Program-made: the position numbers and the translations under genes
Notes under the pieces: model-generated
What the model was told of the DNA's origin: nothing
Seen by the model: the letters and a program-made list of their open reading frames with translations, nothing else
Databases searched by the model: none
Assembly (NCBI RefSeq): GCF_000613125.1
Contig: NZ_HG964497.1
Coordinates: 4,427,127-4,491,126 of the forward strand
DNA length: 64,000 bases
Direction: 5' to 3'
Source: Bacillus sp. EB01
GTDB lineage: Bacteria > Bacillota > Bacilli > Bacillales > Cytobacillaceae
Shown here: positions 1 through 64,000 of the stretch, in pieces
Numbering within the stretch: position 1 is the stretch's first letter
Layout of the letters: the number at the start of each line of letters is the position of its first letter

Positions 1-1
1 T

Positions 2-553
2 GAATGGGCAGATGAAGAAGGAAATCTTGGCCCGGTATACGGAAAGCAGTGGCGTTCCTGGGAAGGTGCTGACGGGACAACAGTTGACCAGATCAGTGAC
101 TTGATAGAGCAAATAAAGACAAATCCCAATTCACGCAGGCTGATTGTGAATGCCTGGAATGTGGCCGAAATTGATAAAATGGCGCTTGCTCCGTGTCATT
201 GCCTGTTTCAATTTTATGTGGCTGACGGAAAGCTTTCATGCCAGCTGTACCAGCGCTCTGCTGACCTTTTCCTCGGTGTTCCGTTCAACATTGCTTCATA
301 TGCGCTGTTGACCATGATGATTGCACAGGTATGCGACCTTGAACCAGGTGAATTCGTGCACACATTTGGCGATGTACATATTTATAACAATCATATCGAG
401 CAGGTGAAGGAGCAGCTGAGCCGCGAACCAAGACAGCTTCCGAAAATGAACATTAATCCGGACGTAAAGGATATTTTTTCATTTAAATATGAGGACTTTA
501 CTATTGATGGCTATGATCCTCATCCACACATCAAAGGGGTTGTCTCTGTATGA
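2..553 (+). CDS. thyA: Thymidylate synthase, 5' end outside window
   Basis: Converts dUMP to dTMP using methylene-tetrahydrofolate. The reading frame is open from base 2, so the gene starts upstream of the window; 183 residues remain of a family length near 264. Visible landmarks are GPVYGKQWR near the left edge, the catalytic cysteine in APCHCLFQF, the [12 protein letters not shown] stretch of the dUMP site, [10 protein letters not shown] and the C-terminal [10 protein letters not shown]. The stop overlaps the next start by four bases (ATGA), so it is translationally coupled to dihydrofolate reductase, which recycles the dihydrofolate made here. Identity is certain; only the missing N-terminus is unknown. 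Confidence 0.97.
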
Positions 554-1050
554 TTTCGTTTATGTGGGCCATGGATGAAAACAGGGTGATTGGCAGGGAT
601 AACAAGCTGCCATGGCATTTACCTGAGGATTTAAAATTTTTTAAACGTACAACAATGGGGCACCCGATTGCGATGGGCAGGAAAACGTTCGAATCAATAG
701 GAAAACCGCTGCCTGGCCGCGAAAATATTATTATTACCCGAAACAGGGACTACACCTTTGAAGGCTGTACAGTTGTATACTCTGTAAAAGAATTCCTTGA
801 TTATTGCAGGACAAAAGAAGAGGAAGTTTTCGTTATCGGCGGCGCTGAAATTTTCAAAGAACTGTTTCCGTATGCTGATAAGCTTTATTTGACGATGATC
901 CATGCCGATTTTGAAGGGGATACGTACTTCCCGATTTTCCGCCCGAATGAATGGGAACTCGATTCAAGAGAAAAAGGACTCAGAGACGAGAAGAATCCAT
1001 ATGATTACGAGTTTCTTATTTACAAAAGGAAATCCGGAGGGAAGCAATGA
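550..1050 (+). CDS. dfrA: Dihydrofolate reductase
   Basis: Reduces dihydrofolate to tetrahydrofolate with NADPH; cytoplasmic and the target of trimethoprim. The 166-residue length is typical of chromosomal DHFR. The N-terminus carries the family pattern with [19 protein letters not shown] (the acidic active-site residue lies here), followed by GRKTFESIG, the NADPH loop VIGGAEIF and DTYFP. It starts inside the thyA stop codon (4-base overlap) and its own stop overlaps the next start in the same way, giving a tight thyA-dfrA-plsC transcription unit. Confidence 0.97.
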
Positions 1051-1777
1051 TCAGGCTGGCAATCTGTTTTGCCTATATTTGCGGCTATCTCTTATACAGC
1101 ACCATTGAGCTTCGCCGCTTGAAAAAGCTCGACCTGGCCTTGCCAGTGGCAGTCCGCGACAAAATCATACATGCAACACCGAAACGCTGGTCGCGAAACA
1201 TCATGAAATTGACGGGGTCAAAGGTGACCGTAATTGGTGAGGAGAATATACCTAAAGGTGCTGTTGTGTTCATTTCCAACCATGAAGGCGATTTTGATGT
1301 GCCGGTGCTGCTCGGATATTTATCAAAACCGTTCGGATTCATTTCCAAGGTGGAAGTGAAAAAGGTACTGATTATGAGAAAGTGGATGGAGTTAATCAAC
1401 TGTGTTTTCATGGATAGGGGCGACCGCCGTCAGGCTATTGCATCTCTTCGTGAAGGAGCTGAAATGCTGAAGAAGGGACATTCACTGGTGATTTTTCCTG
1501 AAGGCACCCGCAGTAAGGGCGGTGTTGTCGGCATGTTCAAATCCGGCAGCTTTCGTCTCCCGAAAGATGGTGAAGTTCCAATAATCCCAATCTCGATTCA
1601 GGGTACATCGAATGTTTTTGAAAAAAATGCCGTCTCATAAGGCCCGCTGAAATTATTGTTACAATTGGTGAACCACTGATGCCGGAGATATTTCTTCAAA
1701 AAGACTTGAAGCAAGTCGCAGAAGAAGTCCGGCTGACCATTATTGCTAACATGGGTGATAACAGAAAGGTGTCCTAA
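1047..1777 (+). pseudogene. plsC: 1-acyl-glycerol-3-phosphate acyltransferase, frameshifted
   Basis: Family role: acylates lysophosphatidic acid to phosphatidic acid at the membrane. The first frame gives 197 residues with an N-terminal hydrophobic helix, the H-x4-D catalytic motif in NHEGDFD and FPEGTRS, then stops at 1638 after ...FEKNAVS. The missing C-terminus continues in another frame, reading RLIRPAEIIVTIGEPL and ending at TAA 1775-1777. Adding one base would restore a full protein of about 243 residues. The break lies just after a run of seven A (about 1621-1627), a classic slippage or sequencing-error site, so this may be an intact gene with a one-base error, a real mutation or transcriptional slippage. 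It overlaps dfrA by four bases. Confidence 0.85.
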
Positions 1778-1817
1778 TCAAAAACATCAGCCAATTAAGA
1801 TGGCTGATGTTTTTGAT
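1777..1817. terminator. Bidirectional terminator
   Basis: A perfect 17-bp inverted repeat (1777-1793 and 1801-1817) with a 7-base loop has A- and T-rich outer ends. It lies between the convergent plsC and the minus-strand small gene, so it can end transcription from both sides. Confidence 0.9.
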
Positions 1818-1819
1818 TT

Positions 1820-2059
1820 CTAGTCTTGATAACCAAATTGCTCATAGTGACTTAGCGCGCCTAACATCTTCCTAAATTCTTCAGGACTCCGAAATTCATC
1901 TTCCTGAAAGTGTGTTCGGATCCATTCAATCAATTCCGAAGGGCTGTTAAAGAAAACACCACTTGTATCGCTTTTTCGAATCATATAGCGGCCGTTGTCC
2001 TCATCAATTGTCACTTCGACTGGCAACGCGCCTTCAAAGCTATCCAATAAAAACTCCAT
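1820..2059 (-). CDS. Conserved hypothetical protein, 79 aa
   Basis: I do not recognise a named family. The product is small, acidic and soluble, with no membrane segment or cysteine; it contains EVTIDEDNGRYMIRKSD and an IEWIRTHF helix. I place the start at ATG 2059 because AAGGGAG lies eight bases upstream; a GTG nine bases further out overlaps that ribosome site and is less likely. It converges on the thyA-dfrA-plsC unit across a shared terminator. Confidence 0.7.
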   Translation of the reverse strand: MEFLLDSFEGALPVEVTIDEDNGRYMIRKSDTSGVFFNSPSELIEWIRTHFQEDEFRSPEEFRKMLGALSHYEQFGYQD

Positions 2060-2392
2060 CAATCCCACTCCCTTCGGATTCTATTTGGTATAGTATATGT
2101 AGTTAATTGCCGCAAAATCAAATTTGTGCGAACAATTTCTTGAAAAATACCGGGTATTTTTTCTTATGTAACCCTTGTCCTCGATTGACTTAAGGCCTCG
2201 TTCTTGTTACATTGATACAGGCAGGACATAGCAGTTAACCTGTTGCAAATGCCAAATATCACACAGCTTGAAATACGTGAGATTTTGTGAACTTACTATG
2301 AATTTTGAAGTGATTTACCCCAAATTGGCCAGTAAAGTACTATAATCATAGTAGATTTATAAATATGAAACTCTGAAGGGGTTGTAAACACT
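2060..2392. other. Intergenic region before tatA
   Basis: No gene is visible. A short hairpin at about 2143-2165 (AAAAATAC, 3-base loop, GTATTTTT) looks like an intrinsic terminator. A TATAAT at 2341-2346 is a likely -10 element for tatA, but I see no convincing -35 element at the right distance. Confidence 0.4.
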
Positions 2393-2593
2393 ATGTTGAA
2401 TAATATTGGTGTTCCTGGATTAATTTTGATCCTTGTTCTTGCATTAATTATTTTTGGACCTAAAAAGCTGCCTGAAATTGGACGCGCTTTCGGCCAGACA
2501 CTACGTGAATTCAAAAAATCCACTCGCGAACTGACTAGCGATGTTATGGAAGATTTTGAAGAAGATAAAAAGAATGCAGAGAAAAAAGCTTAA
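2393..2593 (+). CDS. tatA: Twin-arginine translocase subunit TatA
   Basis: Forms the protein-conducting assembly of the Tat export pathway for folded proteins. At 66 residues it has one N-terminal membrane helix (about residues 5-20), the hinge [14 protein letters not shown] and an amphipathic helix followed by a charged tail, which is the full TatA/E layout. AAGGGG precedes the ATG. tatC lies 215 bases downstream, so the pair forms a minimal TatAC system as in Bacillus. DmsA at 43.98 kb carries a twin-arginine signal and is a candidate cargo. Confidence 0.95.
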
Positions 2594-2808
2594 TCCAATA
2601 AATTGTAAACCACGGGGTTCACTTACCTTGCGAGCTTGAGGGCGGAGCTTGGGGAGGAGCCCTTTTCTACGCTAATTGGAAAGGTTATTTTCTTATTGCG
2701 CATATATGAATTTCGCCATTAGATGAGTATTTTGTTACCCGCTTTTAAACTGCTCTACCGGCCCGCAGTTTTAGAAAAAGGCAAAAAGTACACGGCAGGG
2801 AGAACGAT

Positions 2809-3552
2809 ATGGAAGATACAGAATTAAACTTAGTTGATCATCTGGATGAACTCAGGAAGAGGATTATCATCACCGCAGTTGCCTTTGTGGCATTCTTCAT
2901 TGCCGGATTCACGTACGTGGAGGAAATATATCACTGGTTTGTCCGCGATTTAGAAGTTAAGCTAATTGTGCTCGGACCAAGCGACATTGTCTGGATCTAT
3001 TTTGCATTGGCCTCGCTAATTGCCATCGCCGGAACCATTCCAGTACTGGCCATCCAGCTCTGGATGTTCGTCAAGCCAGCGTTAAAGCCAGTTGAACGAA
3101 AAATTTCCTTATCCTATATACCTGCATTGTTCATTCTGTTTATAGTTGGTTTGGCGTTTGGATATTTTGTTATATTCCCGAACGTCCTCAAATTTCTGGT
3201 CAATCTCGGCGGCGACATGCTTGTCACCAACTTTACCGCTGAAAAATATTTCAGGTTCATTTTGAATATGACCTTGCCATTCGGAGTTTTGTTCGAGCTA
3301 CCGGCAGTTGTCATGTTCCTGACTTCTCTAGGGATCCTGAATCCATATGTTTTAACAAAAATCAGGAAATACGCATATTTTGTGCTCATTGTAATTGCGA
3401 TTGTCATTACACCGCCAGATCCAATGTCCGATTTCCTTGTCATCATCCCATTGCTGCTGCTATATGAAATTTCGGTCAACCTCTCGAAATTCGTCTTCAA
3501 AAAGCGGCAAAAGCGGCTTGTGGCAGAGGAAGCGGAGTTCGCAGCTGAATAA
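2809..3552 (+). CDS. tatC: Twin-arginine translocase subunit TatC
   Basis: Receptor subunit of the Tat pathway; binds the twin-arginine signal and nucleates TatA. The 247-residue product starts with the cytoplasmic LVDHLDELRKR motif and has six predicted membrane helices. LPFGVLFELPAVVMFL and ITPPDP are conserved TatC landmarks. It is paired with tatA upstream. The next reading frame downstream is a decayed hydrogenase-maturation fragment; [NiFe] hydrogenases are classical Tat substrates, so the tat pair may once have belonged to a hydrogenase cluster (inference). Confidence 0.95.
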   Translation: MEDTELNLVDHLDELRKRIIITAVAFVAFFIAGFTYVEEIYHWFVRDLEVKLIVLGPSDIVWIYFALASLIAIAGTIPVLAIQLWMFVKPALKPVERKISLSYIPALFILFIVGLAFGYFVIFPNVLKFLVNLGGDMLVTNFTAEKYFRFILNMTLPFGVLFELPAVVMFLTSLGILNPYVLTKIRKYAYFVLIVIAIVITPPDPMSDFLVIIPLLLLYEISVNLSKFVFKKRQKRLVAEEAEFAAE

Positions 3553-3565
3553 TAGATGAAGATTG

Positions 3566-3594
3566 AACCCTGGCTATTGGCTGGGGTTTTTCAT
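3566..3594 (+). terminator. Probable terminator of tatC
   Basis: AACCC pairs with GGGTT around an inner CCTGGC/GGCTGG stem and is followed by TTTTTC. It lies just past the tatC stop. Confidence 0.6.
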
Positions 3595-3640
3595 TTGGAA
3601 AATGCTAATAGCATTTGAAATAAGTAGACATTTTAAAACT

Positions 3641-3760
3641 GATGAATGACATTTCAGGTTTCTGAAAGAGGCAAAGTGTCATTCATAACGCCGATAAATG
3701 ACATTTCGAGTTACCGAACTAGGCCAATTGTCATTCATACCCGCGATGAATGATAAAACA
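3641..3760. repeat. 52-bp palindromic tandem repeat, family F
   Basis: GATGAATGAC begins at 3641, GATAAATGAC at 3693 and GATGAATGAT at 3745, so the unit is exactly 52 bp with two full copies and the start of a third. In each full copy ATGAATGACA (or ATAAATGACA) pairs with TGTCATTCAT about 36 bases downstream. Inside is a smaller hairpin (TTTCAG/CTGAAA in copy 1, TTCG/CGAA in copy 2). The unit length matches families A and E elsewhere in the window although the sequence does not. Confidence 0.8.
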
Positions 3761-3871
3761 ATGCAGCCCCCCGAAATTACATGCATGTACATTCCCCAAT
3801 CTGGGATCACATTTGAAATTTCTCCTTTAACTGTTTACACATCCAACCAAGTTCAAAAATCCTTCCGAATC

Positions 3872-4135
3872 AATTTTTCACCAATAAATCCAATCGGCCC
3901 GTGCATGGTATCAGCTGAAGGAAGCTGTGCCGCGTTTTATCAATACATGGGAGACTGTCTGATGGAAAAGGAAAAGGTGGTGGATATTCTCCGCGAGTTC
4001 CCTGAAGGCCGGGATTCGGCTTTAATTGGTTCAGTTATTAATAAAGAACAAGGACGACTGTTGCTGGAAACCCAGCTCGGCTCAAGGCGGATTCTAAATA
4101 GGTTATCTGGGACCATGTTTCCGAGAATTTGCTGA
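3872..4135 (+). pseudogene. Fossil of hydrogenase maturation genes hypD and hypE
   Basis: A frame open since 3698 contains two C-terminal family signatures in the wrong arrangement. SPINPIGPCMVSAEGSCAAF is the end of HypD, the iron-sulfur scaffold for Fe(CN)2CO assembly; its usual leading cysteine is Phe here. About 8 residues later follows the end of HypE, with GSRRILNRLSGTMFPRIC including the C-terminal PRIC cysteine that is carbamoylated in active HypE. All catalytic domains in between are gone. A weak HypD-like IPQSG at about 3791 suggests the remnant begins earlier. No other hyp or hydrogenase gene is in the window. Best read as a deletion scar, not a working gene. Confidence 0.75.
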
Positions 4136-4147
4136 TAAAAATAATAC

Positions 4148-4182
4148 ACCCCCGCTTGCAATTCGCAGCGGGGGTTCAATTT
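4148..4182. terminator. Terminator between hyp fossil and sinR
   Basis: ACCCCCGCT (4148-4156) pairs with AGCGGGGGT (4167-4175) around a 10-base loop. It lies between convergent frames and probably ends the minus-strand sinR transcript. Confidence 0.75.
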
Positions 4183-4191
4183 TCTACATCA

Positions 4192-4557
4192 TCATTTTTG
4201 CAATTCTTCATTTACGGACTGTCTCTCCTTCTTCCAACTCTCGTATTTGATATATTTCCAATACTCCATGAAATCCTCTTTCCTCAACCCTTCCTTGATG
4301 GCTGTTAAAATCATTTCCTTCCATTCCTTATCGAGTTCTAATTCGGTTTGGTCTGTTTTACCCTCATTCCAGAGCAAGTATTCAATCGTTGTCCCTAGTG
4401 TAACGGCGACTTTGTTCAAAACCTGCAGTGAGGGATTTGTTTGAACACCTCTCTCAATTTGGCTCAGATAAGATTTTGAAACATCGGCCAGCTTGGCCAG
4501 TTCCGAAATCGAATACCCTTTCCGTTCTCTCATCTCCTTAATCCGTGATCCCAGCAT
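4192..4557 (-). CDS. sinR: SinR-like master regulator of biofilm genes
   Basis: DNA-binding repressor that in B. subtilis holds the tapA-sipW-tasA and eps matrix operons off. The first 65 residues form an HTH of the XRE/Cro type (IKEMRERKGYSISELAKLA... SKSYLSQIERG), and the C-terminus (LDKEWKEMILTAIKEG...) matches the SinR/SinI dimerisation region; 121 residues versus 111 in B. subtilis. It is transcribed away from the matrix genes, which is the conserved context. I find no sinI antagonist beside it, so the usual anti-repressor is either elsewhere or absent. Confidence 0.9.
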   Translation of the reverse strand: MLGSRIKEMRERKGYSISELAKLADVSKSYLSQIERGVQTNPSLQVLNKVAVTLGTTIEYLLWNEGKTDQTELELDKEWKEMILTAIKEGLRKEDFMEYWKYIKYESWKKERQSVNEELQK

Positions 4558-4718
4558 TTGAAATTCTCCTTTTTAAGCTACTCTACTATATATCTGTATA
4601 TTCATTATACAGAACAAAATATTCTTTATAAAATACAAAATAGTAAGAAAACAAGAGATAATACGAGATAAAGAACGATTTTCATTCTTTATTTAGAATA
4701 TTTGGGGATATTTAGGGT

Positions 4719-4777
4719 TTTTCAAGTTCACTAGGATGACATATACTCAACCTATAAAGTTCGTTAAAAAGAACAAC
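4719..4777 (+). promoter_or_regulatory. Matrix-operon promoter with SinR-type operator
   Basis: TTTTCA (4719-4724), 17 bases, then TATACT (4742-4747) is a plausible SigA promoter. Just downstream, GTTC (4759-4762) and GAAC (4771-4774) form an inverted repeat like the GTTCTYT half-sites bound by SinR. Further AGAAC half-sites lie near 4611 and 4671 between sinR and this promoter. The position after the start site would suit repression. Inferred from motif only. Confidence 0.5.
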
Positions 4778-4852
4778 TTGTGCGTTACATAGTTATAAGC
4801 AGCTGGAAAGCATCATACGCTCTTAAAGTTGGGCGGATGAAGGGGTGATGTA

Positions 4853-5470
4853 ATGAGCTATTTTACAAAAAGGTCGGCCAGATCACGAAAAGACCTATTC
4901 AAAACAAATAAAAAGAAATTCTCAATTATTATCAATCTTTGGCTTGTCTATTTCATTATTTTAGCTTCTATACCTTTAACCACCAATACATACTCGTATT
5001 TTAACGACAATGAGAAGATAGAGAATACTTTTAGAACTGCGGATGATTTTTGCTCCGATAAAGAGTATGCCAAGAAGTATAAAGAGGTCTGTAAATGTAA
5101 GGATAACTCAGGTTTAGGTAACGGAGGAGAATGTGGGGACGGAGATACAGAAACAGATAATCCTCCAGGTAATCCAAAAGACGATCACCCTAAACCAGGT
5201 ATAGGTAAACCTGAAAAACCAGAAAAACCAGAAAAACCAGAAAAATCAGAAGATCCGGAAGATCTAAAAAATGCCACTGAACCAGGGAGTTCAGAAAACC
5301 CAGGCGTCTCCAAAGAAGAGGGGACATCAAATAGTGATGAAAAATCCACAAACTTAGAGAAAGTCAAAGAAGCTGGATCAGAAGAAAATGTTTCAACTAA
5401 TGAAAATAGTTCACCTACAGAAAACACGGAATCTGGCGAAGAAAATATATCTATTGATGGATCAAACTAA
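4853..5470 (+). CDS. TapA-like matrix anchoring protein, minimal form
   Basis: First gene of the matrix island. At 205 residues it has a basic N-terminus, one hydrophobic segment (about 24-45) and then TYSYFNDNEKIENTF, an aromatic-Asp pattern like the start of mature TapA/TasA proteins and a likely SipW cleavage region. Four cysteines follow (about residues 68, 80, 82, 94). The rest is low complexity: PEKPEKPEK repeats and a Ser/Glu/Asn-rich acidic tail. B. subtilis TapA has a folded domain of about 100 residues in the middle that is missing here. AAGGGGTG precedes the ATG. Role in seeding or anchoring TasA fibres is inferred from position and N-terminal pattern. Confidence 0.65.
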   Translation: MSYFTKRSARSRKDLFKTNKKKFSIIINLWLVYFIILASIPLTTNTYSYFNDNEKIENTFRTADDFCSDKEYAKKYKEVCKCKDNSGLGNGGECGDGDTETDNPPGNPKDDHPKPGIGKPEKPEKPEKPEKSEDPEDLKNATEPGSSENPGVSKEEGTSNSDEKSTNLEKVKEAGSEENVSTNENSSPTENTESGEENISIDGSN

Positions 5471-5496
5471 CTTATACAACTGAGGAGGTAAAAGAC

Positions 5497-6069
5497 TTGA
5501 AGAAATCTTTAAAAATTGTTAGTAAAGCTACGACTATTTTACTCTCAATACTATTAATTCTGATGATATATCTAGTAGTTTCCTCAAAGATTAACGGCGG
5601 AGAACCTTCGGTTATGGGTTTCCAGTTAAAAACCGTCCTTTCTGGATCAATGGAACCTACTTTTAAAACTGGATCAATAATTGCTATTAAACCAGTAAAA
5701 GACCCTTCATTATTAAAAAAGGGTGATGTTATAACCTTTTGGAAATCTCAAGATGCATTGGCCACTCACCGAATAATTAAAGTATGGGAAAACGAAGGGC
5801 AAATGTTATTCCAAACTAAAGGCGATAACAATGATAATCCTGATTCTGAGGCTGTTGTTGGTCAGAACATAGTTGGAAAATATACTGGTTTCACTATTCC
5901 TTATGCTGGATATATAGCGGACCTTGGGAATTCTAAAGAAGGTTCTGCACTCTTACTAGTAATACCTGGAATTCTATTAATTTTTTACTCAGCACTAACT
6001 ATCTTCCGAGCAATCCGAGAAGTAGATAAAGTAACAAAATCCCAAAATGAAGTAGAGAAAACTGCATGA
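5497..6069 (+). CDS. sipW: Signal peptidase I, SipW type
   Basis: Membrane signal peptidase that processes TasA and TapA. The 190-residue length matches SipW. The catalytic serine is in SGSMEPTF; the general base position is histidine (ATHRIIKV) instead of lysine, the mark of the ER/archaeal-type SipW subfamily. Box E-like TKGDNNDNPD follows. There is an N-terminal membrane helix (about 10-30) and a C-terminal one (about 150-172). The start is TTG 5497 because GAGGAGGT lies seven bases upstream. It sits between the TapA-like gene and tasA, as in B. subtilis. Confidence 0.95.
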   Translation: MKKSLKIVSKATTILLSILLILMIYLVVSSKINGGEPSVMGFQLKTVLSGSMEPTFKTGSIIAIKPVKDPSLLKKGDVITFWKSQDALATHRIIKVWENEGQMLFQTKGDNNDNPDSEAVVGQNIVGKYTGFTIPYAGYIADLGNSKEGSALLLVIPGILLIFYSALTIFRAIREVDKVTKSQNEVEKTA

Positions 6070-6159
6070 AGGTTGTAACCTCATATGCAAAGCATAAGGG
6101 TTCAATATAAAACTTTACATACCTCACATAGATGAGGAGAAAGAGGAGGAGAAAGAAGC

Positions 6160-6978
6160 ATGAGTATTAAAAGGAAATTTGGCCTTGGTTTAGCATCAGC
6201 TGCACTAGGATTATCACTAATTGGTGGGGGGACTTACGCTTACTTCAGTGATGAAGCTACAATTCACAATGGTTTTGCTGCAGGAACTTTGAATCTTGAA
6301 GTTGGAAAGTATCCTGGTACACAATGGCCTGTTAACTTTGATCTTTCAAACCTAAGGCCGGGGGATGTAGTAGAAAGAACATTCGATCTTAATAATGTTG
6401 GCAGCCTTGCAATTGAAGACACTTATCTTGATTTTTCTAAAGTAGAAGTATCAAATCCGCTTGAAACTGGGGCATCTGCAAATTCATTCTTAAAAGCGTT
6501 AAACATTCATTATTTTGTTGAAACAGTACAGAATGGTCAAGAAAAAATTGATTCCCTTTTTGTACATGGTGAAACAATTACGTTAAAGGATGCCATTGAT
6601 GGGAATTATACAGGTAAAATTAAACCAGAATTCCTTGTTGGTGGAAAACTAAATTTAACACCAGAAGGAATTGATGTTGGGGATTACACAAGGATACGTA
6701 TCATGATTTCTTTCCCTGAAACAAATAAACCACAGAATGAATTGCAAGGAATGGTTGCCAAGGTTAACTTCAAGCTAGATTCTCGCCAAGTAATGGGCGG
6801 AAAATACTATGGTCCAAGTAAAGACAATGGACATATTACAGGAAACGAAGTACAAGGTATAGGTCAAGATTGGGATGACGAAGCCAATCCGCAGAAATAT
6901 ACGATTGATCCTACTAAAGGTGATATTGTAGATCCAGATCTAACTGATGATGAAGCTTGGAAAGATACTGGAAAATAA
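6160..6978 (+). CDS. tasA: TasA/camelysin-family biofilm fibre protein
   Basis: Major amyloid-like fibre protein of the Bacillus biofilm matrix, exported and cut by SipW. 272 residues: a signal peptide ends near GGGTYAYFSD, followed by the family landmarks FAAGTLNLEV, LSNLRPGDVVERTFDLNNVGSLAIEDTYL and IRIMISFPET. The C-terminus is acidic. GAGGAGGAGAAAG precedes the ATG. The gene is AT-richer than flanking regions, like the whole 4.6-7.7 kb island, which suggests transfer or different codon pressure. Confidence 0.93.
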   Translation: MSIKRKFGLGLASAALGLSLIGGGTYAYFSDEATIHNGFAAGTLNLEVGKYPGTQWPVNFDLSNLRPGDVVERTFDLNNVGSLAIEDTYLDFSKVEVSNPLETGASANSFLKALNIHYFVETVQNGQEKIDSLFVHGETITLKDAIDGNYTGKIKPEFLVGGKLNLTPEGIDVGDYTRIRIMISFPETNKPQNELQGMVAKVNFKLDSRQVMGGKYYGPSKDNGHITGNEVQGIGQDWDDEANPQKYTIDPTKGDIVDPDLTDDEAWKDTGK

Positions 6979-6997
6979 TTAAAATCAGTGGTCTAAG

Positions 6998-7045
6998 AGG
7001 TGGATGTTCATCCTGAAGGTGGATGTTCATTCACCTTTTTTTAAA
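6998..7045 (+). terminator. Terminator after tasA, with a short direct repeat
   Basis: AGGTGGATGTTCAT occurs twice (6998-7011, 7017-7030). The second copy forms AAGGTG/CACCTT followed by TTTTTTT, an intrinsic terminator that separates tasA from the next gene. Confidence 0.7.
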
Positions 7046-7086
7046 AGTTAAAAAACAAAGTAGAATGTTTAGAACGGAGAAAATAG

Positions 7087-7743
7087 ATGAAATCTTTATA
7101 TCTCGTTATGGGTATTTTACTATTTAGCTTTAATTTCTCCCCATTAATAATAGAAGTATTTGCACTTTCCGAAAAGGAAATCGATATAGCTACAAGTCCG
7201 GAAAAGGTACTCTTTAATATAGTAAATGCTAGACCGGGTGATGTATATTCAAATACTTTGACAGTAGTTAATTCAGGGACAGAAAATTATAACTACCTCT
7301 TTTCAAACAAGTTTTTAAATGGTACAAAGAAATTTTATAATGAACTATTATTAACGGTCTCAGATAAAAATGGAGATTTATATAATGGAAAGTTAATGGA
7401 CTTTGAAAAGTTGAACCTAAGGCCCCTTAATGCAAAATTAAGTGAAAAGTTAGTATTTTCTATTGAAGTACCCCTTGAACTTGGAAATGAATATCAAGGG
7501 ATGAGTAGCGAATTTGAATTCAAATTTTACGCCGAAGGCACTCTTGGCGGCTTAATCCCCCCAGACGATGTCCCACTAGGACCAATCGATACACCATTAG
7601 GGCCAATTAAGCTTCCGGATACAGCAACAGAAGCCTTCAACTTCCTTGCTGCCGGATTAATCATGCTAACTGTTGGCTTTTCAGTGAGGTATATTATCAA
7701 ATTTAAAAAGAAAATAACCGACACAAGTTTAACGAGACCCTGA
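7087..7743 (+). CDS. Secreted protein with LPDTA sortase signal, next to tasA
   Basis: No named family recognised. 218 residues: signal peptide (1-26), then a domain with NARPGDVYSNTLTVVNSGTENY, which echoes the RPGD...NxG pattern of TasA/camelysin proteins. A proline/glycine hinge with two PLGPI units follows, then LPDTAT, a 20-residue hydrophobic segment and a positive tail (KFKKK). That C-terminus is a cell-wall sorting signal; LPDTA/LPDTS is used by the class D sortase YhcS of B. subtilis. It could tie TasA fibres to peptidoglycan (inference). A terminator lies between it and tasA, so it may have its own promoter. Confidence 0.75.
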   Translation: MKSLYLVMGILLFSFNFSPLIIEVFALSEKEIDIATSPEKVLFNIVNARPGDVYSNTLTVVNSGTENYNYLFSNKFLNGTKKFYNELLLTVSDKNGDLYNGKLMDFEKLNLRPLNAKLSEKLVFSIEVPLELGNEYQGMSSEFEFKFYAEGTLGGLIPPDDVPLGPIDTPLGPIKLPDTATEAFNFLAAGLIMLTVGFSVRYIIKFKKKITDTSLTRP

Positions 7744-7772
7744 ACTGGATATAGGATATCAGGGTCTTTTGT
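7735..7772 (+). terminator. Terminator of LPDTA protein gene
   Basis: AGACCCTGA (7735-7743) pairs with TCAGGGTCT (7759-7767) and is followed by TTTT. The left arm overlaps the stop codon. Confidence 0.85.
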
Positions 7773-7843
7773 ACGTATACGGGCATAATTAGATTACATA
7801 AGACGTATTTTATAGGGTATTCGAAGAAGGGGAGCGGAGAGGG

Positions 7844-8053
7844 ATGTATAAAAAAATTTGTACGGAGTGCGAGAAGCCGTCTTACAGCAGCTGTGATTCT
7901 GGGACATGGCTTTGCCCGGTTTGTGGTGCTGATATAACAAAGGTAAGTTTGCATGCGCCTGAGAGCCAGCGCGGGCAGAACCAGGTTGAACTGTTGTCTG
8001 GACAGTACATAAAGCAACAAGGTAATCAGAAACTATATCATGAGCTAGTTTAA
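7844..8053 (+). CDS. Small zinc-ribbon protein, 69 aa
   Basis: No named family recognised. The N-terminal half holds CTEC and CPVC pairs separated by about 17 residues, a probable zinc ribbon; the C-terminal half is polar. AAGGGGAGCGGAGAGGG precedes the ATG. It stands alone between two terminators. Role unknown; such small ribbon proteins often bind nucleic acid or a protein partner. Confidence 0.6.
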   Translation: MYKKICTECEKPSYSSCDSGTWLCPVCGADITKVSLHAPESQRGQNQVELLSGQYIKQQGNQKLYHELV

Positions 8054-8140
8054 TCCACTGATCACCTGAATTTTTTCAATAAATCTGCGCATAATCAGAC
8101 ACATTTCGAGCAGTCATTACGGTATACTATACTCAAACGG

Positions 8141-8416
8141 GTGAAAAAGAGGATTGATACTATTTTAATAGTGAAAAGCCTGGAGTTCACAAATGCAGTG
8201 GGATTGAAGGTTAAAATTGTGGAGATTCCTGTATTGGAGGAAGATAATCCGAATCATTTCATGATCCGATTCAGTTTGCAGACATTTATGATGAGCCTAA
8301 ATGAAGAACAGCAGCCGAAACCTTGCTATTCCTTCAGGGATTATTTGAAACGGACCTTGAGATGGCCTGATTATGAGCAGCTTTACTCGTCTACTACATT
8401 AAAAAATAATGCATGA
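8141..8416 (+). CDS. Hypothetical protein, 91 aa
   Basis: Not recognised. The frame is open with plausible codon use (HFMIRFSLQTFMMSLNEE..., SFRDYLKRTLRWPDYEQLY). The start is uncertain: GTG 8141 has only weak ribosome-site similarity, and two overlapping TATACT boxes at about 8124-8134 would put the transcript start almost on it. A later GTG at 8171 is possible. A terminator follows. Confidence 0.45.
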   Translation: MKKRIDTILIVKSLEFTNAVGLKVKIVEIPVLEEDNPNHFMIRFSLQTFMMSLNEEQQPKPCYSFRDYLKRTLRWPDYEQLYSSTTLKNNA

Positions 8417-8423
8417 CTAGCAT

Positions 8424-8449
8424 GGGTGCCGAAAATCGGCATCCTTTTT
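8424..8449 (+). terminator. Terminator before degV
   Basis: GGGTGCCGA and TCGGCATCC form a stem around AAA, followed by TTTTT. Confidence 0.8.
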
Positions 8450-8451
8450 CG

Positions 8452-8481
8452 TTGGTATCCATGGTTTTTAATAGGTATAAT
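8452..8481 (+). promoter_or_regulatory. SigA-type promoter of degV
   Basis: TTGGTA (8452-8457), an 18-base spacer and TATAAT (8476-8481) lie 36 bases before the degV start. Confidence 0.55.
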
Positions 8482-8517
8482 AAGTACTAAGTGTAAATTA
8501 GCAGGGAAGTGAATGTA

Positions 8518-9360
8518 ATGGCAAAGATTAAGATAGTTACTGATTCGACACATGATATGCCTAAAGAAATAATTGACCAGTATGGAATTGAAGTGGTTCC
8601 GCTAACAATATCTGTTGCGGGAAAAACGTATACCGATGGCGTGGATATCCATCCGGAAGAATTTTTGGCAAGAATGAAACAATCTCCGGAACTTCCGAAA
8701 AGCTCGCAGCCTTCCGCTGGTGCTTTTCTAGAGGTGTATGACCGTCTTGGAGCAGAAGGTTACGACATTCTGTCCATCCATATGACAGGGAAAATGAGTG
8801 GGACTGTCCGCTCTGCTGAAAGTGCTGCCGGGATGACAAAATATAACGTGACCGTTGTTGACTCGAAATTCATTTCAAAAGCTCTCGGTTTTCAGGTTAA
8901 GGAAGCAGCAATTATGGCCGCTAACGGAAAATCAATGGAAGAAATCCTCGCTCGGCTTGAGTCCATGAGTGAAAATACACGTCTTTACATAATGGTTGAT
9001 ACGCTTGAAAACCTGGTGAAGGGCGGCAGGATCGGAAAAGGCAGGGCATTCCTTGGCTCACTTTTGAACATTAAACCGATTGCCTCTCTTGAAGGAGCCG
9101 AATACAACCCGGTTGCCAAGGTGCGCAGCTACACACAGGTTGTTAAGTTCTTGGCAAAACAATTTGCTGAAGATGTAAAAGGCAAGTCGATAAAGAGCGT
9201 AGGAATCGCACATGCCGGAGCGGAAGAACTTGCAGGAAAAGTCGCAGACAGCATCCGTGAAGCAACAGGCTTCGATAGGGTTGAAATTGACTATACGAAT
9301 TCGACAGTCAGCACCCATACAGGCCCAGGCGCGTTTGCGCTTATGTACCACTTTGAATAA
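8518..9360 (+). CDS. degV: DegV family fatty-acid-binding protein
   Basis: DegV/FakB proteins bind a fatty acid and present it to the kinase FakA for use in phospholipid synthesis. The 280-residue length is typical. Landmarks: IVTDSTHDMP at the N-terminus, VPLTISV, SSQPSAGAF, SIHMTGKMSGT (fatty-acid-carboxyl-binding region) and KGGRIGKGRAFLGSLLNIKPI. I choose ATG 8518 because GGGAAG lies eight bases upstream; a GTG nine bases earlier overlaps that site. Single gene between terminators. Confidence 0.92.
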   Translation: MAKIKIVTDSTHDMPKEIIDQYGIEVVPLTISVAGKTYTDGVDIHPEEFLARMKQSPELPKSSQPSAGAFLEVYDRLGAEGYDILSIHMTGKMSGTVRSAESAAGMTKYNVTVVDSKFISKALGFQVKEAAIMAANGKSMEEILARLESMSENTRLYIMVDTLENLVKGGRIGKGRAFLGSLLNIKPIASLEGAEYNPVAKVRSYTQVVKFLAKQFAEDVKGKSIKSVGIAHAGAEELAGKVADSIREATGFDRVEIDYTNSTVSTHTGPGAFALMYHFE

Positions 9361-9368
9361 AAAGATTT

Positions 9369-9399
9369 GGCTGGGACAATAGGTTCCGGCCTTTTTTGA
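9369..9399 (+). terminator. Terminator of degV
   Basis: GGCTGGGAC pairs with GTTCCGGCC and is followed by TTTTTT. Confidence 0.75.
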
Positions 9400-9463
9400 T
9401 CAACAAAACGAAATCCTTTCCACTTTTGAAAACGTTTGATAAGATAGGGACGACTATAGAGAT

Positions 9464-10057
9464 ATGACGGCGGTGAAGACGGTGAAAACAAAAGTAGTTT
9501 TACTGATAATGGCAGTTTGCGCGATGCTGCTTTCAGCCTGCAACAAAGAATTGGAAGGTGCGGAAAACTGGCCGCTTAAAGAATTTACCTTCACAAATCA
9601 GGAAAATAAACAGTTTGGCACAAAGGACCTTGAGGGCAAAGTGTGGATGGCTAGCTTCATCTTTACAAACTGTGATACGGTCTGCCCGCCGATGACGGCT
9701 AACATGAGTGAGATTCAAAAAATGGCTAAGGATGAGGGAATTGAGAATATCCAGTTCGTTTCCTTTAGTGTCGACCCTGAGAACGATACACCTGAAGCTC
9801 TCAAGGAATACGGCCAAAAGTTTAATGTTGATTTGAAGAACTGGAACTTTCTAACTGGCTATGAACAGGAAGAAATAGAAGAGTTCGCCTTGAAAAACTT
9901 CCAGACTCTTGTCAAAAAACCCGAGACTGATGACCAGGTAATCCATGGAACTTCGTTTTATTTGGTTGGCCAGGACGGAAACGTTAAGAAATACTACCCT
10001 GGTGTCTCTGACGTACCGAGAGACCAAATTATTGAAGACATCAAAGCTTTGCAATAA
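9464..10057 (+). CDS. SCO1/SenC family lipoprotein (YpmQ-like)
   Basis: Copper chaperone or thiol reductase for CuA assembly of cytochrome c oxidase, held on the outer face of the membrane. A lipobox (LLSAC) follows a hydrophobic signal, and the copper site is complete: CDTVCPP plus the distant histidine in VIHGTSFYLVG. About 197 residues, the Sco length. The start could be ATG 9464 or GTG 9482; the latter has a GGTGA ribosome site and gives a cleaner signal peptide. Upstream of the ypmR- and ypmS-like genes, the B. subtilis order. Confidence 0.93.
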   Translation: MTAVKTVKTKVVLLIMAVCAMLLSACNKELEGAENWPLKEFTFTNQENKQFGTKDLEGKVWMASFIFTNCDTVCPPMTANMSEIQKMAKDEGIENIQFVSFSVDPENDTPEALKEYGQKFNVDLKNWNFLTGYEQEEIEEFALKNFQTLVKKPETDDQVIHGTSFYLVGQDGNVKKYYPGVSDVPRDQIIEDIKALQ

Positions 10058-10081
10058 AGCCCTCAATTGGGCTTTTTTTGT
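10056..10081 (+). terminator. Terminator of sco gene
   Basis: AAAGCCC and GGGCTTT around TCAATT, followed by TTTTG. Confidence 0.85.
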
Positions 10082-10126
10082 TAATGTCGTTTTGAAGCGG
10101 ACAAGGACCAAAAAGGGAGTTGGACT

Positions 10127-10334
10127 TTTATTGAAGACTGTACCCAAGTTTTCCTGGTTCATAGAGTAGCCAATAAGCTCTATTGACGACTGTACCAAGG
10201 TTTCCCTGGTTCATAGGGTCGTCAAGGAGCTCCATTGACGACCGGACACCAATTTTTCTAACTCACAGGGTCGACAAGAAGCTCTATTGACGACCGTACA
10301 CCACTTTCCCTGGCTCGCAGGGTCGCCAATAAAC
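10127..10334. repeat. 52-bp palindromic tandem repeat, family A, locus 1 (4 units)
   Basis: Four consecutive units of exactly 52 bp start at 10127, 10179, 10231 and 10283. Each begins close to TCTATTGACGACYGTACC and ends close to AGGGTCGTCAATAAGC. TTGACGAC and GTCGTCAA are complementary within a unit (hairpin with about 27 bases between) and also across the unit border (loop of 9). Units 2 and 4 are the best conserved. A second locus of the same family is at 47191-47346. No reading frame is supported here. Confidence 0.9.
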
Positions 10335-10489
10335 TATACTTCAAGTATTTCATGTACCGCCCAACATATCTTTGATGAGCCAAACCTAGGATACAATGAA
10401 AAACCAATATTATTCAGGCTTGTCCCGGTGCTTTTCAGGCATTCCAGCTGCCGAGCAATGATATAATAAGAAAAAAACGTGAAGGGAAG

Positions 10490-11299
10490 GTGAAGCGTGT
10501 GTGGAAGAAGATTGGGTGCATTTTGGCAGCAAGCCTTATATTGGCATCGTGCGAGGGTAACACTGAGTGGCAAAGCCATAGTGCAAGGGAAACCCTACTT
10601 GAAGCGGAACGTACGATTCCTGAAGATTTTATCCCACGCACGTTTTCCGTTGCCGCTATTGGTGATTCACTCACCCAGGGTGTTGGGGACAGCACGGATA
10701 GTGGCGGTTATCTCCCATACCTGGATGAACTGCTTGAACAGGAAAAAGGAGTCAAGAAAGCGAATTTTATAAACCTTGGTGTCCGCGGAACGAGGAGCGA
10801 TCAACTCCTGGAGAAACTTGATACTTCTAAGATGAGGAATGCCATCGAGGATTCCGATATTGTTCTCGTTACGATTGGCGGTAATGACATGATGAAAATC
10901 GCACGGGAGAACATTCTTAATCTGCAATATGAAGTATTTGAAGAAGAAATGGTTTCCTATACCGAACGAGTGAATCAAATTTTTAAAAAAATCAGGTCGG
11001 AAAATCCAGAAGCGGCCATCATACTGATAGGGTTATATAATCCGTTCGGGAAATGGTTTACTGAGGTAGATGAATTGAATCAAATTGTCGATGATTGGAA
11101 TGAAGCCGGAAGATCGGTTGCCTCACATTACTCCGAGTCCTACTTCGTTGAGATTGGCGATTTGTTCGTGGATACAGACGTGAACCTCTTGTTTGATGAC
11201 CAGTTTCATCCGAACGATAAGGGGTATGAATTAATTGCAGAGCGTGTTTATGAAACGCTTGGAGAAGAAGCGCTGCCTGTTCTGGCCGGAAAGGACTAG
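10490..11299 (+). CDS. SGNH/GDSL-type lipase-esterase lipoprotein (YpmR-like)
   Basis: Secreted esterase-like enzyme tethered by lipid. The signal peptide ends at the lipobox LILASC. SGNH blocks are clear: AIGDSLTQGVG (nucleophile Ser), the Gly block in NLGVRGTRSDQLL, GGNDMM (Asn) and FHPNDKGYE (Asp/His). The start is GTG 10490 or, with better spacing from GGAAGG, GTG 10499. A TGATATAAT extended -10 lies at about 10459-10467. It is followed after 26 bases by the ypmS-like gene. Confidence 0.9.
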   Translation: MKRVWKKIGCILAASLILASCEGNTEWQSHSARETLLEAERTIPEDFIPRTFSVAAIGDSLTQGVGDSTDSGGYLPYLDELLEQEKGVKKANFINLGVRGTRSDQLLEKLDTSKMRNAIEDSDIVLVTIGGNDMMKIARENILNLQYEVFEEEMVSYTERVNQIFKKIRSENPEAAIILIGLYNPFGKWFTEVDELNQIVDDWNEAGRSVASHYSESYFVEIGDLFVDTDVNLLFDDQFHPNDKGYELIAERVYETLGEEALPVLAGKD

Positions 11300-11325
11300 A
11301 CTGCAGCTGATGAGGGGAATCATGA

Positions 11326-11910
11326 ATGAAAAATAGGTGGAAAACCGCCTTCTTTGTTTTGTTTGGCTTGGTTGTAATTGTATTTGCTGCATTGATTATT
11401 ATGGCAATCCTGCCAGGGGAAAAGTCTGAAGCAGAACCGGCGAAAAATATCGATGAAGATAAACATGTTGGCTTCGCAATCCGAACGAACAGAGAAGACG
11501 TAAATAAGCTAGTTAATTATTATTTGGAAAAAGAAATAGGTTCATCTCCGATTGACTACCGTGTACAGGTTGAAGATGACGTTGCGCTATACGGCAGCGT
11601 GCCATTTTTTAGCCAGGAGCTTGATATGAAAATGGCTTTTGAGCCCGAGGCGCTTGAAAACGGCGACCTGCTGCTCAAGCAAACCAATCTTCAGGTGGGG
11701 AGATTGCCACTTCCGGTTCCATACGTGCTTGATTTTATTAGGAAAAATTACAAGCTTCCGGCTGGAGTTGAAATCCTCCCGAATGAGGAAGTTATTTATG
11801 TACACATGCAGGAACTCAAATTGAAAAGCGATGCAAAGCTTAAGGCCAATACCTTTGATTTAAAAAATGATGATATATCCTTTACATTGCTTGTTCCCGT
11901 AAAAGAATGA
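11326..11910 (+). CDS. ypmS: YpmS family (DUF2140) membrane-anchored protein
   Basis: Function unknown. One N-terminal membrane helix (about residues 8-30) and an extracytoplasmic domain with HVGFAIRTNREDVNKLVNYYL near its start and NFxL-like LPVPYVLDFIRKNYKLP in the middle. Length 194 fits YpmS. It follows the YpmR-like esterase as in B. subtilis, so the two probably act together at the cell surface. GAGGGGAAT precedes the ATG. Confidence 0.88.
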   Translation: MKNRWKTAFFVLFGLVVIVFAALIIMAILPGEKSEAEPAKNIDEDKHVGFAIRTNREDVNKLVNYYLEKEIGSSPIDYRVQVEDDVALYGSVPFFSQELDMKMAFEPEALENGDLLLKQTNLQVGRLPLPVPYVLDFIRKNYKLPAGVEILPNEEVIYVHMQELKLKSDAKLKANTFDLKNDDISFTLLVPVKE

Positions 11911-11939
11911 GTGCCCGTTAGCTGGGCACTCATTTTTTA
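11907..11939 (+). terminator. Terminator of ypmS
   Basis: ATGAGTGCCC (11907-11916) pairs with GGGCACTCAT (11924-11933) and is followed by TTTTTT. Confidence 0.9.
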
Positions 11940-11973
11940 TTAGAGAGTGGACTGGAAACATATTTTTCATTAA

Positions 11974-12099
11974 TTAGGATGCTTCCCAAAAAATACAGGA
12001 CACATTTTAAAAAATACAGGACACTTTTCAAAAAATACAAGACACTTTCCAAAAAATACAGGACACATTCCAATAAATACAGGACATTTCTCAAAAAAT
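11974..12099. repeat. 21-bp tandem repeat, family C, locus 1
   Basis: ACAGGACAC-type cores start at 11995, 12016, 12037, 12058 and 12079, an exact 21-bp period; unit form AAATACAGGACACATTTT. A degenerate sixth copy fits at 11974. The family reappears on the other strand at 42525-42655. The units are not palindromic. Confidence 0.88.
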
Positions 12100-12182
12100 C
12101 TCTTCATCTTTTATTCACAATGCGATGACTGTTTCTGGCAATATCCCCTATAAAAGTTACGCACATCATGGTTTACTGCATG

Positions 12183-12779
12183 TTAATAAGGTATAAAAAC
12201 TGCTTCCGAAGCACTCTCTCCCTGAGCGATACATACCAAATAAGCTTGATTCTTCTCAAAAACAGCGTCATGCATTGGCAGGATAATCGTTTTTGTTCCT
12301 GCCATTCTTGCTTCAAGATTATAGTACGCCGGTGTAAGAGCAAGGACATCCGATACTCCACAATATTGGAGGGAGGGGAAGACAACATCGCCTTTATGGA
12401 CGGAAATGTCGAGTTCCTGGTGAGAAGAGGCCAGGTGAATGAACCTGGCTGCTGCCTCGCCTCTTGGCACATGGTCATACAAAGCGCATGCAATTACGTC
12501 TGCCTTGCCATGAAGACCAGTTACAGCGATAAAATAATTCCGCTCCTTTTCGATAAAAAATTGGGCAGAACCGATCCACTTATCTCCATGATACACATCG
12601 ATTTGGCACTCCCCCTCTGGCAGGGCAAATTTTAGGCTGTGCTCTTTATAATGAAATTCTTCTAGGATTGGTAACCCGTTTATTAGAATACAAATTTCTC
12701 CTACCAGTGCGCTGCCGTTAAAAAAGGTCCCATAACCTCGTCCGGGAAGATTACTTTGATAAAAATAATCTTGTTTCAA
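12183..12779 (-). CDS. DUF4397 domain protein
   Basis: Function unknown; DUF4397 domains are beta-sandwich modules, often at the cell surface. The C-terminal half (about 112-196, ARFIHLASSHQELDISVHKG...) matches the DUF4397 pattern, and the N-terminal half (GEICILINGLPILEEF...LPEGECQIDVY) looks like a second diverged copy. No signal peptide is visible, so the location is unclear. The start is TTG 12779 with AGGAGG seven bases upstream. Single minus-strand gene. Confidence 0.8.
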   Translation of the reverse strand: MKQDYFYQSNLPGRGYGTFFNGSALVGEICILINGLPILEEFHYKEHSLKFALPEGECQIDVYHGDKWIGSAQFFIEKERNYFIAVTGLHGKADVIACALYDHVPRGEAAARFIHLASSHQELDISVHKGDVVFPSLQYCGVSDVLALTPAYYNLEARMAGTKTIILPMHDAVFEKNQAYLVCIAQGESASEAVFIPY

Positions 12780-12823
12780 GCCGCTTCCTCCTATTGGAAA
12801 ATTGGAAACATATTAATTAATTG

Positions 12824-12852
12824 TTTACTTTTTTCTGAAATATGCATATACT
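12824..12852 (+). promoter_or_regulatory. Promoter of the rsgA2 leader
   Basis: TTTACT (12824-12829), exactly 17 bases, then TATACT (12847-12852). Transcription would start at about 12859, giving a leader of about 180 bases before the GTPase gene. Confidence 0.65.
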
Positions 12853-12884
12853 AAAACTATCTTATGAGAGGCGGGTGAAGTGTT

Positions 12885-12947
12885 ATGAGTAAGTTAATTG
12901 TTTTTTCAGTTGTTGGAAACTCTAACACAGCCCGTACGGCTATTTAG
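12885..12947 (+). CDS. Candidate leader peptide, 20 codons
   Basis: ATG 12885 follows GAGAGGCGGGTGAAG and opens a 20-codon frame that ends at TAG 12945. The peptide begins MSKLIVFSVVGNSN; the hydrophobic IVFSVV stretch recalls the drug-sensing segments of erm leader peptides (IFVI, IAVV). Its codons for Asn-Thr-Ala (ACACAGCC, 12925-12932) are complementary to the loop of the downstream hairpin (GGCTGTGT, 12995-13002). It is not recognisable by homology; the case for it is the ribosome site, the promoter and the RNA layout. Confidence 0.55.
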   Translation: MSKLIVFSVVGNSNTARTAI

Positions 12948-12969
12948 GCATAAAGGGACAAATCCGTCC

Positions 12970-13036
12970 ATTTCTTCCTGAATATTAGACCGCTGGCTGT
13001 GTATGCCAGTGGTCTATTTATATTTCAGGAGGAAAG
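12970..13036 (+). promoter_or_regulatory. Hairpin masking the rsgA2 ribosome-binding site
   Basis: AGACCGCTGG (12987-12996) pairs with CCAGTGGTCT (13006-13015) around a 9-base loop. Outside it, TTTCTTCCTGAA (12971-12982) pairs with TTCAGGAGGAAA, which contains the AGGAGG of rsgA2 (13027-13032), with one G-U pair. Together they form one long stem that hides the ribosome site. Opening it by a stalled leader ribosome would be translation attenuation. Confidence 0.6.
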
Positions 13037-13040
13037 TAAT

Positions 13041-14099
13041 TTGAACTTACTAACTATTGGATTGAAAAAAGATATTCAACAAGCATCTAAGGAATTTTCA
13101 AAAAGTGATTGTGTACTCGGCAGGGTTGCCCTGGAGCATAAGCATATGTATCGCGTGTGGACGGAGGAAGGCGAACTGCTTTGCGAAGTTTCTGGGAAAA
13201 TGGCTTTCGAAGCATCAAGCAGGGAAGACTTCCCGGCAGTCGGAGACTGGGTAATGGTTGCTGCGAGAAGTAATGAAGGAACGGGAACAATTCATGGAGT
13301 ACTGCCTCGATTCAGCAAGTTTTCGCGGAAATCTGCTGGTAAGACAGCGGAGGAGCAAATTGTCGCTGCGAACGTGGATGTGGTGTTCCTGGTCAACAGC
13401 TTGAACGATGACCTTAACTTACGAAGGATTGAACGCTATTTGCTTCTCGCCTGGGAAAGCGGCGCGAAACCGGTGATTGTGTTGAGCAAGGCTGATTTAA
13501 GTGAAGATATTGAAGCAAAGGTAGCAGAAGTCGAATCCATTGCGTACGGGGTTCCGGTTATTCCGGTCAGTGCGGAGATGAACGAAGGCTTGGAAAAGCT
13601 GCTGCCATTCCTTTCACCTGGGAAAACTGTGGCATTGTTGGGCTCATCAGGTGTTGGAAAGTCGACTCTTACGAACAAACTGCTTGGTGAGGAAAAGCAA
13701 GCCGTCAAGGATATCCGCGAAGCAGATGACAAAGGCCGCCATACGACGACCCACCGGGAATTGATCTTGTTGCCGAATGGAGCCGTGTTGATTGACACTC
13801 CGGGAATGAGGGAGCTTCAGCTTTGGGAAAGCCATGATGGACTTTCCGAGGCATTTTCAGATATCGAAGAAACTGCTGAGGCTTGCAAATTCCGTGATTG
13901 CCGTCATATTGATGAGCCGGGGTGCGCGGTCCAAGAAGCAATTGCGAATGGCTTACTGCCTGCTGAACGGCTTGCCAGCTTCAATAAGCTGCAAAAAGAG
14001 CTTGCCTACATCGAGCGAAAAGCAGATAAACGGGCACAGGCTGAAGACAAGAAACACTGGAAAACCATTACTAAACAAGTAAAACATAAAAAACGGTAA
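13041..14099 (+). CDS. rsgA: Ribosome-dependent GTPase RsgA, second paralogue type
   Basis: Circularly permuted GTPase that checks late 30S subunit assembly. N-terminal OB-fold region (about 30-95), then the permuted G motifs: LSKADL (G4), VSAEMNEGLEKLL (G5), GSSGVGKSTL (P-loop, G1) and DTPGMREL (G3). The C-terminal zinc finger CKFRDCRHIDEPGC is complete. 352 residues from TTG 13041, chosen because AGGAGG is eight bases upstream. The usual housekeeping copy lies in the prpC-prkC cluster in Bacillus; this solitary gene behind a regulatory leader looks like the extra copy often called RsgA 2. A terminator follows. Confidence 0.9.
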   Translation: MNLLTIGLKKDIQQASKEFSKSDCVLGRVALEHKHMYRVWTEEGELLCEVSGKMAFEASSREDFPAVGDWVMVAARSNEGTGTIHGVLPRFSKFSRKSAGKTAEEQIVAANVDVVFLVNSLNDDLNLRRIERYLLLAWESGAKPVIVLSKADLSEDIEAKVAEVESIAYGVPVIPVSAEMNEGLEKLLPFLSPGKTVALLGSSGVGKSTLTNKLLGEEKQAVKDIREADDKGRHTTTHRELILLPNGAVLIDTPGMRELQLWESHDGLSEAFSDIEETAEACKFRDCRHIDEPGCAVQEAIANGLLPAERLASFNKLQKELAYIERKADKRAQAEDKKHWKTITKQVKHKKR

Positions 14100-14102
14100 A
14101 GG

Positions 14103-14131
14103 AAGGACCTGTAAAAGGGTCCTTTTTAATT
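14103..14131 (+). terminator. Terminator of rsgA2
   Basis: AAGGACC pairs with GGTCCTT and is followed by TTTAATTTT. Confidence 0.8.
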
Positions 14132-14384
14132 TTGACTCGTAAATCTTTTTGCTGGTATATCAAGGGTATTTAATCAAACTAATTTGCATCCCTTTTTAAC
14201 ACACTTACGGAATGCGAAATGAAGTGAGAAAAAAATAACTAGGTTTTTGGATAAATATGTTAAAATCTAAGAGTGCTTATTCACCTATTGGAGGTTTTAT
14301 CAGAATTTAAATATATTAAATCATTAACGAGTGGGGTAGTATTCTTTCAAAATAGAAAACGTTTAATGGATTGAGGTGGGGAAA

Positions 14385-15083
14385 ATGAAATTGAAAAAAA
14401 TATTTTTGATTGTTGGTGTTGTAATGGTAGTGGCGCTACCATTGTTTTCTATGTTTTTTAGGGACGGTCTGATTTTGGATATGGCAGGTATTCATCTTAC
14501 TAATCCCTTTTCAGAAAAAGTAACAGTGAAGGAAAATTATATAAGGGTTGATAAGAATCAGAATAATGTGGCTGATCCACTAGACATAGTGAATGCTGCA
14601 AGGAAGGAAGTGGAGAATCGAACACAATACAAGAGTGCTTATTATGAAGGCGGATATCCACCAGATAGCGAAGGTGTATGCACGGATGTTATTTGGAGAG
14701 GATTGGCCGGAGCTGGTATAAATTTGAAAGAATTAATGGATCAGGATATTCATGATCATCCATCTTTATATCCCCGTGTAGAGGGAAATCCTGATCCTCA
14801 TATTGATTTCAGGCGGGTTCCTAATCAGTATGTCTTTTTTCAACGTTTCGCCGAATCTCTGACGACTGAATTAATTCCAGGCGATCCAGATAATTTAGCC
14901 GAGTGGCAGCCAGGGGATATTGTGATTTATTTGGAGGGTACAGACCACGCAGGCATCATTTCTGATAAACGGACAAAAGATGGAATACCTTATTTAATTC
15001 ATAACGCCCCTCCCTTTGCATCAGAAATTAAACTAACCTCTTATAAACAAACCATTGTGGGTCATTATAGATGGAGTTACTGA
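14385..15083 (+). CDS. DUF1287 family secreted protein
   Basis: Function unknown; the family has a cysteine-peptidase-like (NlpC/P60-related) layout. N-terminal membrane anchor or signal (about 5-25), then the conserved blocks GVCTDVIWRGLAGAGINLKEL (candidate catalytic Cys), HIDFRRVPNQYVFF and WQPGDIVIYL..DHAGIISD (candidate His), ending in HNA..VGHYRW. About 232 residues. I choose ATG 14385 (GAGGTGGGG just upstream); a GTG nine bases earlier is possible. Single gene with no operon partner. Confidence 0.85.
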   Translation: MKLKKIFLIVGVVMVVALPLFSMFFRDGLILDMAGIHLTNPFSEKVTVKENYIRVDKNQNNVADPLDIVNAARKEVENRTQYKSAYYEGGYPPDSEGVCTDVIWRGLAGAGINLKELMDQDIHDHPSLYPRVEGNPDPHIDFRRVPNQYVFFQRFAESLTTELIPGDPDNLAEWQPGDIVIYLEGTDHAGIISDKRTKDGIPYLIHNAPPFASEIKLTSYKQTIVGHYRWSY

Positions 15084-15371
15084 TTTTTTTATAAAAACGT
15101 CAAGTAAAAAGGAAAGACACTATTAATTCGAATTTTGTGCTTTAAAAATTATACTCATTTATTTTTTTACTAGTGATCACTTGGAATTTAGTTGTTTTTA
15201 CTTGTAATGAGCAATCTTCCTTATAACTATCCTATTGGTTCCTACTCGTAAACCAAAGCATTTCATTTTCTAACCCAACAATATTCAAATATAATTAACT
15301 CGCATTGTTATTCCGAGCCCGTAACGGGAATAGGTAAACAGAGGTTATTTTTTAAGAAGGGAAGAATGCAC

Positions 15372-15872
15372 ATGTTTAAAAACTTATTTGGTAAAAAAGA
15401 AAAAGAAGTTGTGACTGAAGTCGAGCTTGCGTCGCCGCTAACTGGAACGGCGACAATGCTGGAAAACGTAGACGACCCTGTTTTTTCACAAAAGATGATG
15501 GGTGACGGGCTTGCGGTCATGCCTACTGAAGGGCTTGTAGTGGCACCTGCAGACGGTGAAATCGTCCAGGTGTTTCCAACAGGCCATGCTGTCGGAATCA
15601 AGGTGGTAAATGATGCTGAAATCCTGATTCATATCGGCCTTGAGACGGTTGCAATGAAAGGTGAAGGATTTACTGCCCATGTTCGTGAAGGTGACAAGGT
15701 GAAAAAGGGAGACAAGCTTGTCAGCTTCGATATGGCGCTAGTGACAGAGCGTGCCAAAAGCACAGTCACACCACTAATCATTACAAACACTGACGCGATG
15801 ATTATTGAGCAGCTCGCATCCGGTGAGGTAGAAGCCGGCGTAACTCCTTTCCTCAGAGTTTCTGCAAAATAA
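15372..15872 (+). CDS. crr: PTS glucose-type enzyme IIA (EIIA-Glc)
   Basis: Phosphocarrier of the phosphotransferase system that passes phosphate from HPr to an EIIB domain. Stand-alone IIA of 166 residues: SPLTGTATMLENVDDPVFSQKMMGDG, TGHAVGIK (first active-site His) and ILIHIGLETV (phosphorylated His), then KKGD and the TPLIITN segment. ATG 15372 is preferred (GGGAAG seven bases upstream) over an in-frame ATG two codons earlier. No EIIBC gene is nearby, so it must serve permeases elsewhere; B. subtilis YpqE is the likely counterpart. Confidence 0.92.
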   Translation: MFKNLFGKKEKEVVTEVELASPLTGTATMLENVDDPVFSQKMMGDGLAVMPTEGLVVAPADGEIVQVFPTGHAVGIKVVNDAEILIHIGLETVAMKGEGFTAHVREGDKVKKGDKLVSFDMALVTERAKSTVTPLIITNTDAMIIEQLASGEVEAGVTPFLRVSAK

Positions 15873-15873
15873 G

Positions 15874-15899
15874 TAAAACCGCCCATTGAGGCGGTTTTA
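15874..15899. terminator. Bidirectional terminator between crr and DUF502 gene
   Basis: TAAAACCGCC and GGCGGTTTTA, 10 bp, around a 6-base loop; it overlaps the last codon of the minus-strand gene. Confidence 0.9.
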
Positions 15900-16490
15900 C
15901 TGTTTTCCAGGAAGTTTGCTTTTTTGAGCCATTCCACCTGACAGGATAAATTTCATTGCATCCTCAGGTTTTACATCGAGGATTTCGACCTGCTCTTTAG
16001 GAATCAGGAAGGTAAACCCCGCAACCTGGAAGGTTTGTTGGACATAAACAGCTACGTACTCCTTTAACGGTTCATGAAAGCTTTCAAGTTCCTCGGAGGT
16101 GATGAAGCCGAGGCTTTTTATTTCGGTGCCAGGAATGGTGATAAGCGCAACCTTTGAAAAAGACTTCTTTTCGCCGAGAAAGGAATTGACAGTATCCTTA
16201 ATAACCGAATAAATTGTTTTGACGAATGGAATTTTTTCGAGCAGTTTGTCAATCAAAGCTATAAGTTTTCCAGTAATAAACCTTGTTGACAGAAAGCCGA
16301 GGAAGGTGATCAGTGCGACCGTAACCAGTAGGCCAATTCCAGGGATGTATGTATCCTCCATATATGGGCGCAGAAGGTTGCCGAGCAATCCATCGAGAAA
16401 CAGGAATGTTTTGTATATGACCCAAACCACAATGATAATTGGGACGATCACGATAATTCCATTAATAAAATTTTTAGCAAGTGACTTCAT
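15897..16490 (-). CDS. DUF502 family membrane protein
   Basis: Function unknown. Two membrane helices lie in the first 75 residues (about 10-32 and 50-70), followed by the family signature IPFVKTIYSVIKDTVNSF and a beta-rich domain with LGFITSEE and VAVYVQQTFQVAGFTFLIP. Length 197 fits. It converges on crr across the shared terminator; no operon partner. Confidence 0.88.
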   Translation of the reverse strand: MKSLAKNFINGIIVIVPIIIVVWVIYKTFLFLDGLLGNLLRPYMEDTYIPGIGLLVTVALITFLGFLSTRFITGKLIALIDKLLEKIPFVKTIYSVIKDTVNSFLGEKKSFSKVALITIPGTEIKSLGFITSEELESFHEPLKEYVAVYVQQTFQVAGFTFLIPKEQVEILDVKPEDAMKFILSGGMAQKSKLPGKQ

Positions 16491-16551
16491 AAACTAAATT
16501 CTCCATTTGTTTTTTCTCTAGTATAGCCGCCGTTACATGAATTTGAAACGA

Positions 16552-17691
16552 TTATTGTTTTTCTACAACGATTGCTTTTATTTTAACAGAAGGCTGGCCG
16601 CTCTTGGAATCTGTAGAGAGCCGCTCCCCATTAAATGTAAACCGGACTGTGTGCTGGCTGTCTTCAAGTGAACTGGCAACATAGTTGTAGCGGGATCTTT
16701 CAAACGGCCACCAGGTAGCCAGTGTCCCTGCAGGCTTCCCGTCGATTGTGACATCAATCATTCCACCGTCAGGGCCGCGCTCAAGCAGAAACCCAACCAT
16801 TGTTCCTTCGAATGTATATTCAAGATAGCTATTCTTCGTTTTGCTAAAATAGCCATCACGCATGTTTACAAATCCTGAATTAATAGAAGGATTGGTTAGC
16901 AATTTATAGTCAATTCCAAGGTTGCCGTTTACCGGAGAAGGCATAACTGCAATCTCTTTGGCATTTTTGGCTTCGGATTTTTCTTGGATAGTTTTAATAA
17001 TTTCGTTTGCGTAAAGGAGATAGCCCGCATCATTAGGGTGAACTTTGTCTGTTGTCAGTTTGTCCGGACTAAGTCCTGATGCATTGAAAGGGATCCGCAT
17101 ATCGATGTTGGTAGCTCCATATGCTCTCGATAGCCGTGCAATTTCCTTGGCGAATCCTTCATAAGCAAGACAGCTTTCGGTGATTGTCACTATATCTGCA
17201 GCAGGGTGATCGATCCTTACTACACGAAGCAGTTTTTCATAAAAGTAGGAAAATTGCTTTTCATTCATATACTTACGGTCATTTTCCCCGAAAACAAGGA
17301 AAACCAGATGGACCGGTGAGGAGGGTTTCTCATCTTTATATTTCATGAAGCCTTCAAATGCAGTTGCCCCGCTTTGGACAATGGATATCCGCTCCCCGTT
17401 TGAGCCGTACTTCTCTGAAACTCCTTTTTCAAAAAGAGAGAACCATGCGGTTGAAGGACTGCTTGCTCCTGAACCTCTGCCTATGCTGTCTCCAACAATC
17501 AAATAGCTATAATCATCACCGGCAGCTATTTTTTCATAAAATCCATCTGCTTCTTCCGGGGTGTCCTTTGCCCCGGTTATTTCAAATAATTGAAAAAACA
17601 ATATAGATAGGCCGAATATCGAGGCAAGCATTAAGCAAATTATTCTTCGGTTCATAAGCATCAACATCCCATCGTGTAATCCTACTGACAT
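16552..17691 (-). CDS. SGNH hydrolase with C-terminal beta domain, membrane-anchored
   Basis: Probable cell-surface esterase or deacetylase. One N-terminal membrane segment (about 18-38), then the SGNH catalytic domain: IVGDSIGRGSG (Ser), FGENDRKY (Asn block) and DKVHPNDAGYLLY (Asp/His). After about residue 245 a separate beta-rich domain (YLEYTFEGTMVGFLLERGPDGGMIDVTIDG) resembles carbohydrate-binding or jelly-roll modules, so a glycan substrate is likely (inference). Several in-frame ATGs occupy the first 13 codons, so the exact start is open. Confidence 0.82.
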   Translation of the reverse strand: MSVGLHDGMLMLMNRRIICLMLASIFGLSILFFQLFEITGAKDTPEEADGFYEKIAAGDDYSYLIVGDSIGRGSGASSPSTAWFSLFEKGVSEKYGSNGERISIVQSGATAFEGFMKYKDEKPSSPVHLVFLVFGENDRKYMNEKQFSYFYEKLLRVVRIDHPAADIVTITESCLAYEGFAKEIARLSRAYGATNIDMRIPFNASGLSPDKLTTDKVHPNDAGYLLYANEIIKTIQEKSEAKNAKEIAVMPSPVNGNLGIDYKLLTNPSINSGFVNMRDGYFSKTKNSYLEYTFEGTMVGFLLERGPDGGMIDVTIDGKPAGTLATWWPFERSRYNYVASSLEDSQHTVRFTFNGERLSTDSKSGQPSVKIKAIVVEKQ

Positions 17692-17853
17692 TTTAACGTA
17701 ACCTAACTGTAATAAAAACAGAACAAAGCACTATTTTTTCTTAAAAAATTAAATTTGGATTTTCCCATCATATATATGGGCATATGCACATTCGGGACAA
17801 TAACCCATATCATATTGTGTGTTGAACAAATTAAAAAGCGGAGGGATGCATAT

Positions 17854-17985
17854 ATGCATTACGGATATAACCCTTGTGGATATGTTGGCGGAGTTGGGTC
17901 TGATGGTTATCGTGACACGTTTGTATTAATTGTTGTATTGTTTATTCTTCTAATCATCATTGGCGCTTGCTACATTTGTGATTAA
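17854..17985 (+). CDS. YjcZ family sporulation-type small membrane protein
   Basis: 43 residues: a short Tyr/Gly/Cys-rich N-terminus ([15 protein letters not shown]) and a single helix with [16 protein letters not shown], the signature of the YjcZ family of small spore-associated proteins. ATG 17854 is the start because GGAGG lies seven bases upstream; an upstream extension of the frame has no ribosome site. A strong terminator follows. Confidence 0.88.
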
Positions 17986-17993
17986 TACTGGAG

Positions 17994-18024
17994 CACCTTT
18001 TCCAAGTGGAAAAGGTGTTTTTTT
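17994..18024 (+). terminator. Terminator of yjcZ-like gene
   Basis: CACCTTTTCCA (17994-18004) pairs perfectly with TGGAAAAGGTG (18007-18017), followed by TTTTTTT. Confidence 0.92.
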
Positions 18025-18482
18025 GTTGTAAACATTTATCCTAATACATTATTATTTGGATTAATCTCCTTCGAAAAACAGAGATGAATCAAAATTCCAA
18101 GCAGGCCATTCAAACGAAAGCCCTGCTATTATTATTTTCGCAGCACAGTTTCCCAGCAACAGCACGTTTAGTATGGCTGCAGCTTTGGAAAGGCACTCTA
18201 TTAAAAATGAATCAACATAGGTCAGCTTCGGTAAACGGTTAAAACCTCATAAATTGTGATACAGTAAATCAATGAGAATTTAAATGAAGGAAATGTGTTT
18301 TAGGACCAATTTCGGATCACAGTATTGGCCGAAGATGAGTTTTCTGTAGGAATTTTCCTTTTTGCAAACTTATTGACGCAGCCGCCAATTCTGGTATGAT
18401 AAGAATATTTTTAAAGGTATGTTCTATTCTTGCAATAATAAGATGGGGATACGGATTTTTAAGGCAAAGGAGGAGAATGTGA
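18025..18482. other. Intergenic region with promoter of yozE
   Basis: No gene seen in about 460 bases. Near its end TTGACG (18373-18378), a 16-base spacer and TATGAT (18395-18400) make a good SigA promoter for the yozE-like gene, leaving a leader of about 75 bases. Confidence 0.5.
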
Positions 18483-18707
18483 ATGTTGAAATCATTCTAT
18501 CATTTCCTTATGAAATACAGACATCCAAAGCCAAAAGATAATATTAGCGAATTTGCAAACGAAGCGTTCAAGGACCATAGCTTCCCAAAAACATCCGAGG
18601 ATTACGATGAACTAAGCAGGTATCTCGAAATGAACGGCCACTACTTACCATCGATGTCTGTTTTTGATGACGCATGGGCTGAATACATCGAGACAGAGAA
18701 GAGATAA
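18483..18707 (+). CDS. yozE: YozE family protein (UPF0346)
   Basis: Small soluble protein of unknown role, 74 residues. FYHFLMKYRHPKPKDNISEFAN and DHSFPKTSEDYDELSRYLE are near-invariant in the family. AAGGAGGAGAATGTGA precedes the ATG. yodN- and yozD-like genes follow, as in the B. subtilis yodL-yozE neighbourhood. Confidence 0.92.
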   Translation: MLKSFYHFLMKYRHPKPKDNISEFANEAFKDHSFPKTSEDYDELSRYLEMNGHYLPSMSVFDDAWAEYIETEKR

Positions 18708-18850
18708 AGCGGAAATGTCTTTGTGGATACTTTAGGACGTTCTAGTGTGCAATGAAAATAAATTCGAAATGCTTTCTTCAATGGAAATTCCTTGTACACC
18801 CTATATAAGTTACTTAAGAATTTCAGATTTGCAGGCGTTTTATTGATTGA

Positions 18851-18970
18851 AGCGGAAGGCACGAAGACTCCTACGGGAGAAAAGGACAGTGGGAGACCCC
18901 GCAGGAGCAAAGCGACGAGGAGGCTCCCAGGCCGCCCGTGGAAAGCGAAGTGCCTGGAGCGGAAATCGCA
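18851..18970. repeat. Bacillaceae interspersed repeat (GC-rich, AAGACTCCT...GGAGCGGAAATC type)
   Basis: A GC-rich block of about 120 bp runs from AGCGGAAGGCACGAAGACTC through GGGAGACCCCGCAGGAGC and CGACGAGGAGGCTCCC to CTGGAGCGGAAATCGCA. It matches an intergenic element I know as widespread in Bacillus genomes; it is structured, noncoding and of unknown function. A decayed partial copy is at about 24580. Confidence 0.75.
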
Positions 18971-19153
18971 GAAAAACATAAGTTTAGCCTATATAGTTAA
19001 TATATATAGCACTAATAGCCTGCACCCTTCTCCAACATTTACCATCGCCTTCCAAGCCCGGGGAGGCGATTTTTCTATTCGCCAATCGTGTGCGATTAAA
19101 CAATATGTGCATATACTATTGTAATCATCGGAGCTCATAAGGGGGTGAATCAG

Positions 19154-19846
19154 ATGGAGAAGGGGAAGCAACCAAAGTTTAAAATGGGTGAAACGGTTGT
19201 TATTGTCATGTATGGAACTGTTGGTACAATTACAGATATCCAATGGGTCGGCGGACAGTATGTGTACGAAGTGAACAAAAGTGAAGGCCTTTATGTCGAG
19301 TCCTCGCTCCAGCTGCTTTCGGAGTACGAAGGTACCCCTGTAGGGCAGGAGCATTTGGATATAGAATACAAATATTTTTTCGGAGATATTGTCCAGGTTA
19401 AAGGATATGGCAATGAACTATTTCGGGTTGTTGGTGTCAGGACAGAAATATGGCGCTACAAGGAAGATGCATGGGAAGATATTATTTACGAGCTTTCCAG
19501 GGTAAAAGACGGCGAATGGCTTGAAGCAGGTGAAGAGGAACTAACTCTTTTGGCCGATGCCGATCACGCTGAAACCTTTATCAATAAACTTGGTTTTTTG
19601 CATATTGTAGGTAAGCAAGAAAAAGCAAGGAAGCAGAAGCAAGAGGTGTCAAGAAAGAACGCAGAGGCGGAAGAATTAGACCGAATAAAAGAACGGCGGC
19701 AGCTGATTGACCGTTTACTTGATATCTACAATGATTACCGGATATTGAATGAAATGTTCGGAGACCACGAATACATTCAGGTTATGGAAGTTATAATGAA
19801 GAAGCTGAAGAACCTGAACTCAAAAGACGGAAAAAAGCATGTCTGA
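19154..19846 (+). CDS. YodN-like conserved protein
   Basis: Function unknown. The N-terminal half is beta-rich with two short similar units (GETVVIVMYGTVGTITDIQWVG... and FGDIVQVKGYGNELFRVVGVR), suggesting small SH3-like barrels; the C-terminal part (about 155-230) is a charged coiled coil. ATG 19154 follows GGGGGTG at good spacing. It lies between yozE- and yozD-like genes, which is why I compare it with B. subtilis YodN. Confidence 0.65.
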   Translation: MEKGKQPKFKMGETVVIVMYGTVGTITDIQWVGGQYVYEVNKSEGLYVESSLQLLSEYEGTPVGQEHLDIEYKYFFGDIVQVKGYGNELFRVVGVRTEIWRYKEDAWEDIIYELSRVKDGEWLEAGEEELTLLADADHAETFINKLGFLHIVGKQEKARKQKQEVSRKNAEAEELDRIKERRQLIDRLLDIYNDYRILNEMFGDHEYIQVMEVIMKKLKNLNSKDGKKHV

Positions 19847-19961
19847 CCGTCCCTTCCATAGTCGTTCCCCACTATAATCAACCTTCAAGCGGCTAAATTT
19901 CCATTCTCTAAGCATGAATAAAACCACTTGAACATACATTCTCTAAAAAGGAGGAGATCAA

Positions 19962-20126
19962 ATGGGAGAAATCGAAGTGATCATCGATACAGAAGAAATT
20001 GCTGAATTTTTCTTTCATGAGCTTGTGAAACGAGGATATACACCAACTGAAGAGGAACTTGAAGAGCTTGCAGACATCACATTTGAATACCTCCTGGAAA
20101 AGAGTATCATCGACGAAGAAAATTAA
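19962..20126 (+). CDS. yozD: YozD-like small protein, 54 aa
   Basis: Short acidic protein; IDTEEIAEFFFHELVKRGY and ADITFEYLLEKSIIDEE match what I recall of the YozD family. AAGGAGGAG lies seven bases before ATG 19962. Function unknown. Part of the yozE-yodN-yozD cluster; a terminator follows. Confidence 0.85.
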   Translation: MGEIEVIIDTEEIAEFFFHELVKRGYTPTEEELEELADITFEYLLEKSIIDEEN

Positions 20127-20137
20127 AGCCAACTGAA

Positions 20138-20163
20138 GCGGCCTGCCACAAGGAAGGCCGCAT
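20138..20163 (+). terminator. Terminator of yozD
   Basis: GCGGCCT (20138-20144) pairs with AGGCCGC (20155-20161); the T tract after it is weak. Confidence 0.65.
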
Positions 20164-20251
20164 TATTGTGAAAAAAATTATCCAGCAGCACCGAAACCTT
20201 TTTAAATAGGAAGCGTATATATCTTTATCAAAATTGGGGAGGAACAATGCA

Positions 20252-20422
20252 ATGCTGAAAAAGTTGCTTAAAATGCTTATGAAATCAAAGATGCATAAAC
20301 CATATTACAGCTCCAGTGATGCCTGGAAGCACATGAAGCACAAGAAGCATGGACACTATGGGCACGGACACTATAAACACGCATATAAAAAGAAGAGCTT
20401 TTCGAGCTTCTTCAGCAGCTAA
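20252..20422 (+). CDS. Small His/Lys-rich basic protein, 56 aa
   Basis: Not recognised. Starts MLKKLLKMLMKSKMHK, has HKKHGHYGHGHYKHAYKKK and ends SFSSFFSS. The His/Gly/Tyr-rich centre and Ser-rich tail resemble small spore-coat proteins. GGGGAGG lies nine bases before ATG 20252. A protein kinase gene begins 80 bases downstream, so the serines of the tail could be its substrate (inference). Confidence 0.65.
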   Translation: MLKKLLKMLMKSKMHKPYYSSSDAWKHMKHKKHGHYGHGHYKHAYKKKSFSSFFSS

Positions 20423-20501
20423 AAAGCACGGGCAGCCATACCGCCTTGAAGCGAATCTCGACTATCCGACAAACAGGAGGCATTAAGGGGAGGTTCTCAA
20501 T

Positions 20502-21323
20502 TTGCTGAAAAGGCTTATTCTTTTTTTATCCCATCTGTTTGAAAAGCCATTTCCACCCGGCACTCTTGTAGCTGAACGATACTCGGTGGTCCGCTTGCTG
20601 GGAACTGGAGGATATGGCCATACTTATCAGGTGATTGATCAAGAAACTGGAAGTCAGGTTGCCTTGAAGGCGCTCCGCTTGCATAAACGTATTTCCCGCT
20701 CAGGAAAAGCCGGATTTGAAAGGGAAAAGGAATTTATGCAAAAGATTCAAATAGCTGGGGTCCCAGCTTATTATGATAGCGGGGAGCATGAAGGAAAACC
20801 GTATTATACGATGGAATTGGTTGAAGGCGAAAATCTTGAACAAATCATCTTTGAGGAAGGCCGTTCATTCGACGAAAGGCAAGCATTCGAGGTTGCAAGC
20901 GAAATTCTTGACATCCTATACGGACTGCATCAGCAAGGAATTATCCACCGGGACGTAAGGATTCCCAATGTTATCCAGAGTAAAGGAAGAATCTATTTAC
21001 TTGATTTGGGCCTGGCACAAACCGCTGTGATGGCAAAGGGGCATGCTTTTTTTAAAAATTATCATCCTCGAAAGGAAAGGAATGTACAGGCTGATTTCTA
21101 TGGGTTGGGCCACTTTATCCTTTTCCTTCTTTATTCCTCCTATAGTCCGGCACCTGGACAGAAGGAACAAAGCTGGGAAAAAGAACTTGAAATTTCTCAA
21201 CAGGCAAGGGCGATTATTAAAAGGCTTTTAAAAATCGATGGTGAATATAGTAGTTGCAGTGAAGTTCAAATTGATATTAGACGATTGATAAATGAGGAGG
21301 AGAAGCAGAATGTCATTATTTAA
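20502..21323 (+). CDS. Ser/Thr protein kinase, YbdM/PrkD-like
   Basis: Compact Hanks-type kinase of 273 residues. Visible: Gly loop GTGGYGHTY (about 34-42), ATP lysine in VALKAL, catalytic loop HRDVRIPN, and LDLGLAQ in place of DFG. The C-lobe is short and lacks a clear APE motif, as in B. subtilis YbdM. TTG 20502 is the start, with GGGGAGG eight bases upstream. Its 3' end overlaps spo0M by 14 bases, so the two are co-translated. The catalytic Lys, Asp, Asn and Asp are all present, so activity is plausible. Confidence 0.88.
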   Translation: MLKRLILFLSHLFEKPFPPGTLVAERYSVVRLLGTGGYGHTYQVIDQETGSQVALKALRLHKRISRSGKAGFEREKEFMQKIQIAGVPAYYDSGEHEGKPYYTMELVEGENLEQIIFEEGRSFDERQAFEVASEILDILYGLHQQGIIHRDVRIPNVIQSKGRIYLLDLGLAQTAVMAKGHAFFKNYHPRKERNVQADFYGLGHFILFLLYSSYSPAPGQKEQSWEKELEISQQARAIIKRLLKIDGEYSSCSEVQIDIRRLINEEEKQNVII

Positions 21324-22080
21324 TAAGATGCTTGCATCAGTGGGGATTGGAGCTTCTAAGGTTGATACGAGGCTGGAAAAGGATACACTTACACCGGGTG
21401 AAACTGTTAAAGGTGTGGTCGCCATTACTGGAGGCAGCACTGAACAAAGCATTGATTCAATTTATCTGTCATTAAATACTACATATTTAAAGGAATCAGA
21501 TGATAAAAAATACAGTGTTAATGTGTGTATCGACCGCTTTAAGGTAGCGGATCCATTCATCATTAAACCAGGTGAAAAAAAGGAACTTCCTTTCTCATTC
21601 AGGCTGCCTCTTGATACACCGGTCACGATTGGACGTTCAAAGATCTGGCTTTCAACAGGGCTTGATATTAAAAATGCGATTGATCCAACAGATACTGATT
21701 ACATTCGGGTTGCTCCAAATCCGACAATGTCCGCAATTCTTTCAGCTGTAGAGGAACTGGGATTCAGGTTGAGGGAAGCAGATTGCGAACAGGCGCCGCG
21801 CAGGATGCGGGTAAGGCTGCCGTTCGTCCAGGAGTTTGAATTTGTCCCTGTTGGCGGACAGTTCAGGGGAAGGCTTGATGAATTGGAAGTGGTCCTTATT
21901 CCCAACAACCATGGTGATATCGAGGTGTTGATGCAGGTTGACCGCCGGGCTCGGGGATTTGGAGGCTTTTTGTCTGAAGCCCTGTCAACGGATGAATCGA
22001 ACATCCGTTTCGTTGTTACACCTTCAGAAGCGCCTTACGTCAGGCAAAAACTTCAATCGATTATTGAACGATATTCATAA
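21310..22080 (+). CDS. spo0M: Sporulation-control protein Spo0M
   Basis: Arrestin-like protein affecting Spo0A-stage sporulation and cell morphology in B. subtilis. 256 residues starting MSLFNKMLASVGIGASKVDT, with LTPGETVKGVVAITGG, the IDSIYLSLNT strand and the C-terminal half containing LRMRVRLPFVQEFEF-like sequence and EVLMQVDRRARG. I choose ATG 21310 (GAGGAGG nine bases upstream) over the longer frame. The overlap with the kinase gene suggests joint expression. Confidence 0.93.
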   Translation: MSLFNKMLASVGIGASKVDTRLEKDTLTPGETVKGVVAITGGSTEQSIDSIYLSLNTTYLKESDDKKYSVNVCIDRFKVADPFIIKPGEKKELPFSFRLPLDTPVTIGRSKIWLSTGLDIKNAIDPTDTDYIRVAPNPTMSAILSAVEELGFRLREADCEQAPRRMRVRLPFVQEFEFVPVGGQFRGRLDELEVVLIPNNHGDIEVLMQVDRRARGFGGFLSEALSTDESNIRFVVTPSEAPYVRQKLQSIIERYS

Positions 22081-22088
22081 GTTATTTA

Positions 22089-22120
22089 AGAGGATGGGGA
22101 GACCCACCCTCTTTTTTTGT
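22089..22120 (+). terminator. Terminator of spo0M
   Basis: AGAGGATGGG pairs with CCCACCCTCT (one G-U) followed by TTTTTTT. Confidence 0.88.
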
Positions 22121-22272
22121 CTAGCTCAGGCGCCAAGTGTACAACGGTCCCATTGTAACGAATAGACAAAATCGATTTACTCGCGCAGGCGCTGACCAAT
22201 AAGGGAAGCTTCTGTGAATAATCATCACAGAAACAGGCGCACTTAGCCTGTCTCGAGGCGCTTGTACTTTTC
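22119..22272. repeat. Bacillaceae interspersed repeat (GTCTAGCTC...AGGCGCTTGTACTTTTC type)
   Basis: The ends GTCTAGCTCAGGCGCC and GAGGCGCTTGTACTTTTCT are those of a common Bacillaceae intergenic element of unknown function. The interior here is diverged, with short inverted repeats such as TTCTGTG/CACAGAA. It fills the space between spo0M and the small minus-strand gene. Confidence 0.65.
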
Positions 22273-22401
22273 TTATGTGTTCTTGCGTTTTTTGGCCGAA
22301 TACTCTTTGGCATGTGCCTCATGTTCGGCAATTATTGCTTCCGGAGGAATATGGTTATTCTTTTTCGGAGAGTTTATACGATTTCTGTGCTTTTTACCCA
22401 T
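22273..22401 (-). CDS. Small basic protein, 42 aa
   Basis: Not recognised. Begins MGKKHRNRINSPKKN and ends EYSAKKRKNT. TAGGAGGT lies six bases before the ATG, which is strong support for translation. Length and composition resemble small Bacillus spore or nucleic-acid-binding peptides. The interspersed repeat begins right at its stop. Confidence 0.7.
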   Translation of the reverse strand: MGKKHRNRINSPKKNNHIPPEAIIAEHEAHAKEYSAKKRKNT

Positions 22402-22608
22402 TTACATACCTCCTAAGGTTTTAATTGCAGCATGCCTGGATAATGTGTTAACAAAGAATATCTTCCCAAGAAGAGGCTATGCTATAAATAGTTTGCCCCG
22501 CTAGGAATTCTCCATCCATCGCTTAAGTAAACGTTTTAAAAATGTCCCAGTATATGCTATGATAGGTAAGTTGTTAGACATCATACTTTTAATTCTAGGA
22601 GGATTAAG

Positions 22609-23313
22609 ATGAGTATTCATATTGGTGCCAAAGAAAATGAAATCGCGGAAATAGTACTGCTTCCTGGAGATCCGCTTAGAGCAAAATATATTGCTGAAAC
22701 TTTCCTTGAAGGTGCAACATGCTATAACGAAGTAAGAAATATGTTTGGTTTTACAGGTACATATAAAGGAAAGAGGATCTCAGTCCAGGGTACTGGAATG
22801 GGTGTTCCTTCCATTTCGATTTATGCAAATGAGCTGCTTGAAAGCTATAATGCACAAACACTTATCCGCGTTGGTACTTGCGGGGCTATCCAAAAGGATG
22901 TAAAGGTCAGGGATGTTATCCTTGCGATGACTTCTTCCACCGATTCACAAATCAACAAACTTGAGTTCGGCGGTATCGATTTTGCACCTCATGCAAACTT
23001 TGAGCTGCTTCGGAATGCCTATGACGCAGGATTGGAAAAAGGTTTAAATCTTCGCGTCGGAAACGTATTCACAGCAGACTTGTTCTACAATGACCATGGC
23101 GACCTTGAAAAACTTGCCAAGTATCAAGTTCTTGCTGTTGAAATGGAGACAACTGCTCTTTATACCCTTGCAGCGAAATATGGCCGTAAAGCATTGTCCA
23201 TTCTGACTGTAAGTGACCACATTTTAACTGGTGAAGCAACATCTTCAGAAGAGCGCCAGACGACTTTTAATGAAATGATTGAAGTGGCACTTGAAGCCGC
23301 TATTAAGGAATAG
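22609..23313 (+). CDS. deoD: Purine nucleoside phosphorylase, DeoD type
   Basis: Phosphorolysis of purine (deoxy)nucleosides, hexameric cytoplasmic enzyme. 234 residues. [30 protein letters not shown] at the start, RVGTCGAI (phosphate site), VEMETTALY (ribose site) and SDHILTGE with the catalytic Asp are all as expected. AGGAGG is seven bases before ATG. It precedes yodJ and ctpA, an order also found in B. subtilis. Confidence 0.97.
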
Positions 23314-23326
23314 TTTGGATGACATT

Positions 23327-23357
23327 GGCTCTCCTCTGTGAGGGCCTTTCTTTTTTT
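23327..23357 (+). terminator. Terminator of deoD
   Basis: GGCTCTC pairs with GAGGGCC (one G-U), followed by a T-rich tract. Confidence 0.75.
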
Positions 23358-23461
23358 GGATAAAAGTTTTTATTATATACAGCAGGGTATACAGTCTACT
23401 AGGCTTTCACAATGTATAACTTGTGACCAACAGTGAATTGCTGGAAAGGGAATGCCTCCCC

Positions 23462-23490
23462 TTGCTCTGTCCAAGCTGGGGGCTTATACT
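23462..23490 (+). promoter_or_regulatory. SigA-type promoter of yodJ
   Basis: TTGCTC (23462-23467), a 17-base spacer and TATACT (23485-23490), 43 bases before the start codon. Confidence 0.55.
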
Positions 23491-23532
23491 ACAATAGATA
23501 AATTCGCTTTAAATTGAAACGCAGGTGATCAC

Positions 23533-24330
23533 TTGAAAAAACTAGCAATTCTACTCTGCAGTTGTTTCCTTCTAACAAGTTGCAGCCAAGTTGAGTCGAT
23601 TCTTAAAAATCCATTCTCTAAAGACAAGAATATAGATACGGAAACGCCAACTGAAAAAGAGAAAGAACAAACTACTTATGATGGTCCCGTTCTGGAGGCT
23701 GCTTATTTTAATCAGATTCAGGAAACAAGCGGGAAAAAAGAAATTATGAATCCTGAAAACATTCTTGCCTTGGTGAACAAAGAATTTTCTCTGCCAGGCC
23801 ATTACAAGCCGAATGACCTCGTACGGCCGAATGTCCCATTTTCTTTTGGGGAAACTGATGTTGAAAAAAGCTTAATGAGAAAAGAAGCGGCTGTAGCACT
23901 TGAAAAACTGTTCGCACAGGCTAAGCAGGAAAATATTGAAATTTTTGCAGTTTCCGGCTACCGCTCGTATATTCGCCAAAAATCATTATTCGATGCCGAG
24001 GTTGCAAATATTGGGGAACAAAAAGCGAAAGAAGTTGTAGCACTGCCTGGCCAGAGTGAGCACCAAACAGGGCTGACAATGGATATTGCGAGCAGGGCAA
24101 CAAACTTGAATTTAACTGAAGAATTCGGTGAAACGAAGGAAGGAAAATGGCTAATGGCGAATGCCCATAAATTCGGTTTCATCCTTCGTTATCCAAAGGG
24201 CAAGGAAGAAGTAACCAACTACCAGTATGAACCATGGCATTATCGCTATGTTGGACAGGAAGCCGCCAAGACAATGTTTGAGAACGACTGGACTTTGGAG
24301 GAGTATTTCCAGGAAGTGGAGAAAATCTAA
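23533..24330 (+). CDS. yodJ: D-alanyl-D-alanine carboxypeptidase lipoprotein (YodJ/VanY, M15B)
   Basis: Trims peptidoglycan stem peptides outside the membrane. Lipobox LLTSC, a charged linker, then the M15B zinc domain: SGYRSYIRQKSLF, SEHQTGLTMDI (zinc His and Asp) and EPWHYRYVG (catalytic Glu and zinc His). 265 residues. Start at TTG 23533 with AGGTG five bases upstream. Neighbours deoD and ctpA match the B. subtilis region. A terminator follows. Confidence 0.93.
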   Translation: MKKLAILLCSCFLLTSCSQVESILKNPFSKDKNIDTETPTEKEKEQTTYDGPVLEAAYFNQIQETSGKKEIMNPENILALVNKEFSLPGHYKPNDLVRPNVPFSFGETDVEKSLMRKEAAVALEKLFAQAKQENIEIFAVSGYRSYIRQKSLFDAEVANIGEQKAKEVVALPGQSEHQTGLTMDIASRATNLNLTEEFGETKEGKWLMANAHKFGFILRYPKGKEEVTNYQYEPWHYRYVGQEAAKTMFENDWTLEEYFQEVEKI

Positions 24331-24357
24331 AGGAGCCTCTTGCAGGTTCCTTTTCGT
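24330..24357 (+). terminator. Terminator of yodJ
   Basis: AAGGAGCCT pairs with AGGTTCCTT (one G-U) and is followed by TTCGTTTTT. Confidence 0.8.
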
Positions 24358-24390
24358 TTTTGTGGATTAAGAGAAGAGCTGATTAGTCCC

Positions 24391-24465
24391 AAAAATATAT
24401 GAGCCAATTTACCATGTATATGAGCCGTTTTTGCATGTATATGAGCATTTAGACATTTATTGGAA
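24391..24465. repeat. 21-bp tandem repeat, family D
   Basis: TATATGAGC starts at 24396, 24417 and 24438, an exact 21-bp period, in the context CATGTATATGAGC. A fourth, decayed copy fits near 24459. Located between yodJ and ctpA; no coding potential. Confidence 0.8.
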
Positions 24466-24579
24466 ACTCAGAATCATTTCGTCCAATTACTCGTTTTTGA
24501 ATTAGCTTTGGATTAACCAAAACCAGAAGCAAGTGAATCTAGGCAATCATGCTTGATGAGATTTTCTCTGTTTAGGTAA

Positions 24580-24648
24580 GGACTCCTGCTGGAAAACGAG
24601 CTTTATTCCAGAAAAAAAGCAGGATTCTTTTTTACATAAGAATTTTGA
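24580..24648. repeat. Degenerate interspersed-repeat remnant with hairpin
   Basis: AAGGACTCCTGCTGGAAAAC resembles the start of the element at 18851. CTCCTGC...GCAGGA and CTGGAA...TTCCAG can pair, and TTTTTT follows, so it could also act as a terminator ahead of ctpA. Confidence 0.45.
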
Positions 24649-24772
24649 AATCGTTTCAAGATAGTTTCTCATTCATGATATATTTAGGTAAACCTTCATG
24701 AATATTTCTTTTTTCATTATCGGGAAAAGATGGTATTCTAAATGATAAGAGTTTCTATACTATTTACGGAAA

Positions 24773-26275
24773 ATGGAAGTGGTGAAAGCTGTGGATGAAC
24801 AAAATCAAATACAGGAGCAGGATCAGCCGCAAGAGCAAGTGAAGCAGCCAGTACAAATTCGGATGAAAAGGTCCTACTTTGTAATGCTTCTTGTGTTCCT
24901 GGTTGTTTTGACAGCAGGAATAACAGCTTTTGCGACTTCAAACGGGGACAATACTTCTCCGGTTGTGATTGGCGGAGGCCAGGAGCGAAAAGAATTTGAA
25001 AAGCTTTATAGAGCATATGATATCCTTCAGGAAGGGTATTTTGAAGACCTGGATAATGACAAGCTAGTAGATGGTGCAATCAACGGCATGATTAAGTCAC
25101 TTGACGATCCGTATTCCTCCTATATGGATGAGGAAGCTGCCGAGCAATTCCATCATAGCGTCGATTCTTCATTTGAAGGAATTGGGGCTGAGATACAGGA
25201 AAAAGACGGCCATATTATGATTGTATCCCCGTTAAAGGGTTCGCCAGCTGAAAAAGCCGGCTTGAAACCAAAGGATGTTGTTCTTGAGGTAGATGGCAAA
25301 AGCATACAAGGATTTACGTCAACAGAAGCTGTTGCGCTGATTCGGGGTGAAAAAGGCACGAAGGTGGAATTAACCATTCAAAGGCCTGGCTCCGAGAGTA
25401 CAATCAAAGTACCTATCATTCGCGATGAGATTCCGATTGAAACTGTATATGGCGAAATGGTTGGGGATGGAATCGCCAGGGTCCAGGTTACGACATTCTC
25501 AACAAACACATACGATGAACTGACGGCAATGCTGAAGGACCTTAAGAAGCAAGGTATGAAGGGACTCGTCCTGGATGTGAGACAGAATCCGGGAGGCTTG
25601 CTGGATCAGGCTATTGCCATATCAAGCATGTTTGTACCAGAGGGTGAAATCCTCTTCAAGGTAGAAGACCGAAATGGAAACACGAAGGATTATAAATCCA
25701 AAGGCGAGGACACACATGATTATCCGATGGTCGTCCTGATTGATAACGGAAGTGCAAGTGCGTCTGAAATCCTGGCTGGAGCTGTAAAAGAATCAGCAAA
25801 CATTCCGCTTGTTGGACAAAAGTCATTCGGAAAGGGAACCGTCCAGACCGCTCAGGATTTCCCTGATGGTTCGAATGTAAAATTCACAACTGCCAAGTGG
25901 CTGACACCCAAGGGCAATTGGATTCACAAAAAGGGAATTGAGCCGGATTATAAGGTGGAGCTACCGGCCTACTATAGCCTTCCATACCTTGATCCAAAGC
26001 TAAAGCTAAAACAAGGCGATTCTTCTGAAAACGTGAAGGTTGCCCAGCAAATGTTAAAGGCTTTGGGCTATGATCCTGGCAGTGAAAATGGTTTCTTCGA
26101 CGGGAAAACGACTGCTGCAGTAAAAGCGTTCCAGGCAGCAAATAAACTTGAACAAACAGGTGTTGTTACGGATCAAACAACAATGAAAATCATCCAGCTT
26201 CTTCAGGAAAAAATCCAGAAGGAAGATCCACAATTAGAAAAAGCAATTGAAGTATTGAAAAAAGAAATGAAGTAA
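24773..26275 (+). CDS. ctpA: C-terminal processing protease, S41 family, with PG-binding domain
   Basis: Serine protease exported across the membrane. Order: membrane helix (about 33-52), PDZ domain (about 120-200, with GIGAEIQE...SPLKGSPAEKAGLKPKD), S41 catalytic core with DNGSASASEILAGAV (Ser) and SFGKGTVQ (Lys), then a C-terminal peptidoglycan-binding repeat (about 415-480, YDPGSENGFFDGKTTAAVKAFQ). 500 residues; CtpA rather than CtpB because of the PG-binding end. ATG 24773 has only a weak ribosome site; a GTG 18 bases later is an alternative. Confidence 0.93.
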   Translation: MEVVKAVDEQNQIQEQDQPQEQVKQPVQIRMKRSYFVMLLVFLVVLTAGITAFATSNGDNTSPVVIGGGQERKEFEKLYRAYDILQEGYFEDLDNDKLVDGAINGMIKSLDDPYSSYMDEEAAEQFHHSVDSSFEGIGAEIQEKDGHIMIVSPLKGSPAEKAGLKPKDVVLEVDGKSIQGFTSTEAVALIRGEKGTKVELTIQRPGSESTIKVPIIRDEIPIETVYGEMVGDGIARVQVTTFSTNTYDELTAMLKDLKKQGMKGLVLDVRQNPGGLLDQAIAISSMFVPEGEILFKVEDRNGNTKDYKSKGEDTHDYPMVVLIDNGSASASEILAGAVKESANIPLVGQKSFGKGTVQTAQDFPDGSNVKFTTAKWLTPKGNWIHKKGIEPDYKVELPAYYSLPYLDPKLKLKQGDSSENVKVAQQMLKALGYDPGSENGFFDGKTTAAVKAFQAANKLEQTGVVTDQTTMKIIQLLQEKIQKEDPQLEKAIEVLKKEMK

Positions 26276-26281
26276 TTTCAG

Positions 26282-26308
26282 CCCCGGCAGCCAATGCCGG
26301 GGTTTTTG
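26282..26308 (+). terminator. Terminator of ctpA
   Basis: CCCCGGC pairs with GCCGGGG around AGCCAAT and is followed by TTTTTG. Confidence 0.9.
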
Positions 26309-26663
26309 CTTACGGTAAAAGGCTTGAATTTGTTTTTGCGTAGCTAATCGAATCTGTGGTGTTTGGATTTTTATTTTTCCGGTAAATGGGGGAGGCGGGT
26401 CGTTTGGTTTGTAAGGACCCGATAAATGCTATAAAATGACTGTTTAGATAGTAGGTAATGTAAGAACTTAAATGAGTAGAACATATTGAAGGGCCAGCCG
26501 ATGAGTCATCCTTCCGTGGAAACCGAAACCATCATGAAGGAAGAAGTGTTGATAAAGCTTCCCCTGGTTGAATGTTTTTTAAAATGAGAGGCACTGAAAA
26601 AACAAGGGCCTAGTAAATAAATAGTGCAATTTATGATATGAATGGAAAAACGGGGTGAGAAAG
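26309..26663. other. Intergenic region, nothing identified
   Basis: About 355 bases without a supported gene. A patch at 26490-26550 holds CCTTCC and GGAAGG segments that may pair, but I recognise no RNA family. Confidence 0.3.
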
Positions 26664-27041
26664 ATGAAACATATCATCCATTTTGATAATAAGCTTAAGG
26701 AAGAGATTAAAAACCTGGAGGCGGGTTGCGTTGAGGTATGTATATCTGTTTGCAAAGAATACCAGCCCCACTTTAAGGAACGAGAACAACAATTGGTTCT
26801 GGAACTGATGAGGACGCAAAAAGGCAACCGGAAGGCGGATAAGGATTGCTTTGAGGATGAATATGAATCATTCATTGAAATCGGCATTGAACAGGATGAG
26901 GACTATTTTCCGAATGGATATATTCCTATCTGGAAATGCAAGGAAGAATGGTTCCAAAAGACAGGTTACTTGACGGACAAGAATTTAAACGATCTTGAAG
27001 AAGTCCTTCGAGCCATGGTACTAGAAATGCTGGAAGAATAA
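26664..27041 (+). CDS. Hypothetical protein upstream of COG0523 GTPase
   Basis: Not recognised. 125 residues, acidic, three cysteines near residues 22-30 (AGCVEVCISVCKEY) and IWKCKEEWF later. ATG 26664 follows GGGGTG; the frame extends three codons to a GTG. The COG0523 GTPase starts 24 bases after its stop, so they are probably co-transcribed, which hints at a metal-related role (inference). Confidence 0.6.
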   Translation: MKHIIHFDNKLKEEIKNLEAGCVEVCISVCKEYQPHFKEREQQLVLELMRTQKGNRKADKDCFEDEYESFIEIGIEQDEDYFPNGYIPIWKCKEEWFQKTGYLTDKNLNDLEEVLRAMVLEMLEE

Positions 27042-27064
27042 TTAACAGAGAGGAAAAAGTAAAT

Positions 27065-27985
27065 ATGGGTAAAACAGAAATCTATATCCTTTCGGGTTTC
27101 CTTGGCAGTGGCAAAACAACATTGTTAAAAAGACTGCTTGAAGATGAAAAGAAAAATGGCAGGAAGGTTGCTGTCATGATGAATGAACTCGGTACTGTTT
27201 CCATCGATTCCGATGCCGTCGGGGAGGATGTGGCACTGAAGGAATTGCTGGGTGGCTGCATTTGCTGCACGATGAGCGGCCAGGTGGAAGCTCAGCTTCA
27301 GGGTTTGCTGCAATCGGAAAAGCCTGATTCAATTTATGTTGAAACAACAGGTGCCGCACATCCAGTCGAAATCCTTGATGCGCTTGTTTCACCTCTTTTC
27401 GCGGATAAAATCATGCCAAAAGGAATTATTACGACTGTTGATGGCCAGAGGTGGCTTGACAGGGTATCCCTTGGGCCACAGCTGCAGCAGCTCCTGCTCG
27501 AACAGGTGAGACATGCTGATTATTTGATTGTTAATAAAGCAAGTGATTTATCAGAAAAACAACAAGCTGATGCTATAACCAGCATCCAGGCACTTAATTC
27601 ACATGCCAGATGTGTGCTAACTGATTTTTCAAAGGTGCCCTTAAAGGATATTAGGGCAATTACCCTTCTTCCTGGTGAACGAAAACATACACATATCCAT
27701 ACAAAGGATCTTGGTCTGGGTACATATGTACATACCTTTTCAGCTGGAGTTCAAAGGGAGGACTTTGAACACTTTCTACGGAGCCTTCCTGATTCAATTT
27801 ACCGGATAAAAGGATATGTTAAATTTAAGGGCGCCAGTTTTCCCGAGCTGTTTCAATATTCGTATGGAATGCCATCCTATATGAAAGAGTATATGAATCT
27901 TCCCCTCAATATGGTGTTTATAGGCGAAGGGATAGACTGGGAATCGGTCAGCAACGGACTGAAGGCGTTGGAAAACGGCCAATAG
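27065..27985 (+). CDS. CobW/COG0523 family GTPase, metal chaperone
   Basis: P-loop GTPase of the G3E family that delivers metal, often zinc, to target proteins. 306 residues: SGFLGSGKTTL (Walker A), MNELG, the metal motif GGCICC, VETTGAAHP and the base-specificity NKASD. The C-terminal CobW_C-like domain (about 215-300) contains YRIKGYVKF. Shorter than B. subtilis YciC. No Zur-type box is obvious upstream, so zinc control is not supported by sequence. Confidence 0.88.
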   Translation: MGKTEIYILSGFLGSGKTTLLKRLLEDEKKNGRKVAVMMNELGTVSIDSDAVGEDVALKELLGGCICCTMSGQVEAQLQGLLQSEKPDSIYVETTGAAHPVEILDALVSPLFADKIMPKGIITTVDGQRWLDRVSLGPQLQQLLLEQVRHADYLIVNKASDLSEKQQADAITSIQALNSHARCVLTDFSKVPLKDIRAITLLPGERKHTHIHTKDLGLGTYVHTFSAGVQREDFEHFLRSLPDSIYRIKGYVKFKGASFPELFQYSYGMPSYMKEYMNLPLNMVFIGEGIDWESVSNGLKALENGQ

Positions 27986-27999
27986 TTTGGCTTCTTTTT

Positions 28000-28034
28000 A
28001 AAGGGGTATTGAACCTTAAATCATCCCTTTAAAG
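28000..28034 (+). other. Inverted repeat between COG0523 gene and ydaT-like gene
   Basis: TTTAAAGGG and CCCTTTAAA pair around 19 bases. The right arm overlaps the AAAGGAG ribosome site of the next gene, so it could reduce its translation or act as a weak terminator. Confidence 0.4.
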
Positions 28035-28048
28035 GAGTTGTTGAAGTT

Positions 28049-28225
28049 ATGCCTTGGTCAAAGAATGATTACCCTGCCTCAATGAAAAATCTCGATCCCG
28101 AAGTCCGGGAAAAGGCGATTGAAATCGCAAATGCCATTCTTGAGGACGACAACGATGAGGGAAAGGCAATTGCCATCGGGATAGATAAGGCTAGAGAATA
28201 TTTTGAGAATCATGGAAAAAAATAA
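28049..28225 (+). CDS. YdaT-like N-terminal domain protein, 58 aa
   Basis: MPWSKNDYPASMKNLDPEVREKAIEIANAIL matches the start of general-stress protein YdaT and related small Bacillus proteins; the C-terminal domain of YdaT is absent. AAAGGAG precedes the ATG at about 11 bases. Function unknown. A good terminator follows. Confidence 0.7.
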   Translation: MPWSKNDYPASMKNLDPEVREKAIEIANAILEDDNDEGKAIAIGIDKAREYFENHGKK

Positions 28226-28231
28226 TTTCGC

Positions 28232-28264
28232 TGCCTCCATCTTCCATTGAGATGGAGGCATTTT
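28232..28264 (+). terminator. Terminator after ydaT-like gene
   Basis: TGCCTCCATC pairs with GATGGAGGCA and is followed by TTTT. Confidence 0.88.
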
Positions 28265-28332
28265 CATGGAATGGAGCGAGGGGCTTGGTGGCAAACTTTT
28301 ATAGTAAATTTTAACCGGATGGGTGGATTCCT

Positions 28333-29169
28333 GTGTTAAAACGAATTGGTTTGTTTGTGATTATAATCTCCCTCAGTTTTTCTCCCGAGATAGAAGCTGG
28401 AAAGCGCGGCGCAGTGATGACACCATGGGATGAGGCAAGACAAGTCTTTCCCAGGTATAGTAAATTTACTGTTATTGACGTCGAAACTGGCCTTTCTTTC
28501 AATGTGCAAAGAAGAGCCGGAAACAGGCACGCGGATGTCCAGCCTTTAACAGCAAAAGATACAAAAATCATGAAAAAAATATACGGTGGAAAATGGAGCT
28601 GGAAAAGAAGGGCAATCTACGCTGTAAAAGGGAATAAGAAGATTGCTGCATCGATGAACGGAATGCCGCACGGAGCAGGTGCTCTGCAAAATAAATTTCC
28701 AGGACATTTTTGCATTCATTTTAACAAAAGCTCTACACACAGAAGACGGGAAATGGACCTATCCCATAAATTGATGGTGTATAAAGCAGGCGGCAAGCTT
28801 AATATGCTTCTTGCCAATGCTAATCCTGTTGAAACTGTAACCTACTATGTTGCAGGGTATAAAGAACAGGATAAACGCATTCTCTCCCTGCTCTCATTAA
28901 AGAAAACGAACTGGCAGCCATTCCTTAAGAATGTTGAGAATGCAAAGATAGCGCGGTTGCCGCTCCTCCCAGCAGAGGATTTGCAGGATGAATTAACGGT
29001 GGATGTACCAGTTGAAATTGAATGGCAAATTGAAGGGGAAGGAAGAGTGGTTGAAGAGACAGAAATTCATTTGTTCCGCCCATCTCCTGCTAGTGCATGG
29101 AAAGTCGACTCTCACGCCTTCCTGGAGGATAATCCGTTTTTAGTGGATCGGGATAACGTTGATGAATAG
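28333..29169 (+). CDS. Secreted protein with conserved HADVQPLT / GHFCIHF domain
   Basis: I do not know a name for the domain, but I recall it in Firmicute secreted peptidoglycan-binding proteins. Signal peptide (1-22). Core motifs: VIDVETGLSFNVQRRAG, NRHADVQPL, WSWKRRAIYAV, MNGMPHGAGA and GHFCIHFNKSSTHR. The repeated His, Asp and Cys suggest a metal or catalytic site. C-terminal region (about 185-278) is unrelated and less conserved. Start at GTG 28333. Stands alone; 278 residues. Confidence 0.65.
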   Translation: MLKRIGLFVIIISLSFSPEIEAGKRGAVMTPWDEARQVFPRYSKFTVIDVETGLSFNVQRRAGNRHADVQPLTAKDTKIMKKIYGGKWSWKRRAIYAVKGNKKIAASMNGMPHGAGALQNKFPGHFCIHFNKSSTHRRREMDLSHKLMVYKAGGKLNMLLANANPVETVTYYVAGYKEQDKRILSLLSLKKTNWQPFLKNVENAKIARLPLLPAEDLQDELTVDVPVEIEWQIEGEGRVVEETEIHLFRPSPASAWKVDSHAFLEDNPFLVDRDNVDE

Positions 29170-29206
29170 CGGGGTTTCATTCAATTGTTCTGAAAAATGC
29201 GAAAGG

Positions 29207-29362
29207 GTGTATTGGTCACATTTTAGGGAGTGGAGACAAGTGAAATGTAAGGCTGTATTGGCCACATTTTGGATTCTAAAGTTAGTTGAAATGTAGCCAA
29301 TAGTCTTTATTGGCACCGTTTTGAGTTCTGAAGGCATCCGAAATGTAACCAATGAGGTGTTT
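29207..29362. repeat. 52-bp palindromic repeat, family E (3 units)
   Basis: ATTGG-type unit starts lie at 29211, 29257 and 29309. Units 2 and 3 are 52 bp apart; unit 1 is six bases shorter and lacks the CCAAT of its right arm. In full units ATTGGCCACATTT pairs with AAATGTAGCCAAT (13 bp, one mismatch). Same unit length and inverted-repeat layout as families A and F, different sequence. Confidence 0.8.
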
Positions 29363-29553
29363 TAATAAAACTTTGGTTTATAGGGATTGGATTATTGGCT
29401 AATCACACAAAGGTAGCGAATAGCTGGATAATTGCACTTAATCCAAAGATTGAGCTAAGGTAAGATAAGTTAAATATATTCTCCTTAACTAATGTAGGCG
29501 GTCCAATAGATTTTTGGACAGCCTTTTATTAGGAACACTAATATCCTATTGCC

Positions 29554-29606
29554 AAAGGCACCCAGCGGCGAGAGGCTAAATGGCCCTCCTCCTCTGGGTG
29601 CTTTTG
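29554..29606. terminator. Terminator for the minus-strand zinc-ribbon gene
   Basis: AAAGGCACCCAG pairs with CTGGGTGCTTTT over a long partly paired loop. T-rich on both strands, so it may work both ways. Confidence 0.7.
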
Positions 29607-29612
29607 CTTATG

Positions 29613-29855
29613 TTAAGGTAACCTTCCGAATTGGACAAAGGTTCTTTCGTCTTCAATCAGTCCGCATGTTCCACACTGTATTCTGACCTCTGGCCCATTG
29701 TATGCAAGATGGAAGGGTTCTAATTCACCTTGATTATATTCCCTATCGATTGAACCAGTTGAAGGGTCCAGCTTGACGGCGCGCGGGACCTGTTCGATGA
29801 TGGTAAATCTGCTTCGGTTTGTTTTGCAATTTGGGCATCTGTATGGTGATGGCAT
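29613..29855 (-). CDS. Zinc-ribbon protein, 80 aa
   Basis: CPNC near the N-terminus and CGTC near the C-terminus frame a conserved centre ([17 protein letters not shown]...[16 protein letters not shown]...LIEDERTF). Conserved in Bacillus to my memory but without a firm function. AGGAGG lies close before the ATG on the minus strand. Confidence 0.75.
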
Positions 29856-29969
29856 GGGTTCCGCTTCCTCCTAGTCTAATGATTTCCTTTTTATTTTTTG
29901 CAAACTTAGTCCCTACTATGTAAAATTCTAGTGACGCAAACAGAAATAGTTAAGAGGAAGGTGCTATAA

Positions 29970-30233
29970 ATGGATTACCAACACCTGTTAACAGAATACA
30001 GAAAGCTTTGGAATAACCGGCAGTTGGAGGAATCCAATTTACTCAACAGCGAGGAGACGTTAAAGGAAGCGATTAGAAGAGAGTTATTGGATGAGAATAG
30101 CCATCCCAGGGTCCGCAAAGGAAAGTATGAAAAATTTTACACAGCATCGAAAAGGCTGCTTGCCTCAAGCCTTAAAGACAGTGACAAAACCAGCCTTTTA
30201 GAAATCTATGTGGTAATCATGGAGAATTTATAA
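29970..30233 (+). CDS. Hypothetical protein, 87 aa
   Basis: Not recognised. Charged, helical, no cysteine or membrane segment; contains LLTEYRKLWNNRQLEESNLL and LRREL-like EAIRRELLDEN. GGAAGGTG lies six bases before ATG 29970. It converges on the Hsp20-like gene with only eight bases between stops. Confidence 0.6.
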   Translation: MDYQHLLTEYRKLWNNRQLEESNLLNSEETLKEAIRRELLDENSHPRVRKGKYEKFYTASKRLLASSLKDSDKTSLLEIYVVIMENL

Positions 30234-30241
30234 GGTCACCT

Positions 30242-30688
30242 TTATGAAGAGGGACCAATGTGGATTTCTGAAAGATGGGAAGACGTGAGTTTTTGGAATT
30301 TTATCTCCAGAATCCCGTCAATATAGGCTGCTGTAGCGCCTTTTTTTCGAACAGGCGCGGGCAGTGTGAAGGTCTCTTTATCCCCTGACTCAGGAATATT
30401 TTCAACCATCAATTGATTGGCTGTATGGAAGATACGGATCTTTTCCAACCAATCGTCCTTTAGGGGAATTCTTACAAATACAAATTCGTGTGTTTCAAAA
30501 ATCATTGCCTGGATTTTGCTAGAGGCTTCAGGCTGGCGGGTTTCCTGCTGCATTGGAATAATCGGCCCTGTTTCAGAGCCCTGAGGCATGTACTGGCTAA
30601 TCGCATCCATCACATATTGCTCAATCATTTCAGGTTTCATCGATTTCATCATATCTTTGGAAAAAGGAAATTTCCCCCACGGAAACAT
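30242..30688 (-). CDS. Hsp20-like spore protein (GerT/CotP type)
   Basis: Small alpha-crystallin-like protein of 148 residues. N-terminal PWGKFPFSKDMMKSMKPEMIEQYVMDAI resembles GerT/CotP-type Bacillus proteins; the second half is a beta-sandwich (AMIFETHEFVFVRIPLKD... DGILEIKFQKL) without the classical AGL motif. Start at ATG 30688: GAGAGG is nine bases upstream, whereas the in-frame ATG three codons earlier touches that site. Spore location is inferred from family resemblance. Confidence 0.65.
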   Translation of the reverse strand: MFPWGKFPFSKDMMKSMKPEMIEQYVMDAISQYMPQGSETGPIIPMQQETRQPEASSKIQAMIFETHEFVFVRIPLKDDWLEKIRIFHTANQLMVENIPESGDKETFTLPAPVRKKGATAAYIDGILEIKFQKLTSSHLSEIHIGPSS

Positions 30689-30825
30689 GGCGATCATCCT
30701 CTCAAACCTTATGGACTTCAGCCCAATAGAGCGGTTATCACATATTATGCGACAAGTAGCCTAGAGGTTCAGAATCAAGAATTAGTTCATAAAACTTTGG
30801 CTAGTGATTTTTCTCGAGCTTAAGT

Positions 30826-30925
30826 GTAAACCGCCGAATTAATTTTAAAACCGCCGAATTATTTTCGAAATCGCCGAATTATCCAAAACTGCTGAACTTA
30901 GACCAAAACTTCAGAAGTAATTTTG
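30826..30925. repeat. 20-bp tandem repeat, family B, locus 1
   Basis: CCGCCGAATT cores start at 30831, 30851 and 30871, with decayed copies at 30889 and 30909 (period 20, 20, 18, 20). Unit form AAACCGCCGAATTATTTT. Locus 2 is at 42421. Confidence 0.82.
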
Positions 30926-31053
30926 GAGTGCTGTGTAATGAAAAGGTTCAAAGGGAAGAGAGGTATGATAAAAAGAACATCGTTTTTTATCAGGCATCCA
31001 ACTGGAAGAAAAATATTCATCAATTAATCTCATAAATTAAAAACCGAAAAATG

Positions 31054-31120
31054 CTAAACAATAATAATATTATGTAAACACCCAAACAAAAAATAAAACC
31101 GCAATAGCGGTTTTATTTTA
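31054..31120. repeat. Shared module with terminator, copy 1
   Basis: A 27-base segment at 31054-31080 starting CTAAACAATAA is repeated with two differences at 42665-42691. In both places it is followed by a similar AATAAAACCGC/GCGGTTTTATT hairpin (here 31091-31118), which ends the minus-strand gene beside it, and preceded by family B repeats. Confidence 0.7.
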
Positions 31121-31163
31121 AATATTATTGATTCTGCAGAGAAACACCGGGATAGGACAGAAC

Positions 31164-31724
31164 CTAAGCCTCAAGCAGATGTGTTTCTTCCTGTGTTTCA
31201 GCCTGTTGCCTCATCAAATGGAAAGTATATTGATCTTTAGGGATTTCGTACAAATCAAATACTTCGCCTTCTGCATTCAGCTGCGCATATAGAGCTGGCC
31301 TTGTTTCATTGGCTTTCACTGTATAGGGCAGTTTTTCCGCAGCCTTGATAGAACGGATATTAGCTTTCCTAATCCGCATGAATACTGTGTCTATGCCAAG
31401 CTCGTAAAAGGCTTCCTGGAAAAACGCTTCCTTGGCTGGGCTGTTATAACCCTTTCCATGATAAGGTTTGCCAAGCCAGGTACCGAGGAAACCTGCATTG
31501 TCAGAAACATCGAAGAGGGAGATGGTACCAATTGGCGTACCCCATTCGTCCAAAATTGTCCTTGAAATAACCTCGCCGCGTTCCTCAGATTCAATGATCT
31601 GTTTTGTCAGAAACAGAAACTCATCATATGAATTTGCCTTATGGCGTACATAAGGGAAAACATCAGGATGTGTAATTAGGTCATAGAGGGCATGGCAATC
31701 GTTGAGATCGCGTTTTTTTAGCAT
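31164..31724 (-). CDS. GNAT family N-acetyltransferase
   Basis: Acetyl-CoA-dependent transferase of unknown substrate, 186 residues. The GNAT core shows a beta4-like ISLFDVSDNAGFLGTWLGKPYHGKGYNSPAKEAFF (Q/RxxGxG/A-type loop as YHGKGY) and the C-terminal strand with IRKANIRSIKAAEKL. GGAGG lies eight bases before the ATG. A structured leader precedes it (31733-31880). Confidence 0.85.
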   Translation of the reverse strand: MLKKRDLNDCHALYDLITHPDVFPYVRHKANSYDEFLFLTKQIIESEERGEVISRTILDEWGTPIGTISLFDVSDNAGFLGTWLGKPYHGKGYNSPAKEAFFQEAFYELGIDTVFMRIRKANIRSIKAAEKLPYTVKANETRPALYAQLNAEGEVFDLYEIPKDQYTFHLMRQQAETQEETHLLEA

Positions 31725-31732
31725 AAAAATAG

Positions 31733-31880
31733 CCTCCAGTCAGGGCAGACCAGTCCTGTGGACAGGAACATTTCCACCCTCGAAATTTTTAAAATTGCGT
31801 AAAAAATTTCGGGGTGGGAATCGAACCCACTAAGACCAGTCTTGACTGGTGGCGCACCATTTGCCTTCCCATTGCACATA
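31733..31880 (-). promoter_or_regulatory. Structured 5' leader with tRNA T-arm-like hairpin
   Basis: On the minus strand GTGGG-TTCGATT-CCCAC is a perfect tRNA-like T arm, preceded by ACCAGT/ACTGGT and TGGTG/CACCA hairpins. No matching acceptor stem or 7-base anticodon loop exists, so it is not a tRNA. ACCAGTC of the first hairpin can also pair with GGACTGGTC (31748-31756) or with TGACTGG next to the GGAGG of the downstream gene, so alternative folds could control translation. Function is inference. Confidence 0.4.
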
Positions 31881-32018
31881 TATGAATTTTTATGAAAATC
31901 AACGTTGTTAAGCGGTAAAACAGAAAAAATAGTTATTCACAAAAAGTATCATACAAGAAATTTCACCAAAAATAAATAGTTTTTTAAGAGGAAATTTTTG
32001 CGATTTTGTGAGCATTTT

Positions 32019-33149
32019 CTACATAATTCGCTGATAAACGAATTTGCCGTCTATCATGGTCCAAAGAGGCTTGGCGAGGAAATGAAACGGATGATTGCTC
32101 CAGAGCACAAGATCGGCATCTTTCCCTTTTTCAATGCTGCCGACGCGGCTGTCGACACCCAGATTCTTCGCCGGAAGAATGGTAATCCCCTCTAGTGCTT
32201 TTTGTTCGGACAAGCCTTCTCTTACCGCGATTGCAGCACATACATTTAAATATTGAATAGGTGTGTAAGGGTGATCGGTTGTAATTGAGACTTCAACACC
32301 TGCTTCTGTCAACCTCTGATACGTGGTCCAGCTTTTGTTCTTTAGTTCAACTTTCCCCCTTCTTGTCAATGTCGGTCCAACAGAAACTTTAAGTCCAAGC
32401 CCTGCCATTTCATCTGCAACAAGGTGTCCTTCAGTGCAATGCTCAATCCGGAGGTCAAGGTCAAACTCCTGTGAAAACCTGAGAGCGGTCATAATATCAT
32501 CGGCTCTGTGCGCATGGATCCTGACGGGTATTTCCCGATTCAATGCCTTTAAAAGCGGAGCAAACCTCAAGTCTTCCGGGTCTCCAAATTTCCGAGCCTT
32601 ATAAAACGCCTCCCTTAACATACCCATAAGCCCCATCCTTGTAATCGAATCATTTGAGCCATTACTGTGTATGCGTTTCGGGTTCTCGCCAAGTGCAATT
32701 TTCAATCCTGCAAGAGGGTTAATGATCATATCCTGAATGTTTTTCCCTGTCGTTTTAATGACAGCTGTAGTTCCGCCTATGACATTTGCGCTTCCAGGCA
32801 TAACATGGACGGTGGTTATTCCGCTTTGGACAGCATCGGCAAACCCCGTATCAAAAGGATAAACACCATCAATTGCCCTGATATGGGGTGTCATCGGTTC
32901 AATCGTTTCGTTCGCATCATTACCGGCCCAGCCAGTTCCCTCATCATACAGCCCGAGGTGGGTATGGACATCAATAAATCCTGGAAGCAGGAAATTTAGC
33001 CCGCAATCAATGATGGCTGTTCCCGCAGGTGCCTGAATGTTTTTACGTATTTCAGCAATCTTCCCTTTATGGACAAACAGGTCAAAGCCTTCCAAAGGCT
33101 CGGAAGTAATCGGGACAATGGTCGCGTTCCTTAACAATATTGAATCCAT
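32019..33149 (-). CDS. Amidohydrolase, imidazolonepropionase-like
   Basis: Metal-dependent hydrolase of the amidohydrolase superfamily, 376 residues. Metal ligands are recognisable: DVHTHLG, IHAHRA, IEHCTEGH and TTDHPYT; the C-terminus has AKNLGVDSRVGSIEKGKDADLVLW. Substrate unknown. Often annotated as imidazolonepropionase-like, but no histidine-degradation genes are nearby. GTGGGG lies nine bases before the ATG. Confidence 0.9.
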   Translation of the reverse strand: MDSILLRNATIVPITSEPLEGFDLFVHKGKIAEIRKNIQAPAGTAIIDCGLNFLLPGFIDVHTHLGLYDEGTGWAGNDANETIEPMTPHIRAIDGVYPFDTGFADAVQSGITTVHVMPGSANVIGGTTAVIKTTGKNIQDMIINPLAGLKIALGENPKRIHSNGSNDSITRMGLMGMLREAFYKARKFGDPEDLRFAPLLKALNREIPVRIHAHRADDIMTALRFSQEFDLDLRIEHCTEGHLVADEMAGLGLKVSVGPTLTRRGKVELKNKSWTTYQRLTEAGVEVSITTDHPYTPIQYLNVCAAIAVREGLSEQKALEGITILPAKNLGVDSRVGSIEKGKDADLVLWSNHPFHFLAKPLWTMIDGKFVYQRIM

Positions 33150-33235
33150 TAATTAGTACCCCACGAGAGTAGTTTTTTCTATTTTAACAGGTATCGAGTC
33201 TTGCGGAAAAGAAATAACTACTATGGTTTCATTCT

Positions 33236-33264
33236 TTGTTTCCGAGCGGCGATTCAACTATAAT
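33236..33264 (+). promoter_or_regulatory. SigA-type promoter of patatin-like gene
   Basis: TTGTTT (33236-33241), a 17-base spacer and TATAAT (33259-33264), 26 bases before the start codon. Confidence 0.65.
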
Positions 33265-33289
33265 TCTTGTTGAGAGAGGTGTGTTTAAC

Positions 33290-34147
33290 ATGAAAAATGG
33301 GATTGGGCTTGTACTTGAAGGGGGAGGAATGAGGGGCGTTTATACAGCTGGTGTCCTGGAGTATTTCCTTGATAACGGCATTTCGTTCCCATATGTCATT
33401 GGCGTTTCAGCTGGAGCTTGCAATGCAGCATCCTATCTGTCCGGGCAAAAAGGGCGGAACAAGGTTGTGAATATTGACTATGTTTCGGACCCTCGTTATT
33501 TATCCTGGCAAAACTTCAGGAGGAACCGGCAGCTATTTGGAATGGATTTCATCTTTGATGAAATTCCCAATAAGTTGGTTCCGTATGATTATCAGGCTTT
33601 TAATCAAAACAGCACAGAATTTGTAGTAGGAACAACAGATTGTATTTCAGGTGAGCCTGTTTATTTTGGGAAAAGCGATTATGGAACGGATTTGCTTACA
33701 GTGCTAAAAGCTTCTAGCTCGCTTCCATTCATCGCGCCTGAGATTAAGTTTGGAGGAAGAACTCTTTTGGATGGGGGAATAAGTGACCCTATTCCAATTA
33801 AGAAAGCACAGTCAGAAGGCTATAAGAAAAACGTAGTTATTTTAACAAGAAATGAAGGGTATTTGAAAAAGCCGTCACGATTCAGTTTTTTAGTAAATCG
33901 CAAGTACCCCGATTACCGCGGGCTTCAATCCAGCCTTCGTCAGAGATACCAGGTATATAATGATACCGTTTCATATTTAAAAAAAGAAAAACAGGATGGC
34001 AGGGCTTTTATCATTCAGCCAAACCTTCCGTTAAAAGTTGGGAGGATGGAAAAGGATCCGGTAAAGTTGTCAAACCTGTACGAGCAAGGGTACACGGATG
34101 CAAAACTGCTTAGCGATGACTTAATGAAGTGGGTGGAGGAAGCTTAA
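33290..34147 (+). CDS. Patatin-like phospholipase
   Basis: Lipid acyl hydrolase of the patatin family, 285 residues. Oxyanion loop GGGMRGVYTAG, nucleophile GVSAGACNA (GxSxG) and catalytic Asp in DGGISDPIP. No signal peptide, so probably cytoplasmic or membrane-associated. ATG 33290 is preceded by GAGAGGTG; an upstream frame extension would start before the promoter and is rejected. Similar to bacterial YjjU-type proteins. Confidence 0.92.
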   Translation: MKNGIGLVLEGGGMRGVYTAGVLEYFLDNGISFPYVIGVSAGACNAASYLSGQKGRNKVVNIDYVSDPRYLSWQNFRRNRQLFGMDFIFDEIPNKLVPYDYQAFNQNSTEFVVGTTDCISGEPVYFGKSDYGTDLLTVLKASSSLPFIAPEIKFGGRTLLDGGISDPIPIKKAQSEGYKKNVVILTRNEGYLKKPSRFSFLVNRKYPDYRGLQSSLRQRYQVYNDTVSYLKKEKQDGRAFIIQPNLPLKVGRMEKDPVKLSNLYEQGYTDAKLLSDDLMKWVEEA

Positions 34148-34212
34148 AGAACATACATGAAATGGACAAGCAGACAATAGAATAATAGAAAAAGGGTAAT
34201 TTAGGAGTGAAT

Positions 34213-34965
34213 ATGAAAATATCCGATTATTATAGCGAAAGCGCCAGAGCTTTTTTAAACTCCAGTATCCTCTTTCTTTTGCCTGCTTTTCTATTGGTGT
34301 TCATTAACTTGGCTTATATCGGCAATCGCCAGGTTATGCTGTTATGCCTTCCTTTTGCAGCAATGAGTTTGATTTATTACCAAATCCATCTTAATAAGGC
34401 AAGACTCGCAGAGGAAGCAGAATCCGCAGTCATTTTAACCAGTAATCCCTTATTGACTGCCAAAAGCCTGCTTGTTTTCTATGACAATCATTTATCACCT
34501 GGTCTTCTTCTGTTTTCACCAACTGGAGTGAAAAATGGCGAGCTCAGGAAAAGGAAAATTTCGTTTCAGCAAATCATTTCGCGGCGCCGTGAGTTCGAAT
34601 TGTGTAATGAAGAGATGAAACCATTGGCTGTTTATTACGTAACCCGGGGAAAGGTAGATGTATACAATTCAAGAGGCAACTGGATTGGAAGACTGTATGA
34701 GGATGGGAAAGGCCAACTACAATTAACAAAAATGCATGGCATGGTTTTCATGTCTGTTTCCGGTTCAAGGTTCTTTATGGATGTAAAAGTAGAAACAGAA
34801 GGCAGCAATCGCGCAAGGCTTAGGAGAGGACTCATGCCGCTGGAGTGGGGGATGCGATTCCCTGACCCGAATACACCGGTTTTTACAATCAATGATCATT
34901 CATCAAACGAAGAGAAGCTGCTTTATTTTTCGGTGCTTGTCCGTGAATTTTTCGTAGAACGCTAA
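34213..34965 (+). CDS. Membrane protein of unknown function, 250 aa
   Basis: Not recognised. Two adjacent membrane helices (about 16-35 and 40-58) and then a cytoplasmic beta-rich domain of about 180 residues (LLLFSPTGVKNGELRKRKISFQ, VYNSRGNWIGRLYEDGKG). AGGAG lies five bases before ATG 34213; a GTG two codons earlier is less likely. It follows the patatin gene by 65 bases. Confidence 0.65.
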   Translation: MKISDYYSESARAFLNSSILFLLPAFLLVFINLAYIGNRQVMLLCLPFAAMSLIYYQIHLNKARLAEEAESAVILTSNPLLTAKSLLVFYDNHLSPGLLLFSPTGVKNGELRKRKISFQQIISRRREFELCNEEMKPLAVYYVTRGKVDVYNSRGNWIGRLYEDGKGQLQLTKMHGMVFMSVSGSRFFMDVKVETEGSNRARLRRGLMPLEWGMRFPDPNTPVFTINDHSSNEEKLLYFSVLVREFFVER

Positions 34966-35028
34966 CCTTGCAATAATTTTATCGGTATGCCATTCTTTAG
35001 CTATATAATTTTTAAGTAAGATTCACTG

Positions 35029-35056
35029 TTGATAGTACATTTCATTAGAATATAAG
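35029..35056 (+). promoter_or_regulatory. SigA-type promoter of dapF
   Basis: TTGATA (35029-35034), a 16-base spacer and TATAAG (35051-35056), 23 bases before the start codon. Confidence 0.5.
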
Positions 35057-35079
35057 CAGCATAAGTTGGGGGTATGTTT

Positions 35080-36057
35080 GTGAAAGTAGAATTTATTAAG
35101 GTACATGGTTCCGGAAACGATTTTCTGTTGATAGACGAATTTTCAAGGCCGGAGCTTTTTACATATGAAGAACGGGGAAAGCTAGCCCAATTGCTTTGCG
35201 ACCGAGAGAACGGGCCCGGGGCAGATGGCATTTTGTTCCTACAAAAAAGTGAAACTGCTGATGGAGCGATGAGAGTATTCAATGCGGATGGCTCCGAAGC
35301 ATCGATGTGCGGCAATGGCCTGCGCTGTGCTGCGAGACTTTTATGTGAACTGCTTGGAAAGGATTCCGCCATTGTTGAGACAATGAAGGCCAATCTCTTA
35401 GTTCAAAAATACTCCGACATCCTTGAGGGAGTTTCCACTTACAATGTGGAAATTTCACCAGTCTTATTTGAGTTGAAGAATTTGCCACTGATGCTGGATC
35501 AGGAAACGCTTGTAAAAGGCGAAATTCCTGAATTAAGCAGCAGCCTCGAATTCACAGCGCTGGCAGTTCCGAATCCACATTTAATTTCCATCGTTGGTTT
35601 GCCTGAATTATCAGGTGACCTTCAGCGGACAATTAGTGAAAAAGTGAATGGACCGAATGAGTTATTTCCTGATGGAGTGAATGTCAGCTTCGTTCGCACT
35701 CTTTCTCCAGGGCAGATTTATGTACGTACATATGAAAGAGGCGTCGGCTTTACCCATGCTTGCGGCACCGCCATGTCAGCATCTTCTTTGGTCACGTGCC
35801 TGTATGGATACAATCAGACTGAAAAACCGATCAGGGTATTCAATGATGGCGGGATGGTCGAATGTATCGTCCGCGAGCAGGAAGAAACATATAAAATCGA
35901 GCTTGTTGGCAATGCGACATTCGTTTACCGGGCAACAGCAGAGTTCGATTTTGAAACCAATTCCGTGGAATTATCCGGTCAAGTGGACCTTGGAGAGCAG
36001 GAGCGTTACTCCCTGTTGCAGGAAGAAGCAAGGAAAGCCCTGAGCCAATACAATTAA
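35080..36057 (+). CDS. dapF: Diaminopimelate epimerase
   Basis: Converts LL- to meso-diaminopimelate for peptidoglycan and lysine. Both catalytic cysteines are present: SMCGNGLRC and HACGTAMSAS. VHGSGNDF at the N-terminus and NPHLISIV are typical. 325 residues, slightly longer than usual because of a C-terminal extension after about 290 (QVDLGEQERYSLLQEEARK). Start at GTG 35080 with GGGGG seven bases upstream; an ATG two codons earlier overlaps that site. Single gene. Confidence 0.93.
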   Translation: MKVEFIKVHGSGNDFLLIDEFSRPELFTYEERGKLAQLLCDRENGPGADGILFLQKSETADGAMRVFNADGSEASMCGNGLRCAARLLCELLGKDSAIVETMKANLLVQKYSDILEGVSTYNVEISPVLFELKNLPLMLDQETLVKGEIPELSSSLEFTALAVPNPHLISIVGLPELSGDLQRTISEKVNGPNELFPDGVNVSFVRTLSPGQIYVRTYERGVGFTHACGTAMSASSLVTCLYGYNQTEKPIRVFNDGGMVECIVREQEETYKIELVGNATFVYRATAEFDFETNSVELSGQVDLGEQERYSLLQEEARKALSQYN

Positions 36058-36174
36058 TTTAAATGAATGTGACCGCTTCGGTGACCGAACCGGATCGAGA
36101 AACGATAAACAGGTCACATATAGCAGCCATCAGTACCAGAAGCAAAATGAGAAACGCTAATTTAACAAAGGTAA

Positions 36175-36197
36175 AGAGCCGGCGATAAGCCGGCTCT
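36175..36197. terminator. Bidirectional terminator between dapF and ligD
   Basis: AGAGCCGGC (36175-36183) pairs with GCCGGCTCT (36189-36197) around GATAA. It overlaps the ligD stop codon; T-rich beyond both ends. Confidence 0.85.
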
Positions 36198-38034
36198 ATT
36201 TTGTGCTTTTTAAAAACTCCAGTACCGGAGCAAAAGGCTGTTCCTCACCTGCAGCGAAATAGTCCTTGAAAGGGTCGCCGATTTTCCTGTACCGTTTTAA
36301 CACATTTGGCAAATTGAATTCTTTCGGATCAAGCCCTTTACCAACCTCTTCCCATAAAAGAGGTGCCGCCACTCCCGCATGCTGGTTCCCTCTTGGTGAA
36401 TAGGGGGCAATGATAGTTTTGCCGTGGGCATGCTGGACATAGTCAACATACAGCTTGTTTCCGCGGTTTTTCTTCATTCGCTCTATTGTAAACAGATCAG
36501 GTTCTTTTGAAACGAGATAATGGGCTATGAATTCAGTGAACAATCGTGTTTCATCAAACGTATATGTGTTGGCCGGCAGAGGGATATAAACTTGCAAGCC
36601 TTTATTTCCGGAGGTTTTGACGAATCCGGTCAGGTTCAACCCGTCCAGCACCTCTTTAATATGCAAAGCAGCTGTCACGGCAAGCTGAAAATCATCGATG
36701 GAAGGCGGGTCAAGGTCAAGAACAATTTCGGACACTTTATTTGGTTGGGAATCAATCGTCTGAAACGGAATGTGGAATTCGATTGCAAGCTGATTTCCAA
36801 GCCAGACAATGGTTTTTAACCCATTGCAAACAATATAATTTATACCCTCGTCCAAATGCGTCTCGACGAAATCAGGAGCATAATCAGGACAGTTTTTCTG
36901 ATAAAAGGGTTCACCAAACATTCCATGCGGATAGCGGATAACTGTCAAAAGCCGTTTTTGTAAAAATGGCAGCATTGAAGGAGAGACCTCCCTCAAATAA
37001 TGAACAAGGTCAATTTTTCGAACAGGCGGACTCTCCCAAACTGGCTTATCAGGGTGGGTTAGCTCGACATCCTCAGGAGCGTTTTTTTGATTAAAAAGAA
37101 AGTGGTCATACGTACAATCCTCAGGCTTTAAATCGAATCTGAACCTGTTAAAATGAGGCTCCCTTAATTCCCCATCATAAAGCTCCAGGTATTTTACTTC
37201 AAAGCAAATCGCAGGCTCAACATAAATAAATCGATTATCCTCGTTGTTACTGTTCTGCCGGATTACAGCCGATAGCGCCTGTTTTTCCTCAGGCTTCAAG
37301 CCAAAAAGAATATGGCCAATTTGAAAAATTTCTTCATCCTTGTAAACAGCGCAATAGTAATAACCATTTGCTTTTTCAAAAGCAATTAGGAAACAGTTTA
37401 CCAGCTTGAAATTCTTGTACTTCACCCATTTGTCTGTTCGCTTTCCTTCTTCCCATCGTCCAGCCGGGTCCTTGGCAACGATTCCTTCCCCGTCATGAAG
37501 GGTGACATGTTCCCATATTTCATTAAAATCACTATAGGATTTTACATATTGAAGCAATTGTTGGTTAGATGGATTCACTTTAACCGGCAGCCCGGTTTTT
37601 ATAAATAAGTCGTGTAATTGTTTTTTTCGCTCGCTATAGGCCCTATCCAAAAGACTTGTTCCTGACAGCTTAAGGAGGTCGAAAGCCAATAGACGCGCGG
37701 GGACCTTCTTTGCCGATTCCTGAATTCTTTTTTCGGATTTCATCCGGCCTCGTACCTGTATCGCTGAAAAATTTGCTTTATACTCATTTTCCAGAATAAC
37801 AAGCTCACAATCAAGAAGAAGCGGCAAATAGGGTCTAAAAGCCTCACTATGCAAAGAAAGGAATTGGTTTATTTCGGGAAACTGCGGGAGCAGCGGCTTT
37901 CCGTTCCTGCTTACTATGTTGATGCTTTCTTCGGTCCATTCAAGCATTGCCCTAAAACCATCATATTTGACTTCATACGACCACCCTTGGCGTACAGGTT
38001 GTTCAAAGCTAAGTACAGGAAGCATAGGCTTCAT
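36196..38034 (-). CDS. ligD: DNA ligase D (LIG-POL type, YkoU-like)
   Basis: ATP-dependent ligase plus primase-like polymerase for non-homologous end joining. Order LIG then POL: adenylation lysine in EVKYDGFRA (about 23), further ligase motifs EGIVAKDP and DKWVKYK, OB domain to about 300, then the polymerase domain (about 335-612) with LDLDPP catalytic aspartates and KTSGNKGLQVYIPL. 612 residues, the B. subtilis layout without a nuclease domain. Divergent from ku with 138 bases between them. Confidence 0.96.
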   Translation of the reverse strand: MKPMLPVLSFEQPVRQGWSYEVKYDGFRAMLEWTEESINIVSRNGKPLLPQFPEINQFLSLHSEAFRPYLPLLLDCELVILENEYKANFSAIQVRGRMKSEKRIQESAKKVPARLLAFDLLKLSGTSLLDRAYSERKKQLHDLFIKTGLPVKVNPSNQQLLQYVKSYSDFNEIWEHVTLHDGEGIVAKDPAGRWEEGKRTDKWVKYKNFKLVNCFLIAFEKANGYYYCAVYKDEEIFQIGHILFGLKPEEKQALSAVIRQNSNNEDNRFIYVEPAICFEVKYLELYDGELREPHFNRFRFDLKPEDCTYDHFLFNQKNAPEDVELTHPDKPVWESPPVRKIDLVHYLREVSPSMLPFLQKRLLTVIRYPHGMFGEPFYQKNCPDYAPDFVETHLDEGINYIVCNGLKTIVWLGNQLAIEFHIPFQTIDSQPNKVSEIVLDLDPPSIDDFQLAVTAALHIKEVLDGLNLTGFVKTSGNKGLQVYIPLPANTYTFDETRLFTEFIAHYLVSKEPDLFTIERMKKNRGNKLYVDYVQHAHGKTIIAPYSPRGNQHAGVAAPLLWEEVGKGLDPKEFNLPNVLKRYRKIGDPFKDYFAAGEEQPFAPVLEFLKSTK

Positions 38035-38172
38035 CGTCGCAGTTCCCCAATCCTTTTTGGTTTAGTCTGCTTTATAAAAACTGCATTTATCCAGCCAAAA
38101 CTGTTGTTTTTTGATTTGTGCTAAAGATAAGCGAAATGCGCAAACTAAAAGAAAATGACAGGAGGAAGTACG

Positions 38173-39003
38173 ATGCATACGATTTGGAAGGGCAGTATTA
38201 GCTTTGGGCTCGTCAATATCCCCATCAAGCTTCATGCCGCTACAGAAGACAGGGATATTAAACTCAGAACCCTGCATAAGGAATGCCATTCACCAATTAA
38301 ATATGAAAAGGTTTGTCCCGTCTGTGAAAGGGAAATAAAAAGTGAGGAAATTGTCAAAGCGTATGAATATACAAAAGGAAAATTTGTCGTTCTCGAAGAT
38401 GAGGACCTGGCTAATCTAAAGAAGGGAAATGAGGATAAGGCCGTCGAAATCATTGATTTTGTCAAAATGGAGGAAATTGATCCGATCTATTTTGACCGGA
38501 CGTATTTCATGTCTCCACATGAGGGGGGCGGTAAAGCCTATTCCTTACTGAGGAAAGCTCTTGAAGATTCGCAAAAGGTTGGTCTGGCCAAGATTGTTAT
38601 TCGTTCAAAAGAGCAGTTAGCTGTTATCCGGGTATATGAAAATACACTTGTGATGGAAACCATCCATTATCCGGATGAAGTGAGGAATGCAGGCGATGTT
38701 CCGAATGTTCCTGAGGCAGATAAAGTGACTGACAAGGAAATTTCAACAGCGATCCTTCTAATTGATCAATTGACCACAGAATTCCAGCCGGAAAAATACA
38801 ATGATGAATATCGTACAGCTTTAATGGAACTTATTGATGCAAAGCGGGCAGGACGCGAGGTTGTTGCCCCAACTGCGGCGGAGCAGCCTGCTAATGTTAC
38901 CGATCTGATGGCTGCGCTTCAAGCTTCAATTGACAAGACAAAGCCGAAGAAGGCGGCGGCTCCACGTAAAAAAGCGACTCCAAAAAAGAAAAAGGAAGCG
39001 TAG
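38173..39003 (+). CDS. ku: Non-homologous end-joining protein Ku
   Basis: Binds DNA ends as a homodimeric ring and recruits LigD. 276 residues: WKGSISFGLVNIPIKLH at the start, ECHSPIKYEKVCPVCEREI (zinc-like motif), EGGGKAYSLLRKAL and a Lys/Ala-rich C-terminus (KPKKAAAPRKKATPKKKK) that binds DNA. ATG 38173 is preceded by AGGAGG at seven bases. In B. subtilis this pair is expressed in the developing spore; I cannot identify a SigG promoter here with confidence. Confidence 0.96.
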   Translation: MHTIWKGSISFGLVNIPIKLHAATEDRDIKLRTLHKECHSPIKYEKVCPVCEREIKSEEIVKAYEYTKGKFVVLEDEDLANLKKGNEDKAVEIIDFVKMEEIDPIYFDRTYFMSPHEGGGKAYSLLRKALEDSQKVGLAKIVIRSKEQLAVIRVYENTLVMETIHYPDEVRNAGDVPNVPEADKVTDKEISTAILLIDQLTTEFQPEKYNDEYRTALMELIDAKRAGREVVAPTAAEQPANVTDLMAALQASIDKTKPKKAAAPRKKATPKKKKEA

Positions 39004-39096
39004 TAGTGGGAGCACTTATGGAATCTGGAATTCGAGCAGGGTATTTTAGCAGCCCGTTCGTTCAAATAAGCTAAAAAAGGAACGCATCAACTAACG

Positions 39097-39124
39097 GGGC
39101 CGGTTCCCAAAACGGCCCTTTTTA
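39097..39124 (+). terminator. Terminator after ku
   Basis: GGGCCG pairs with CGGCCC around GTTCCCAAAA and is followed by TTTTT. Confidence 0.8.
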
Positions 39125-39146
39125 CCTTATTGGAGGTGTGGAGAAT

Positions 39147-39809
39147 ATGGCAGGCAGATTGATGAAGTTGGCATTTTCCTACCTTGGGCTTTCATTGGCT
39201 ATTGTTTTCGGATTTATTTTTATTTTTTTGGAAATAGCCAGCGAGCTTAAGGAGAAGGAACTGGAAGAATTCGATGTTACAGTCATGACATATGTACAAA
39301 GGTTTATTTCTTCTGATTTAACAGAGCTAATGCTGTATATTACGATGTTAGGTTCTATACCGTGGCTTACTGCCTCAGTTATTGGGACGATCGTTTTTTG
39401 CTTTTTAAAAAAGAAATGGCGTTCAGGTTTGTTCATTGCCTTTTCATCAGGTGTCGGCGCTCTGTTCAATATGTATTTGAAAGATTTATTCCAGCGGGAG
39501 AGGCCGGATATTAAGCCTTTAATAGAAGAAGAGGGTTATAGTTTCCCTAGCGGCCATTCAATGGGTTCATTTATTTTCTACGGAGCCTGCGCATTCCTGG
39601 TTTTCCATTTTGCCCGGAGATGGAAAATAAAAATTGCTGGCTCAGCAGCACTTTTTTTTATAATTTTTATGGTAGGCCTGAGCAGAGTCTATCTTGGAGT
39701 CCATTACCCAAGCGATATTATCGGCGGGTTTTCCGCAGGCGGGGCTTGGCTGGCAGTCTGCGTAATCCTTTTCAAATTTTATGAGAAAAAAGAACGGATA
39801 TCCCAATAG
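39147..39809 (+). CDS. PAP2 family phosphatase
   Basis: Membrane lipid-phosphate phosphatase (undecaprenyl-pyrophosphate or phosphatidate type). The three PAP2 motifs are complete: KDLFQRERP, PSGHSM and SRVYLGVHYPSD. Five to six membrane helices in 220 residues. ATG 39147 with GGAGGTG upstream; a GTG three codons earlier is possible. Substrate not determinable from sequence. Confidence 0.92.
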   Translation: MAGRLMKLAFSYLGLSLAIVFGFIFIFLEIASELKEKELEEFDVTVMTYVQRFISSDLTELMLYITMLGSIPWLTASVIGTIVFCFLKKKWRSGLFIAFSSGVGALFNMYLKDLFQRERPDIKPLIEEEGYSFPSGHSMGSFIFYGACAFLVFHFARRWKIKIAGSAALFFIIFMVGLSRVYLGVHYPSDIIGGFSAGGAWLAVCVILFKFYEKKERISQ

Positions 39810-39847
39810 CCGAGACAGGCAGAATTCCGGCTTATGAATTACAATAA

Positions 39848-41377
<1,530 letters not shown>

Positions 41378-41400
41378 GTACTCGAAAGAGGGATACCATC

Positions 41401-41898
41401 ATGAAAATTCTTGTTCTCTCGGACACCCATATCCCAAAGCGTTCGAAACAGCTGCCCGAGGAACTATTTCAAGAGGCACGGACAGCAGATTTGATCATTC
41501 ATGCTGGTGATTGGCAAACTATTGAAGTTATTAAGGAGCTTTCCCGGTATGCAAAAGTTGAAGGAGTATACGGGAATGTAGATGGACCAGAGATGAAGTC
41601 CCTTTTTCCATTTAAAAAAATTGTTGAGGTCAATGGATTCAGGTTAGGAATCGTTCATGGACATGGAAAGGGAATGACAACCGAAAAACGGGCAATTAAA
41701 GCTTTTTCTGAGGAAAAAGTAAATTGTATTATCTATGGCCATTCCCATATTCCGGTCCTGCGGTATGAAAAAGATATTCTTATTTTTAATCCTGGTTCAC
41801 CTACCGATAAGCGGCGGCAAAAGCGCTATTCATTTGGTATTCTTCACGCTGGGGAAACACTTAGCGCGAAGCTAATTTTTTTCGAAGGCAGGAAATAG
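41401..41898 (+). CDS. YfcE/MJ0936-type metallophosphoesterase
   Basis: Small calcineurin-like phosphodiesterase, 165 residues. Metal motifs are complete: LSDTHIP, HAGDW, GNVD, VHGHG and IYGHSHIP. AGAGGGA lies before the ATG and it follows glpK by 23 bases, so it is probably co-transcribed. Substrate unknown; relatives hydrolyse phosphodiesters such as cyclic nucleotides or glycerophosphodiesters. Confidence 0.92.
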   Translation: MKILVLSDTHIPKRSKQLPEELFQEARTADLIIHAGDWQTIEVIKELSRYAKVEGVYGNVDGPEMKSLFPFKKIVEVNGFRLGIVHGHGKGMTTEKRAIKAFSEEKVNCIIYGHSHIPVLRYEKDILIFNPGSPTDKRRQKRYSFGILHAGETLSAKLIFFEGRK

Positions 41899-41973
41899 CA
41901 GTTTCGGTATGACCTTTTAACAAAAATGTGCTATAATAATTAATAGAAGAAAAAACAAACCATTTTACAGCAT

Positions 41974-42028
41974 CACCAAATTATAAAAAGCGGCAAGGAA
42001 TGTGCTTTTTATAACGCGGTGTTTTTTT
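41974..42028 (+). terminator. Long terminator after phosphoesterase gene
   Basis: TTATAAAAAGC (41981-41991) pairs perfectly with GCTTTTTATAA (42004-42014); CACC/GGTG extend the stem outward, followed by TTTTTTT. Confidence 0.85.
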
Positions 42029-42115
42029 CTTCAGGTCATCCGGCAGTTTAGGTATCTATACTCCGGATGCGGAATGGGAATCCGCCGATGAAACAAACTA
42101 ATGGAGGTGCCTGGA

Positions 42116-42319
42116 ATGGCGTTTGGACGGAGAAATATGGAAGAAGTTGTGTTGGAAGCTACTGAAGTTTGGGAGTGCACTGCTGAAGGATGCAAGGCTT
42201 GGATCCGAGATAACTTCAAAAGTGAGGATACACCAGAATGCCCCATTTGCAAAAGTGAGATGAGACGGGCCACCAAAGAACTTCAAGCAGTCGCAAATAC
42301 TAGCAAGCGCTATATATAG
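42116..42319 (+). CDS. YdjO-like cold-inducible zinc protein, 67 aa
   Basis: WECTAEGCKAWIRDNFKSEDTPECPICKSEM matches the YdjO family: a C-x4-C...C-x2-C zinc-binding module. Start ATG 42116 with GGAGGTG six bases upstream. In B. subtilis the family is cold-inducible; the exact role is unknown. Preceded by the long terminator and a leader of about 85 bases. Confidence 0.87.
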   Translation: MAFGRRNMEEVVLEATEVWECTAEGCKAWIRDNFKSEDTPECPICKSEMRRATKELQAVANTSKRYI

Positions 42320-42381
42320 GCAGAAGTTTGATTCAAGGTGTTGTTGAGTTTTATAATTAATACCATTATGATTAAAAAGTT

Positions 42382-42418
42382 AAAGGTGTCTGTCAGATTA
42401 CTGGCAGGCACCTTTTGT
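42382..42418 (+). terminator. Terminator of ydjO-like gene
   Basis: AAAGGTGTCTG pairs with CAGGCACCTTT (one mismatch) and is followed by TTGTCT. Confidence 0.82.
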
Positions 42419-42420
42419 CT

Positions 42421-42490
42421 TAAAATCGCCGAATTAATTCTATTACCGCTGAATTAATTAAAAAAATGCCGAATTATAATGAATGTTGCT
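42421..42490. repeat. 20-bp tandem repeat, family B, locus 2
   Basis: TCGCCGAATT, CCGCTGAATT and ATGCCGAATT begin at 42426, 42446 and 42466, an exact 20-bp period; a decayed fourth copy (TTGCTCGGTT) fits at 42486. Same family as 30826-30925. Confidence 0.82.
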
Positions 42491-42524
42491 CGGTTGGATG
42501 TACTCGGGTTTTTAGAGTGAAATA

Positions 42525-42656
42525 GAGTTTGTCCTGAAAAGTTGAAAATCTGTCCTGCAATGCTTGGGAAATGTCCTGCATTTTTCGGGAAATGTCCTGT
42601 ATATCGTAAAATCTGTCCTGAATATTTAAAAACGTGTCCTGATTCAATAAACATAA
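42525..42656. repeat. 21-bp tandem repeat, family C, locus 2 (inverted)
   Basis: TGTCCTG starts at 42530, 42551, 42572, 42593, 42614 and 42635: six units with an exact 21-bp period. The reverse complement reads AAATATTCAGGACA, so it is family C (11974-12099) in the opposite orientation. Confidence 0.88.
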
Positions 42657-42664
42657 AACGAGAA

Positions 42665-42734
42665 CTAAACAATAACGATATTATGTAAACAAATTAATGT
42701 AAAAATAAAACCGCGGCTGCGGTTTTTATTTTTT
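42665..42734. repeat. Shared module with terminator, copy 2
   Basis: 27 bases (42665-42691) match 31054-31080 with two differences, followed by an AAAACCGC/GCGGTTTT hairpin with T tract. It ends the minus-strand gene at 42760. Both copies lie beside family B repeats. Confidence 0.7.
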
Positions 42735-42759
42735 AACTCAAATATTTTCCCTTGGGTCG

Positions 42760-43047
42760 TTAAGCTTCCTCAAAATGATTGCTGCAATAGTCGATAACCA
42801 TTTGTTCCTCGTCATCCTCAAGGGCAAAGTCAAGCACCTTCCCAGAGCCTTTTTCGAAAAAATTATATTGGGCAATTTTGTTTTCGCTGCCTTCCACAGC
42901 AAAAATAACCTTTAGCCCTGTACCAGCTACAGTGTATAACTCGTCCTCTTCGTCGATATCCAAATCGAGTAGAAATTCAAATCGTTCCCCGGTTAGCAGT
43001 CCAAACGGATCTTCCAAATATTCAACTGTATGGCCGATAATCTCCAT
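42760..43047 (-). CDS. DUF6509-like small acidic protein, 95 aa
   Basis: Starts MEIIGHTVEYLEDPFGLLTGERFEFLLDLDIDEEDELY and contains KIAQYNFFEKGSGKVLDFALEDDEE, which fits a Bacillus family I recall as DUF6509 (sometimes mislabelled pullulanase). ATG 43047 is preceded by GGAGG at nine bases; TTG 43056 is less likely. Function unknown. Confidence 0.75.
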   Translation of the reverse strand: MEIIGHTVEYLEDPFGLLTGERFEFLLDLDIDEEDELYTVAGTGLKVIFAVEGSENKIAQYNFFEKGSGKVLDFALEDDEEQMVIDYCSNHFEEA

Positions 43048-43286
43048 ATATGTCAACCTCCAAACTTCAAGAAAATATTTACTATAGACTTTAATAAAAA
43101 TAACACAACCAAAAGGTAAATCAAAGCTCTGTGAATTTTACAATAAAAAGTGGCTAATTCTTGTCATATAAAAACGAAGAAACTGTGAACGACTCATTCA
43201 AATCATTACACTACTAGAAATAATTGCTAAACTGGTAATGAGAATTACTCTGATATTTCTATAAAAATTCATTACCTCACTAATCA

Positions 43287-43302
43287 TGTGAATATTTTCA
43301 CA
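43287..43302 (+). promoter_or_regulatory. FNR/CRP-type box before torD-dmsAB
   Basis: TGTGAATATTTTCACA is a perfect match to the TGTGA-N6-TCACA box used by Bacillus FNR. FNR control would fit an anaerobic DMSO-reductase-like operon. The box ends six bases before AGGAGG, much closer to the start codon than the -41.5 position of activator sites, so it could block rather than activate, or a transcript start lies elsewhere. Confidence 0.65.
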
Positions 43303-43319
43303 AAAAAGGAGGAGTTGCT

Positions 43320-43985
43320 TTGGCTGCAGCTCATACAACATCTAATTTTACCACCATCTTGTCGGCAAGGAAGAATTTCTATGAATTCACTCACCAATTA
43401 TTTTCGTCACCGCTGGATCTTAACAGCCTAAATTCAATAAAGCTATTTGGGAATATAGAAGGTTTATTGGAACTGGGGGACGGCGGGAAAGCCCTGTTTC
43501 ACTTTTTTACAAAAGCTGGAGAAGATGAATTAAAACTAGAAGAAATCCAGTTTGCACGGTTATTTATTGGACCGCTTTCATTGCCAGCCCCTCCCTGGGA
43601 GTCGTTTTACAAAAGCAGGGAGAGATTGCTTTTCGATGACTCAATGTATGAAGTAAGGCGGGCATATCATGAGTCGGGTCTGAAGTTTTTTAAAGAAAAT
43701 AAGGAACCGGATGACCATTTACTTACTGAGCTTGAATTTATGATTCATTTATCCCGTAGAAGTGTCAGTGAAACCGAACCTTCCAAACTTAACGATTTAT
43801 TTCAGCGCCAATACTACTTCCTGGATAAGCAACTGGGCAGCTGGGTTCCACTATTCGCTGAAAAACTTGCCGGAAAATCGGACAGTGTCCTATATGTAGG
43901 GGCAGCCCGGCTTCTGGCTGATTTCATAACTGAAGACAAAGAATGCCTGAAAGAGTTGATGGAGGGATTAGCCTATGTCCACTAA
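43320..43985 (+). CDS. TorD/DmsD family redox-enzyme chaperone
   Basis: Binds the twin-arginine leader of a molybdoenzyme and holds it until cofactor insertion. All-helical, 221 residues; the family signature is LFIGPLSLPAPPWESFY, and LLTELEFMIHL is typical. TTG 43320 is the start, with AGGAGG seven bases upstream. The last 11 bases overlap the dmsA start, so chaperone and client are translationally coupled. Confidence 0.9.
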   Translation: MAAAHTTSNFTTILSARKNFYEFTHQLFSSPLDLNSLNSIKLFGNIEGLLELGDGGKALFHFFTKAGEDELKLEEIQFARLFIGPLSLPAPPWESFYKSRERLLFDDSMYEVRRAYHESGLKFFKENKEPDDHLLTELEFMIHLSRRSVSETEPSKLNDLFQRQYYFLDKQLGSWVPLFAEKLAGKSDSVLYVGAARLLADFITEDKECLKELMEGLAYVH

Positions 43986-46359
43986 AAGGGAGCAGGGTAT
44001 ATTAAATAAGGAATTCAAACGGCGCACGTTCCTAAAATGGTCGGGGGGTATCGGGTTACCGCTTATCCTTGGTGGAGTTGGGGCCAGCCAGTTAATCAGC
44101 AAGGATGAAACTGCAAAAGGTTTGAAATCGGATATTCCTGAAGAAATCATTAATACATGCAGTGCTTTTAACTGTGGGGGCCGCTGCCTAATCAAAACAC
44201 ATGTCAGGGATGGAGTGGTGGTTCGGATTAGTACGGATACCAATGAGGATTCCCTTCCGACCCCTCAGCTTCGGGCTTGCGTCAGGGGACGGAGTTATAA
44301 AAGCATGCTGTATCATCCTGACCGGCTGAAATATCCAATGAAACGCATAGGCAAACGTGGCGAAGGAAAGTTTGAAAGGATTAGCTGGGAAGAAGCTATT
44401 GATACAATCGCAAAAGAAACAAAGCGGATTGGTGACACATACGGACGTGAATCAAGATATGTCAATTATGGCTCTGGACTTGGAGGGCTGTTTGGCGGAA
44501 AACAAATGGCTAGACGCCTGCTGGCGATGACGGGCGGATATCTGAATTACCGGAACGACTATAGCTCAGGGTGCGCTAACGTAGCTACACCTTACACGTA
44601 CGGGACTAATAATACTGGTTCAAGCTTTGATAACCTGCTCCATTCGAAATACATCATACTTTGGGGCCAGAATCCGTCAGAAGTGATATTTTCTACTCCA
44701 TATTTAGCTTTCCTCCGCGAAGCAAAGAAAAATGGGGCAAAGATTATCGTTATTGATCCTCGTTATACCGATACAGCGATTGCTTTTGCCGATGACTGGA
44801 TTCCGATTCTGCCGTCTACAGACGTCGCGATGATGGACGCAATGGCCTATGTAATCGTAACTGAAGGCTTGCACGATCAGAGGTTTTTAGATACGTATTG
44901 CCTTGGGTTTGATGAAGACCATATGCCGGACGGAGCACCAAAGGAAGCGACTATCAAAAACTATCTCCTTGGCAAGACGGACGGAATTCCGAAAACACCT
45001 GAATGGGCGGAAAAGATTTGTGGGGTTCCAGCTTCAAAAATCATCGAAATTGCCCGCGAATTCGCGACAACAAAGCCTGCAACCCTAATCAATGGCTGGG
45101 GTCCTCAGCGCGCAGCTTACGGAGAACAAATTATCCGAGGCGGCGCTCAATTGACTGCCTTAACCGGAAATATCGGAAAGCTTGGCGGAGGCGCGGCGGG
45201 GACAGGGTATTGGTCCCGTTCGAATATCGTCTACCCAGTCACTAGTGAAAACCCGGTAACCGCATCAATTCCTTGCTTCCAGTGGACAACTGCTGTTGAA
45301 AGAGGAACGGAAATGACAGCTGAAGACGGGCTTGAAGGCACAGATAAGCTAAAGTCCAACATTAAGCTGATTTATAATATAGCCGGAAATATGCTGCTAA
45401 ACCAGCATTCAGACATCAACAAGACAAAGGCATTGCTCGAAGACGAAAGCAAGGTGGAGTTTATCCTGGTCACTGAATTGTTCATGACACCGAGCGCGAA
45501 ATATGCGGATATCCTCCTGCCCGGTACAAGCTTTTTTGAACGATGGGATATCGGAATGCCATGGTGCTTCGGTGATTATGCTTTATTTGGCGGTAAGACC
45601 ATCGACCCCTTGTATGAGTGCAGAAATGAGTATGATATTTTTGCCGATGTTGCCGGTAAATTCGGGCTGAAGGAGAAGTATACTGAAGGGCGCACGATGC
45701 TCGATTGGGTAAAAGTCAGCATTGAAAGAACAAGGGCAGAACTCGATCCAAACTTTCCAACCTTTGAGGAATTCCAGAAAAACGGGGTTTATCATTTTAG
45801 GTACGATGAACCATTAATTGCATTCCAAAAACAAATTGAGGATCCAAAAAACAATCCATTTGAAACTCCTTCAGGCAAAATTGAATTGTTCTCAAAGGCA
45901 TTGTGGGATATGAAAAAACATGACGAGATACCGCCTTTCGCCAAATATGTGGCTGCATGGGAAGGGCCGGCTGATCCAATAAAAGCCAAGTACCCTCTTC
46001 AAATGATCAGCTGGCATTATAAAAGACGGTGCCACTCGACACATGACAATAATCCGTGGCTCGAGGAAACTGCTCCTCAGGAAATGTGGATCAACCCGCG
46101 CGACGCGAGAGCACGGGGAATTAAAGAAGGGGATAGGGCTAAAGTGTTCAATGATCGCGGGCTCATTCACATCCCTGTAAAAATTACTAGCAAAATCATC
46201 CCTGGTGTCGTGGGGATACCTCAAGGAGCCTGGTACACTCCTGACGAGAATGGAATCGACCAGCGCGGCTCGATTAACGTGCTTACAAAGCACCACCCTA
46301 CGCCGCTTGCAAAAGCAAACCCGCAGCAAACCAATCTTGTTGAAGTAACTAAAGCGTAG
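43975..46359 (+). CDS. dmsA: DMSO reductase family catalytic subunit DmsA
   Basis: Molybdopterin oxidoreductase, probably a terminal reductase of anaerobic respiration outside the membrane. Tat signal RRTFLKWSGG (about 17-26). A [4Fe-4S] motif follows (CSAFNCGGRC plus the Cys in LRACVRGRS). NDYSSG holds the likely Mo-ligand serine. Many blocks match E. coli DmsA: HPDRLKYPMKRIGKRGEGKF, TPEWAEKICGVPA, GWGPQR, YNIAGN, SAKYADILLPG, KIELFSKAL and HYKRRCHSTHDN. 794 residues. The first Cys spacing is x4, versus x3 in E. coli. Substrate cannot be assigned; tat genes are at 2.4 kb. Confidence 0.92.
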   Translation: MSTKREQGILNKEFKRRTFLKWSGGIGLPLILGGVGASQLISKDETAKGLKSDIPEEIINTCSAFNCGGRCLIKTHVRDGVVVRISTDTNEDSLPTPQLRACVRGRSYKSMLYHPDRLKYPMKRIGKRGEGKFERISWEEAIDTIAKETKRIGDTYGRESRYVNYGSGLGGLFGGKQMARRLLAMTGGYLNYRNDYSSGCANVATPYTYGTNNTGSSFDNLLHSKYIILWGQNPSEVIFSTPYLAFLREAKKNGAKIIVIDPRYTDTAIAFADDWIPILPSTDVAMMDAMAYVIVTEGLHDQRFLDTYCLGFDEDHMPDGAPKEATIKNYLLGKTDGIPKTPEWAEKICGVPASKIIEIAREFATTKPATLINGWGPQRAAYGEQIIRGGAQLTALTGNIGKLGGGAAGTGYWSRSNIVYPVTSENPVTASIPCFQWTTAVERGTEMTAEDGLEGTDKLKSNIKLIYNIAGNMLLNQHSDINKTKALLEDESKVEFILVTELFMTPSAKYADILLPGTSFFERWDIGMPWCFGDYALFGGKTIDPLYECRNEYDIFADVAGKFGLKEKYTEGRTMLDWVKVSIERTRAELDPNFPTFEEFQKNGVYHFRYDEPLIAFQKQIEDPKNNPFETPSGKIELFSKALWDMKKHDEIPPFAKYVAAWEGPADPIKAKYPLQMISWHYKRRCHSTHDNNPWLEETAPQEMWINPRDARARGIKEGDRAKVFNDRGLIHIPVKITSKIIPGVVGIPQGAWYTPDENGIDQRGSINVLTKHHPTPLAKANPQQTNLVEVTKA

Positions 46360-46374
46360 GGGGAGTGAAGCATA

Positions 46375-46953
46375 ATGGTACAAATGGGATTTTATATAAA
46401 TCAAACACTTTGCTCTGGCTGCAAGGCTTGCACAGTTGCCTGTAAGGACAAGAAGGACCTTGAAGTAGGCCAAAATTTCCGGAGAGTATATGCTTATGAG
46501 GAAGGTTCCTATATCCAAAAGGGAACAGCGATTGTTCATAATATAAAGGCCTTCTATTTTTCGATATCGTGCAACCATTGCAAAAACCCAGCATGTTTGC
46601 CTGCTTGCCCAACTGGAGCAATTATTAAGCGAAAGGAAGATGGCATCACTATCATCGACCAGGATATTTGCCGGGGGACGAAATTCTGCATATCCGCCTG
46701 TCCTTATGGAGCACCTCAATACAACGATAAATTATTCAAGGCAAATAAATGCGATTTTTGCCTTGATCTTCAGGAAAAGGGTGAAGACCCTGTCTGCGTT
46801 TCATCCTGTATCATGAGAGCTATTGAGTATGGGCCGATCGAGGAGCTCAGGGAAAAATACGGCAAGGTTGATCAGATAAAAGGAATGCCGGATTCATCGA
46901 TCACGAACCCTAATTTGGTCATCACACCACATAAAGATGCGTACATGAGTTAA
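46375..46953 (+). CDS. dmsB: DmsB-like four-cluster ferredoxin subunit, altered motif III
   Basis: Electron-transfer subunit, 192 residues. Cys motifs: CSGCKACTVAC (I), CNHCKNPACLPACP (II), CRGTKFCISACP (III) and CDFCLDLQEKGEDPVCVSSC (IV). Motif III should read CxxCxxCxxxCP; the second cysteine is threonine. That is the position of E. coli DmsB Cys102, where NarH naturally has Trp and carries a [3Fe-4S] cluster, so a 3Fe cluster is predicted here. GGGGGAG precedes the ATG. No DmsC membrane anchor follows: a terminator and tRNA-Leu come next. Confidence 0.9.
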   Translation: MVQMGFYINQTLCSGCKACTVACKDKKDLEVGQNFRRVYAYEEGSYIQKGTAIVHNIKAFYFSISCNHCKNPACLPACPTGAIIKRKEDGITIIDQDICRGTKFCISACPYGAPQYNDKLFKANKCDFCLDLQEKGEDPVCVSSCIMRAIEYGPIEELREKYGKVDQIKGMPDSSITNPNLVITPHKDAYMS

Positions 46954-47013
46954 ACAGCAGAAGAGAAGATACCCTCTGGAAAGGCTAGTGATGGCCTCTT
47001 TTCGGGGCAAATC

Positions 47014-47048
47014 AAAAAAGACTTCAGCACAATGCTGAAGCCTTTTTT
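47014..47048. terminator. Bidirectional terminator between dmsB and tRNA-Leu
   Basis: CTTCAGCA (47022-47029) pairs with TGCTGAAG (47033-47040); AAAAAAG before and CCTTTTTT after allow use in both directions. Confidence 0.88.
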
Positions 47049-47049
47049 A

Positions 47050-47133
47050 TGCGGATGAGAGGACTTGAACCTCCACGGGGTTGCCCCCACTAGAACCTGA
47101 ATCTAGCGCGTCTGCCGATTCCGCCACACCCGC
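47050..47133 (-). tRNA. tRNA-Leu (CAG)
   Basis: Class II tRNA of 84 nt on the minus strand. Acceptor GCGGGTG pairs with CATCCGC, discriminator A, D arm with GGCAGACGC, anticodon stem CTAGA/TCTAG with loop TTCAGGT (anticodon CAG), long variable arm GTGGGGGCAACCCCGT and T arm GGAGG-TTCAAGT-CCTCT. No CCA is encoded. Upstream on the minus strand a TATAGT box lies at about 47148-47153, and beyond it the family A repeats. Confidence 0.97.
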
Positions 47134-47190
47134 AAAAAGAATACGTTTACACTATAACACAATTCCCGATTTCTGTGCACGAAATTTTTT

Positions 47191-47346
47191 CTTATTGGCG
47201 ACCGCAGCCCTCAATTCTTAACCATTAGAGTCGTCAAGAACCTCTATTGACGACCGTACCCTCACTTTTTAAACGATTACGGTCGTCAAGAGCCTTTATT
47301 GACGACCGCACCGGCTAGTTCTAAATCATCAGGGTCGTCAATAAAT
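47191..47346. repeat. 52-bp palindromic tandem repeat, family A, locus 2 (3 units)
   Basis: Units start at 47191, 47243 and 47295, each 52 bp, with the same ends as at 10127-10334 (TCTATTGACGACCG and GGTCGTCAATAA). In the middle unit TTGACGACCGTA pairs with TACGGTCGTCAA without mismatch. Across the unit borders CGGTCGTCAA and TTGACGACCG form 10-bp stems with 9-base loops. Confidence 0.92.
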
Positions 47347-47441
47347 AGGGTGATTCCGCAGTCGTAAGCCCTCTAATCGGCAATATGCGCGCCTATCTCT
47401 GCCAAGGAGATTTCTCAGAAGCCTTCCTTTGTGGAGAATAC

Positions 47442-47463
47442 AAAAAGGCAGCTATTTGCTGCC
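47442..47463 (-). terminator. Terminator of MFS gene
   Basis: On the minus strand GGCAGC-AAATA-GCTGCC is followed by TTTTTG. Confidence 0.85.
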
Positions 47464-47466
47464 TCC

Positions 47467-48738
47467 TTAGAAATTTTTAGGATGTTTTTTGTTAGTTGGG
47501 CGGATTTGCCGGATTGTCACAAAGGCCGATATTACACACACGCCACCTAATAAAACAAAAATCCAGATATTCGACACTTTCATCAAAAGAGCTATGACAG
47601 GAGGGCCTGCCGCTACGCCGATAAACCGCATCGAACTGTAAATGGAAGTGATCGTTCCCCTTTCTTCCTTCTCAACACCCTCTGTAATCAGTGAATCCAG
47701 GCAGGGCAGGCTGAGTCCGATACCAATACCAGCTACCGTAAACATCAAGAGCAAATACCAAAGCTTATCGGAAAAATACAATGCGCCTATCGAAGCGCCA
47801 GCCATCACGATCCCAATCAAAATCAGCCACTTCATAAGCACTTTATTCTTTTTAATCACTTTTCCTGTAATAAAGGAAGCTAGGCATAACGCCCCCAAAG
47901 GAATGGCCAGAAACAAACCTTTTTTAATATCCTTAATCCCGTATTGTTTTTCGAAAATATCCGATAGGTAAAAAAGGATTCCAAACAATACAAACATGAG
48001 AATGCCGCCTATAAAAAAGATAGCATATAGCCAGCGTCCCTTTTTTGTAAAGGTGTCTTTGACATTTTTGAAAAATTCCTTAAACGGTATTGGTTTGGTT
48101 TTGATTTCAGGACAATGTACAAGAAACATCATCATAATAATTGATACTGAACAAAATATCGGTATGGATATGAACGGTAAATACCAGAGAATTCCCGCTA
48201 AGAAAGCTCCAAGCACAGGGCTTAGTACCTTTCCCAGCGTGTTGGATGTTTCAATCATACCCAGGGTACTGCTCACATCATCATCATTTTTAAAAAGGTC
48301 GCCAACAAGCGGCAGAACAATCGGAAAAGCCCCCGCTGCACCTACCCCCTGAAGCGCTCTCCCTGCTAGAATAATCCAATAGGCATCATTTGCCTTCCAG
48401 GAAGCCCAGCTGGAAATGATACCCCCGATTGCTGCGATGATCAAACTAGGGATGATTACTTTTTTCCTTCCAATATGGTCGGATAAATACCCCGCAAAAG
48501 GAATTAAGAGAATGGCCACGATTGAATAGACAGTAATGATCATGCTCGACTGAAAGGGTGAAATAGCCAATTCTTTTTCCATCCTCGGAAGGACCGGGAT
48601 AAGCATTGAATTTCCCAAAGTCATTACGAGTGGGATGGAGGAAAGGGAAAGAATTGCCCATTTTTGTTTGGTAAGTTCTGATGACTTACCTTTCTGCTTT
48701 TTTTCTGTCCCTATACAAAGTTGATCAATGTGATCCAT
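47467..48738 (-). CDS. MFS ex porter, tetracycline/bacillibactin-exporter type
   Basis: Proton-driven efflux permease with about 12-14 membrane helices in 423 residues. MFS signature GYLSDHIGRKKVII lies between helices 2 and 3, and GRALQGVGAAGAFPIVLPLVGDLF is the antiporter-type motif C region. A charged N-terminal tail of about 25 residues precedes helix 1. Closest family in memory: YmfD-like exporters. Substrate unknown. Single gene; divergent from the MOSC gene. Confidence 0.88.
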   Translation of the reverse strand: MDHIDQLCIGTEKKQKGKSSELTKQKWAILSLSSIPLVMTLGNSMLIPVLPRMEKELAISPFQSSMIITVYSIVAILLIPFAGYLSDHIGRKKVIIPSLIIAAIGGIISSWASWKANDAYWIILAGRALQGVGAAGAFPIVLPLVGDLFKNDDDVSSTLGMIETSNTLGKVLSPVLGAFLAGILWYLPFISIPIFCSVSIIMMMFLVHCPEIKTKPIPFKEFFKNVKDTFTKKGRWLYAIFFIGGILMFVLFGILFYLSDIFEKQYGIKDIKKGLFLAIPLGALCLASFITGKVIKKNKVLMKWLILIGIVMAGASIGALYFSDKLWYLLLMFTVAGIGIGLSLPCLDSLITEGVEKEERGTITSIYSSMRFIGVAAGPPVIALLMKVSNIWIFVLLGGVCVISAFVTIRQIRPTNKKHPKNF

Positions 48739-48884
48739 TTTTACTGAACCGCCTTTGCAACATATTTCTTTCCTTTGCCTTGTGGCAATGGACGTGTATA
48801 CTGATTGTATCTTTACTATTTGCTTATTTTAGAAAATGTAGTTAATAAAATCTCATCCTTTTAATGGGATTAGGAGGAGTAAGG

Positions 48885-49529
48885 GTGACGAAAAGGGAAA
48901 TAGTACAGTTTTCATTGGGGAAACCAAAGCATTATACATACAAAGAAAAGTCGTTTCGTTCAGCAATTGGAAAAGAACCTGTTCTGGAGGCGTACCTTTA
49001 CAAGGATGGCCTTATTGGAGATGGGGTTGCACATCCGGAATTTCACGGTGGCCCCGACCGGGCTATTTGTTTTTATCCTTTTGAACATTATGCAAAGTGG
49101 GAAGCTGAGTTCGGCAAAAGATTAGAGCCGCCTATTTTTGGGGAAAATATTACAGCGACCGGTATGCTTGAAAAAGACGTACATATTGGTGATATTTTTA
49201 AAATTGGGGAGGCTATAGTACAAGTAACGCATGGCCGAATCCCTTGTTCGACCATTTCCAGGTTCAACAACATTGATCCTTTTTTAAAAAGGGCGATGGA
49301 AACCTGTCTGACAGGCTATTTTTTCAGGGTACTTGAAGAAGGGTCAATCAACCGGAATTCCTCTATTGAGCTTCTTGAAACTCATCCCGAAGCAGTTTCA
49401 GTTCTTGAGGTTTCCAAGGTTATTCTTCACAAAAATCGCCAAAATCAGGATGCTATTAAGCGGTATATAAATATTCCGGAATTGGCCGGTGAATGGCGAA
49501 GCAGGCTGAAGAAGATGATAAAGGTTTAG
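48885..49529 (+). CDS. MOSC domain protein (YiiM/YflK type)
   Basis: Molybdenum-cofactor sulfurase C-terminal-like domain; relatives reduce N-hydroxylated bases using Moco. 214 residues: GDGVAHPEFHGGPDRAICFYPFEHY, FGENITATG and the likely Moco-binding cysteine in THGRIPCSTISRFNN. GTG 48885 is the start, AGGAGG seven bases upstream; the frame extends seven codons without a ribosome site. Presence of a second Moco-type protein 2 kb from dmsA suggests the organism makes Moco. Confidence 0.92.
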   Translation: MTKREIVQFSLGKPKHYTYKEKSFRSAIGKEPVLEAYLYKDGLIGDGVAHPEFHGGPDRAICFYPFEHYAKWEAEFGKRLEPPIFGENITATGMLEKDVHIGDIFKIGEAIVQVTHGRIPCSTISRFNNIDPFLKRAMETCLTGYFFRVLEEGSINRNSSIELLETHPEAVSVLEVSKVILHKNRQNQDAIKRYINIPELAGEWRSRLKKMIKV

Positions 49530-49560
49530 TTTGAATTTATGAAATTTTTAATTATTTTGG

Positions 49561-49589
49561 TTGACTTTTAAAATGAAACGATTTAAGAT
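49561..49589 (+). promoter_or_regulatory. Promoter of the trp operon
   Basis: TTGACT (49561-49566), exactly 17 bases, TAAGAT (49584-49589). It precedes both T-boxes; I see no second promoter between them. Confidence 0.7.
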
Positions 49590-49595
49590 TAAAAA

Positions 49596-49847
49596 CAATA
49601 TAAAGCGAAGACGAAGAGTAGTAACCCGAGCGGAAGCTAAAGAGAGCTGATGGATGGTGCGAATCAGTGCGGATGATTGGGTGAATGGACTTCCGAGCAC
49701 CTGACCGAACCCTTAGGGCAGTAGGCTCAGGCGGTAAGCCTTACCGTTATTATAGGCGCGTATTCGGCCGGCTTATGGCCTGATACGGACTGAGCGGGCT
49801 GTTTTCAGCCAACAAAGGTGGCACCACGGGTTTCCCGTCCTTTTTTG
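49596..49847 (+). promoter_or_regulatory. T-box riboswitch 1, tRNA-Trp specific
   Basis: All T-box landmarks are present: stem I with the AGAGAGC motif, specifier GAA-UGG-AC with the Trp codon at 49686-49688, the T-box AAAGGTGGCACCACG (49814-49828) that pairs with uncharged tRNA, and a CACGGG/CCCGT terminator followed by TTTTTT. Uncharged tRNA-Trp would favour the antiterminator. Confidence 0.92.
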
Positions 49848-49865
49848 GACTGGAGCCCTTTTTTG

Positions 49866-50163
49866 CGTTTTAAAAAAATAGATATAGCAAATCGTCGAGC
49901 AAGAAGAGTACATGTTTTCAGATTGTCACAGAGAGCCGGGATGGTGGAAACCGGTACAGGAGAAAGCATCGAATGGGCTTGCGAGAGGCGTTCTGAATGG
50001 AGTAGGAATGCACGGGTTCCGCCGTTAAAAGGATAGGGTATCGGATTTTTCCTGTACCTGAAAAGAGGAAGCGGCAAATATGCTGCTTCAATCGAGGTGG
50101 CACCGCGGTTACTTAATCGTCCTCTATACACATTATTTCAATGTGTATAGGGGACTTTTTTAT
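49866..50163 (+). promoter_or_regulatory. T-box riboswitch 2, tRNA-Trp specific
   Basis: A second full element: AGAGAGCCGGGATGG, specifier GAA-UGG at 49974-49976, T-box GAGGTGGCACCGCGG (50094-50108) and a long terminator, GTCCTCTATACACAT pairing with ATGTGTATAGGGGAC then TTTTTTA. It differs widely from T-box 1 in sequence, so it is not a recent duplicate. Two T-boxes in series mean two uncharged tRNAs are needed for read-through. Confidence 0.92.
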
Positions 50164-50189
50164 TTCTGAAAAAGAAAGGAGTTGTGATT

Positions 50190-51590
50190 TTGAAACAACA
50201 GCTAACACCGAAGGCGAAGCCGCACATAATTGAACTTAACGGAGATACATTGACTCCAGTATCAATTTTCCAGAAGCTATCGGGCTCCAAAAAATTCTTG
50301 CTCGAAAGCTCGTTGAAGCATCAGGATGCTGGACGATTTTCGTTTATAGGAACTGATCCAGTCTTTGAACTGATTACAGAGGGGAAAAGGAACAGGCTTA
50401 TTAACAAGGATGGAGTAGAAACGATACTCGAGGGTAACCCACTTGTCATTATCCAGTCCTTGATGCCAGAACTTGAAGCAGCTGATTTACCTTTTCCGTT
50501 TTTTTCAGGGGCTGCAGGTTATGCGGGTTACGATCTGATCAGACTTTACGAAAATATCGGGCGAGGCCTTCCGGATGAGGTGGGCATGCCAGATGCTCAT
50601 TTCATGTTTTTTGAGGAAATCATTGTGTTTGATCATATGGAACAAAAAGTTTACCTAACGGGATACCCACTTATAGAATCTACGACTGAAATCGACTTGA
50701 AGGCCAGGCTGGAATTCAGGAAAGCAGAATTAAGGAAGCAGCTATCTGAACAAGATGAGAAACCATTTAAATTGGAACCTTTCAAGCAATCCATATCCAA
50801 ACAAGAATTTATTAAAAAGGTTGAATCGGTAAAGCACCACATCGAAGAAGGCGATATATTTCAGGCTGTCCTTTCGCAAAGGCTCCAGACTGATTTTTCC
50901 GGAGATACGTTTTCCTGCTACAGGAAATTGAGAACTCATAACCCTTCACCGTATATGTATTACTTGGAGTTTGGTGATTATACAGTAATTGGCACGTCGC
51001 CTGAGAGTCTCGTTAAGGTTTCCGGCAGGACAGTCTTCACAAACCCGATTGCCGGAACAAGGCCGAGGGGCGAAGATATTCATTCTGATTCGCATTTAGA
51101 ACAAGAGCTGAAAGAAGATGTAAAGGAACTTGCTGAACATCGTATGCTGGTGGACCTCGGCCGAAACGATTTGGGGCGTATTTGCAAGTTTGGGACAGTA
51201 AGTGTAAGCAGATACCTTGGGATAGAAAAATACCGGCATGTGATGCATCTTGTATCTGAGTTAAAAGGCGAACTTCAAGAAGAAGTATCACCCCTGGAGG
51301 CACTTGCATCCTGTCTGCCCGCAGGGACGGTATCAGGCGCACCTAAAATACGCGCGATGGAAATCATCAATAGCCTGGAGGAGAGAAAAAGGGGCCTTTA
51401 TTCGGGTGCAATTGGTTATATCTCCGCAAATGGGAATATGGATTTCGCGCTTGCAATCCGAACAATGATTGTGAAGGACGGAAAAGCCTATATCCAGGCT
51501 GGGGCAGGTATTGTCCATGATTCCGACCCGGAAAAGGAATACGAGGAAACTTTAAACAAAATGAAAGCATTCCTGGGGAGGCTGTCATGA
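50190..51590 (+). CDS. trpE: Anthranilate synthase component I
   Basis: Makes anthranilate from chorismate with ammonia or TrpG-derived ammonia; first step of Trp synthesis. 466 residues; N-terminal region with LLESSLKHQDAGRFSF (feedback Trp site is LLES), C-terminal chorismate-binding domain with IGTSPESLVKVSG, NPIAGTRPRG, LVDLGRNDLGRI and SGAPKIRAMEI. Start at TTG 50190 with AAGGAG seven bases upstream; GTG 50184 is too close to it. Overlaps trpG by four bases. Confidence 0.97.
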   Translation: MKQQLTPKAKPHIIELNGDTLTPVSIFQKLSGSKKFLLESSLKHQDAGRFSFIGTDPVFELITEGKRNRLINKDGVETILEGNPLVIIQSLMPELEAADLPFPFFSGAAGYAGYDLIRLYENIGRGLPDEVGMPDAHFMFFEEIIVFDHMEQKVYLTGYPLIESTTEIDLKARLEFRKAELRKQLSEQDEKPFKLEPFKQSISKQEFIKKVESVKHHIEEGDIFQAVLSQRLQTDFSGDTFSCYRKLRTHNPSPYMYYLEFGDYTVIGTSPESLVKVSGRTVFTNPIAGTRPRGEDIHSDSHLEQELKEDVKELAEHRMLVDLGRNDLGRICKFGTVSVSRYLGIEKYRHVMHLVSELKGELQEEVSPLEALASCLPAGTVSGAPKIRAMEIINSLEERKRGLYSGAIGYISANGNMDFALAIRTMIVKDGKAYIQAGAGIVHDSDPEKEYEETLNKMKAFLGRLS

Positions 51591-52204
51591 TTCTTTTAAT
51601 TGATAATTATGACTCGTTTACATTCAATCTATATCAATACTTGGGCGAGCTGGGGGAAGCTGTCACAGTTATTAGGAACGACAGAATTTCGATAGAGGGA
51701 ATCCGCGAACTTCAGCCAAAAGCAATTGTTCTCTCACCTGGTCCCGGGAAACCGGAGGATGCAGGAATTTGTTTGAAGATCGTAAATGACCTTTATAAAG
51801 AAATTCCGATCCTTGGTATATGCCTTGGACACCAGGCAATTGCTAAAGCACTTGGTGGTGTTGTGGCAAAGGCAAAAACGGTGATGCACGGGAAAGTATC
51901 GACAATCAAGCATAACAGAAGCCTGCTTTTTTCCAAACTGCCAGAAGAGCTTGAAGTGATGCGCTACCATTCACTTTCTGTCACTTTTCAGGCATTGCCA
52001 AAAGAGCTGATTGTTGATGCAACTGCTATTGACGACGGAGAAATAATGGCGTTCCACCATGAGAATTACCCTGTTTATGGGCTTCAGTTCCATCCAGAAT
52101 CAATAGGAACTGGGGATGGCAAGCAAATTTTAAAGAATTTTATAAAAGGAATTGAAAGGATGGATACACATGAAGGAATATCTGCTTCAGCTTTCGGAGC
52201 GTAA
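51587..52204 (+). CDS. trpG: Anthranilate synthase component II (glutamine amidotransferase)
   Basis: Supplies ammonia from glutamine. Class I glutamine amidotransferase, 205 residues: LIDNYDSFTFN, SPGPGKPEDAG, nucleophile Cys in GICLGHQAI and the His/Glu pair in LQFHPESI. It lies inside the trp operon, unlike B. subtilis where the shared trpG/pabA is in the folate operon. The last 35 bases overlap trpD. Confidence 0.96.
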   Translation: MILLIDNYDSFTFNLYQYLGELGEAVTVIRNDRISIEGIRELQPKAIVLSPGPGKPEDAGICLKIVNDLYKEIPILGICLGHQAIAKALGGVVAKAKTVMHGKVSTIKHNRSLLFSKLPEELEVMRYHSLSVTFQALPKELIVDATAIDDGEIMAFHHENYPVYGLQFHPESIGTGDGKQILKNFIKGIERMDTHEGISASAFGA

Positions 52205-53192
52205 ATCACTATCGGAACCAGAGATGAAGAAGGCTGTGGGGAGGATGCTGAATGAAGAAGCCGAGGAAAGCGAAATTGCAGCATTTTTAATGGCATTAAA
52301 AATGAAGGGAGAGACACCCGCAGAAGTCGCCGGAATGGCCAATGCCATGAGAGAAAATTCGGTTAGCTTCGGGAAAGTCAATGGGGCAATCGACAACTGT
52401 GGAACCGGAGGTGATGGGGCCCAAACCTTTAATATCAGCAGCACATCGGCATTCGTGCTTGCCGGCGCGGGAGTGAAGGTAGCCAAACACGGCAACCGCA
52501 GTGTATCCAGTAAAACAGGCAGCGCCGATGTCCTTGAATTTTTGGGCATCAATCTAAATTTGTCAGCTGCTGAATCATTATCCCTGCTTGAGGATATCGG
52601 AATTACATTTCTCTACGCCCCGAATGTACATCCGAAGCTGAAACGAATCATGACGGTGAGGAAGCAACTAAAAATACCAACCGCATTCAACTTGATTGGT
52701 CCGCTTGCCAATCCGGTCGACCTGGATTACCAGCTGGTTGGTGTGTATAGGTCTGATTTTGTGCCGTTATTTGCTGAAACTCTCAAAAGGTTAGGAAGAA
52801 AGCGGGCAGTTGTTATCAACGGAGCCGGCTCGCTTGACGAAGCTTCCCTGGCAGGCGAAAACCAACTGGCAATTGTTGAAGCCGGAGAGGTCACATATGT
52901 ATCAATCACACCGGAGGAAGTTGGCTTAAAGCGCTTTGAAAATAGTTCGATTAAAGGCGGAGAAGCGAAACAAAATGCCGATATTTTAAATCGGGTCCTA
53001 AAAGGTGAAGAAGGGGTTTTTAAAGACACAGTCCTTTTTAACGCAGGGATTGGATTATTTACAGCCAGGGCAGCCGGGTCAATCGAAGAAGGAGTCAAGT
53101 TGGCAAGGAAGGTCATTGATTCAGGTGCAGCCTATGAAAAACTGGAAGGCTTAAGGAAATATTCAAACCAGTTTAGAAGAGAGGCAATTTGA
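52170..53192 (+). CDS. trpD: Anthranilate phosphoribosyltransferase
   Basis: Joins anthranilate and PRPP. 340 residues; PRPP-binding GTGGDGAQTFNIS and KHGNRSVSSKTGSADVLE, then FLYAPNVHPKLK and FNLIGPLANP. ATG 52170 has AAAGGA nine bases upstream. Its stop overlaps the trpC start by one base (TGATG). Confidence 0.96.
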   Translation: MKEYLLQLSERKSLSEPEMKKAVGRMLNEEAEESEIAAFLMALKMKGETPAEVAGMANAMRENSVSFGKVNGAIDNCGTGGDGAQTFNISSTSAFVLAGAGVKVAKHGNRSVSSKTGSADVLEFLGINLNLSAAESLSLLEDIGITFLYAPNVHPKLKRIMTVRKQLKIPTAFNLIGPLANPVDLDYQLVGVYRSDFVPLFAETLKRLGRKRAVVINGAGSLDEASLAGENQLAIVEAGEVTYVSITPEEVGLKRFENSSIKGGEAKQNADILNRVLKGEEGVFKDTVLFNAGIGLFTARAAGSIEEGVKLARKVIDSGAAYEKLEGLRKYSNQFRREAI

Positions 53193-53983
53193 TGGAAACG
53201 ATCTTACAGAGAATTTTACAGGAAAAAGAAAAGGAAGTTAGTAAGCTAAAAGAAACTCGACGTTCTTTAACGGGACAGCATGAACCAAGAAGGTCACTTA
53301 TCGAAAGGCTGAAGGACTCGGCAGAGCTATCGATTATTGCTGAGTATAAGCGTGCCTCTCCTTCCAAGGGATTGATAAACAATACTCTCGATCCAGCCGG
53401 TCAGGCCAGGCAATATGAACTCGAAGGGGCGCAGGCAATATCAGTATTGACGGATTCCACTTTCTTCAAAGGGTCTTTCGAAGATTTAAGGGCTGTACGG
53501 GAAGCAGTCGGGCTTCCGATTTTGTGCAAGGACTTCATCATTGATGAAATCCAGATAGATTGTGCAATCGAATCCGGAGCAGACTTGATCTTATTGATAG
53601 TTGCTGCTCTTGAAGAGGAGAGGCTGATTCAGCTTTATTCCCATGCGAGGCAAAACGGGGCAGAGGTGCTGGTCGAGGTGCACGATGAAAAGGAACTGGC
53701 TAGCGCCCTTCGTGCCGGAGCCGAGCTGATCGGCGTAAACAACAGGGATTTACGCACCTTTAAAGTATCGCTTGATGCAACATCATCACTTGGACCAAAA
53801 GTAAAGCAAGCAGGTGCATTTTTTATCAGCGAAAGCGGGATTCAAACAGCTGAGGATGCAAGAATTGCTGCAACTGCAGGTGCTGATGGAGTATTGGTTG
53901 GGGAATCCCTGATGAAAAGCAACAGCTTGAAAGAGAGTTTCGCAGCCTTCACAGTACCGAAGCTGGAGGCGGCCAAGAAATGA
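53192..53983 (+). CDS. trpC: Indole-3-glycerol phosphate synthase
   Basis: Ring closure of CdRP to indole-glycerol phosphate; TIM barrel of 263 residues. ILQEKEKEV at the start, IAEYKRASPSKG (catalytic Lys), VLTDSTFFKGS, LCKDFIID, EVHDEKEL, GVNNRDLRTF and ISESGIQT. ATG 53192 with GAGAGG upstream. Overlaps trpF by four bases. Confidence 0.96.
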   Translation: METILQRILQEKEKEVSKLKETRRSLTGQHEPRRSLIERLKDSAELSIIAEYKRASPSKGLINNTLDPAGQARQYELEGAQAISVLTDSTFFKGSFEDLRAVREAVGLPILCKDFIIDEIQIDCAIESGADLILLIVAALEEERLIQLYSHARQNGAEVLVEVHDEKELASALRAGAELIGVNNRDLRTFKVSLDATSSLGPKVKQAGAFFISESGIQTAEDARIAATAGADGVLVGESLMKSNSLKESFAAFTVPKLEAAKK

Positions 53984-54600
53984 AGGTGAAAATTTGCGGA
54001 ATAAAGGATGCAGCCACAGCATTGAAGGCAGTTGAATACGGTACGGATGCCCTTGGATTTGTTTTCGCTGAGAGTAAAAGGAAAATCGGTATGGAAGATG
54101 CACGCAAGATCATCAAGGAACTTCCTGACGAAGTGATGAAAGTTGGTGTGTTTGTAAATGAGGCAAGGGAGAACATTGAGGAAATTGCAAGCTATTGCGG
54201 TCTGACACATATACAGCTTCATGGCGATGAATCACCAGAGTATAGCAAATCGTTCCGATATCCAGTCATAAAAGCTATTTCTATCAATGCTCCAATGGAT
54301 ATAAAGAGGATGGAAGAATACGAGACAGAGTATGTTTTGTTTGACAGCCCAAAAGGCGCCTATAACGGAGGGACAGGAATTCCCTTTGACTGGAAGTCGG
54401 CTGAAGGGGTGGAATTTTTGGGAAAGAAAGTCATTCTGGCAGGTGGCTTAAATCCCAACAATGTAGCACGGGCAATTGAGATAGCTAAACCATTTATGGT
54501 TGATGTCTCGAGCGGGGTCGAAACAGATGGGCAAAAGGATGTAGCCAAGATAAAAACATTTATTGATTCAGCAAAGTTAGCGGGAGGGAAAGAGATATGA
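53980..54600 (+). CDS. trpF: Phosphoribosylanthranilate isomerase
   Basis: Amadori isomerisation of PRA to CdRP; TIM barrel of 206 residues. VKICGIKD (catalytic Cys), [46 protein letters not shown] (catalytic Asp) and [10 protein letters not shown]. Overlaps both neighbours by four bases. Confidence 0.96.
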
Positions 54601-55805
54601 CGATTTATACATTGCCGGATGAACGGGGACATTTTGGAACCTTCGGCGGGAGATATGTACCAGAAACATTGATGAAGGCTATTCTTGAAATGGAAGAGGC
54701 ATACAGTGAGGCAAAGAATGACCCTGAGTTTCAAAAAGAATTTCACAGGCTGCTGGGGGAATATGTCGGCAGGGAAACGCCGCTGTACTTAGCAGAGAAT
54801 TTAACCAAATATGCAGGCGGAGCAAGGATTTACCTTAAGCGGGAGGACTTGAACCATACTGGAGCACATAAAATCAACAACACCATCGGCCAGGCTTTGC
54901 TTGCACTAAGGATGGGCAAACGTAAAATTGTTGCGGAAACCGGGGCGGGACAGCACGGCGTCGCTACGGCTACAGTTTGTGCCTTACTGAATTTGGAATG
55001 TATTGTGTTTATGGGAGCGGAGGATGTGAAAAGGCAGGCCTTGAATGTTTTCAGAATGGAGCTCCTTGGCGCGAAGGTCATTAGCGTCAATTCCGGCAGT
55101 TCCACCTTGAAGGATGCTGTCAACGAAGCATTAAGGTACTGGGTCGCAAATGTGGATGATACCCACTACTTGTTGGGTTCGGTAATGGGACCACACCCGT
55201 TTCCCGTTGTTGTTAGAGATTTTCAGAGTGTGATTGGGAAAGAAACAAAGAAGCAATTCCTTGAAAAAGAGGGAAGGCTTCCTGAGGCAGTTGTCGCCTG
55301 CATTGGCGGAGGCAGCAATGCGATGGGGATGTTTTATGATTTTATTGAAAATGAAGAAGTGAAGCTTTACGGAGTTGAAGCGGCGGGCAGCGGTATTGAT
55401 ACACCATATCATGCGGCGTCGCTGACAAAAGGGAAACCAGGTGTGCTTCACGGTGCATTCATGTATCTTTTGCAAAATGAGGACGGCCAGATTCAGGAGG
55501 CCCATTCAATTTCAGCTGGCCTTGATTATCCAGGGGTCGGTCCAGAGCACAGCTACTTGAATGATACAGGCCGGGTTAAGTATGACTCGATTACAGATGA
55601 AGAGGCGTTAAAAGCATTTAAGCTGCTATCCATAAAGGAAGGAATCATACCGGCTCTTGAAAGTGCCCATGCTGTTTCGTTTGCGGTAAAGCTTGCAGCT
55701 GGAATGCCTAAGGAAGAAGCAGTTGTCGTGTGCCTGTCAGGCAGGGGCGACAAAGACATAGATTCGGTAAAGGACAAACTGAAGGGAGTGAGCATTGATG
55801 AATAG
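54597..55805 (+). CDS. trpB: Tryptophan synthase beta subunit
   Basis: PLP enzyme joining indole and serine. 402 residues; [14 protein letters not shown] lysine in [24 protein letters not shown] and the phosphate loop [13 protein letters not shown]. TrpB1 type. Stop overlaps trpA by eight bases, consistent with balanced synthesis of the alpha2-beta2 complex. Confidence 0.97.
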
Positions 55806-56583
55806 GCTGACAGGAAAATTTCAACAGCTTGCAATAGAAAACGAAAAAGCTTTTGTTCCATATATTATGGCGGGTGACGGAGGTATTGAAATCCTAAGCG
55901 AGCGAATAAAACAGCTTGAAGAATTCGGAGCTTCAGCGGTTGAAGTAGGCATACCATTTTCTGATCCGGTTGCTGATGGACCGGTCATTCAAAGAGCCGG
56001 CATCCGGGCACTGAAGAGAGGCACAACCTTAAAGGGTGCATTGCAGCAAATTGGAGTGGCAAGAGGGTCTGTTTCCATACCAATCGTTGTCATGACCTAC
56101 TTAAATCCAATCCTCGCTTTCGGGATTGATCATTTTGTAAGTGAATGTATTTTAGCTGGAGTTGACGGCTGTATTATTCCAGACATGCCGATAGAGGAGG
56201 AATCTCTCTTAGAACCACAGTTTACTCAGGCGGGAATTGAGCTGATCCGCCTCGTTACATTGACAACTCCATTCGAGAGAATTGAGCAAATCTCGAAGAA
56301 AGGAAATGGGTTCCTTTACGCGGTGACAGTAAAAGGAGTGACCGGAGGCAGACGAAGCTTCCAGGAAGAGCTGAAAGAATTTCTTGAAAAAGTAAAAGCA
56401 GTAAGCACGATTCCGGTTTTGGCCGGTTTCGGGATTTCCACAAGGGATCAGGCTATTGAGTTGGCTGATCATTGTGACGGGGTGATTGTCGGAAGCAGGG
56501 TGGTTGAACTGTTCCATGAAGGAAATATATCTGAAGTCGAGGAGCTTGTTTCGTCATTCAAAAAAATTGCTGCAGATCATTGA
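55798..56583 (+). CDS. trpA: Tryptophan synthase alpha subunit
   Basis: Cleaves indole-glycerol phosphate and channels indole to TrpB. 261 residues; [10 protein letters not shown] (the usual Glu/Asp region), [18 protein letters not shown] (catalytic Glu and Asp), [33 protein letters not shown] and AGFGIST. GGGAG nine bases before ATG 55798. Last gene of the operon, followed by a terminator. Confidence 0.96.
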
Positions 56584-56594
56584 TAAACGCTAGC

Positions 56595-56622
56595 AGAAAA
56601 GCCGCGCTGATGCGGCTTTTCT
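56595..56622 (+). terminator. Terminator of trp operon
   Basis: AGAAAAGCCGC pairs with GCGGCTTTTCT around GCTGAT. Confidence 0.9.
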
Positions 56623-56904
56623 GGTATTTTGAAATGGGCGGCCCCATTTAAAAGCTTCCAGGAGTATAAAGTTTCATTATTTCGCAAGTAACAGAGATTT
56701 TTTTAAAATAGGGGGGAAAGCTGTGGGGGCTGCCAACTTTTGTAGTTCTCTTTATAATGGGGAATTAGCGTTTGCCAGTTGGACCTCCTAAAATTTCTCG
56801 TACAAATATAAATAGTGCCATTTGTTACAGAGACAATTCTGATATTCCACTATACTAATAATGAATTAATTTACTTGGAGATTAAGGAATTAGAGGTGGG
56901 CAGG

Positions 56905-57477
56905 ATGAAGCTGTATGAAGGAATATTGAGAATCCTGGATGAGAGAGGGCCGCTTCCTTTTTCATTCATTTACAATGAAGCAAGGAATCTTTTTAATTCC
57001 AATGAGACAGCTTTCGACCCAGGTGAAGTTCAAAATGCTGTAGCACGTAAAAGGGATTTATTTCTCATTAATAACGAGATTGTTTCAATTCATCCTGATA
57101 AGGATTTGCTTCAAGTTCATGTTTTTGCTGAAATGCCTGGAAAGCCAGCCTGTCAGTGTATCATTAATTTTGAAAAAGAAAGATTTGTCTATACAGAATG
57201 GCTTGATAACGGTTTTCCAAACCATTCACCAAAGCATTTCCCCGGTACTTTCGGTGACATTCGTTTATTCAAGGCAGCGGTTTACAAGCTAGCAATTTGG
57301 GACTGGGAACAAACCTATATAACAGGTGAGGGTATTATTCTGAATGGAAATAGCTGGTTTGTGCATATTAAAACAAAAACAACGGAATATAAAGTCTCTG
57401 GACATAACGGCTATCCTGAAAATTGGCAATCGTTATGCAGGGCATTACACGTTTTGACTGGCTCCCCATATTGGTGA
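56905..57477 (+). CDS. Hypothetical protein with HARE-HTH-like N-terminus
   Basis: Not firmly recognised. Residues 1-70 (LYEGILRILDERGPLPFSFIYNEA...VARKRDLFLINNEIVSIHP) resemble the winged-helix HARE-HTH domain seen in the RNA polymerase delta subunit. The C-terminal 120 residues form a separate domain ending in HNGYPENWQSLCRALHVLTG. ATG 56905 is the start (GAGGTGG just upstream); a 30-codon upstream extension has no ribosome site. Possible DNA-binding protein (inference). Confidence 0.55.
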   Translation: MKLYEGILRILDERGPLPFSFIYNEARNLFNSNETAFDPGEVQNAVARKRDLFLINNEIVSIHPDKDLLQVHVFAEMPGKPACQCIINFEKERFVYTEWLDNGFPNHSPKHFPGTFGDIRLFKAAVYKLAIWDWEQTYITGEGIILNGNSWFVHIKTKTTEYKVSGHNGYPENWQSLCRALHVLTGSPYW

Positions 57478-57614
57478 GCTTTTTTATTTTAGTGATATTT
57501 TTTTATTTTATTTACCCAGTATTGATGTGCTAAAAAAGGCGCCGGGTTGCAATTACTCACAAATTCTTTAAAATAAAGGAAGTAGAGTATAGAAATTAGA
57601 GGTGCGATAGAATC

Positions 57615-58691
57615 TTGAGAGACATTACAATAGAAGAAATGTTCAATATTAAAAATCCTGTTGTCATAGATGTCCGTTCTCCAATCGAATTTGAGGAAGG
57701 TGCCATACCAGGAGCAGTTAATATTCCGCTGTTCACTAATGAAGAGCGGAGCGAAGTCGGTACAATCTATAAAAAAGAAGGGACAGATGCCGCAAAATGG
57801 CGGGCAATGGAAATTGTATCGCCAAAATTGCCGGACATGCTGTCTGAAATCCGCAAATTCGGCGGGCAGGGGAACAATCTAATCATCCAGTGCTGGCGCG
57901 GAGGTTCGAGAAGCAAGGCTGTTACAAGCTTCCTTGAATTCTCGGGTATAAACGCAAGACGCCTGCAAGGCGGCTATAAAGCTTATCGGCAGTCCATCTT
58001 AAAAGAATTGCCTGAGCTTATGCCGAAAAAAGCGGTTGTCCTGCATGGCATGACAGGTACAGGAAAAACTGAAATACTCAAAATCCTTTCCGCCAAAGGA
58101 TATCCTGTCCTTGACCTTGAACAACTTGCCAATCACCGAGGTTCAATATTTGGGGCTATTGGGCTAGGCCAAGGGAACAGCCAGAAAACGTTTGATGCCT
58201 TGCTGCATGACAGGCTAATGGAATTAAAGGGTTCGCCATATGTCATTATGGAAGCAGAAAGCAAGCGAATTGGCCGTGTTGTGCTTCCAGATGAACTTAT
58301 GGAAGTTAAGCAGAATGGCATCAATATTCAAACGAACCTCCCTATGGACAAGCGAATTGCGCTTATCAAAGCTGAATACATTACTCCATACCAAAATGAA
58401 CCATGGTACTATGATAATGTAAAAACAGCTCTTGAGAGAATTGAAAAAAGAATCAAGGACCATGAGGCAAAAGTCCAGCTATTTGAGCTTCTTAACGCAA
58501 GGGACTATACAGGCATGATTAAAATACTTCTGGAATCGTATTATGATTCGATGTATGGGCATAAACAAGAAGAATATGATGGTAAGTTTATAAATTTTGC
58601 TGCGGAGAGCTTTGAAGATGCAGCGAAGAAGATCGAAGATTATTTAGACGGGATGGCACCTATGCCAACTGTACCAGTTAATCAGTCATGA
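57615..58691 (+). CDS. mnmH: tRNA 2-selenouridine synthase MnmH (SelU/YbbB)
   Basis: Replaces sulfur by selenium (or geranylates) at the wobble 2-thiouridine of some tRNAs. Rhodanese domain first (VIDVRSPIEFEEGAIPGAVNIP, catalytic Cys in QCWRGGSRS), then a P-loop domain (GMTGTGKTEIL, LANHRGSIFGAIG). 358 residues. TTG 57615 is the start, GAGGTG about ten bases upstream. The selenophosphate synthase gene selD is not in the window, so selenium supply is unproven. Confidence 0.93.
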   Translation: MRDITIEEMFNIKNPVVIDVRSPIEFEEGAIPGAVNIPLFTNEERSEVGTIYKKEGTDAAKWRAMEIVSPKLPDMLSEIRKFGGQGNNLIIQCWRGGSRSKAVTSFLEFSGINARRLQGGYKAYRQSILKELPELMPKKAVVLHGMTGTGKTEILKILSAKGYPVLDLEQLANHRGSIFGAIGLGQGNSQKTFDALLHDRLMELKGSPYVIMEAESKRIGRVVLPDELMEVKQNGINIQTNLPMDKRIALIKAEYITPYQNEPWYYDNVKTALERIEKRIKDHEAKVQLFELLNARDYTGMIKILLESYYDSMYGHKQEEYDGKFINFAAESFEDAAKKIEDYLDGMAPMPTVPVNQS

Positions 58692-58724
58692 CAAAATAGC
58701 GCGCTTTGCCTATAAAAAATAAGT

Positions 58725-58753
58725 AGCCGCTGGGGGGAACCCCAGCGGCTGTT
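58725..58753. terminator. Bidirectional terminator between mnmH and sda-like gene
   Basis: AGCCGCTGGGG pairs with CCCCAGCGGCT around GGAA; A-rich before and T-containing after. Confidence 0.85.
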
Positions 58754-58782
58754 CGCATGGCTTAGCAATATTAGAATTTACG

Positions 58783-58911
58783 TTACTTTTTGAAAGGCCT
58801 TAGCCCTCTCCTCTGAATTTCATCCTTAAGGATCTTAATCCATTCTTTTTCCCCAGACTTCATTGCATCACGGTACGAAACGACAAGCTGCTCATTGCTC
58901 ATAATTCTCAT
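58783..58911 (-). CDS. Sda-like sporulation checkpoint peptide, 42 aa
   Basis: MRIMSNEQLVVSYRDAMK followed by EWIKILKDEIQRRGL matches the helical hairpin of Sda, the small inhibitor of sporulation kinases KinA/KinB in B. subtilis. The start at ATG 58911 has AGGAGG 11 bases upstream; an ATG three codons earlier is too close. In B. subtilis sda is induced by DnaA and DNA damage; no DnaA boxes were confirmed here. Confidence 0.8.
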   Translation of the reverse strand: MRIMSNEQLVVSYRDAMKSGEKEWIKILKDEIQRRGLRPFKK

Positions 58912-59167
58912 TGATTGCATTGCCTCCTTGGAAATAATAATGGATTGAATATTCAGTTTTTACTATTGTAAAGCAAAACAGTACTTTTGAGAACCCTTTT
59001 TAAGGAATTTTTTTAAAAAGGTACTTTCGGACGAGCTTCGCTGACTTTCCTCCTAGTTTTGCCCTGGGAAGCTTAATTTTCAAATTCTAAGTTTTCTGAG
59101 ATGTTTTGGACAATATTCCCGCGTGGTAAATATGGAGCAGAACGTTTTTTGAAAGTAGGCGAGGATT

Positions 59168-59401
59168 ATGGAATTATACGGATTAGAGTATGAGGATATG
59201 GCATTTACAAACCTCCGCTTTATCAGGAAAGATACAATCTGCAATACTGTATATTTAACCTTTAAAGATTATTTAACTGAGGAAGTACTAACCTTTGATT
59301 TTGATAAAAATATGAATGTTAAACCGTGCTTTAGAATTGATTTATTGCAAGGGTATTATACAGAGCCGCTTGCAGACACCCCCCGTCATTCATTATACTA
59401 A
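59168..59401 (+). CDS. Hypothetical protein, 77 aa
   Basis: Not recognised. LRFIRKDTICNTVYLTFKDYLTEEVLTFDFD suggests a small beta domain. GCGAGGA lies before the ATG. It precedes the DUF6501-like gene by 29 bases. Confidence 0.6.
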   Translation: MELYGLEYEDMAFTNLRFIRKDTICNTVYLTFKDYLTEEVLTFDFDKNMNVKPCFRIDLLQGYYTEPLADTPRHSLY

Positions 59402-59430
59402 TAGTATACCAAGAATCAGGGGGAATAGAC

Positions 59431-59634
59431 GTGCAACATATGGACTGGCAAACGAAAACCACTATTAAAAAGGTAAAATGTGTGCATGCGGATGCTAAGA
59501 AGTACATCGTAAACAATGTACTGACACCCGGTAAAGAATATGATGTTAAAAATGAAACCGATGAGTTTTATTTTGTTGTGGATAATACCGGCAAAGTGGG
59601 CGGATATTACAAGGAATATTTCGAGGAAGCATAA
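59431..59634 (+). CDS. DUF6501-like small protein, 67 aa
   Basis: VKCVHADAKKYIVNNVLTPGKEYDVKNETDEFYFVVDN and GGYYKEYFEEA fit a small Bacillus family I recall as DUF6501, possibly SH3-like. Start at GTG 59431 with GGGGGA six bases upstream. Function unknown; a terminator follows. Confidence 0.72.
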   Translation: MQHMDWQTKTTIKKVKCVHADAKKYIVNNVLTPGKEYDVKNETDEFYFVVDNTGKVGGYYKEYFEEA

Positions 59635-59640
59635 CGGTTG

Positions 59641-59669
59641 AACTGCCGGCCTAACCGGCGGTTTTTCTA
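59641..59669 (+). terminator. Terminator after DUF6501-like gene
   Basis: AACTGCCGG pairs with CCGGCGGTT around CCTAA and is followed by TTTCTATTTT. Confidence 0.82.
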
Positions 59670-59685
59670 TTTTAGGGGGAGAATT

Positions 59686-60282
59686 GTGATAAAAAATACA
59701 AGTATCAGATTAGAGGGGCAGACGGTTTTACTCGTTCCCATGGAGGAAAGCCACAGAGTTGGCTTGTGGGCGGCCGCAGAACCAGAGGAGATATGGCAAT
59801 TCATGGCCACCAGGGTTCGCAGCCGCGAGGAAATGGATAGGACGGTTGCCGAAGCGATTGCAGAAAAAGAAAAAGGTACGCAAATCCCTTTTACAATCAT
59901 TAGGAAAAGAGATGCGGCCATAATAGGAAGTACGAGATATCTTGATATCTCATTAAGAAATGAGAGCCTTGAGATTGGCTGGACATGGCTCAATCCTTCA
60001 GCTTGGAGAACAAGCATTAACACGGAATGTAAATACCTGCTTCTGAAGCATGCCTTTGAGGAACTAGGCATGAACCGGGTCCTGCTAAAGACTGATGGCA
60101 GAAACAATCGGTCGCAGAAAGCAATTGAACGGATCGGTGCTGTTAGAGAAGGCGTGCTTCGTATGGATAGAAAGCTGGCTGACGGATACATAAGAGATAC
60201 TGTCATGTATAGCATCCTTGCCTCTGAGTGGCAGGATGTAAAATTAAAGCTCGAAAAGATTCTAGAGGACCAGGCATACTAA
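59686..60282 (+). CDS. GNAT acetyltransferase, RimJ-like
   Basis: 198 residues. IRLEGQTVLLVPMEESH at the start, IIGSTRYLDISLRNESLEIGWTWL, then NTECKYLLLKHAFEELGMNRVLLKTDGRNNRSQKAIERIGAVREGVLR, the classic end of the RimJ/RimL-type GNAT. GTG 59686 is near GGGGGAG; exact start is uncertain. Substrate unknown; it overlaps no neighbour. Confidence 0.87.
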   Translation: MIKNTSIRLEGQTVLLVPMEESHRVGLWAAAEPEEIWQFMATRVRSREEMDRTVAEAIAEKEKGTQIPFTIIRKRDAAIIGSTRYLDISLRNESLEIGWTWLNPSAWRTSINTECKYLLLKHAFEELGMNRVLLKTDGRNNRSQKAIERIGAVREGVLRMDRKLADGYIRDTVMYSILASEWQDVKLKLEKILEDQAY

Positions 60283-60341
60283 TAGCAATAATTTCAATCC
60301 CTTCTTTAAGCTGTTATAATGCCAAAAACAGAGGTGTTTGG

Positions 60342-60731
60342 ATGCAATACCTTTTTGTGGGGCTTGGCGGAGCAATCGGGAGCCTGCTTAGGTACATACT
60401 TTCTGGTTTGAATGATCCCGAGCTTGTGTTTCCAATTGGTACACTTGCAATTAATCTTTCGGGGTCGTTTTTTCTCGGCTGGTTCACCGCCCGTATACTA
60501 TCACCCGGAAAAATACATACAAATTGGGCGGGGTTCTTTACTACCGGGATTACAGGTTCATTTACAACTTTTTCAGCATTTTGTCTGGAAACAGTCTTGC
60601 TCCTCGATAAGGGACATTTTCTGATTGCAAGTTTCTATTTGCTGCTTAGTCTTGCCGGGGGTCTTGGCCTTGTTTCCCTAGGTATCTCTATCGGGAAAAA
60701 GCAGGCGGAAAAGGCAGGTGGGAAGGGATGA
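60342..60731 (+). CDS. crcB: Fluoride exporter CrcB, first subunit
   Basis: Fluc-type fluoride channel, four membrane helices, 129 residues. GGAIGSLLRYILS, GTLAINLSGSFFLGW and TGITGSFTTFSAFCLE are diagnostic. A TGTTATAAT extended -10 at 60312-60320 precedes it; the leader is too short for a fluoride riboswitch. ATG 60342 has AGAGGTG upstream. Overlaps the second crcB by four bases. Confidence 0.94.
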   Translation: MQYLFVGLGGAIGSLLRYILSGLNDPELVFPIGTLAINLSGSFFLGWFTARILSPGKIHTNWAGFFTTGITGSFTTFSAFCLETVLLLDKGHFLIASFYLLLSLAGGLGLVSLGISIGKKQAEKAGGKG

Positions 60732-61069
60732 CAGTTGCTTTCATTGCTGCCGGGGGATTTCTTGGCGCTGTCACGAGGTATTCCTTCTCCAGATGGCTGA
60801 ATTCAAACCATTCTTCCAGAATTCCGTATGGGACCCTGGTTGCAAACCTTATAGGTGCCTTTCTGCTTGGCTTTTTGATAGTTAAAGCAGCGAATGGGAG
60901 TGTTTATGCGTTTGTCGGTATTGGCTTTACTGGGGCGCTAACAACTTTTTCAACGCTAATGCTCGAACTCAATAAGCTGCAGCTGAACTTGAAGGCCATT
61001 TTATATGCACTGATAAGTTTTGGAGCAGGTCTATTACTGCTGACTGCAGGAATGTTTCTAGGAAAATAA
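60728..61069 (+). CDS. crcB: Fluoride exporter CrcB, second subunit
   Basis: 113 residues, four helices, with GGFLGAVTRYSFS, GTLVANLIGAFLLGF and GFTGALTTFSTLMLE. Two different short CrcB proteins from overlapping genes are common in Bacillus and suggest a heterodimeric channel with antiparallel subunits. A strong terminator follows. Confidence 0.94.
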   Translation: MTVAFIAAGGFLGAVTRYSFSRWLNSNHSSRIPYGTLVANLIGAFLLGFLIVKAANGSVYAFVGIGFTGALTTFSTLMLELNKLQLNLKAILYALISFGAGLLLLTAGMFLGK

Positions 61070-61076
61070 AAATCAA

Positions 61077-61105
61077 AAGCCCTTCAGGATGCCTGAAGGG
61101 CTTCT
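61077..61105. terminator. Bidirectional terminator between crcB2 and yidC2
   Basis: AAGCCCTTCAGG (61077-61088) pairs with CCTGAAGGGCTT (61092-61103). Confidence 0.92.
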
Positions 61106-61107
61106 AA

Positions 61108-61890
61108 CTATTTTTGTAGTGATGGTAATACTAGCTGTTCCTTTGGCTCCTGATACAGCTTTCTGCTGATCCATGATTGAATGATCAGGAACATCCCGCC
61201 CACTGTCCAGTAAAGGGGCAGCGCTGCCGGCGCATTAAAGGAAAACATCACAATCATGATTGGAGACATCAGTCCCATAAGTTTCATTTGTTTTTGCTGC
61301 TCTGCAGTCATTGCAGACTGTGAGAACTTGAATTGCAAGTAATAAACAACTCCGGCTAGTAAGGTGATCCCAAGGTCAGGACTGCCCAGGCTGAACCAAA
61401 GGAAATCATGCGAAGCAATTTCAGCCGAATTACGGATGGCATAGTAAAATCCTGTTAAGATAGGCATCTGGATTAAAATCGGCAGGCAGCCCATATTCAA
61501 AGGGTTGATGCCATGCTTTTGATATATTCCCATCATCTGCGTTTGCAATTCCTTTTGCTTGGCAGGGTCTTTCTCAGCCTGGATTTTTTTCTGCAATTCA
61601 TCCATTTCCGGCTTCATTTTCTCCATTTTGCCCTTCATCGCAATCTGCCCCTTGTATTGCTTGAGCATAAGCGGCATCAACACAAGTCTGATGATAAGGG
61701 TAACAACAATAATGGCCAGCCCGTAACTTCCGGCAAATAATTCACCTAGGAAGTGAATGGCAGCCGTAAAAGGATTGACGAAGTAAGTGGTAAAAAAGCC
61801 CGTGTCTCCAGGACCTGATGAGCATCCTGCAAGAGTGGCGATAGTTAGCGTAAGAATAGTTAAAAGTAAAAGATTTGATTTCCCTTTCAT
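61108..61890 (-). CDS. yidC: Membrane protein insertase YidC2 (YqjG type)
   Basis: Inserts proteins into the membrane. Lipoprotein signal with LAGCSS, then the five-helix YidC core: VNPFTAAIHFLGELF, VTLIIRLVLMPLMLKQYKGQ (the conserved hydrophilic-groove Arg), NPLNMGCLPILIQMPI and LPLYWTVGGMF. 260 residues. AGGAGG lies five to six bases before the ATG. A MifM-like arrest peptide gene lies directly upstream, which identifies this as the regulated second YidC. Confidence 0.95.
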   Translation of the reverse strand: MKGKSNLLLLTILTLTIATLAGCSSGPGDTGFFTTYFVNPFTAAIHFLGELFAGSYGLAIIVVTLIIRLVLMPLMLKQYKGQIAMKGKMEKMKPEMDELQKKIQAEKDPAKQKELQTQMMGIYQKHGINPLNMGCLPILIQMPILTGFYYAIRNSAEIASHDFLWFSLGSPDLGITLLAGVVYYLQFKFSQSAMTAEQQKQMKLMGLMSPIMIVMFSFNAPAALPLYWTVGGMFLIIQSWISRKLYQEPKEQLVLPSLQK

Positions 61891-61918
61891 AGTTCCTCCT
61901 GTTTTTTTAAAAATATGG

Positions 61919-62200
61919 TCAGTTCAGGAAGGAAAGGGAAGCTTCAGGGTCTTCAGTGGGACAGTACTTCATCCGGATATACTTGCCTATCCACATGACG
62001 ATAAAATTCTGGTTAAGCCTGCTATTTGTCTGTTGGTATACAGAAAATCCCAACCCTGCAGGCTGGTTTGGCCTGTCCAAGATTGATACTGGATTTTCTA
62101 TGGCCCATAGTAGCAGGTATTTTAACGCAATCGCCAGGTAAAATCCGGTATAGAGTGCCACCCAGGCATTTATGTCATATAATTCAGCTGAAAAGTCCAT
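61919..62200 (-). CDS. mifM: MifM-like translation-arrest sensor peptide
   Basis: In B. subtilis MifM stalls its own translation unless YidC inserts it into the membrane; the stall opens the ribosome site of yidC2. This 93-residue frame has the same layout: an N-terminal membrane helix (about 12-32), a soluble linker, and a C-terminus FIVMWIGKYIRMKYCPTEDPEAS that aligns with the MifM arrest segment (I-x2-W-x6-M, then an acidic patch). CTTCCTG near its stop can pair with CAGGAGG before yidC2, the masking hairpin. Start ATG 62200 (or GTG 62212). Confidence 0.85.
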   Translation of the reverse strand: MDFSAELYDINAWVALYTGFYLAIALKYLLLWAIENPVSILDRPNQPAGLGFSVYQQTNSRLNQNFIVMWIGKYIRMKYCPTEDPEASLSFLN

Positions 62201-62377
62201 ACCTGGATACACCTCCTCTTATATAAAAATTATACGTGAGAAAGAGGGAAAGAGCAATGAGAAGCAATGGAAGAGGAGGGGGAAAACTGCCTAAATTTTA
62301 TTGTGGAAAAAGAGTGTTTGAACTTAACTAGCTAGAGAAGTAACACAGCTGTCGAATGTCTGAAGGATGAGCATTAG

Positions 62378-62412
62378 TAAGAGGCAGACAATAGCCTGCC
62401 TCTTGTTTTTTA
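62378..62412. terminator. Hairpin at the bioY stop
   Basis: AAGAGGCAG pairs with CTGCCTCTT. TTTTTT follows on the plus strand; on the minus strand the tail is not T-rich, so its use by bioY is uncertain. Confidence 0.55.
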
Positions 62413-62988
62413 AGCTCCATGATCAATTTTTCCAGTAGGGATTGATATAAGGTTTGAGGCTGATAGTCTTTTCCTTACATTTATTCCCACAACAGATGCA
62501 AGGTAGGCTTTTAGCAAACCAAGAGGAATGAACGGATAAAAGCCTGCTTTCATTGCTCCCTGCCACTCAAGGCTTAGTGCGATTTTCAGCCATGCTGTCC
62601 CGAATGCAAGTGTGATAAACATGCCGATAATATTGGCAATCAATGCATTTTTGACTGAGAAGCTTGTTTTTTCAAGTATGAGTCCAATTATAAAAGCTGT
62701 AGGGATGAATCCGACAAGGAATCCTCCGGTAGGGCCGATCAAAACCGCCAGTCCTGCTTTCATCTCTGCAAACACCGGGACACCTGCAGCACCTAAAGCC
62801 AAATACAATAAAACAGATAAAGTGCCATAACGGGCTCCAAGAATAGTTGCTGCAAGCCCAATTGCAAGTGTCTGGCCTGTAAACGGCACAACTGGCATTG
62901 GAATGCTTATTTGTGCAAGAACAGCAATAATTGAAGCAAATAATGCAGCCATAATCATTTTTCTTAGTCTTTGTTGCTCAGTTGACAT
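62410..62988 (-). CDS. bioY: Biotin transporter BioY
   Basis: Substrate-binding S component of an ECF-type biotin importer, six helices, 192 residues. VPFTGQTLAIGLAATILGARYGTLSVLLYLALGAAGVPVF and GPTGGFLVGFIPTAFIIG are diagnostic. No EcfAT genes are adjacent, so it probably uses the shared energising module. A BirA operator lies just upstream. Confidence 0.95.
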   Translation of the reverse strand: MSTEQQRLRKMIMAALFASIIAVLAQISIPMPVVPFTGQTLAIGLAATILGARYGTLSVLLYLALGAAGVPVFAEMKAGLAVLIGPTGGFLVGFIPTAFIIGLILEKTSFSVKNALIANIIGMFITLAFGTAWLKIALSLEWQGAMKAGFYPFIPLGLLKAYLASVVGINVRKRLSASNLISIPTGKIDHGA

Positions 62989-63006
62989 ACGTTTTCCCCC
63001 TTATGT

Positions 63007-63037
63007 ATGTTAACCTATGATTAGATTTGGTTAACAT
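63007..63037 (-). promoter_or_regulatory. BirA operator of bioY
   Basis: ATGTTAACC and GGTTAACAT form a perfect inverted repeat with 13 bases between, the arrangement of the Bacillus BirA (biotin repressor) operator. It lies 18 bases before the bioY start, downstream of a TTGACA at 63068-63073 (minus strand) that may be the -35 element. Confidence 0.88.
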
Positions 63038-63085
63038 ATATAAAATAAATCAGAGATATATAGATTGTCAACTATGTTGGAAAAT

Positions 63086-63117
63086 AAAAAATCCTTCATG
63101 CTGAATGAAGGATTGTG
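63086..63117 (-). terminator. Terminator of CcdA-like gene
   Basis: AATCCTTCAT pairs with ATGAAGGATT around GCTGA; on the minus strand it runs into TTTTTTATTTT. Confidence 0.88.
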
Positions 63118-63120
63118 GTT

Positions 63121-63849
63121 TTACCAATAGGTTATTGTATCGAATATACCTATGATGATGAGAAAGAAGCCTGCTGTTTTCTGGAACGCACTTCCTATTT
63201 TCCTGCTTTTTCGAACTAACGCCCCGTCCATTCCCATAAACCAAACTACACCCAGGAAGAGAATGAGCGGCAGTGATGTGCCAATTGCGAATACAGGAGG
63301 GAGGACAAACCCATAAGAAGTCCCCAGTACTATAGGCATCAAGGTCATGAAAAATAAAATGAACATTGTCGGGCAAAAGGAGATTGAAAAGGCCGCACCC
63401 ATCAAAAATTGCCCCCACTTGCCAACAGCCTTTACTTCCGGGACAAAAGAATACAGCTTATTTAAAAAAGGTAGTTTTAAATAACCAGCCAAATAAATTC
63501 CTAGAATAATAATGAACGGGCCAATTGCTTTCCGGGCAGCGGCAAAAAAGCTGATAATCCCGTCCTGAAATTCCCTGCCCGCGAACCATACAAGTAAGCC
63601 TAGGCTTGAAAAGACGGCAATTTTACCAAGGATAAAGAAAAGGGCATCAACGAGTTGTCCGGCTGTCTGCATACTTTTATTTCCATAGAACGTAATCGCA
63701 CTAATATTTCCGGTTAATTGGCAGGGAGCCAGTGCACCGACAATTCCAAGAATGAATGCAGCCAGCAGCGGAATTGACTCAGTTCCACTCACCATAGCAT
63801 GGAAAGGGGAGCTGAGGAAATTGCTGATATCACTTAATATTTGGTACAT
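63121..63849 (-). CDS. CcdA/DsbD-type thiol-disulfide membrane protein
   Basis: Six-helix membrane protein, 242 residues, of the DsbD transmembrane/UreH-like family that carries reducing power across the membrane. The two expected cysteines are present in LAPCQLTGN (helix 1) and SFCPTMF (helix 4). GGAG is ten bases before the ATG. It is longer than and distinct from the classical CcdA of cytochrome c maturation; no partner thioredoxin is adjacent, so the target is unknown. Confidence 0.82.
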   Translation of the reverse strand: MYQILSDISNFLSSPFHAMVSGTESIPLLAAFILGIVGALAPCQLTGNISAITFYGNKSMQTAGQLVDALFFILGKIAVFSSLGLLVWFAGREFQDGIISFFAAARKAIGPFIIILGIYLAGYLKLPFLNKLYSFVPEVKAVGKWGQFLMGAAFSISFCPTMFILFFMTLMPIVLGTSYGFVLPPVFAIGTSLPLILFLGVVWFMGMDGALVRKSRKIGSAFQKTAGFFLIIIGIFDTITYW

Positions 63850-64000
63850 CGGTTCATTACTCCAATCATGCTGCTTTATATGTTGAGGATATCATAATTT
63901 TTTGAAGAAACTGTGCAGAAAAAATGTCAGGTTAAAGAAATATATTAATGCGATTTTCTGGCGGTTCTAAAAATATATCGGTCAAAGTAACAAATATATC

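Follow-up and report, generated by a model that had tools for sequence, protein, structure and literature searches.

Tandem arrays in the window

The 64-kb window (the whole stretch of DNA analyzed) carries arrays of short tandem repeats that were grouped into families A to F (Table 1). Nine clusters had been picked out by eye in the initial annotation and TRF recovered clusters near these positions, looser settings being needed for the 52-bp array of family E and for the weak 20-bp array of family B. According to our own ORF calls the arrays lie outside genes, as had been described, except for the family F array, 42% of which falls inside a 145-aa ORF whose start is perhaps over-long. Rfam searches of the window at the gathering threshold returned two T-boxes and one tRNA, with no match on the arrays. 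At several sites terminators, as judged by eye, stand just before the arrays.

Table 1. Repeat arrays and dyads in the window
Feature	Position	Strand	Details
Family F, 52-bp tandem array	3641..3753	.	~2.2 units; TRF period 52
Family F, single GTC-N19-GAC dyad	3678-3702		
Family A, 52-bp array, first locus	10129..10329	.	3.9 units; half-site GTCGTCAA; TRF
Family A, first locus, GTC-N19-GAC dyads	10218-10242 and 10270-10294		
Family C, 21-bp direct repeats	11976..12099	minus	TGTCCTG; TRF (11986-12099) and core chain; 5 cores recovered (up to 1 mismatch allowed)
Family D, 21-bp direct repeats	24396..24446	plus	TATATGAGC...; ~2.4-3 units; TRF and sequence
Family E, 52-bp array	29207..29363	.	~3 units; arms TATTGGYNACATTTT/AAATGTNACCAATA; TRF 29250-29363 and sequence
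Family E, degenerate dyad	29293-29317		
Family B, 20-bp direct repeats	30828..30923	plus	CCGCCGAATTA...; without TGTC; TRF (30828-30882)
Family B, weak 20-bp array	42422..42476	plus	~3 units; TRF score 68
Family C, six 21-bp units	42530..42641	plus	exact TGTCCTG cores; TRF 42551-42642; GGGAAA ends units 2 and 3; belongs to genome-wide family
Family A, 52-bp array, second locus	47193..47344	.	2.9 units; TRF (47193-47312)
Family A, second locus, GTC-N19-GAC dyads	47230-47254 and 47282-47306		

Inverted arms were present in all three 52-bp families (A, E and F), in agreement with the initial annotation. These families had also been said to share no sequence, a statement that holds only in part, GTC-N19-GAC occurring in both A and F and in a degenerate form in E. 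TGTC is absent from families B and D of the window; the reverse complement of the family D unit, GGCTCATATA, is a partial fit to the half-site described below.

Abundance of the arrays and relation to a published class

When 464 kb of the same genome were sampled, the periods of intergenic tandem repeats peaked at 52, 20-21 and 130, far above shuffled sequences. This sample contained 26 intergenic arrays at a TRF score of at least 80, 19 of them with a period of 20-21, 40-43, 51-53 or more than 100 and 7 with other periods, whereas dinucleotide shuffles (n=20) yielded 1.05 arrays per shuffle, every one of other periods. The arrays are real and beyond chance. Units of 51-53 and 20-21 nt dominate the intergenic tandem repeats, as in the Bacillus class that Subirana and Messeguer reported (2021, PMC8161180), in which tandem repeats of unknown function vary in sequence but keep one size, 52 or 20-21 nt. 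The finding as first posed, for a class to which no name could be given, is therefore already known. The two sets agree in unit length (52, range 51-53, and 20-21), non-coding location, several families per genome and species-specific sequences; likewise, several families that agree in length but differ in sequence occur in one genome (G000). For the relative B. selenatarsenatis, 30 arrays of 20-21 nt and 49 of 51-53 nt were reported (PMC8161180). The search setting in that study was at least four units per array, a number reached by most family C arrays and by several arrays elsewhere in the genome, whereas most 52-bp arrays of the window fall below it.

The conserved unit length that had been proposed from the window was borne out by the genome sample as well as by relatives, many of the unit sequences being new, and in the suggested survey of relatives lag 52 was the top intergenic lag in 10/16 sampled genomes. 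The puzzle in the literature concerns the reason for a fixed repeat length among variable sequences.

A core shared by many 52-bp units

The arrays of all samples pooled (61) fell into 28 clusters, and GTC-N19-GAC was centered on the dyad of many 52-bp units. GTC/19 was the top trinucleotide/spacer combination, occurring in 10/28 clusters; in 200 column-permutation shuffles its mean was 0.175 and its maximum 2, and the best of any combination was 6. It also ranked top among all 27 consensus units of Table 1 in PMC8161180 (7/27; mean 0.15, maximum 2 and best of any combination 5 in 500 shuffles). The exact core does not occur in 18/28 of our clusters and in 20/27 published units, three of these 20 (horikoshii, m3-13 and pseudalcaliphilus) having N17 instead of N19. 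Subirana and Messeguer reported, as a property and not as a criterion of the class, that sequence is not conserved, and gave short signals particular to each species, often with the reverse in the same repeat; in contrast, one core at fixed spacing was found here across genera, and also in 7 of the units that they printed. Contrary to what had been supposed, the sequence is not entirely free: this core recurs in many families, though not in all.

The pooled arrays contained 126 dyads, in 44/61 arrays, compared with 2.8 after shuffling, and successive dyads were exactly 52.0 bp apart in 60/82 cases and 26.0 bp in 14/82. In raw counts at k=19 and period 52, TTT and AAA exceeded GTC. A tandem pattern with 12 fixed bases, GTC-N19-GAC-N27-GTC-N19-GAC, was searched for in 199 genomes of 98 genera of the order. 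At least one match was found in 62/199 genomes (36/98 genera) and at least ten in 35/199 genomes (22/98 genera); the corresponding figures for the backward control were 27 and 3 genomes. Counts were high in, for example, G010, G034, G176, G226, G100 and G158 and zero in many genomes; matches include neighboring units of one array, so that a high count may come from few arrays, and in G165 all the matches listed belong to a single array. Shortening the spacer by one base gave 22 matches instead of 3,973 in 20 genomes picked mostly for high counts, a control that backs the earlier suggestion of selection on geometry.

Family C and the 20-21-bp class

The 21-bp units of family C fit the same half-site, GTC-N4-A, and of 129 distinct units, 81% have A at position 8 of the half-site. 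Between two species 13/413 positions had changed in the core against 73/821 in the spacer, a count that is biased because the arrays were located via the core. Exactly six cores were found in 25/40 arrays with the units in fixed order, suggesting the copying or retention of entire elements rather than the addition of single units site by site. In G000 the family forms 20 arrays, some of them in tandem, whose units are ordered and whose flanks are shared, and the family is nearly confined to some members of one genus. Among 40 groups, 10 were convergent, 16 co-directional and 6 divergent with respect to neighboring genes and 8 were inside ORF calls, and no clear preference of orientation was found.

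The TGTC triple occurred in 123/199 genomes, many controls being equally high (481 against 479 in G129; also G060), so that only an excess is informative, and the 21-bp TGTC pattern was clearly over control only in some genomes. One motif for all 20-21-bp families was considered: family C fits, family D and the TTTATGAAGACA type fit only partly, and family B and the Peribacillus arrays do not. A coding heptad repeat (21 bp being 7 codons) was discarded for family C since some units hold in-frame stops, as seen by eye. In IMG/VR, 22 stretches fitted the triple pattern; by eye these look like in-frame coding repeats of 21 bases whose spacers are unrelated, and they were set aside. One G000 family C element had no match in plasmids or phages, and an origin from these was dropped.

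Proposed DNA sites

Four observations, namely exact spacings, a core common to many families and, as presented below, the absence of an RNA-strand bias and the excess of arrays between convergent genes, lead us to lean towards the arrays being tandem double-stranded DNA sites for a putative sequence-specific DNA-binding protein, or for related proteins. The half-site would be approximately TGTC-N4-A-K-A. Arrays of the 52-bp class have two of them facing each other (GTC-N19-GAC), the T-to-A centers being separated by 22 bp, or roughly two helical turns, and such pairs succeed one another at 52-bp intervals (roughly five turns). In family C direct copies of the half-site, most commonly six, follow at 21-bp steps (two turns). 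Since the half-sites lie nearly on one face of the helix, the bound protein could align as a filament or patch. The putative protein may be dimeric or polymerizing, and its role would be structural (organization of the nucleoid or of the ends of transcription units) rather than control of promoters.

A wider proposal, which we hold to be possible but doubtful, is that the 52-nt and 20-21-nt classes are the inverted and direct arrangements of this one degenerate half-site, read by a putative DNA-binding family that is widespread in Bacillales and absent from array-poor model species, and that would assemble phased arrays of nucleoprotein where transcription units end, as a bacterial counterpart of satellite-binding proteins.

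What is new here is that many families have a GTC core at exact spacing, which suggests, from sequence comparison, sites for a putative DNA-binding protein. With at least ten occurrences per genome in 22/98 genera, the core offers a concrete site in place of length without sequence. Were such a protein found, many intergenic arrays would be accounted for, and a chromosome-organizing system might come to light that was missed because no 52-nt repeats are given for the well-studied subtilis, cereus and megaterium groups in Table 5 of PMC8161180.

Less probable readings: RNA, mobile elements or slippage

Relative to the length of intergenic DNA, arrays were enriched between convergent genes (23/54, p=2e-5) and depleted between divergent genes (4/54, p=0.003), the background being 8 genomes of the genus only and some of the 54 arrays coming from other genera or from loci picked for arrays. 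The low number between divergent genes, the inverted arms in 44/61 arrays and the transcription of 52-nt repeats in B. coagulans reported from RNA-seq (PMC8625621) would also agree with the units being stem-loops of transcribed RNA, in 3' UTRs or as small RNAs (sponges, stabilizers or Hfq ligands), and RNA roles are discussed by Subirana and Messeguer (PMC8161180). For an RNA stem, however, G.U pairs are acceptable on one strand only, the transcribed one, whereas arm mismatches were symmetric (66 G.T and 69 A.C) and no RNA-strand bias was found in them (sense strand, 17 G.T against 26 A.C, p=0.22, without overdispersion). Halves matched no better within than between units in 7/8 genomes, in a test of low power (4-15 units each; genomes chosen from the first matches listed, G000 left out) in which G207 departed in the opposite direction (p=0.009) and G177 was borderline (p=0.08). 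Family C is a direct repeat, and for a hairpin loop a spacer length precise to the base is unexpected. We judge an RNA function to be quite improbable.

Copying by a transposase without host function, as in REP/RAYT-like or MITE-like elements, seems unlikely to us, although the ordered, flank-sharing family C arrays of G000 and the narrow distribution of this family point that way, as does the resemblance of palindromes between convergent genes to REPs (PMC3733652). The presence of PF01797 (RAYT and IS200 transposase family) does not follow the arrays: G010 has 0 PF01797 matches and 532 pattern matches, and G038, G039, G040, G045 and G047 have PF01797 matches and 0 pattern matches, which rules out this transposase as a requirement. 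No terminal repeats or target duplications were recognized by eye, and selfish copying alone does not explain why sequences that differ should keep a single exact spacing in many genera. Neutral slippage, or fixed-step copying, that yields 20-21- and 52-bp repeats whatever the sequence could account for the gain and loss of 21-bp units (G000 has one more than G007 at one locus, L099/L112, and one fewer at another, L087/L110), but is already weakened by the core common to many genera at exact spacing; with the fixed unit order of family C and the rarity of arrays between divergent genes also against it, we regard it as very improbable.

Comparison with other repeats

A CRISPR array, in which identical repeats alternate with unrelated spacers, was rejected: the spacers of family C are ordered and show relatedness from locus to locus, and the repeat of the 52-bp class comprises the entire unit. 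REP/RAYT elements (PMC3733652) are likewise short extragenic palindromes of many families, often between convergent or co-directional genes, and their palindromes have an unpaired GTAG or CGTC tag at one end; in contrast, the arrays here are direct tandem with a 52-bp step, have the core inside the arm and do not track PF01797. STAR elements of staphylococci (PMC3532100), which have a staphylococcal core sequence, are similar in being interspersed intergenic direct repeats with locus-specific spacers and an unproven role. The TAACTGA direct repeats of Beggiatoaceae (PMC4679880) resemble TGTCCTG of family C in being intergenic with a fixed heptamer. That heptamer is a different one and in the BOGUAY genome lies mostly just upstream of start codons, whereas family C arrays occur in all gene orientations.

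Recurrent array periods in the window and in related genomes

The arrays that the initial annotation had located by eye were recovered by TRF at the same sites, and looser settings added two more in the window. The window occupies positions 4427127-4491126 of the source genome (G000, a single 5.28-Mb contig, C1), which was sampled as the window plus 20 evenly spaced 20-kb pieces, 464 kb in all, with 85.7 kb intergenic according to simple ORF calls. Intergenic stretches of 30 bases were counted at each lag where 22 or more positions matched. Lag 52 ranked first (690), followed by 104 (330), 130 (280) and 21 (191), and then by 51 and 103 (142 each), 128 (105), 20 (83), 118 (78) and 42 (75), with a median of 0 across lags 8-139. 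At a TRF score of at least 80, 26 arrays were observed in this sample against 1.05 per shuffle (20 shuffles). Nineteen of them fell in the 20-21, 40-43, 51-53 or >100 bp bins and seven outside these bins, as did all the shuffle arrays. Further unit sequences were present at 52 bp (e.g. CTAGACGAA...TTCGTCTAG) and at 20-21 bp (e.g. TTTATGAAGACA). The tandem-repeat finding is genuine. Units of 108-140 bp, often 130 bp (2.5 x 52), were also seen in long arrays made of CTAGT/ACTAG-rich motifs, possibly a third class.

The constant period extended to relatives. Among 16 genomes (100-464 kb each), lag 52 led in ten, with new unit sequences (G000, G007, G005, G001, G002, G004, G006, G031, G034 and G032), and ranked second in G003; lag 51 was a weak second in G024, and in the 100-464 kb sampled from each of G012, G018, G029 and G036 lag 52 was outside the leading lags. 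In Peribacillus and related species, a homologue of the query protein is followed downstream by 20-21-bp arrays. The well-conserved 127-bp and 125-bp repeats are perhaps recent expansions unrelated to the 52/20-21-bp class.

The arrays belong to a class already in print, and the earlier statement that no name was known for it has to be corrected, since constant-size, variable-sequence repeats have been published for Bacillus (PMC8161180). That study reported 4,029 tandem repeats in 176 Bacillus genomes, 66.2% with units of 20-21 or 51-53 nt, constant in size, variable in sequence and without obvious function, and proposed nucleoid proteins or small RNAs (PMC8161180). The 52-nt satellites of B. 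coagulans are reported as transcribed (PMC8625621). No report of a common core in these repeats was found in the open-access literature searched. The authors of the constant-size study also have an earlier paper in J. Bacteriol. What the present analysis adds to the published class is a GTC core at exact spacing, common to many families.

Coordinates of arrays and other features (window positions, or positions in loci, L, taken from genomes, G)
Feature	Location	Remark
Arrays added by looser TRF settings	window 29250-29363; 42422-42476
Protein	window 43975-46359	79% identity to Neobacillus notoginsengisoli, 75% to Mesobacillus zeae (closest among named records found; scan may omit nearer ones)
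MFS gene	window 47467-48738	Pfam
AAACAATAAYRATATTATGTAAACA, short element before terminators	window ~31056-31080; 42667-42694	beside two B/C array regions, by eye
Tandem T-box leaders	window 49599-49845; 49886-50127	Rfam; ahead of ORF at 50184
Long arrays, 108-140 bp units	L081:7023-7416; L086:18992-19568	G000
Long arrays, 108-140 bp units	L269	G005
Long arrays, 108-140 bp units	L290; L343	G003; G001
41-bp array	L152:14848-15045	Bacillus sp. B15-48; inverted CGAGT...ACTCG motifs
127-bp tandem repeat	L317:8153-9286	G029
125-bp tandem repeat	L153:3502-4265
GTC-N17-GAC geometry	L290; L232	G003
52-bp family with TTATCCAC inside its arms	L265; L103:3901-4047	G007; G000

A core and a dyad shared by unlike 52-bp families

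The repeats had been described as constant in length and unrelated in sequence; the first part stood, and the second was in part contradicted by GTC-N19-GAC. With the arms of unlike families aligned on the dyad, GTC stood in one shared position, its G lying 12 bp off the axis. The arrays were grouped by shared 12-mers into 28 clusters and all 64 trinucleotides were scanned at spacers of 0-46. GTC-N19-GAC was the top combination, found in 10 of the 28 clusters where 200 shuffling runs gave it 0.175 on average and 2 at most, and the best score reached by any combination in the cluster shuffles was 6. It was again top in a second set, the 27 consensus units that PMC8161180 prints, with seven carriers (two coagulans, two litoralis, oceanisediminis, thermoamylovorans and alkalitelluris; shuffles: mean 0.15, maximum 2, 500 runs), and three further units carry an N17 spacer; these units are likely fully independent of the sampled genomes, though some species could be in both sets. 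Raw counts at N19 in the genome samples were higher for TTT and AAA pairs than for GTC, as expected of AT-rich DNA. In the genus, GTC had its sole peaks at spacer 19 (59; runner-up 12) and at period 52 (59; runner-up 9), and in eight genomes of the family its sole peak was at spacer 19 (21; runner-up 8).

The GTC-N17-GAC geometry, also seen in the published horikoshii and m3-13 units, has TGTCTTCAT arms similar to the core found in the 20-21-bp TTTATGAAGACA family. Another 52-bp family carries TTATCCAC, a sequence close to the DnaA box, in its arms, with ATC replacing GTC.

The dyads were scanned in 61 arrays with a period of 50-54 or multiples. These arrays came from the samples of the 16 genomes plus ten further loci chosen for containing arrays; some are orthologous, and L149 and L233 appear to be a single array in two records. 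Inverted arms were found in 44 of the 61, giving 126 dyads compared with 2.8 in shuffles. Successive dyads were exactly 52.0 bp apart in 60 of 82 cases and 26.0 bp apart, on a second axis, in 14. The arms reach about 16 bp out from the axis; positions 16 and 17, beyond the range used for picking dyads, have pairing fractions of 0.70 and 0.35.

The order was represented by 199 genomes in 98 genera, of which 62 genomes and 36 genera had one match or more to the two-unit tandem pattern, GTC-N19-GAC-N27-GTC-N19-GAC; the backward control was matched in 27 genomes. At least 10 matches were found in 35 genomes of 22 genera, compared with three genomes for the control (maximum 17). The highest count was 614 (G226) and G000 had 69; the matches are not independent because neighbouring units are counted. 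Among the matches listed, those of G165 form one array and those of G000 are spread over numerous sites between 273 kb and 3.65 Mb. Shortening the GTC-to-GAC spacer by one base (N18/N28) left 22 matches versus 3,973 at N19/N27 in 20 genomes, a ratio that is not an unbiased estimate since these genomes were mostly chosen for high counts. In a class-level sample the pattern occurred in 27 of 250 genomes (22 of the 250 from the same order); outside the order, many matches were found only in family f73 (192, 52, 4 and 0 in four genomes), the others having 0-2.

Half-sites in DNA or stems in RNA

An RNA stem kept by selection would leave its mismatches as G.U on one strand. The arms held 66 G.T and 69 A.C mismatches, plus 228 others; where arrays lie between co-directional genes, the sense strand had 17 G.T and 26 A.C (p=0.22), and no excess spread of mismatches between arrays was detected (p=0.88). 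Left and right halves were compared in eight genomes, with 4-15 distinct units each, from 41 tandem-pattern matches among those listed; these are genomes other than G000, whose own families differ strongly among themselves. Agreement within units was no better than between units in seven of the eight (G177 borderline, p=0.08), and in G207 the halves agreed better within the unit (p=0.009). On this evidence the palindrome makes better sense as a half-site present in two copies, with the consensus GTCC-N-W-Y-A-K-A-A in those eight genomes. Phased half-sites for a putative DNA-binding protein are the most economical reading; the protein itself, its state of oligomerisation and the role it would have are inference.

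The 21-bp family C bears on the extent of this half-site. In G000, TGTCCTG-N13-16-TGTCCTG gave 62 matches versus 10 in the control; with N14, the pair occurred 51 times in G007, 12 times in G005 and once or not at all in the five remaining members of the genus. A count of exactly six cores, each with no more than one mismatch, was found in 25 of 40 family C arrays from two species. Spacer types follow a mostly fixed order, GGGAAA usually ending units 2 and 3, and the elements have common flanks and tandem copies at two loci. A occupies position 9 in 81% of the 129 distinct units and T occupies position 10 in 75%; the family therefore reads GTC-CTGN-A-T, the layout of the 52-bp half-site. Ten orthologous pairs from two species had changes at 13/413 core, 73/821 spacer and 307/2,678 flank positions, the core figure being flattered because the arrays were located by their core. 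Triple TGTC at 21 bp was far above control in some other genera (e.g. G180, 218 vs 0; G096, 53 vs 1; G208, 44 vs 3) and not far above it in most others, and some matches resemble coding repeats. TGTC was not found in families B and D or in the Peribacillus arrays, and a half-site shared by the 52-bp and 20-21-bp classes is therefore a proposal.

Position relative to genes

Among 54 52-bp arrays flanked by gene calls on both sides, 23 lay between convergent, 27 between co-directional and 4 between divergent genes; intergenic DNA of eight genus genomes (spacers of at least 150 bp) is 18, 59 and 24%, respectively, by length, a background narrower than the array set, which adds other genera and loci chosen for arrays. 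In six of the eight genus genomes an array occupies the spacer on the 3' side of the MFS gene, and in G005 and G001 there is none. Arrays thus recur in this spacer with changing sequence: two have GTCGTCAA arms, one each has GTCACTAA, GGGCACTAA and TGTCTTCAT, and one is a 21-bp array. They lie on either side of a tRNA-Leu, so the spacer is the same and the point within it is not.
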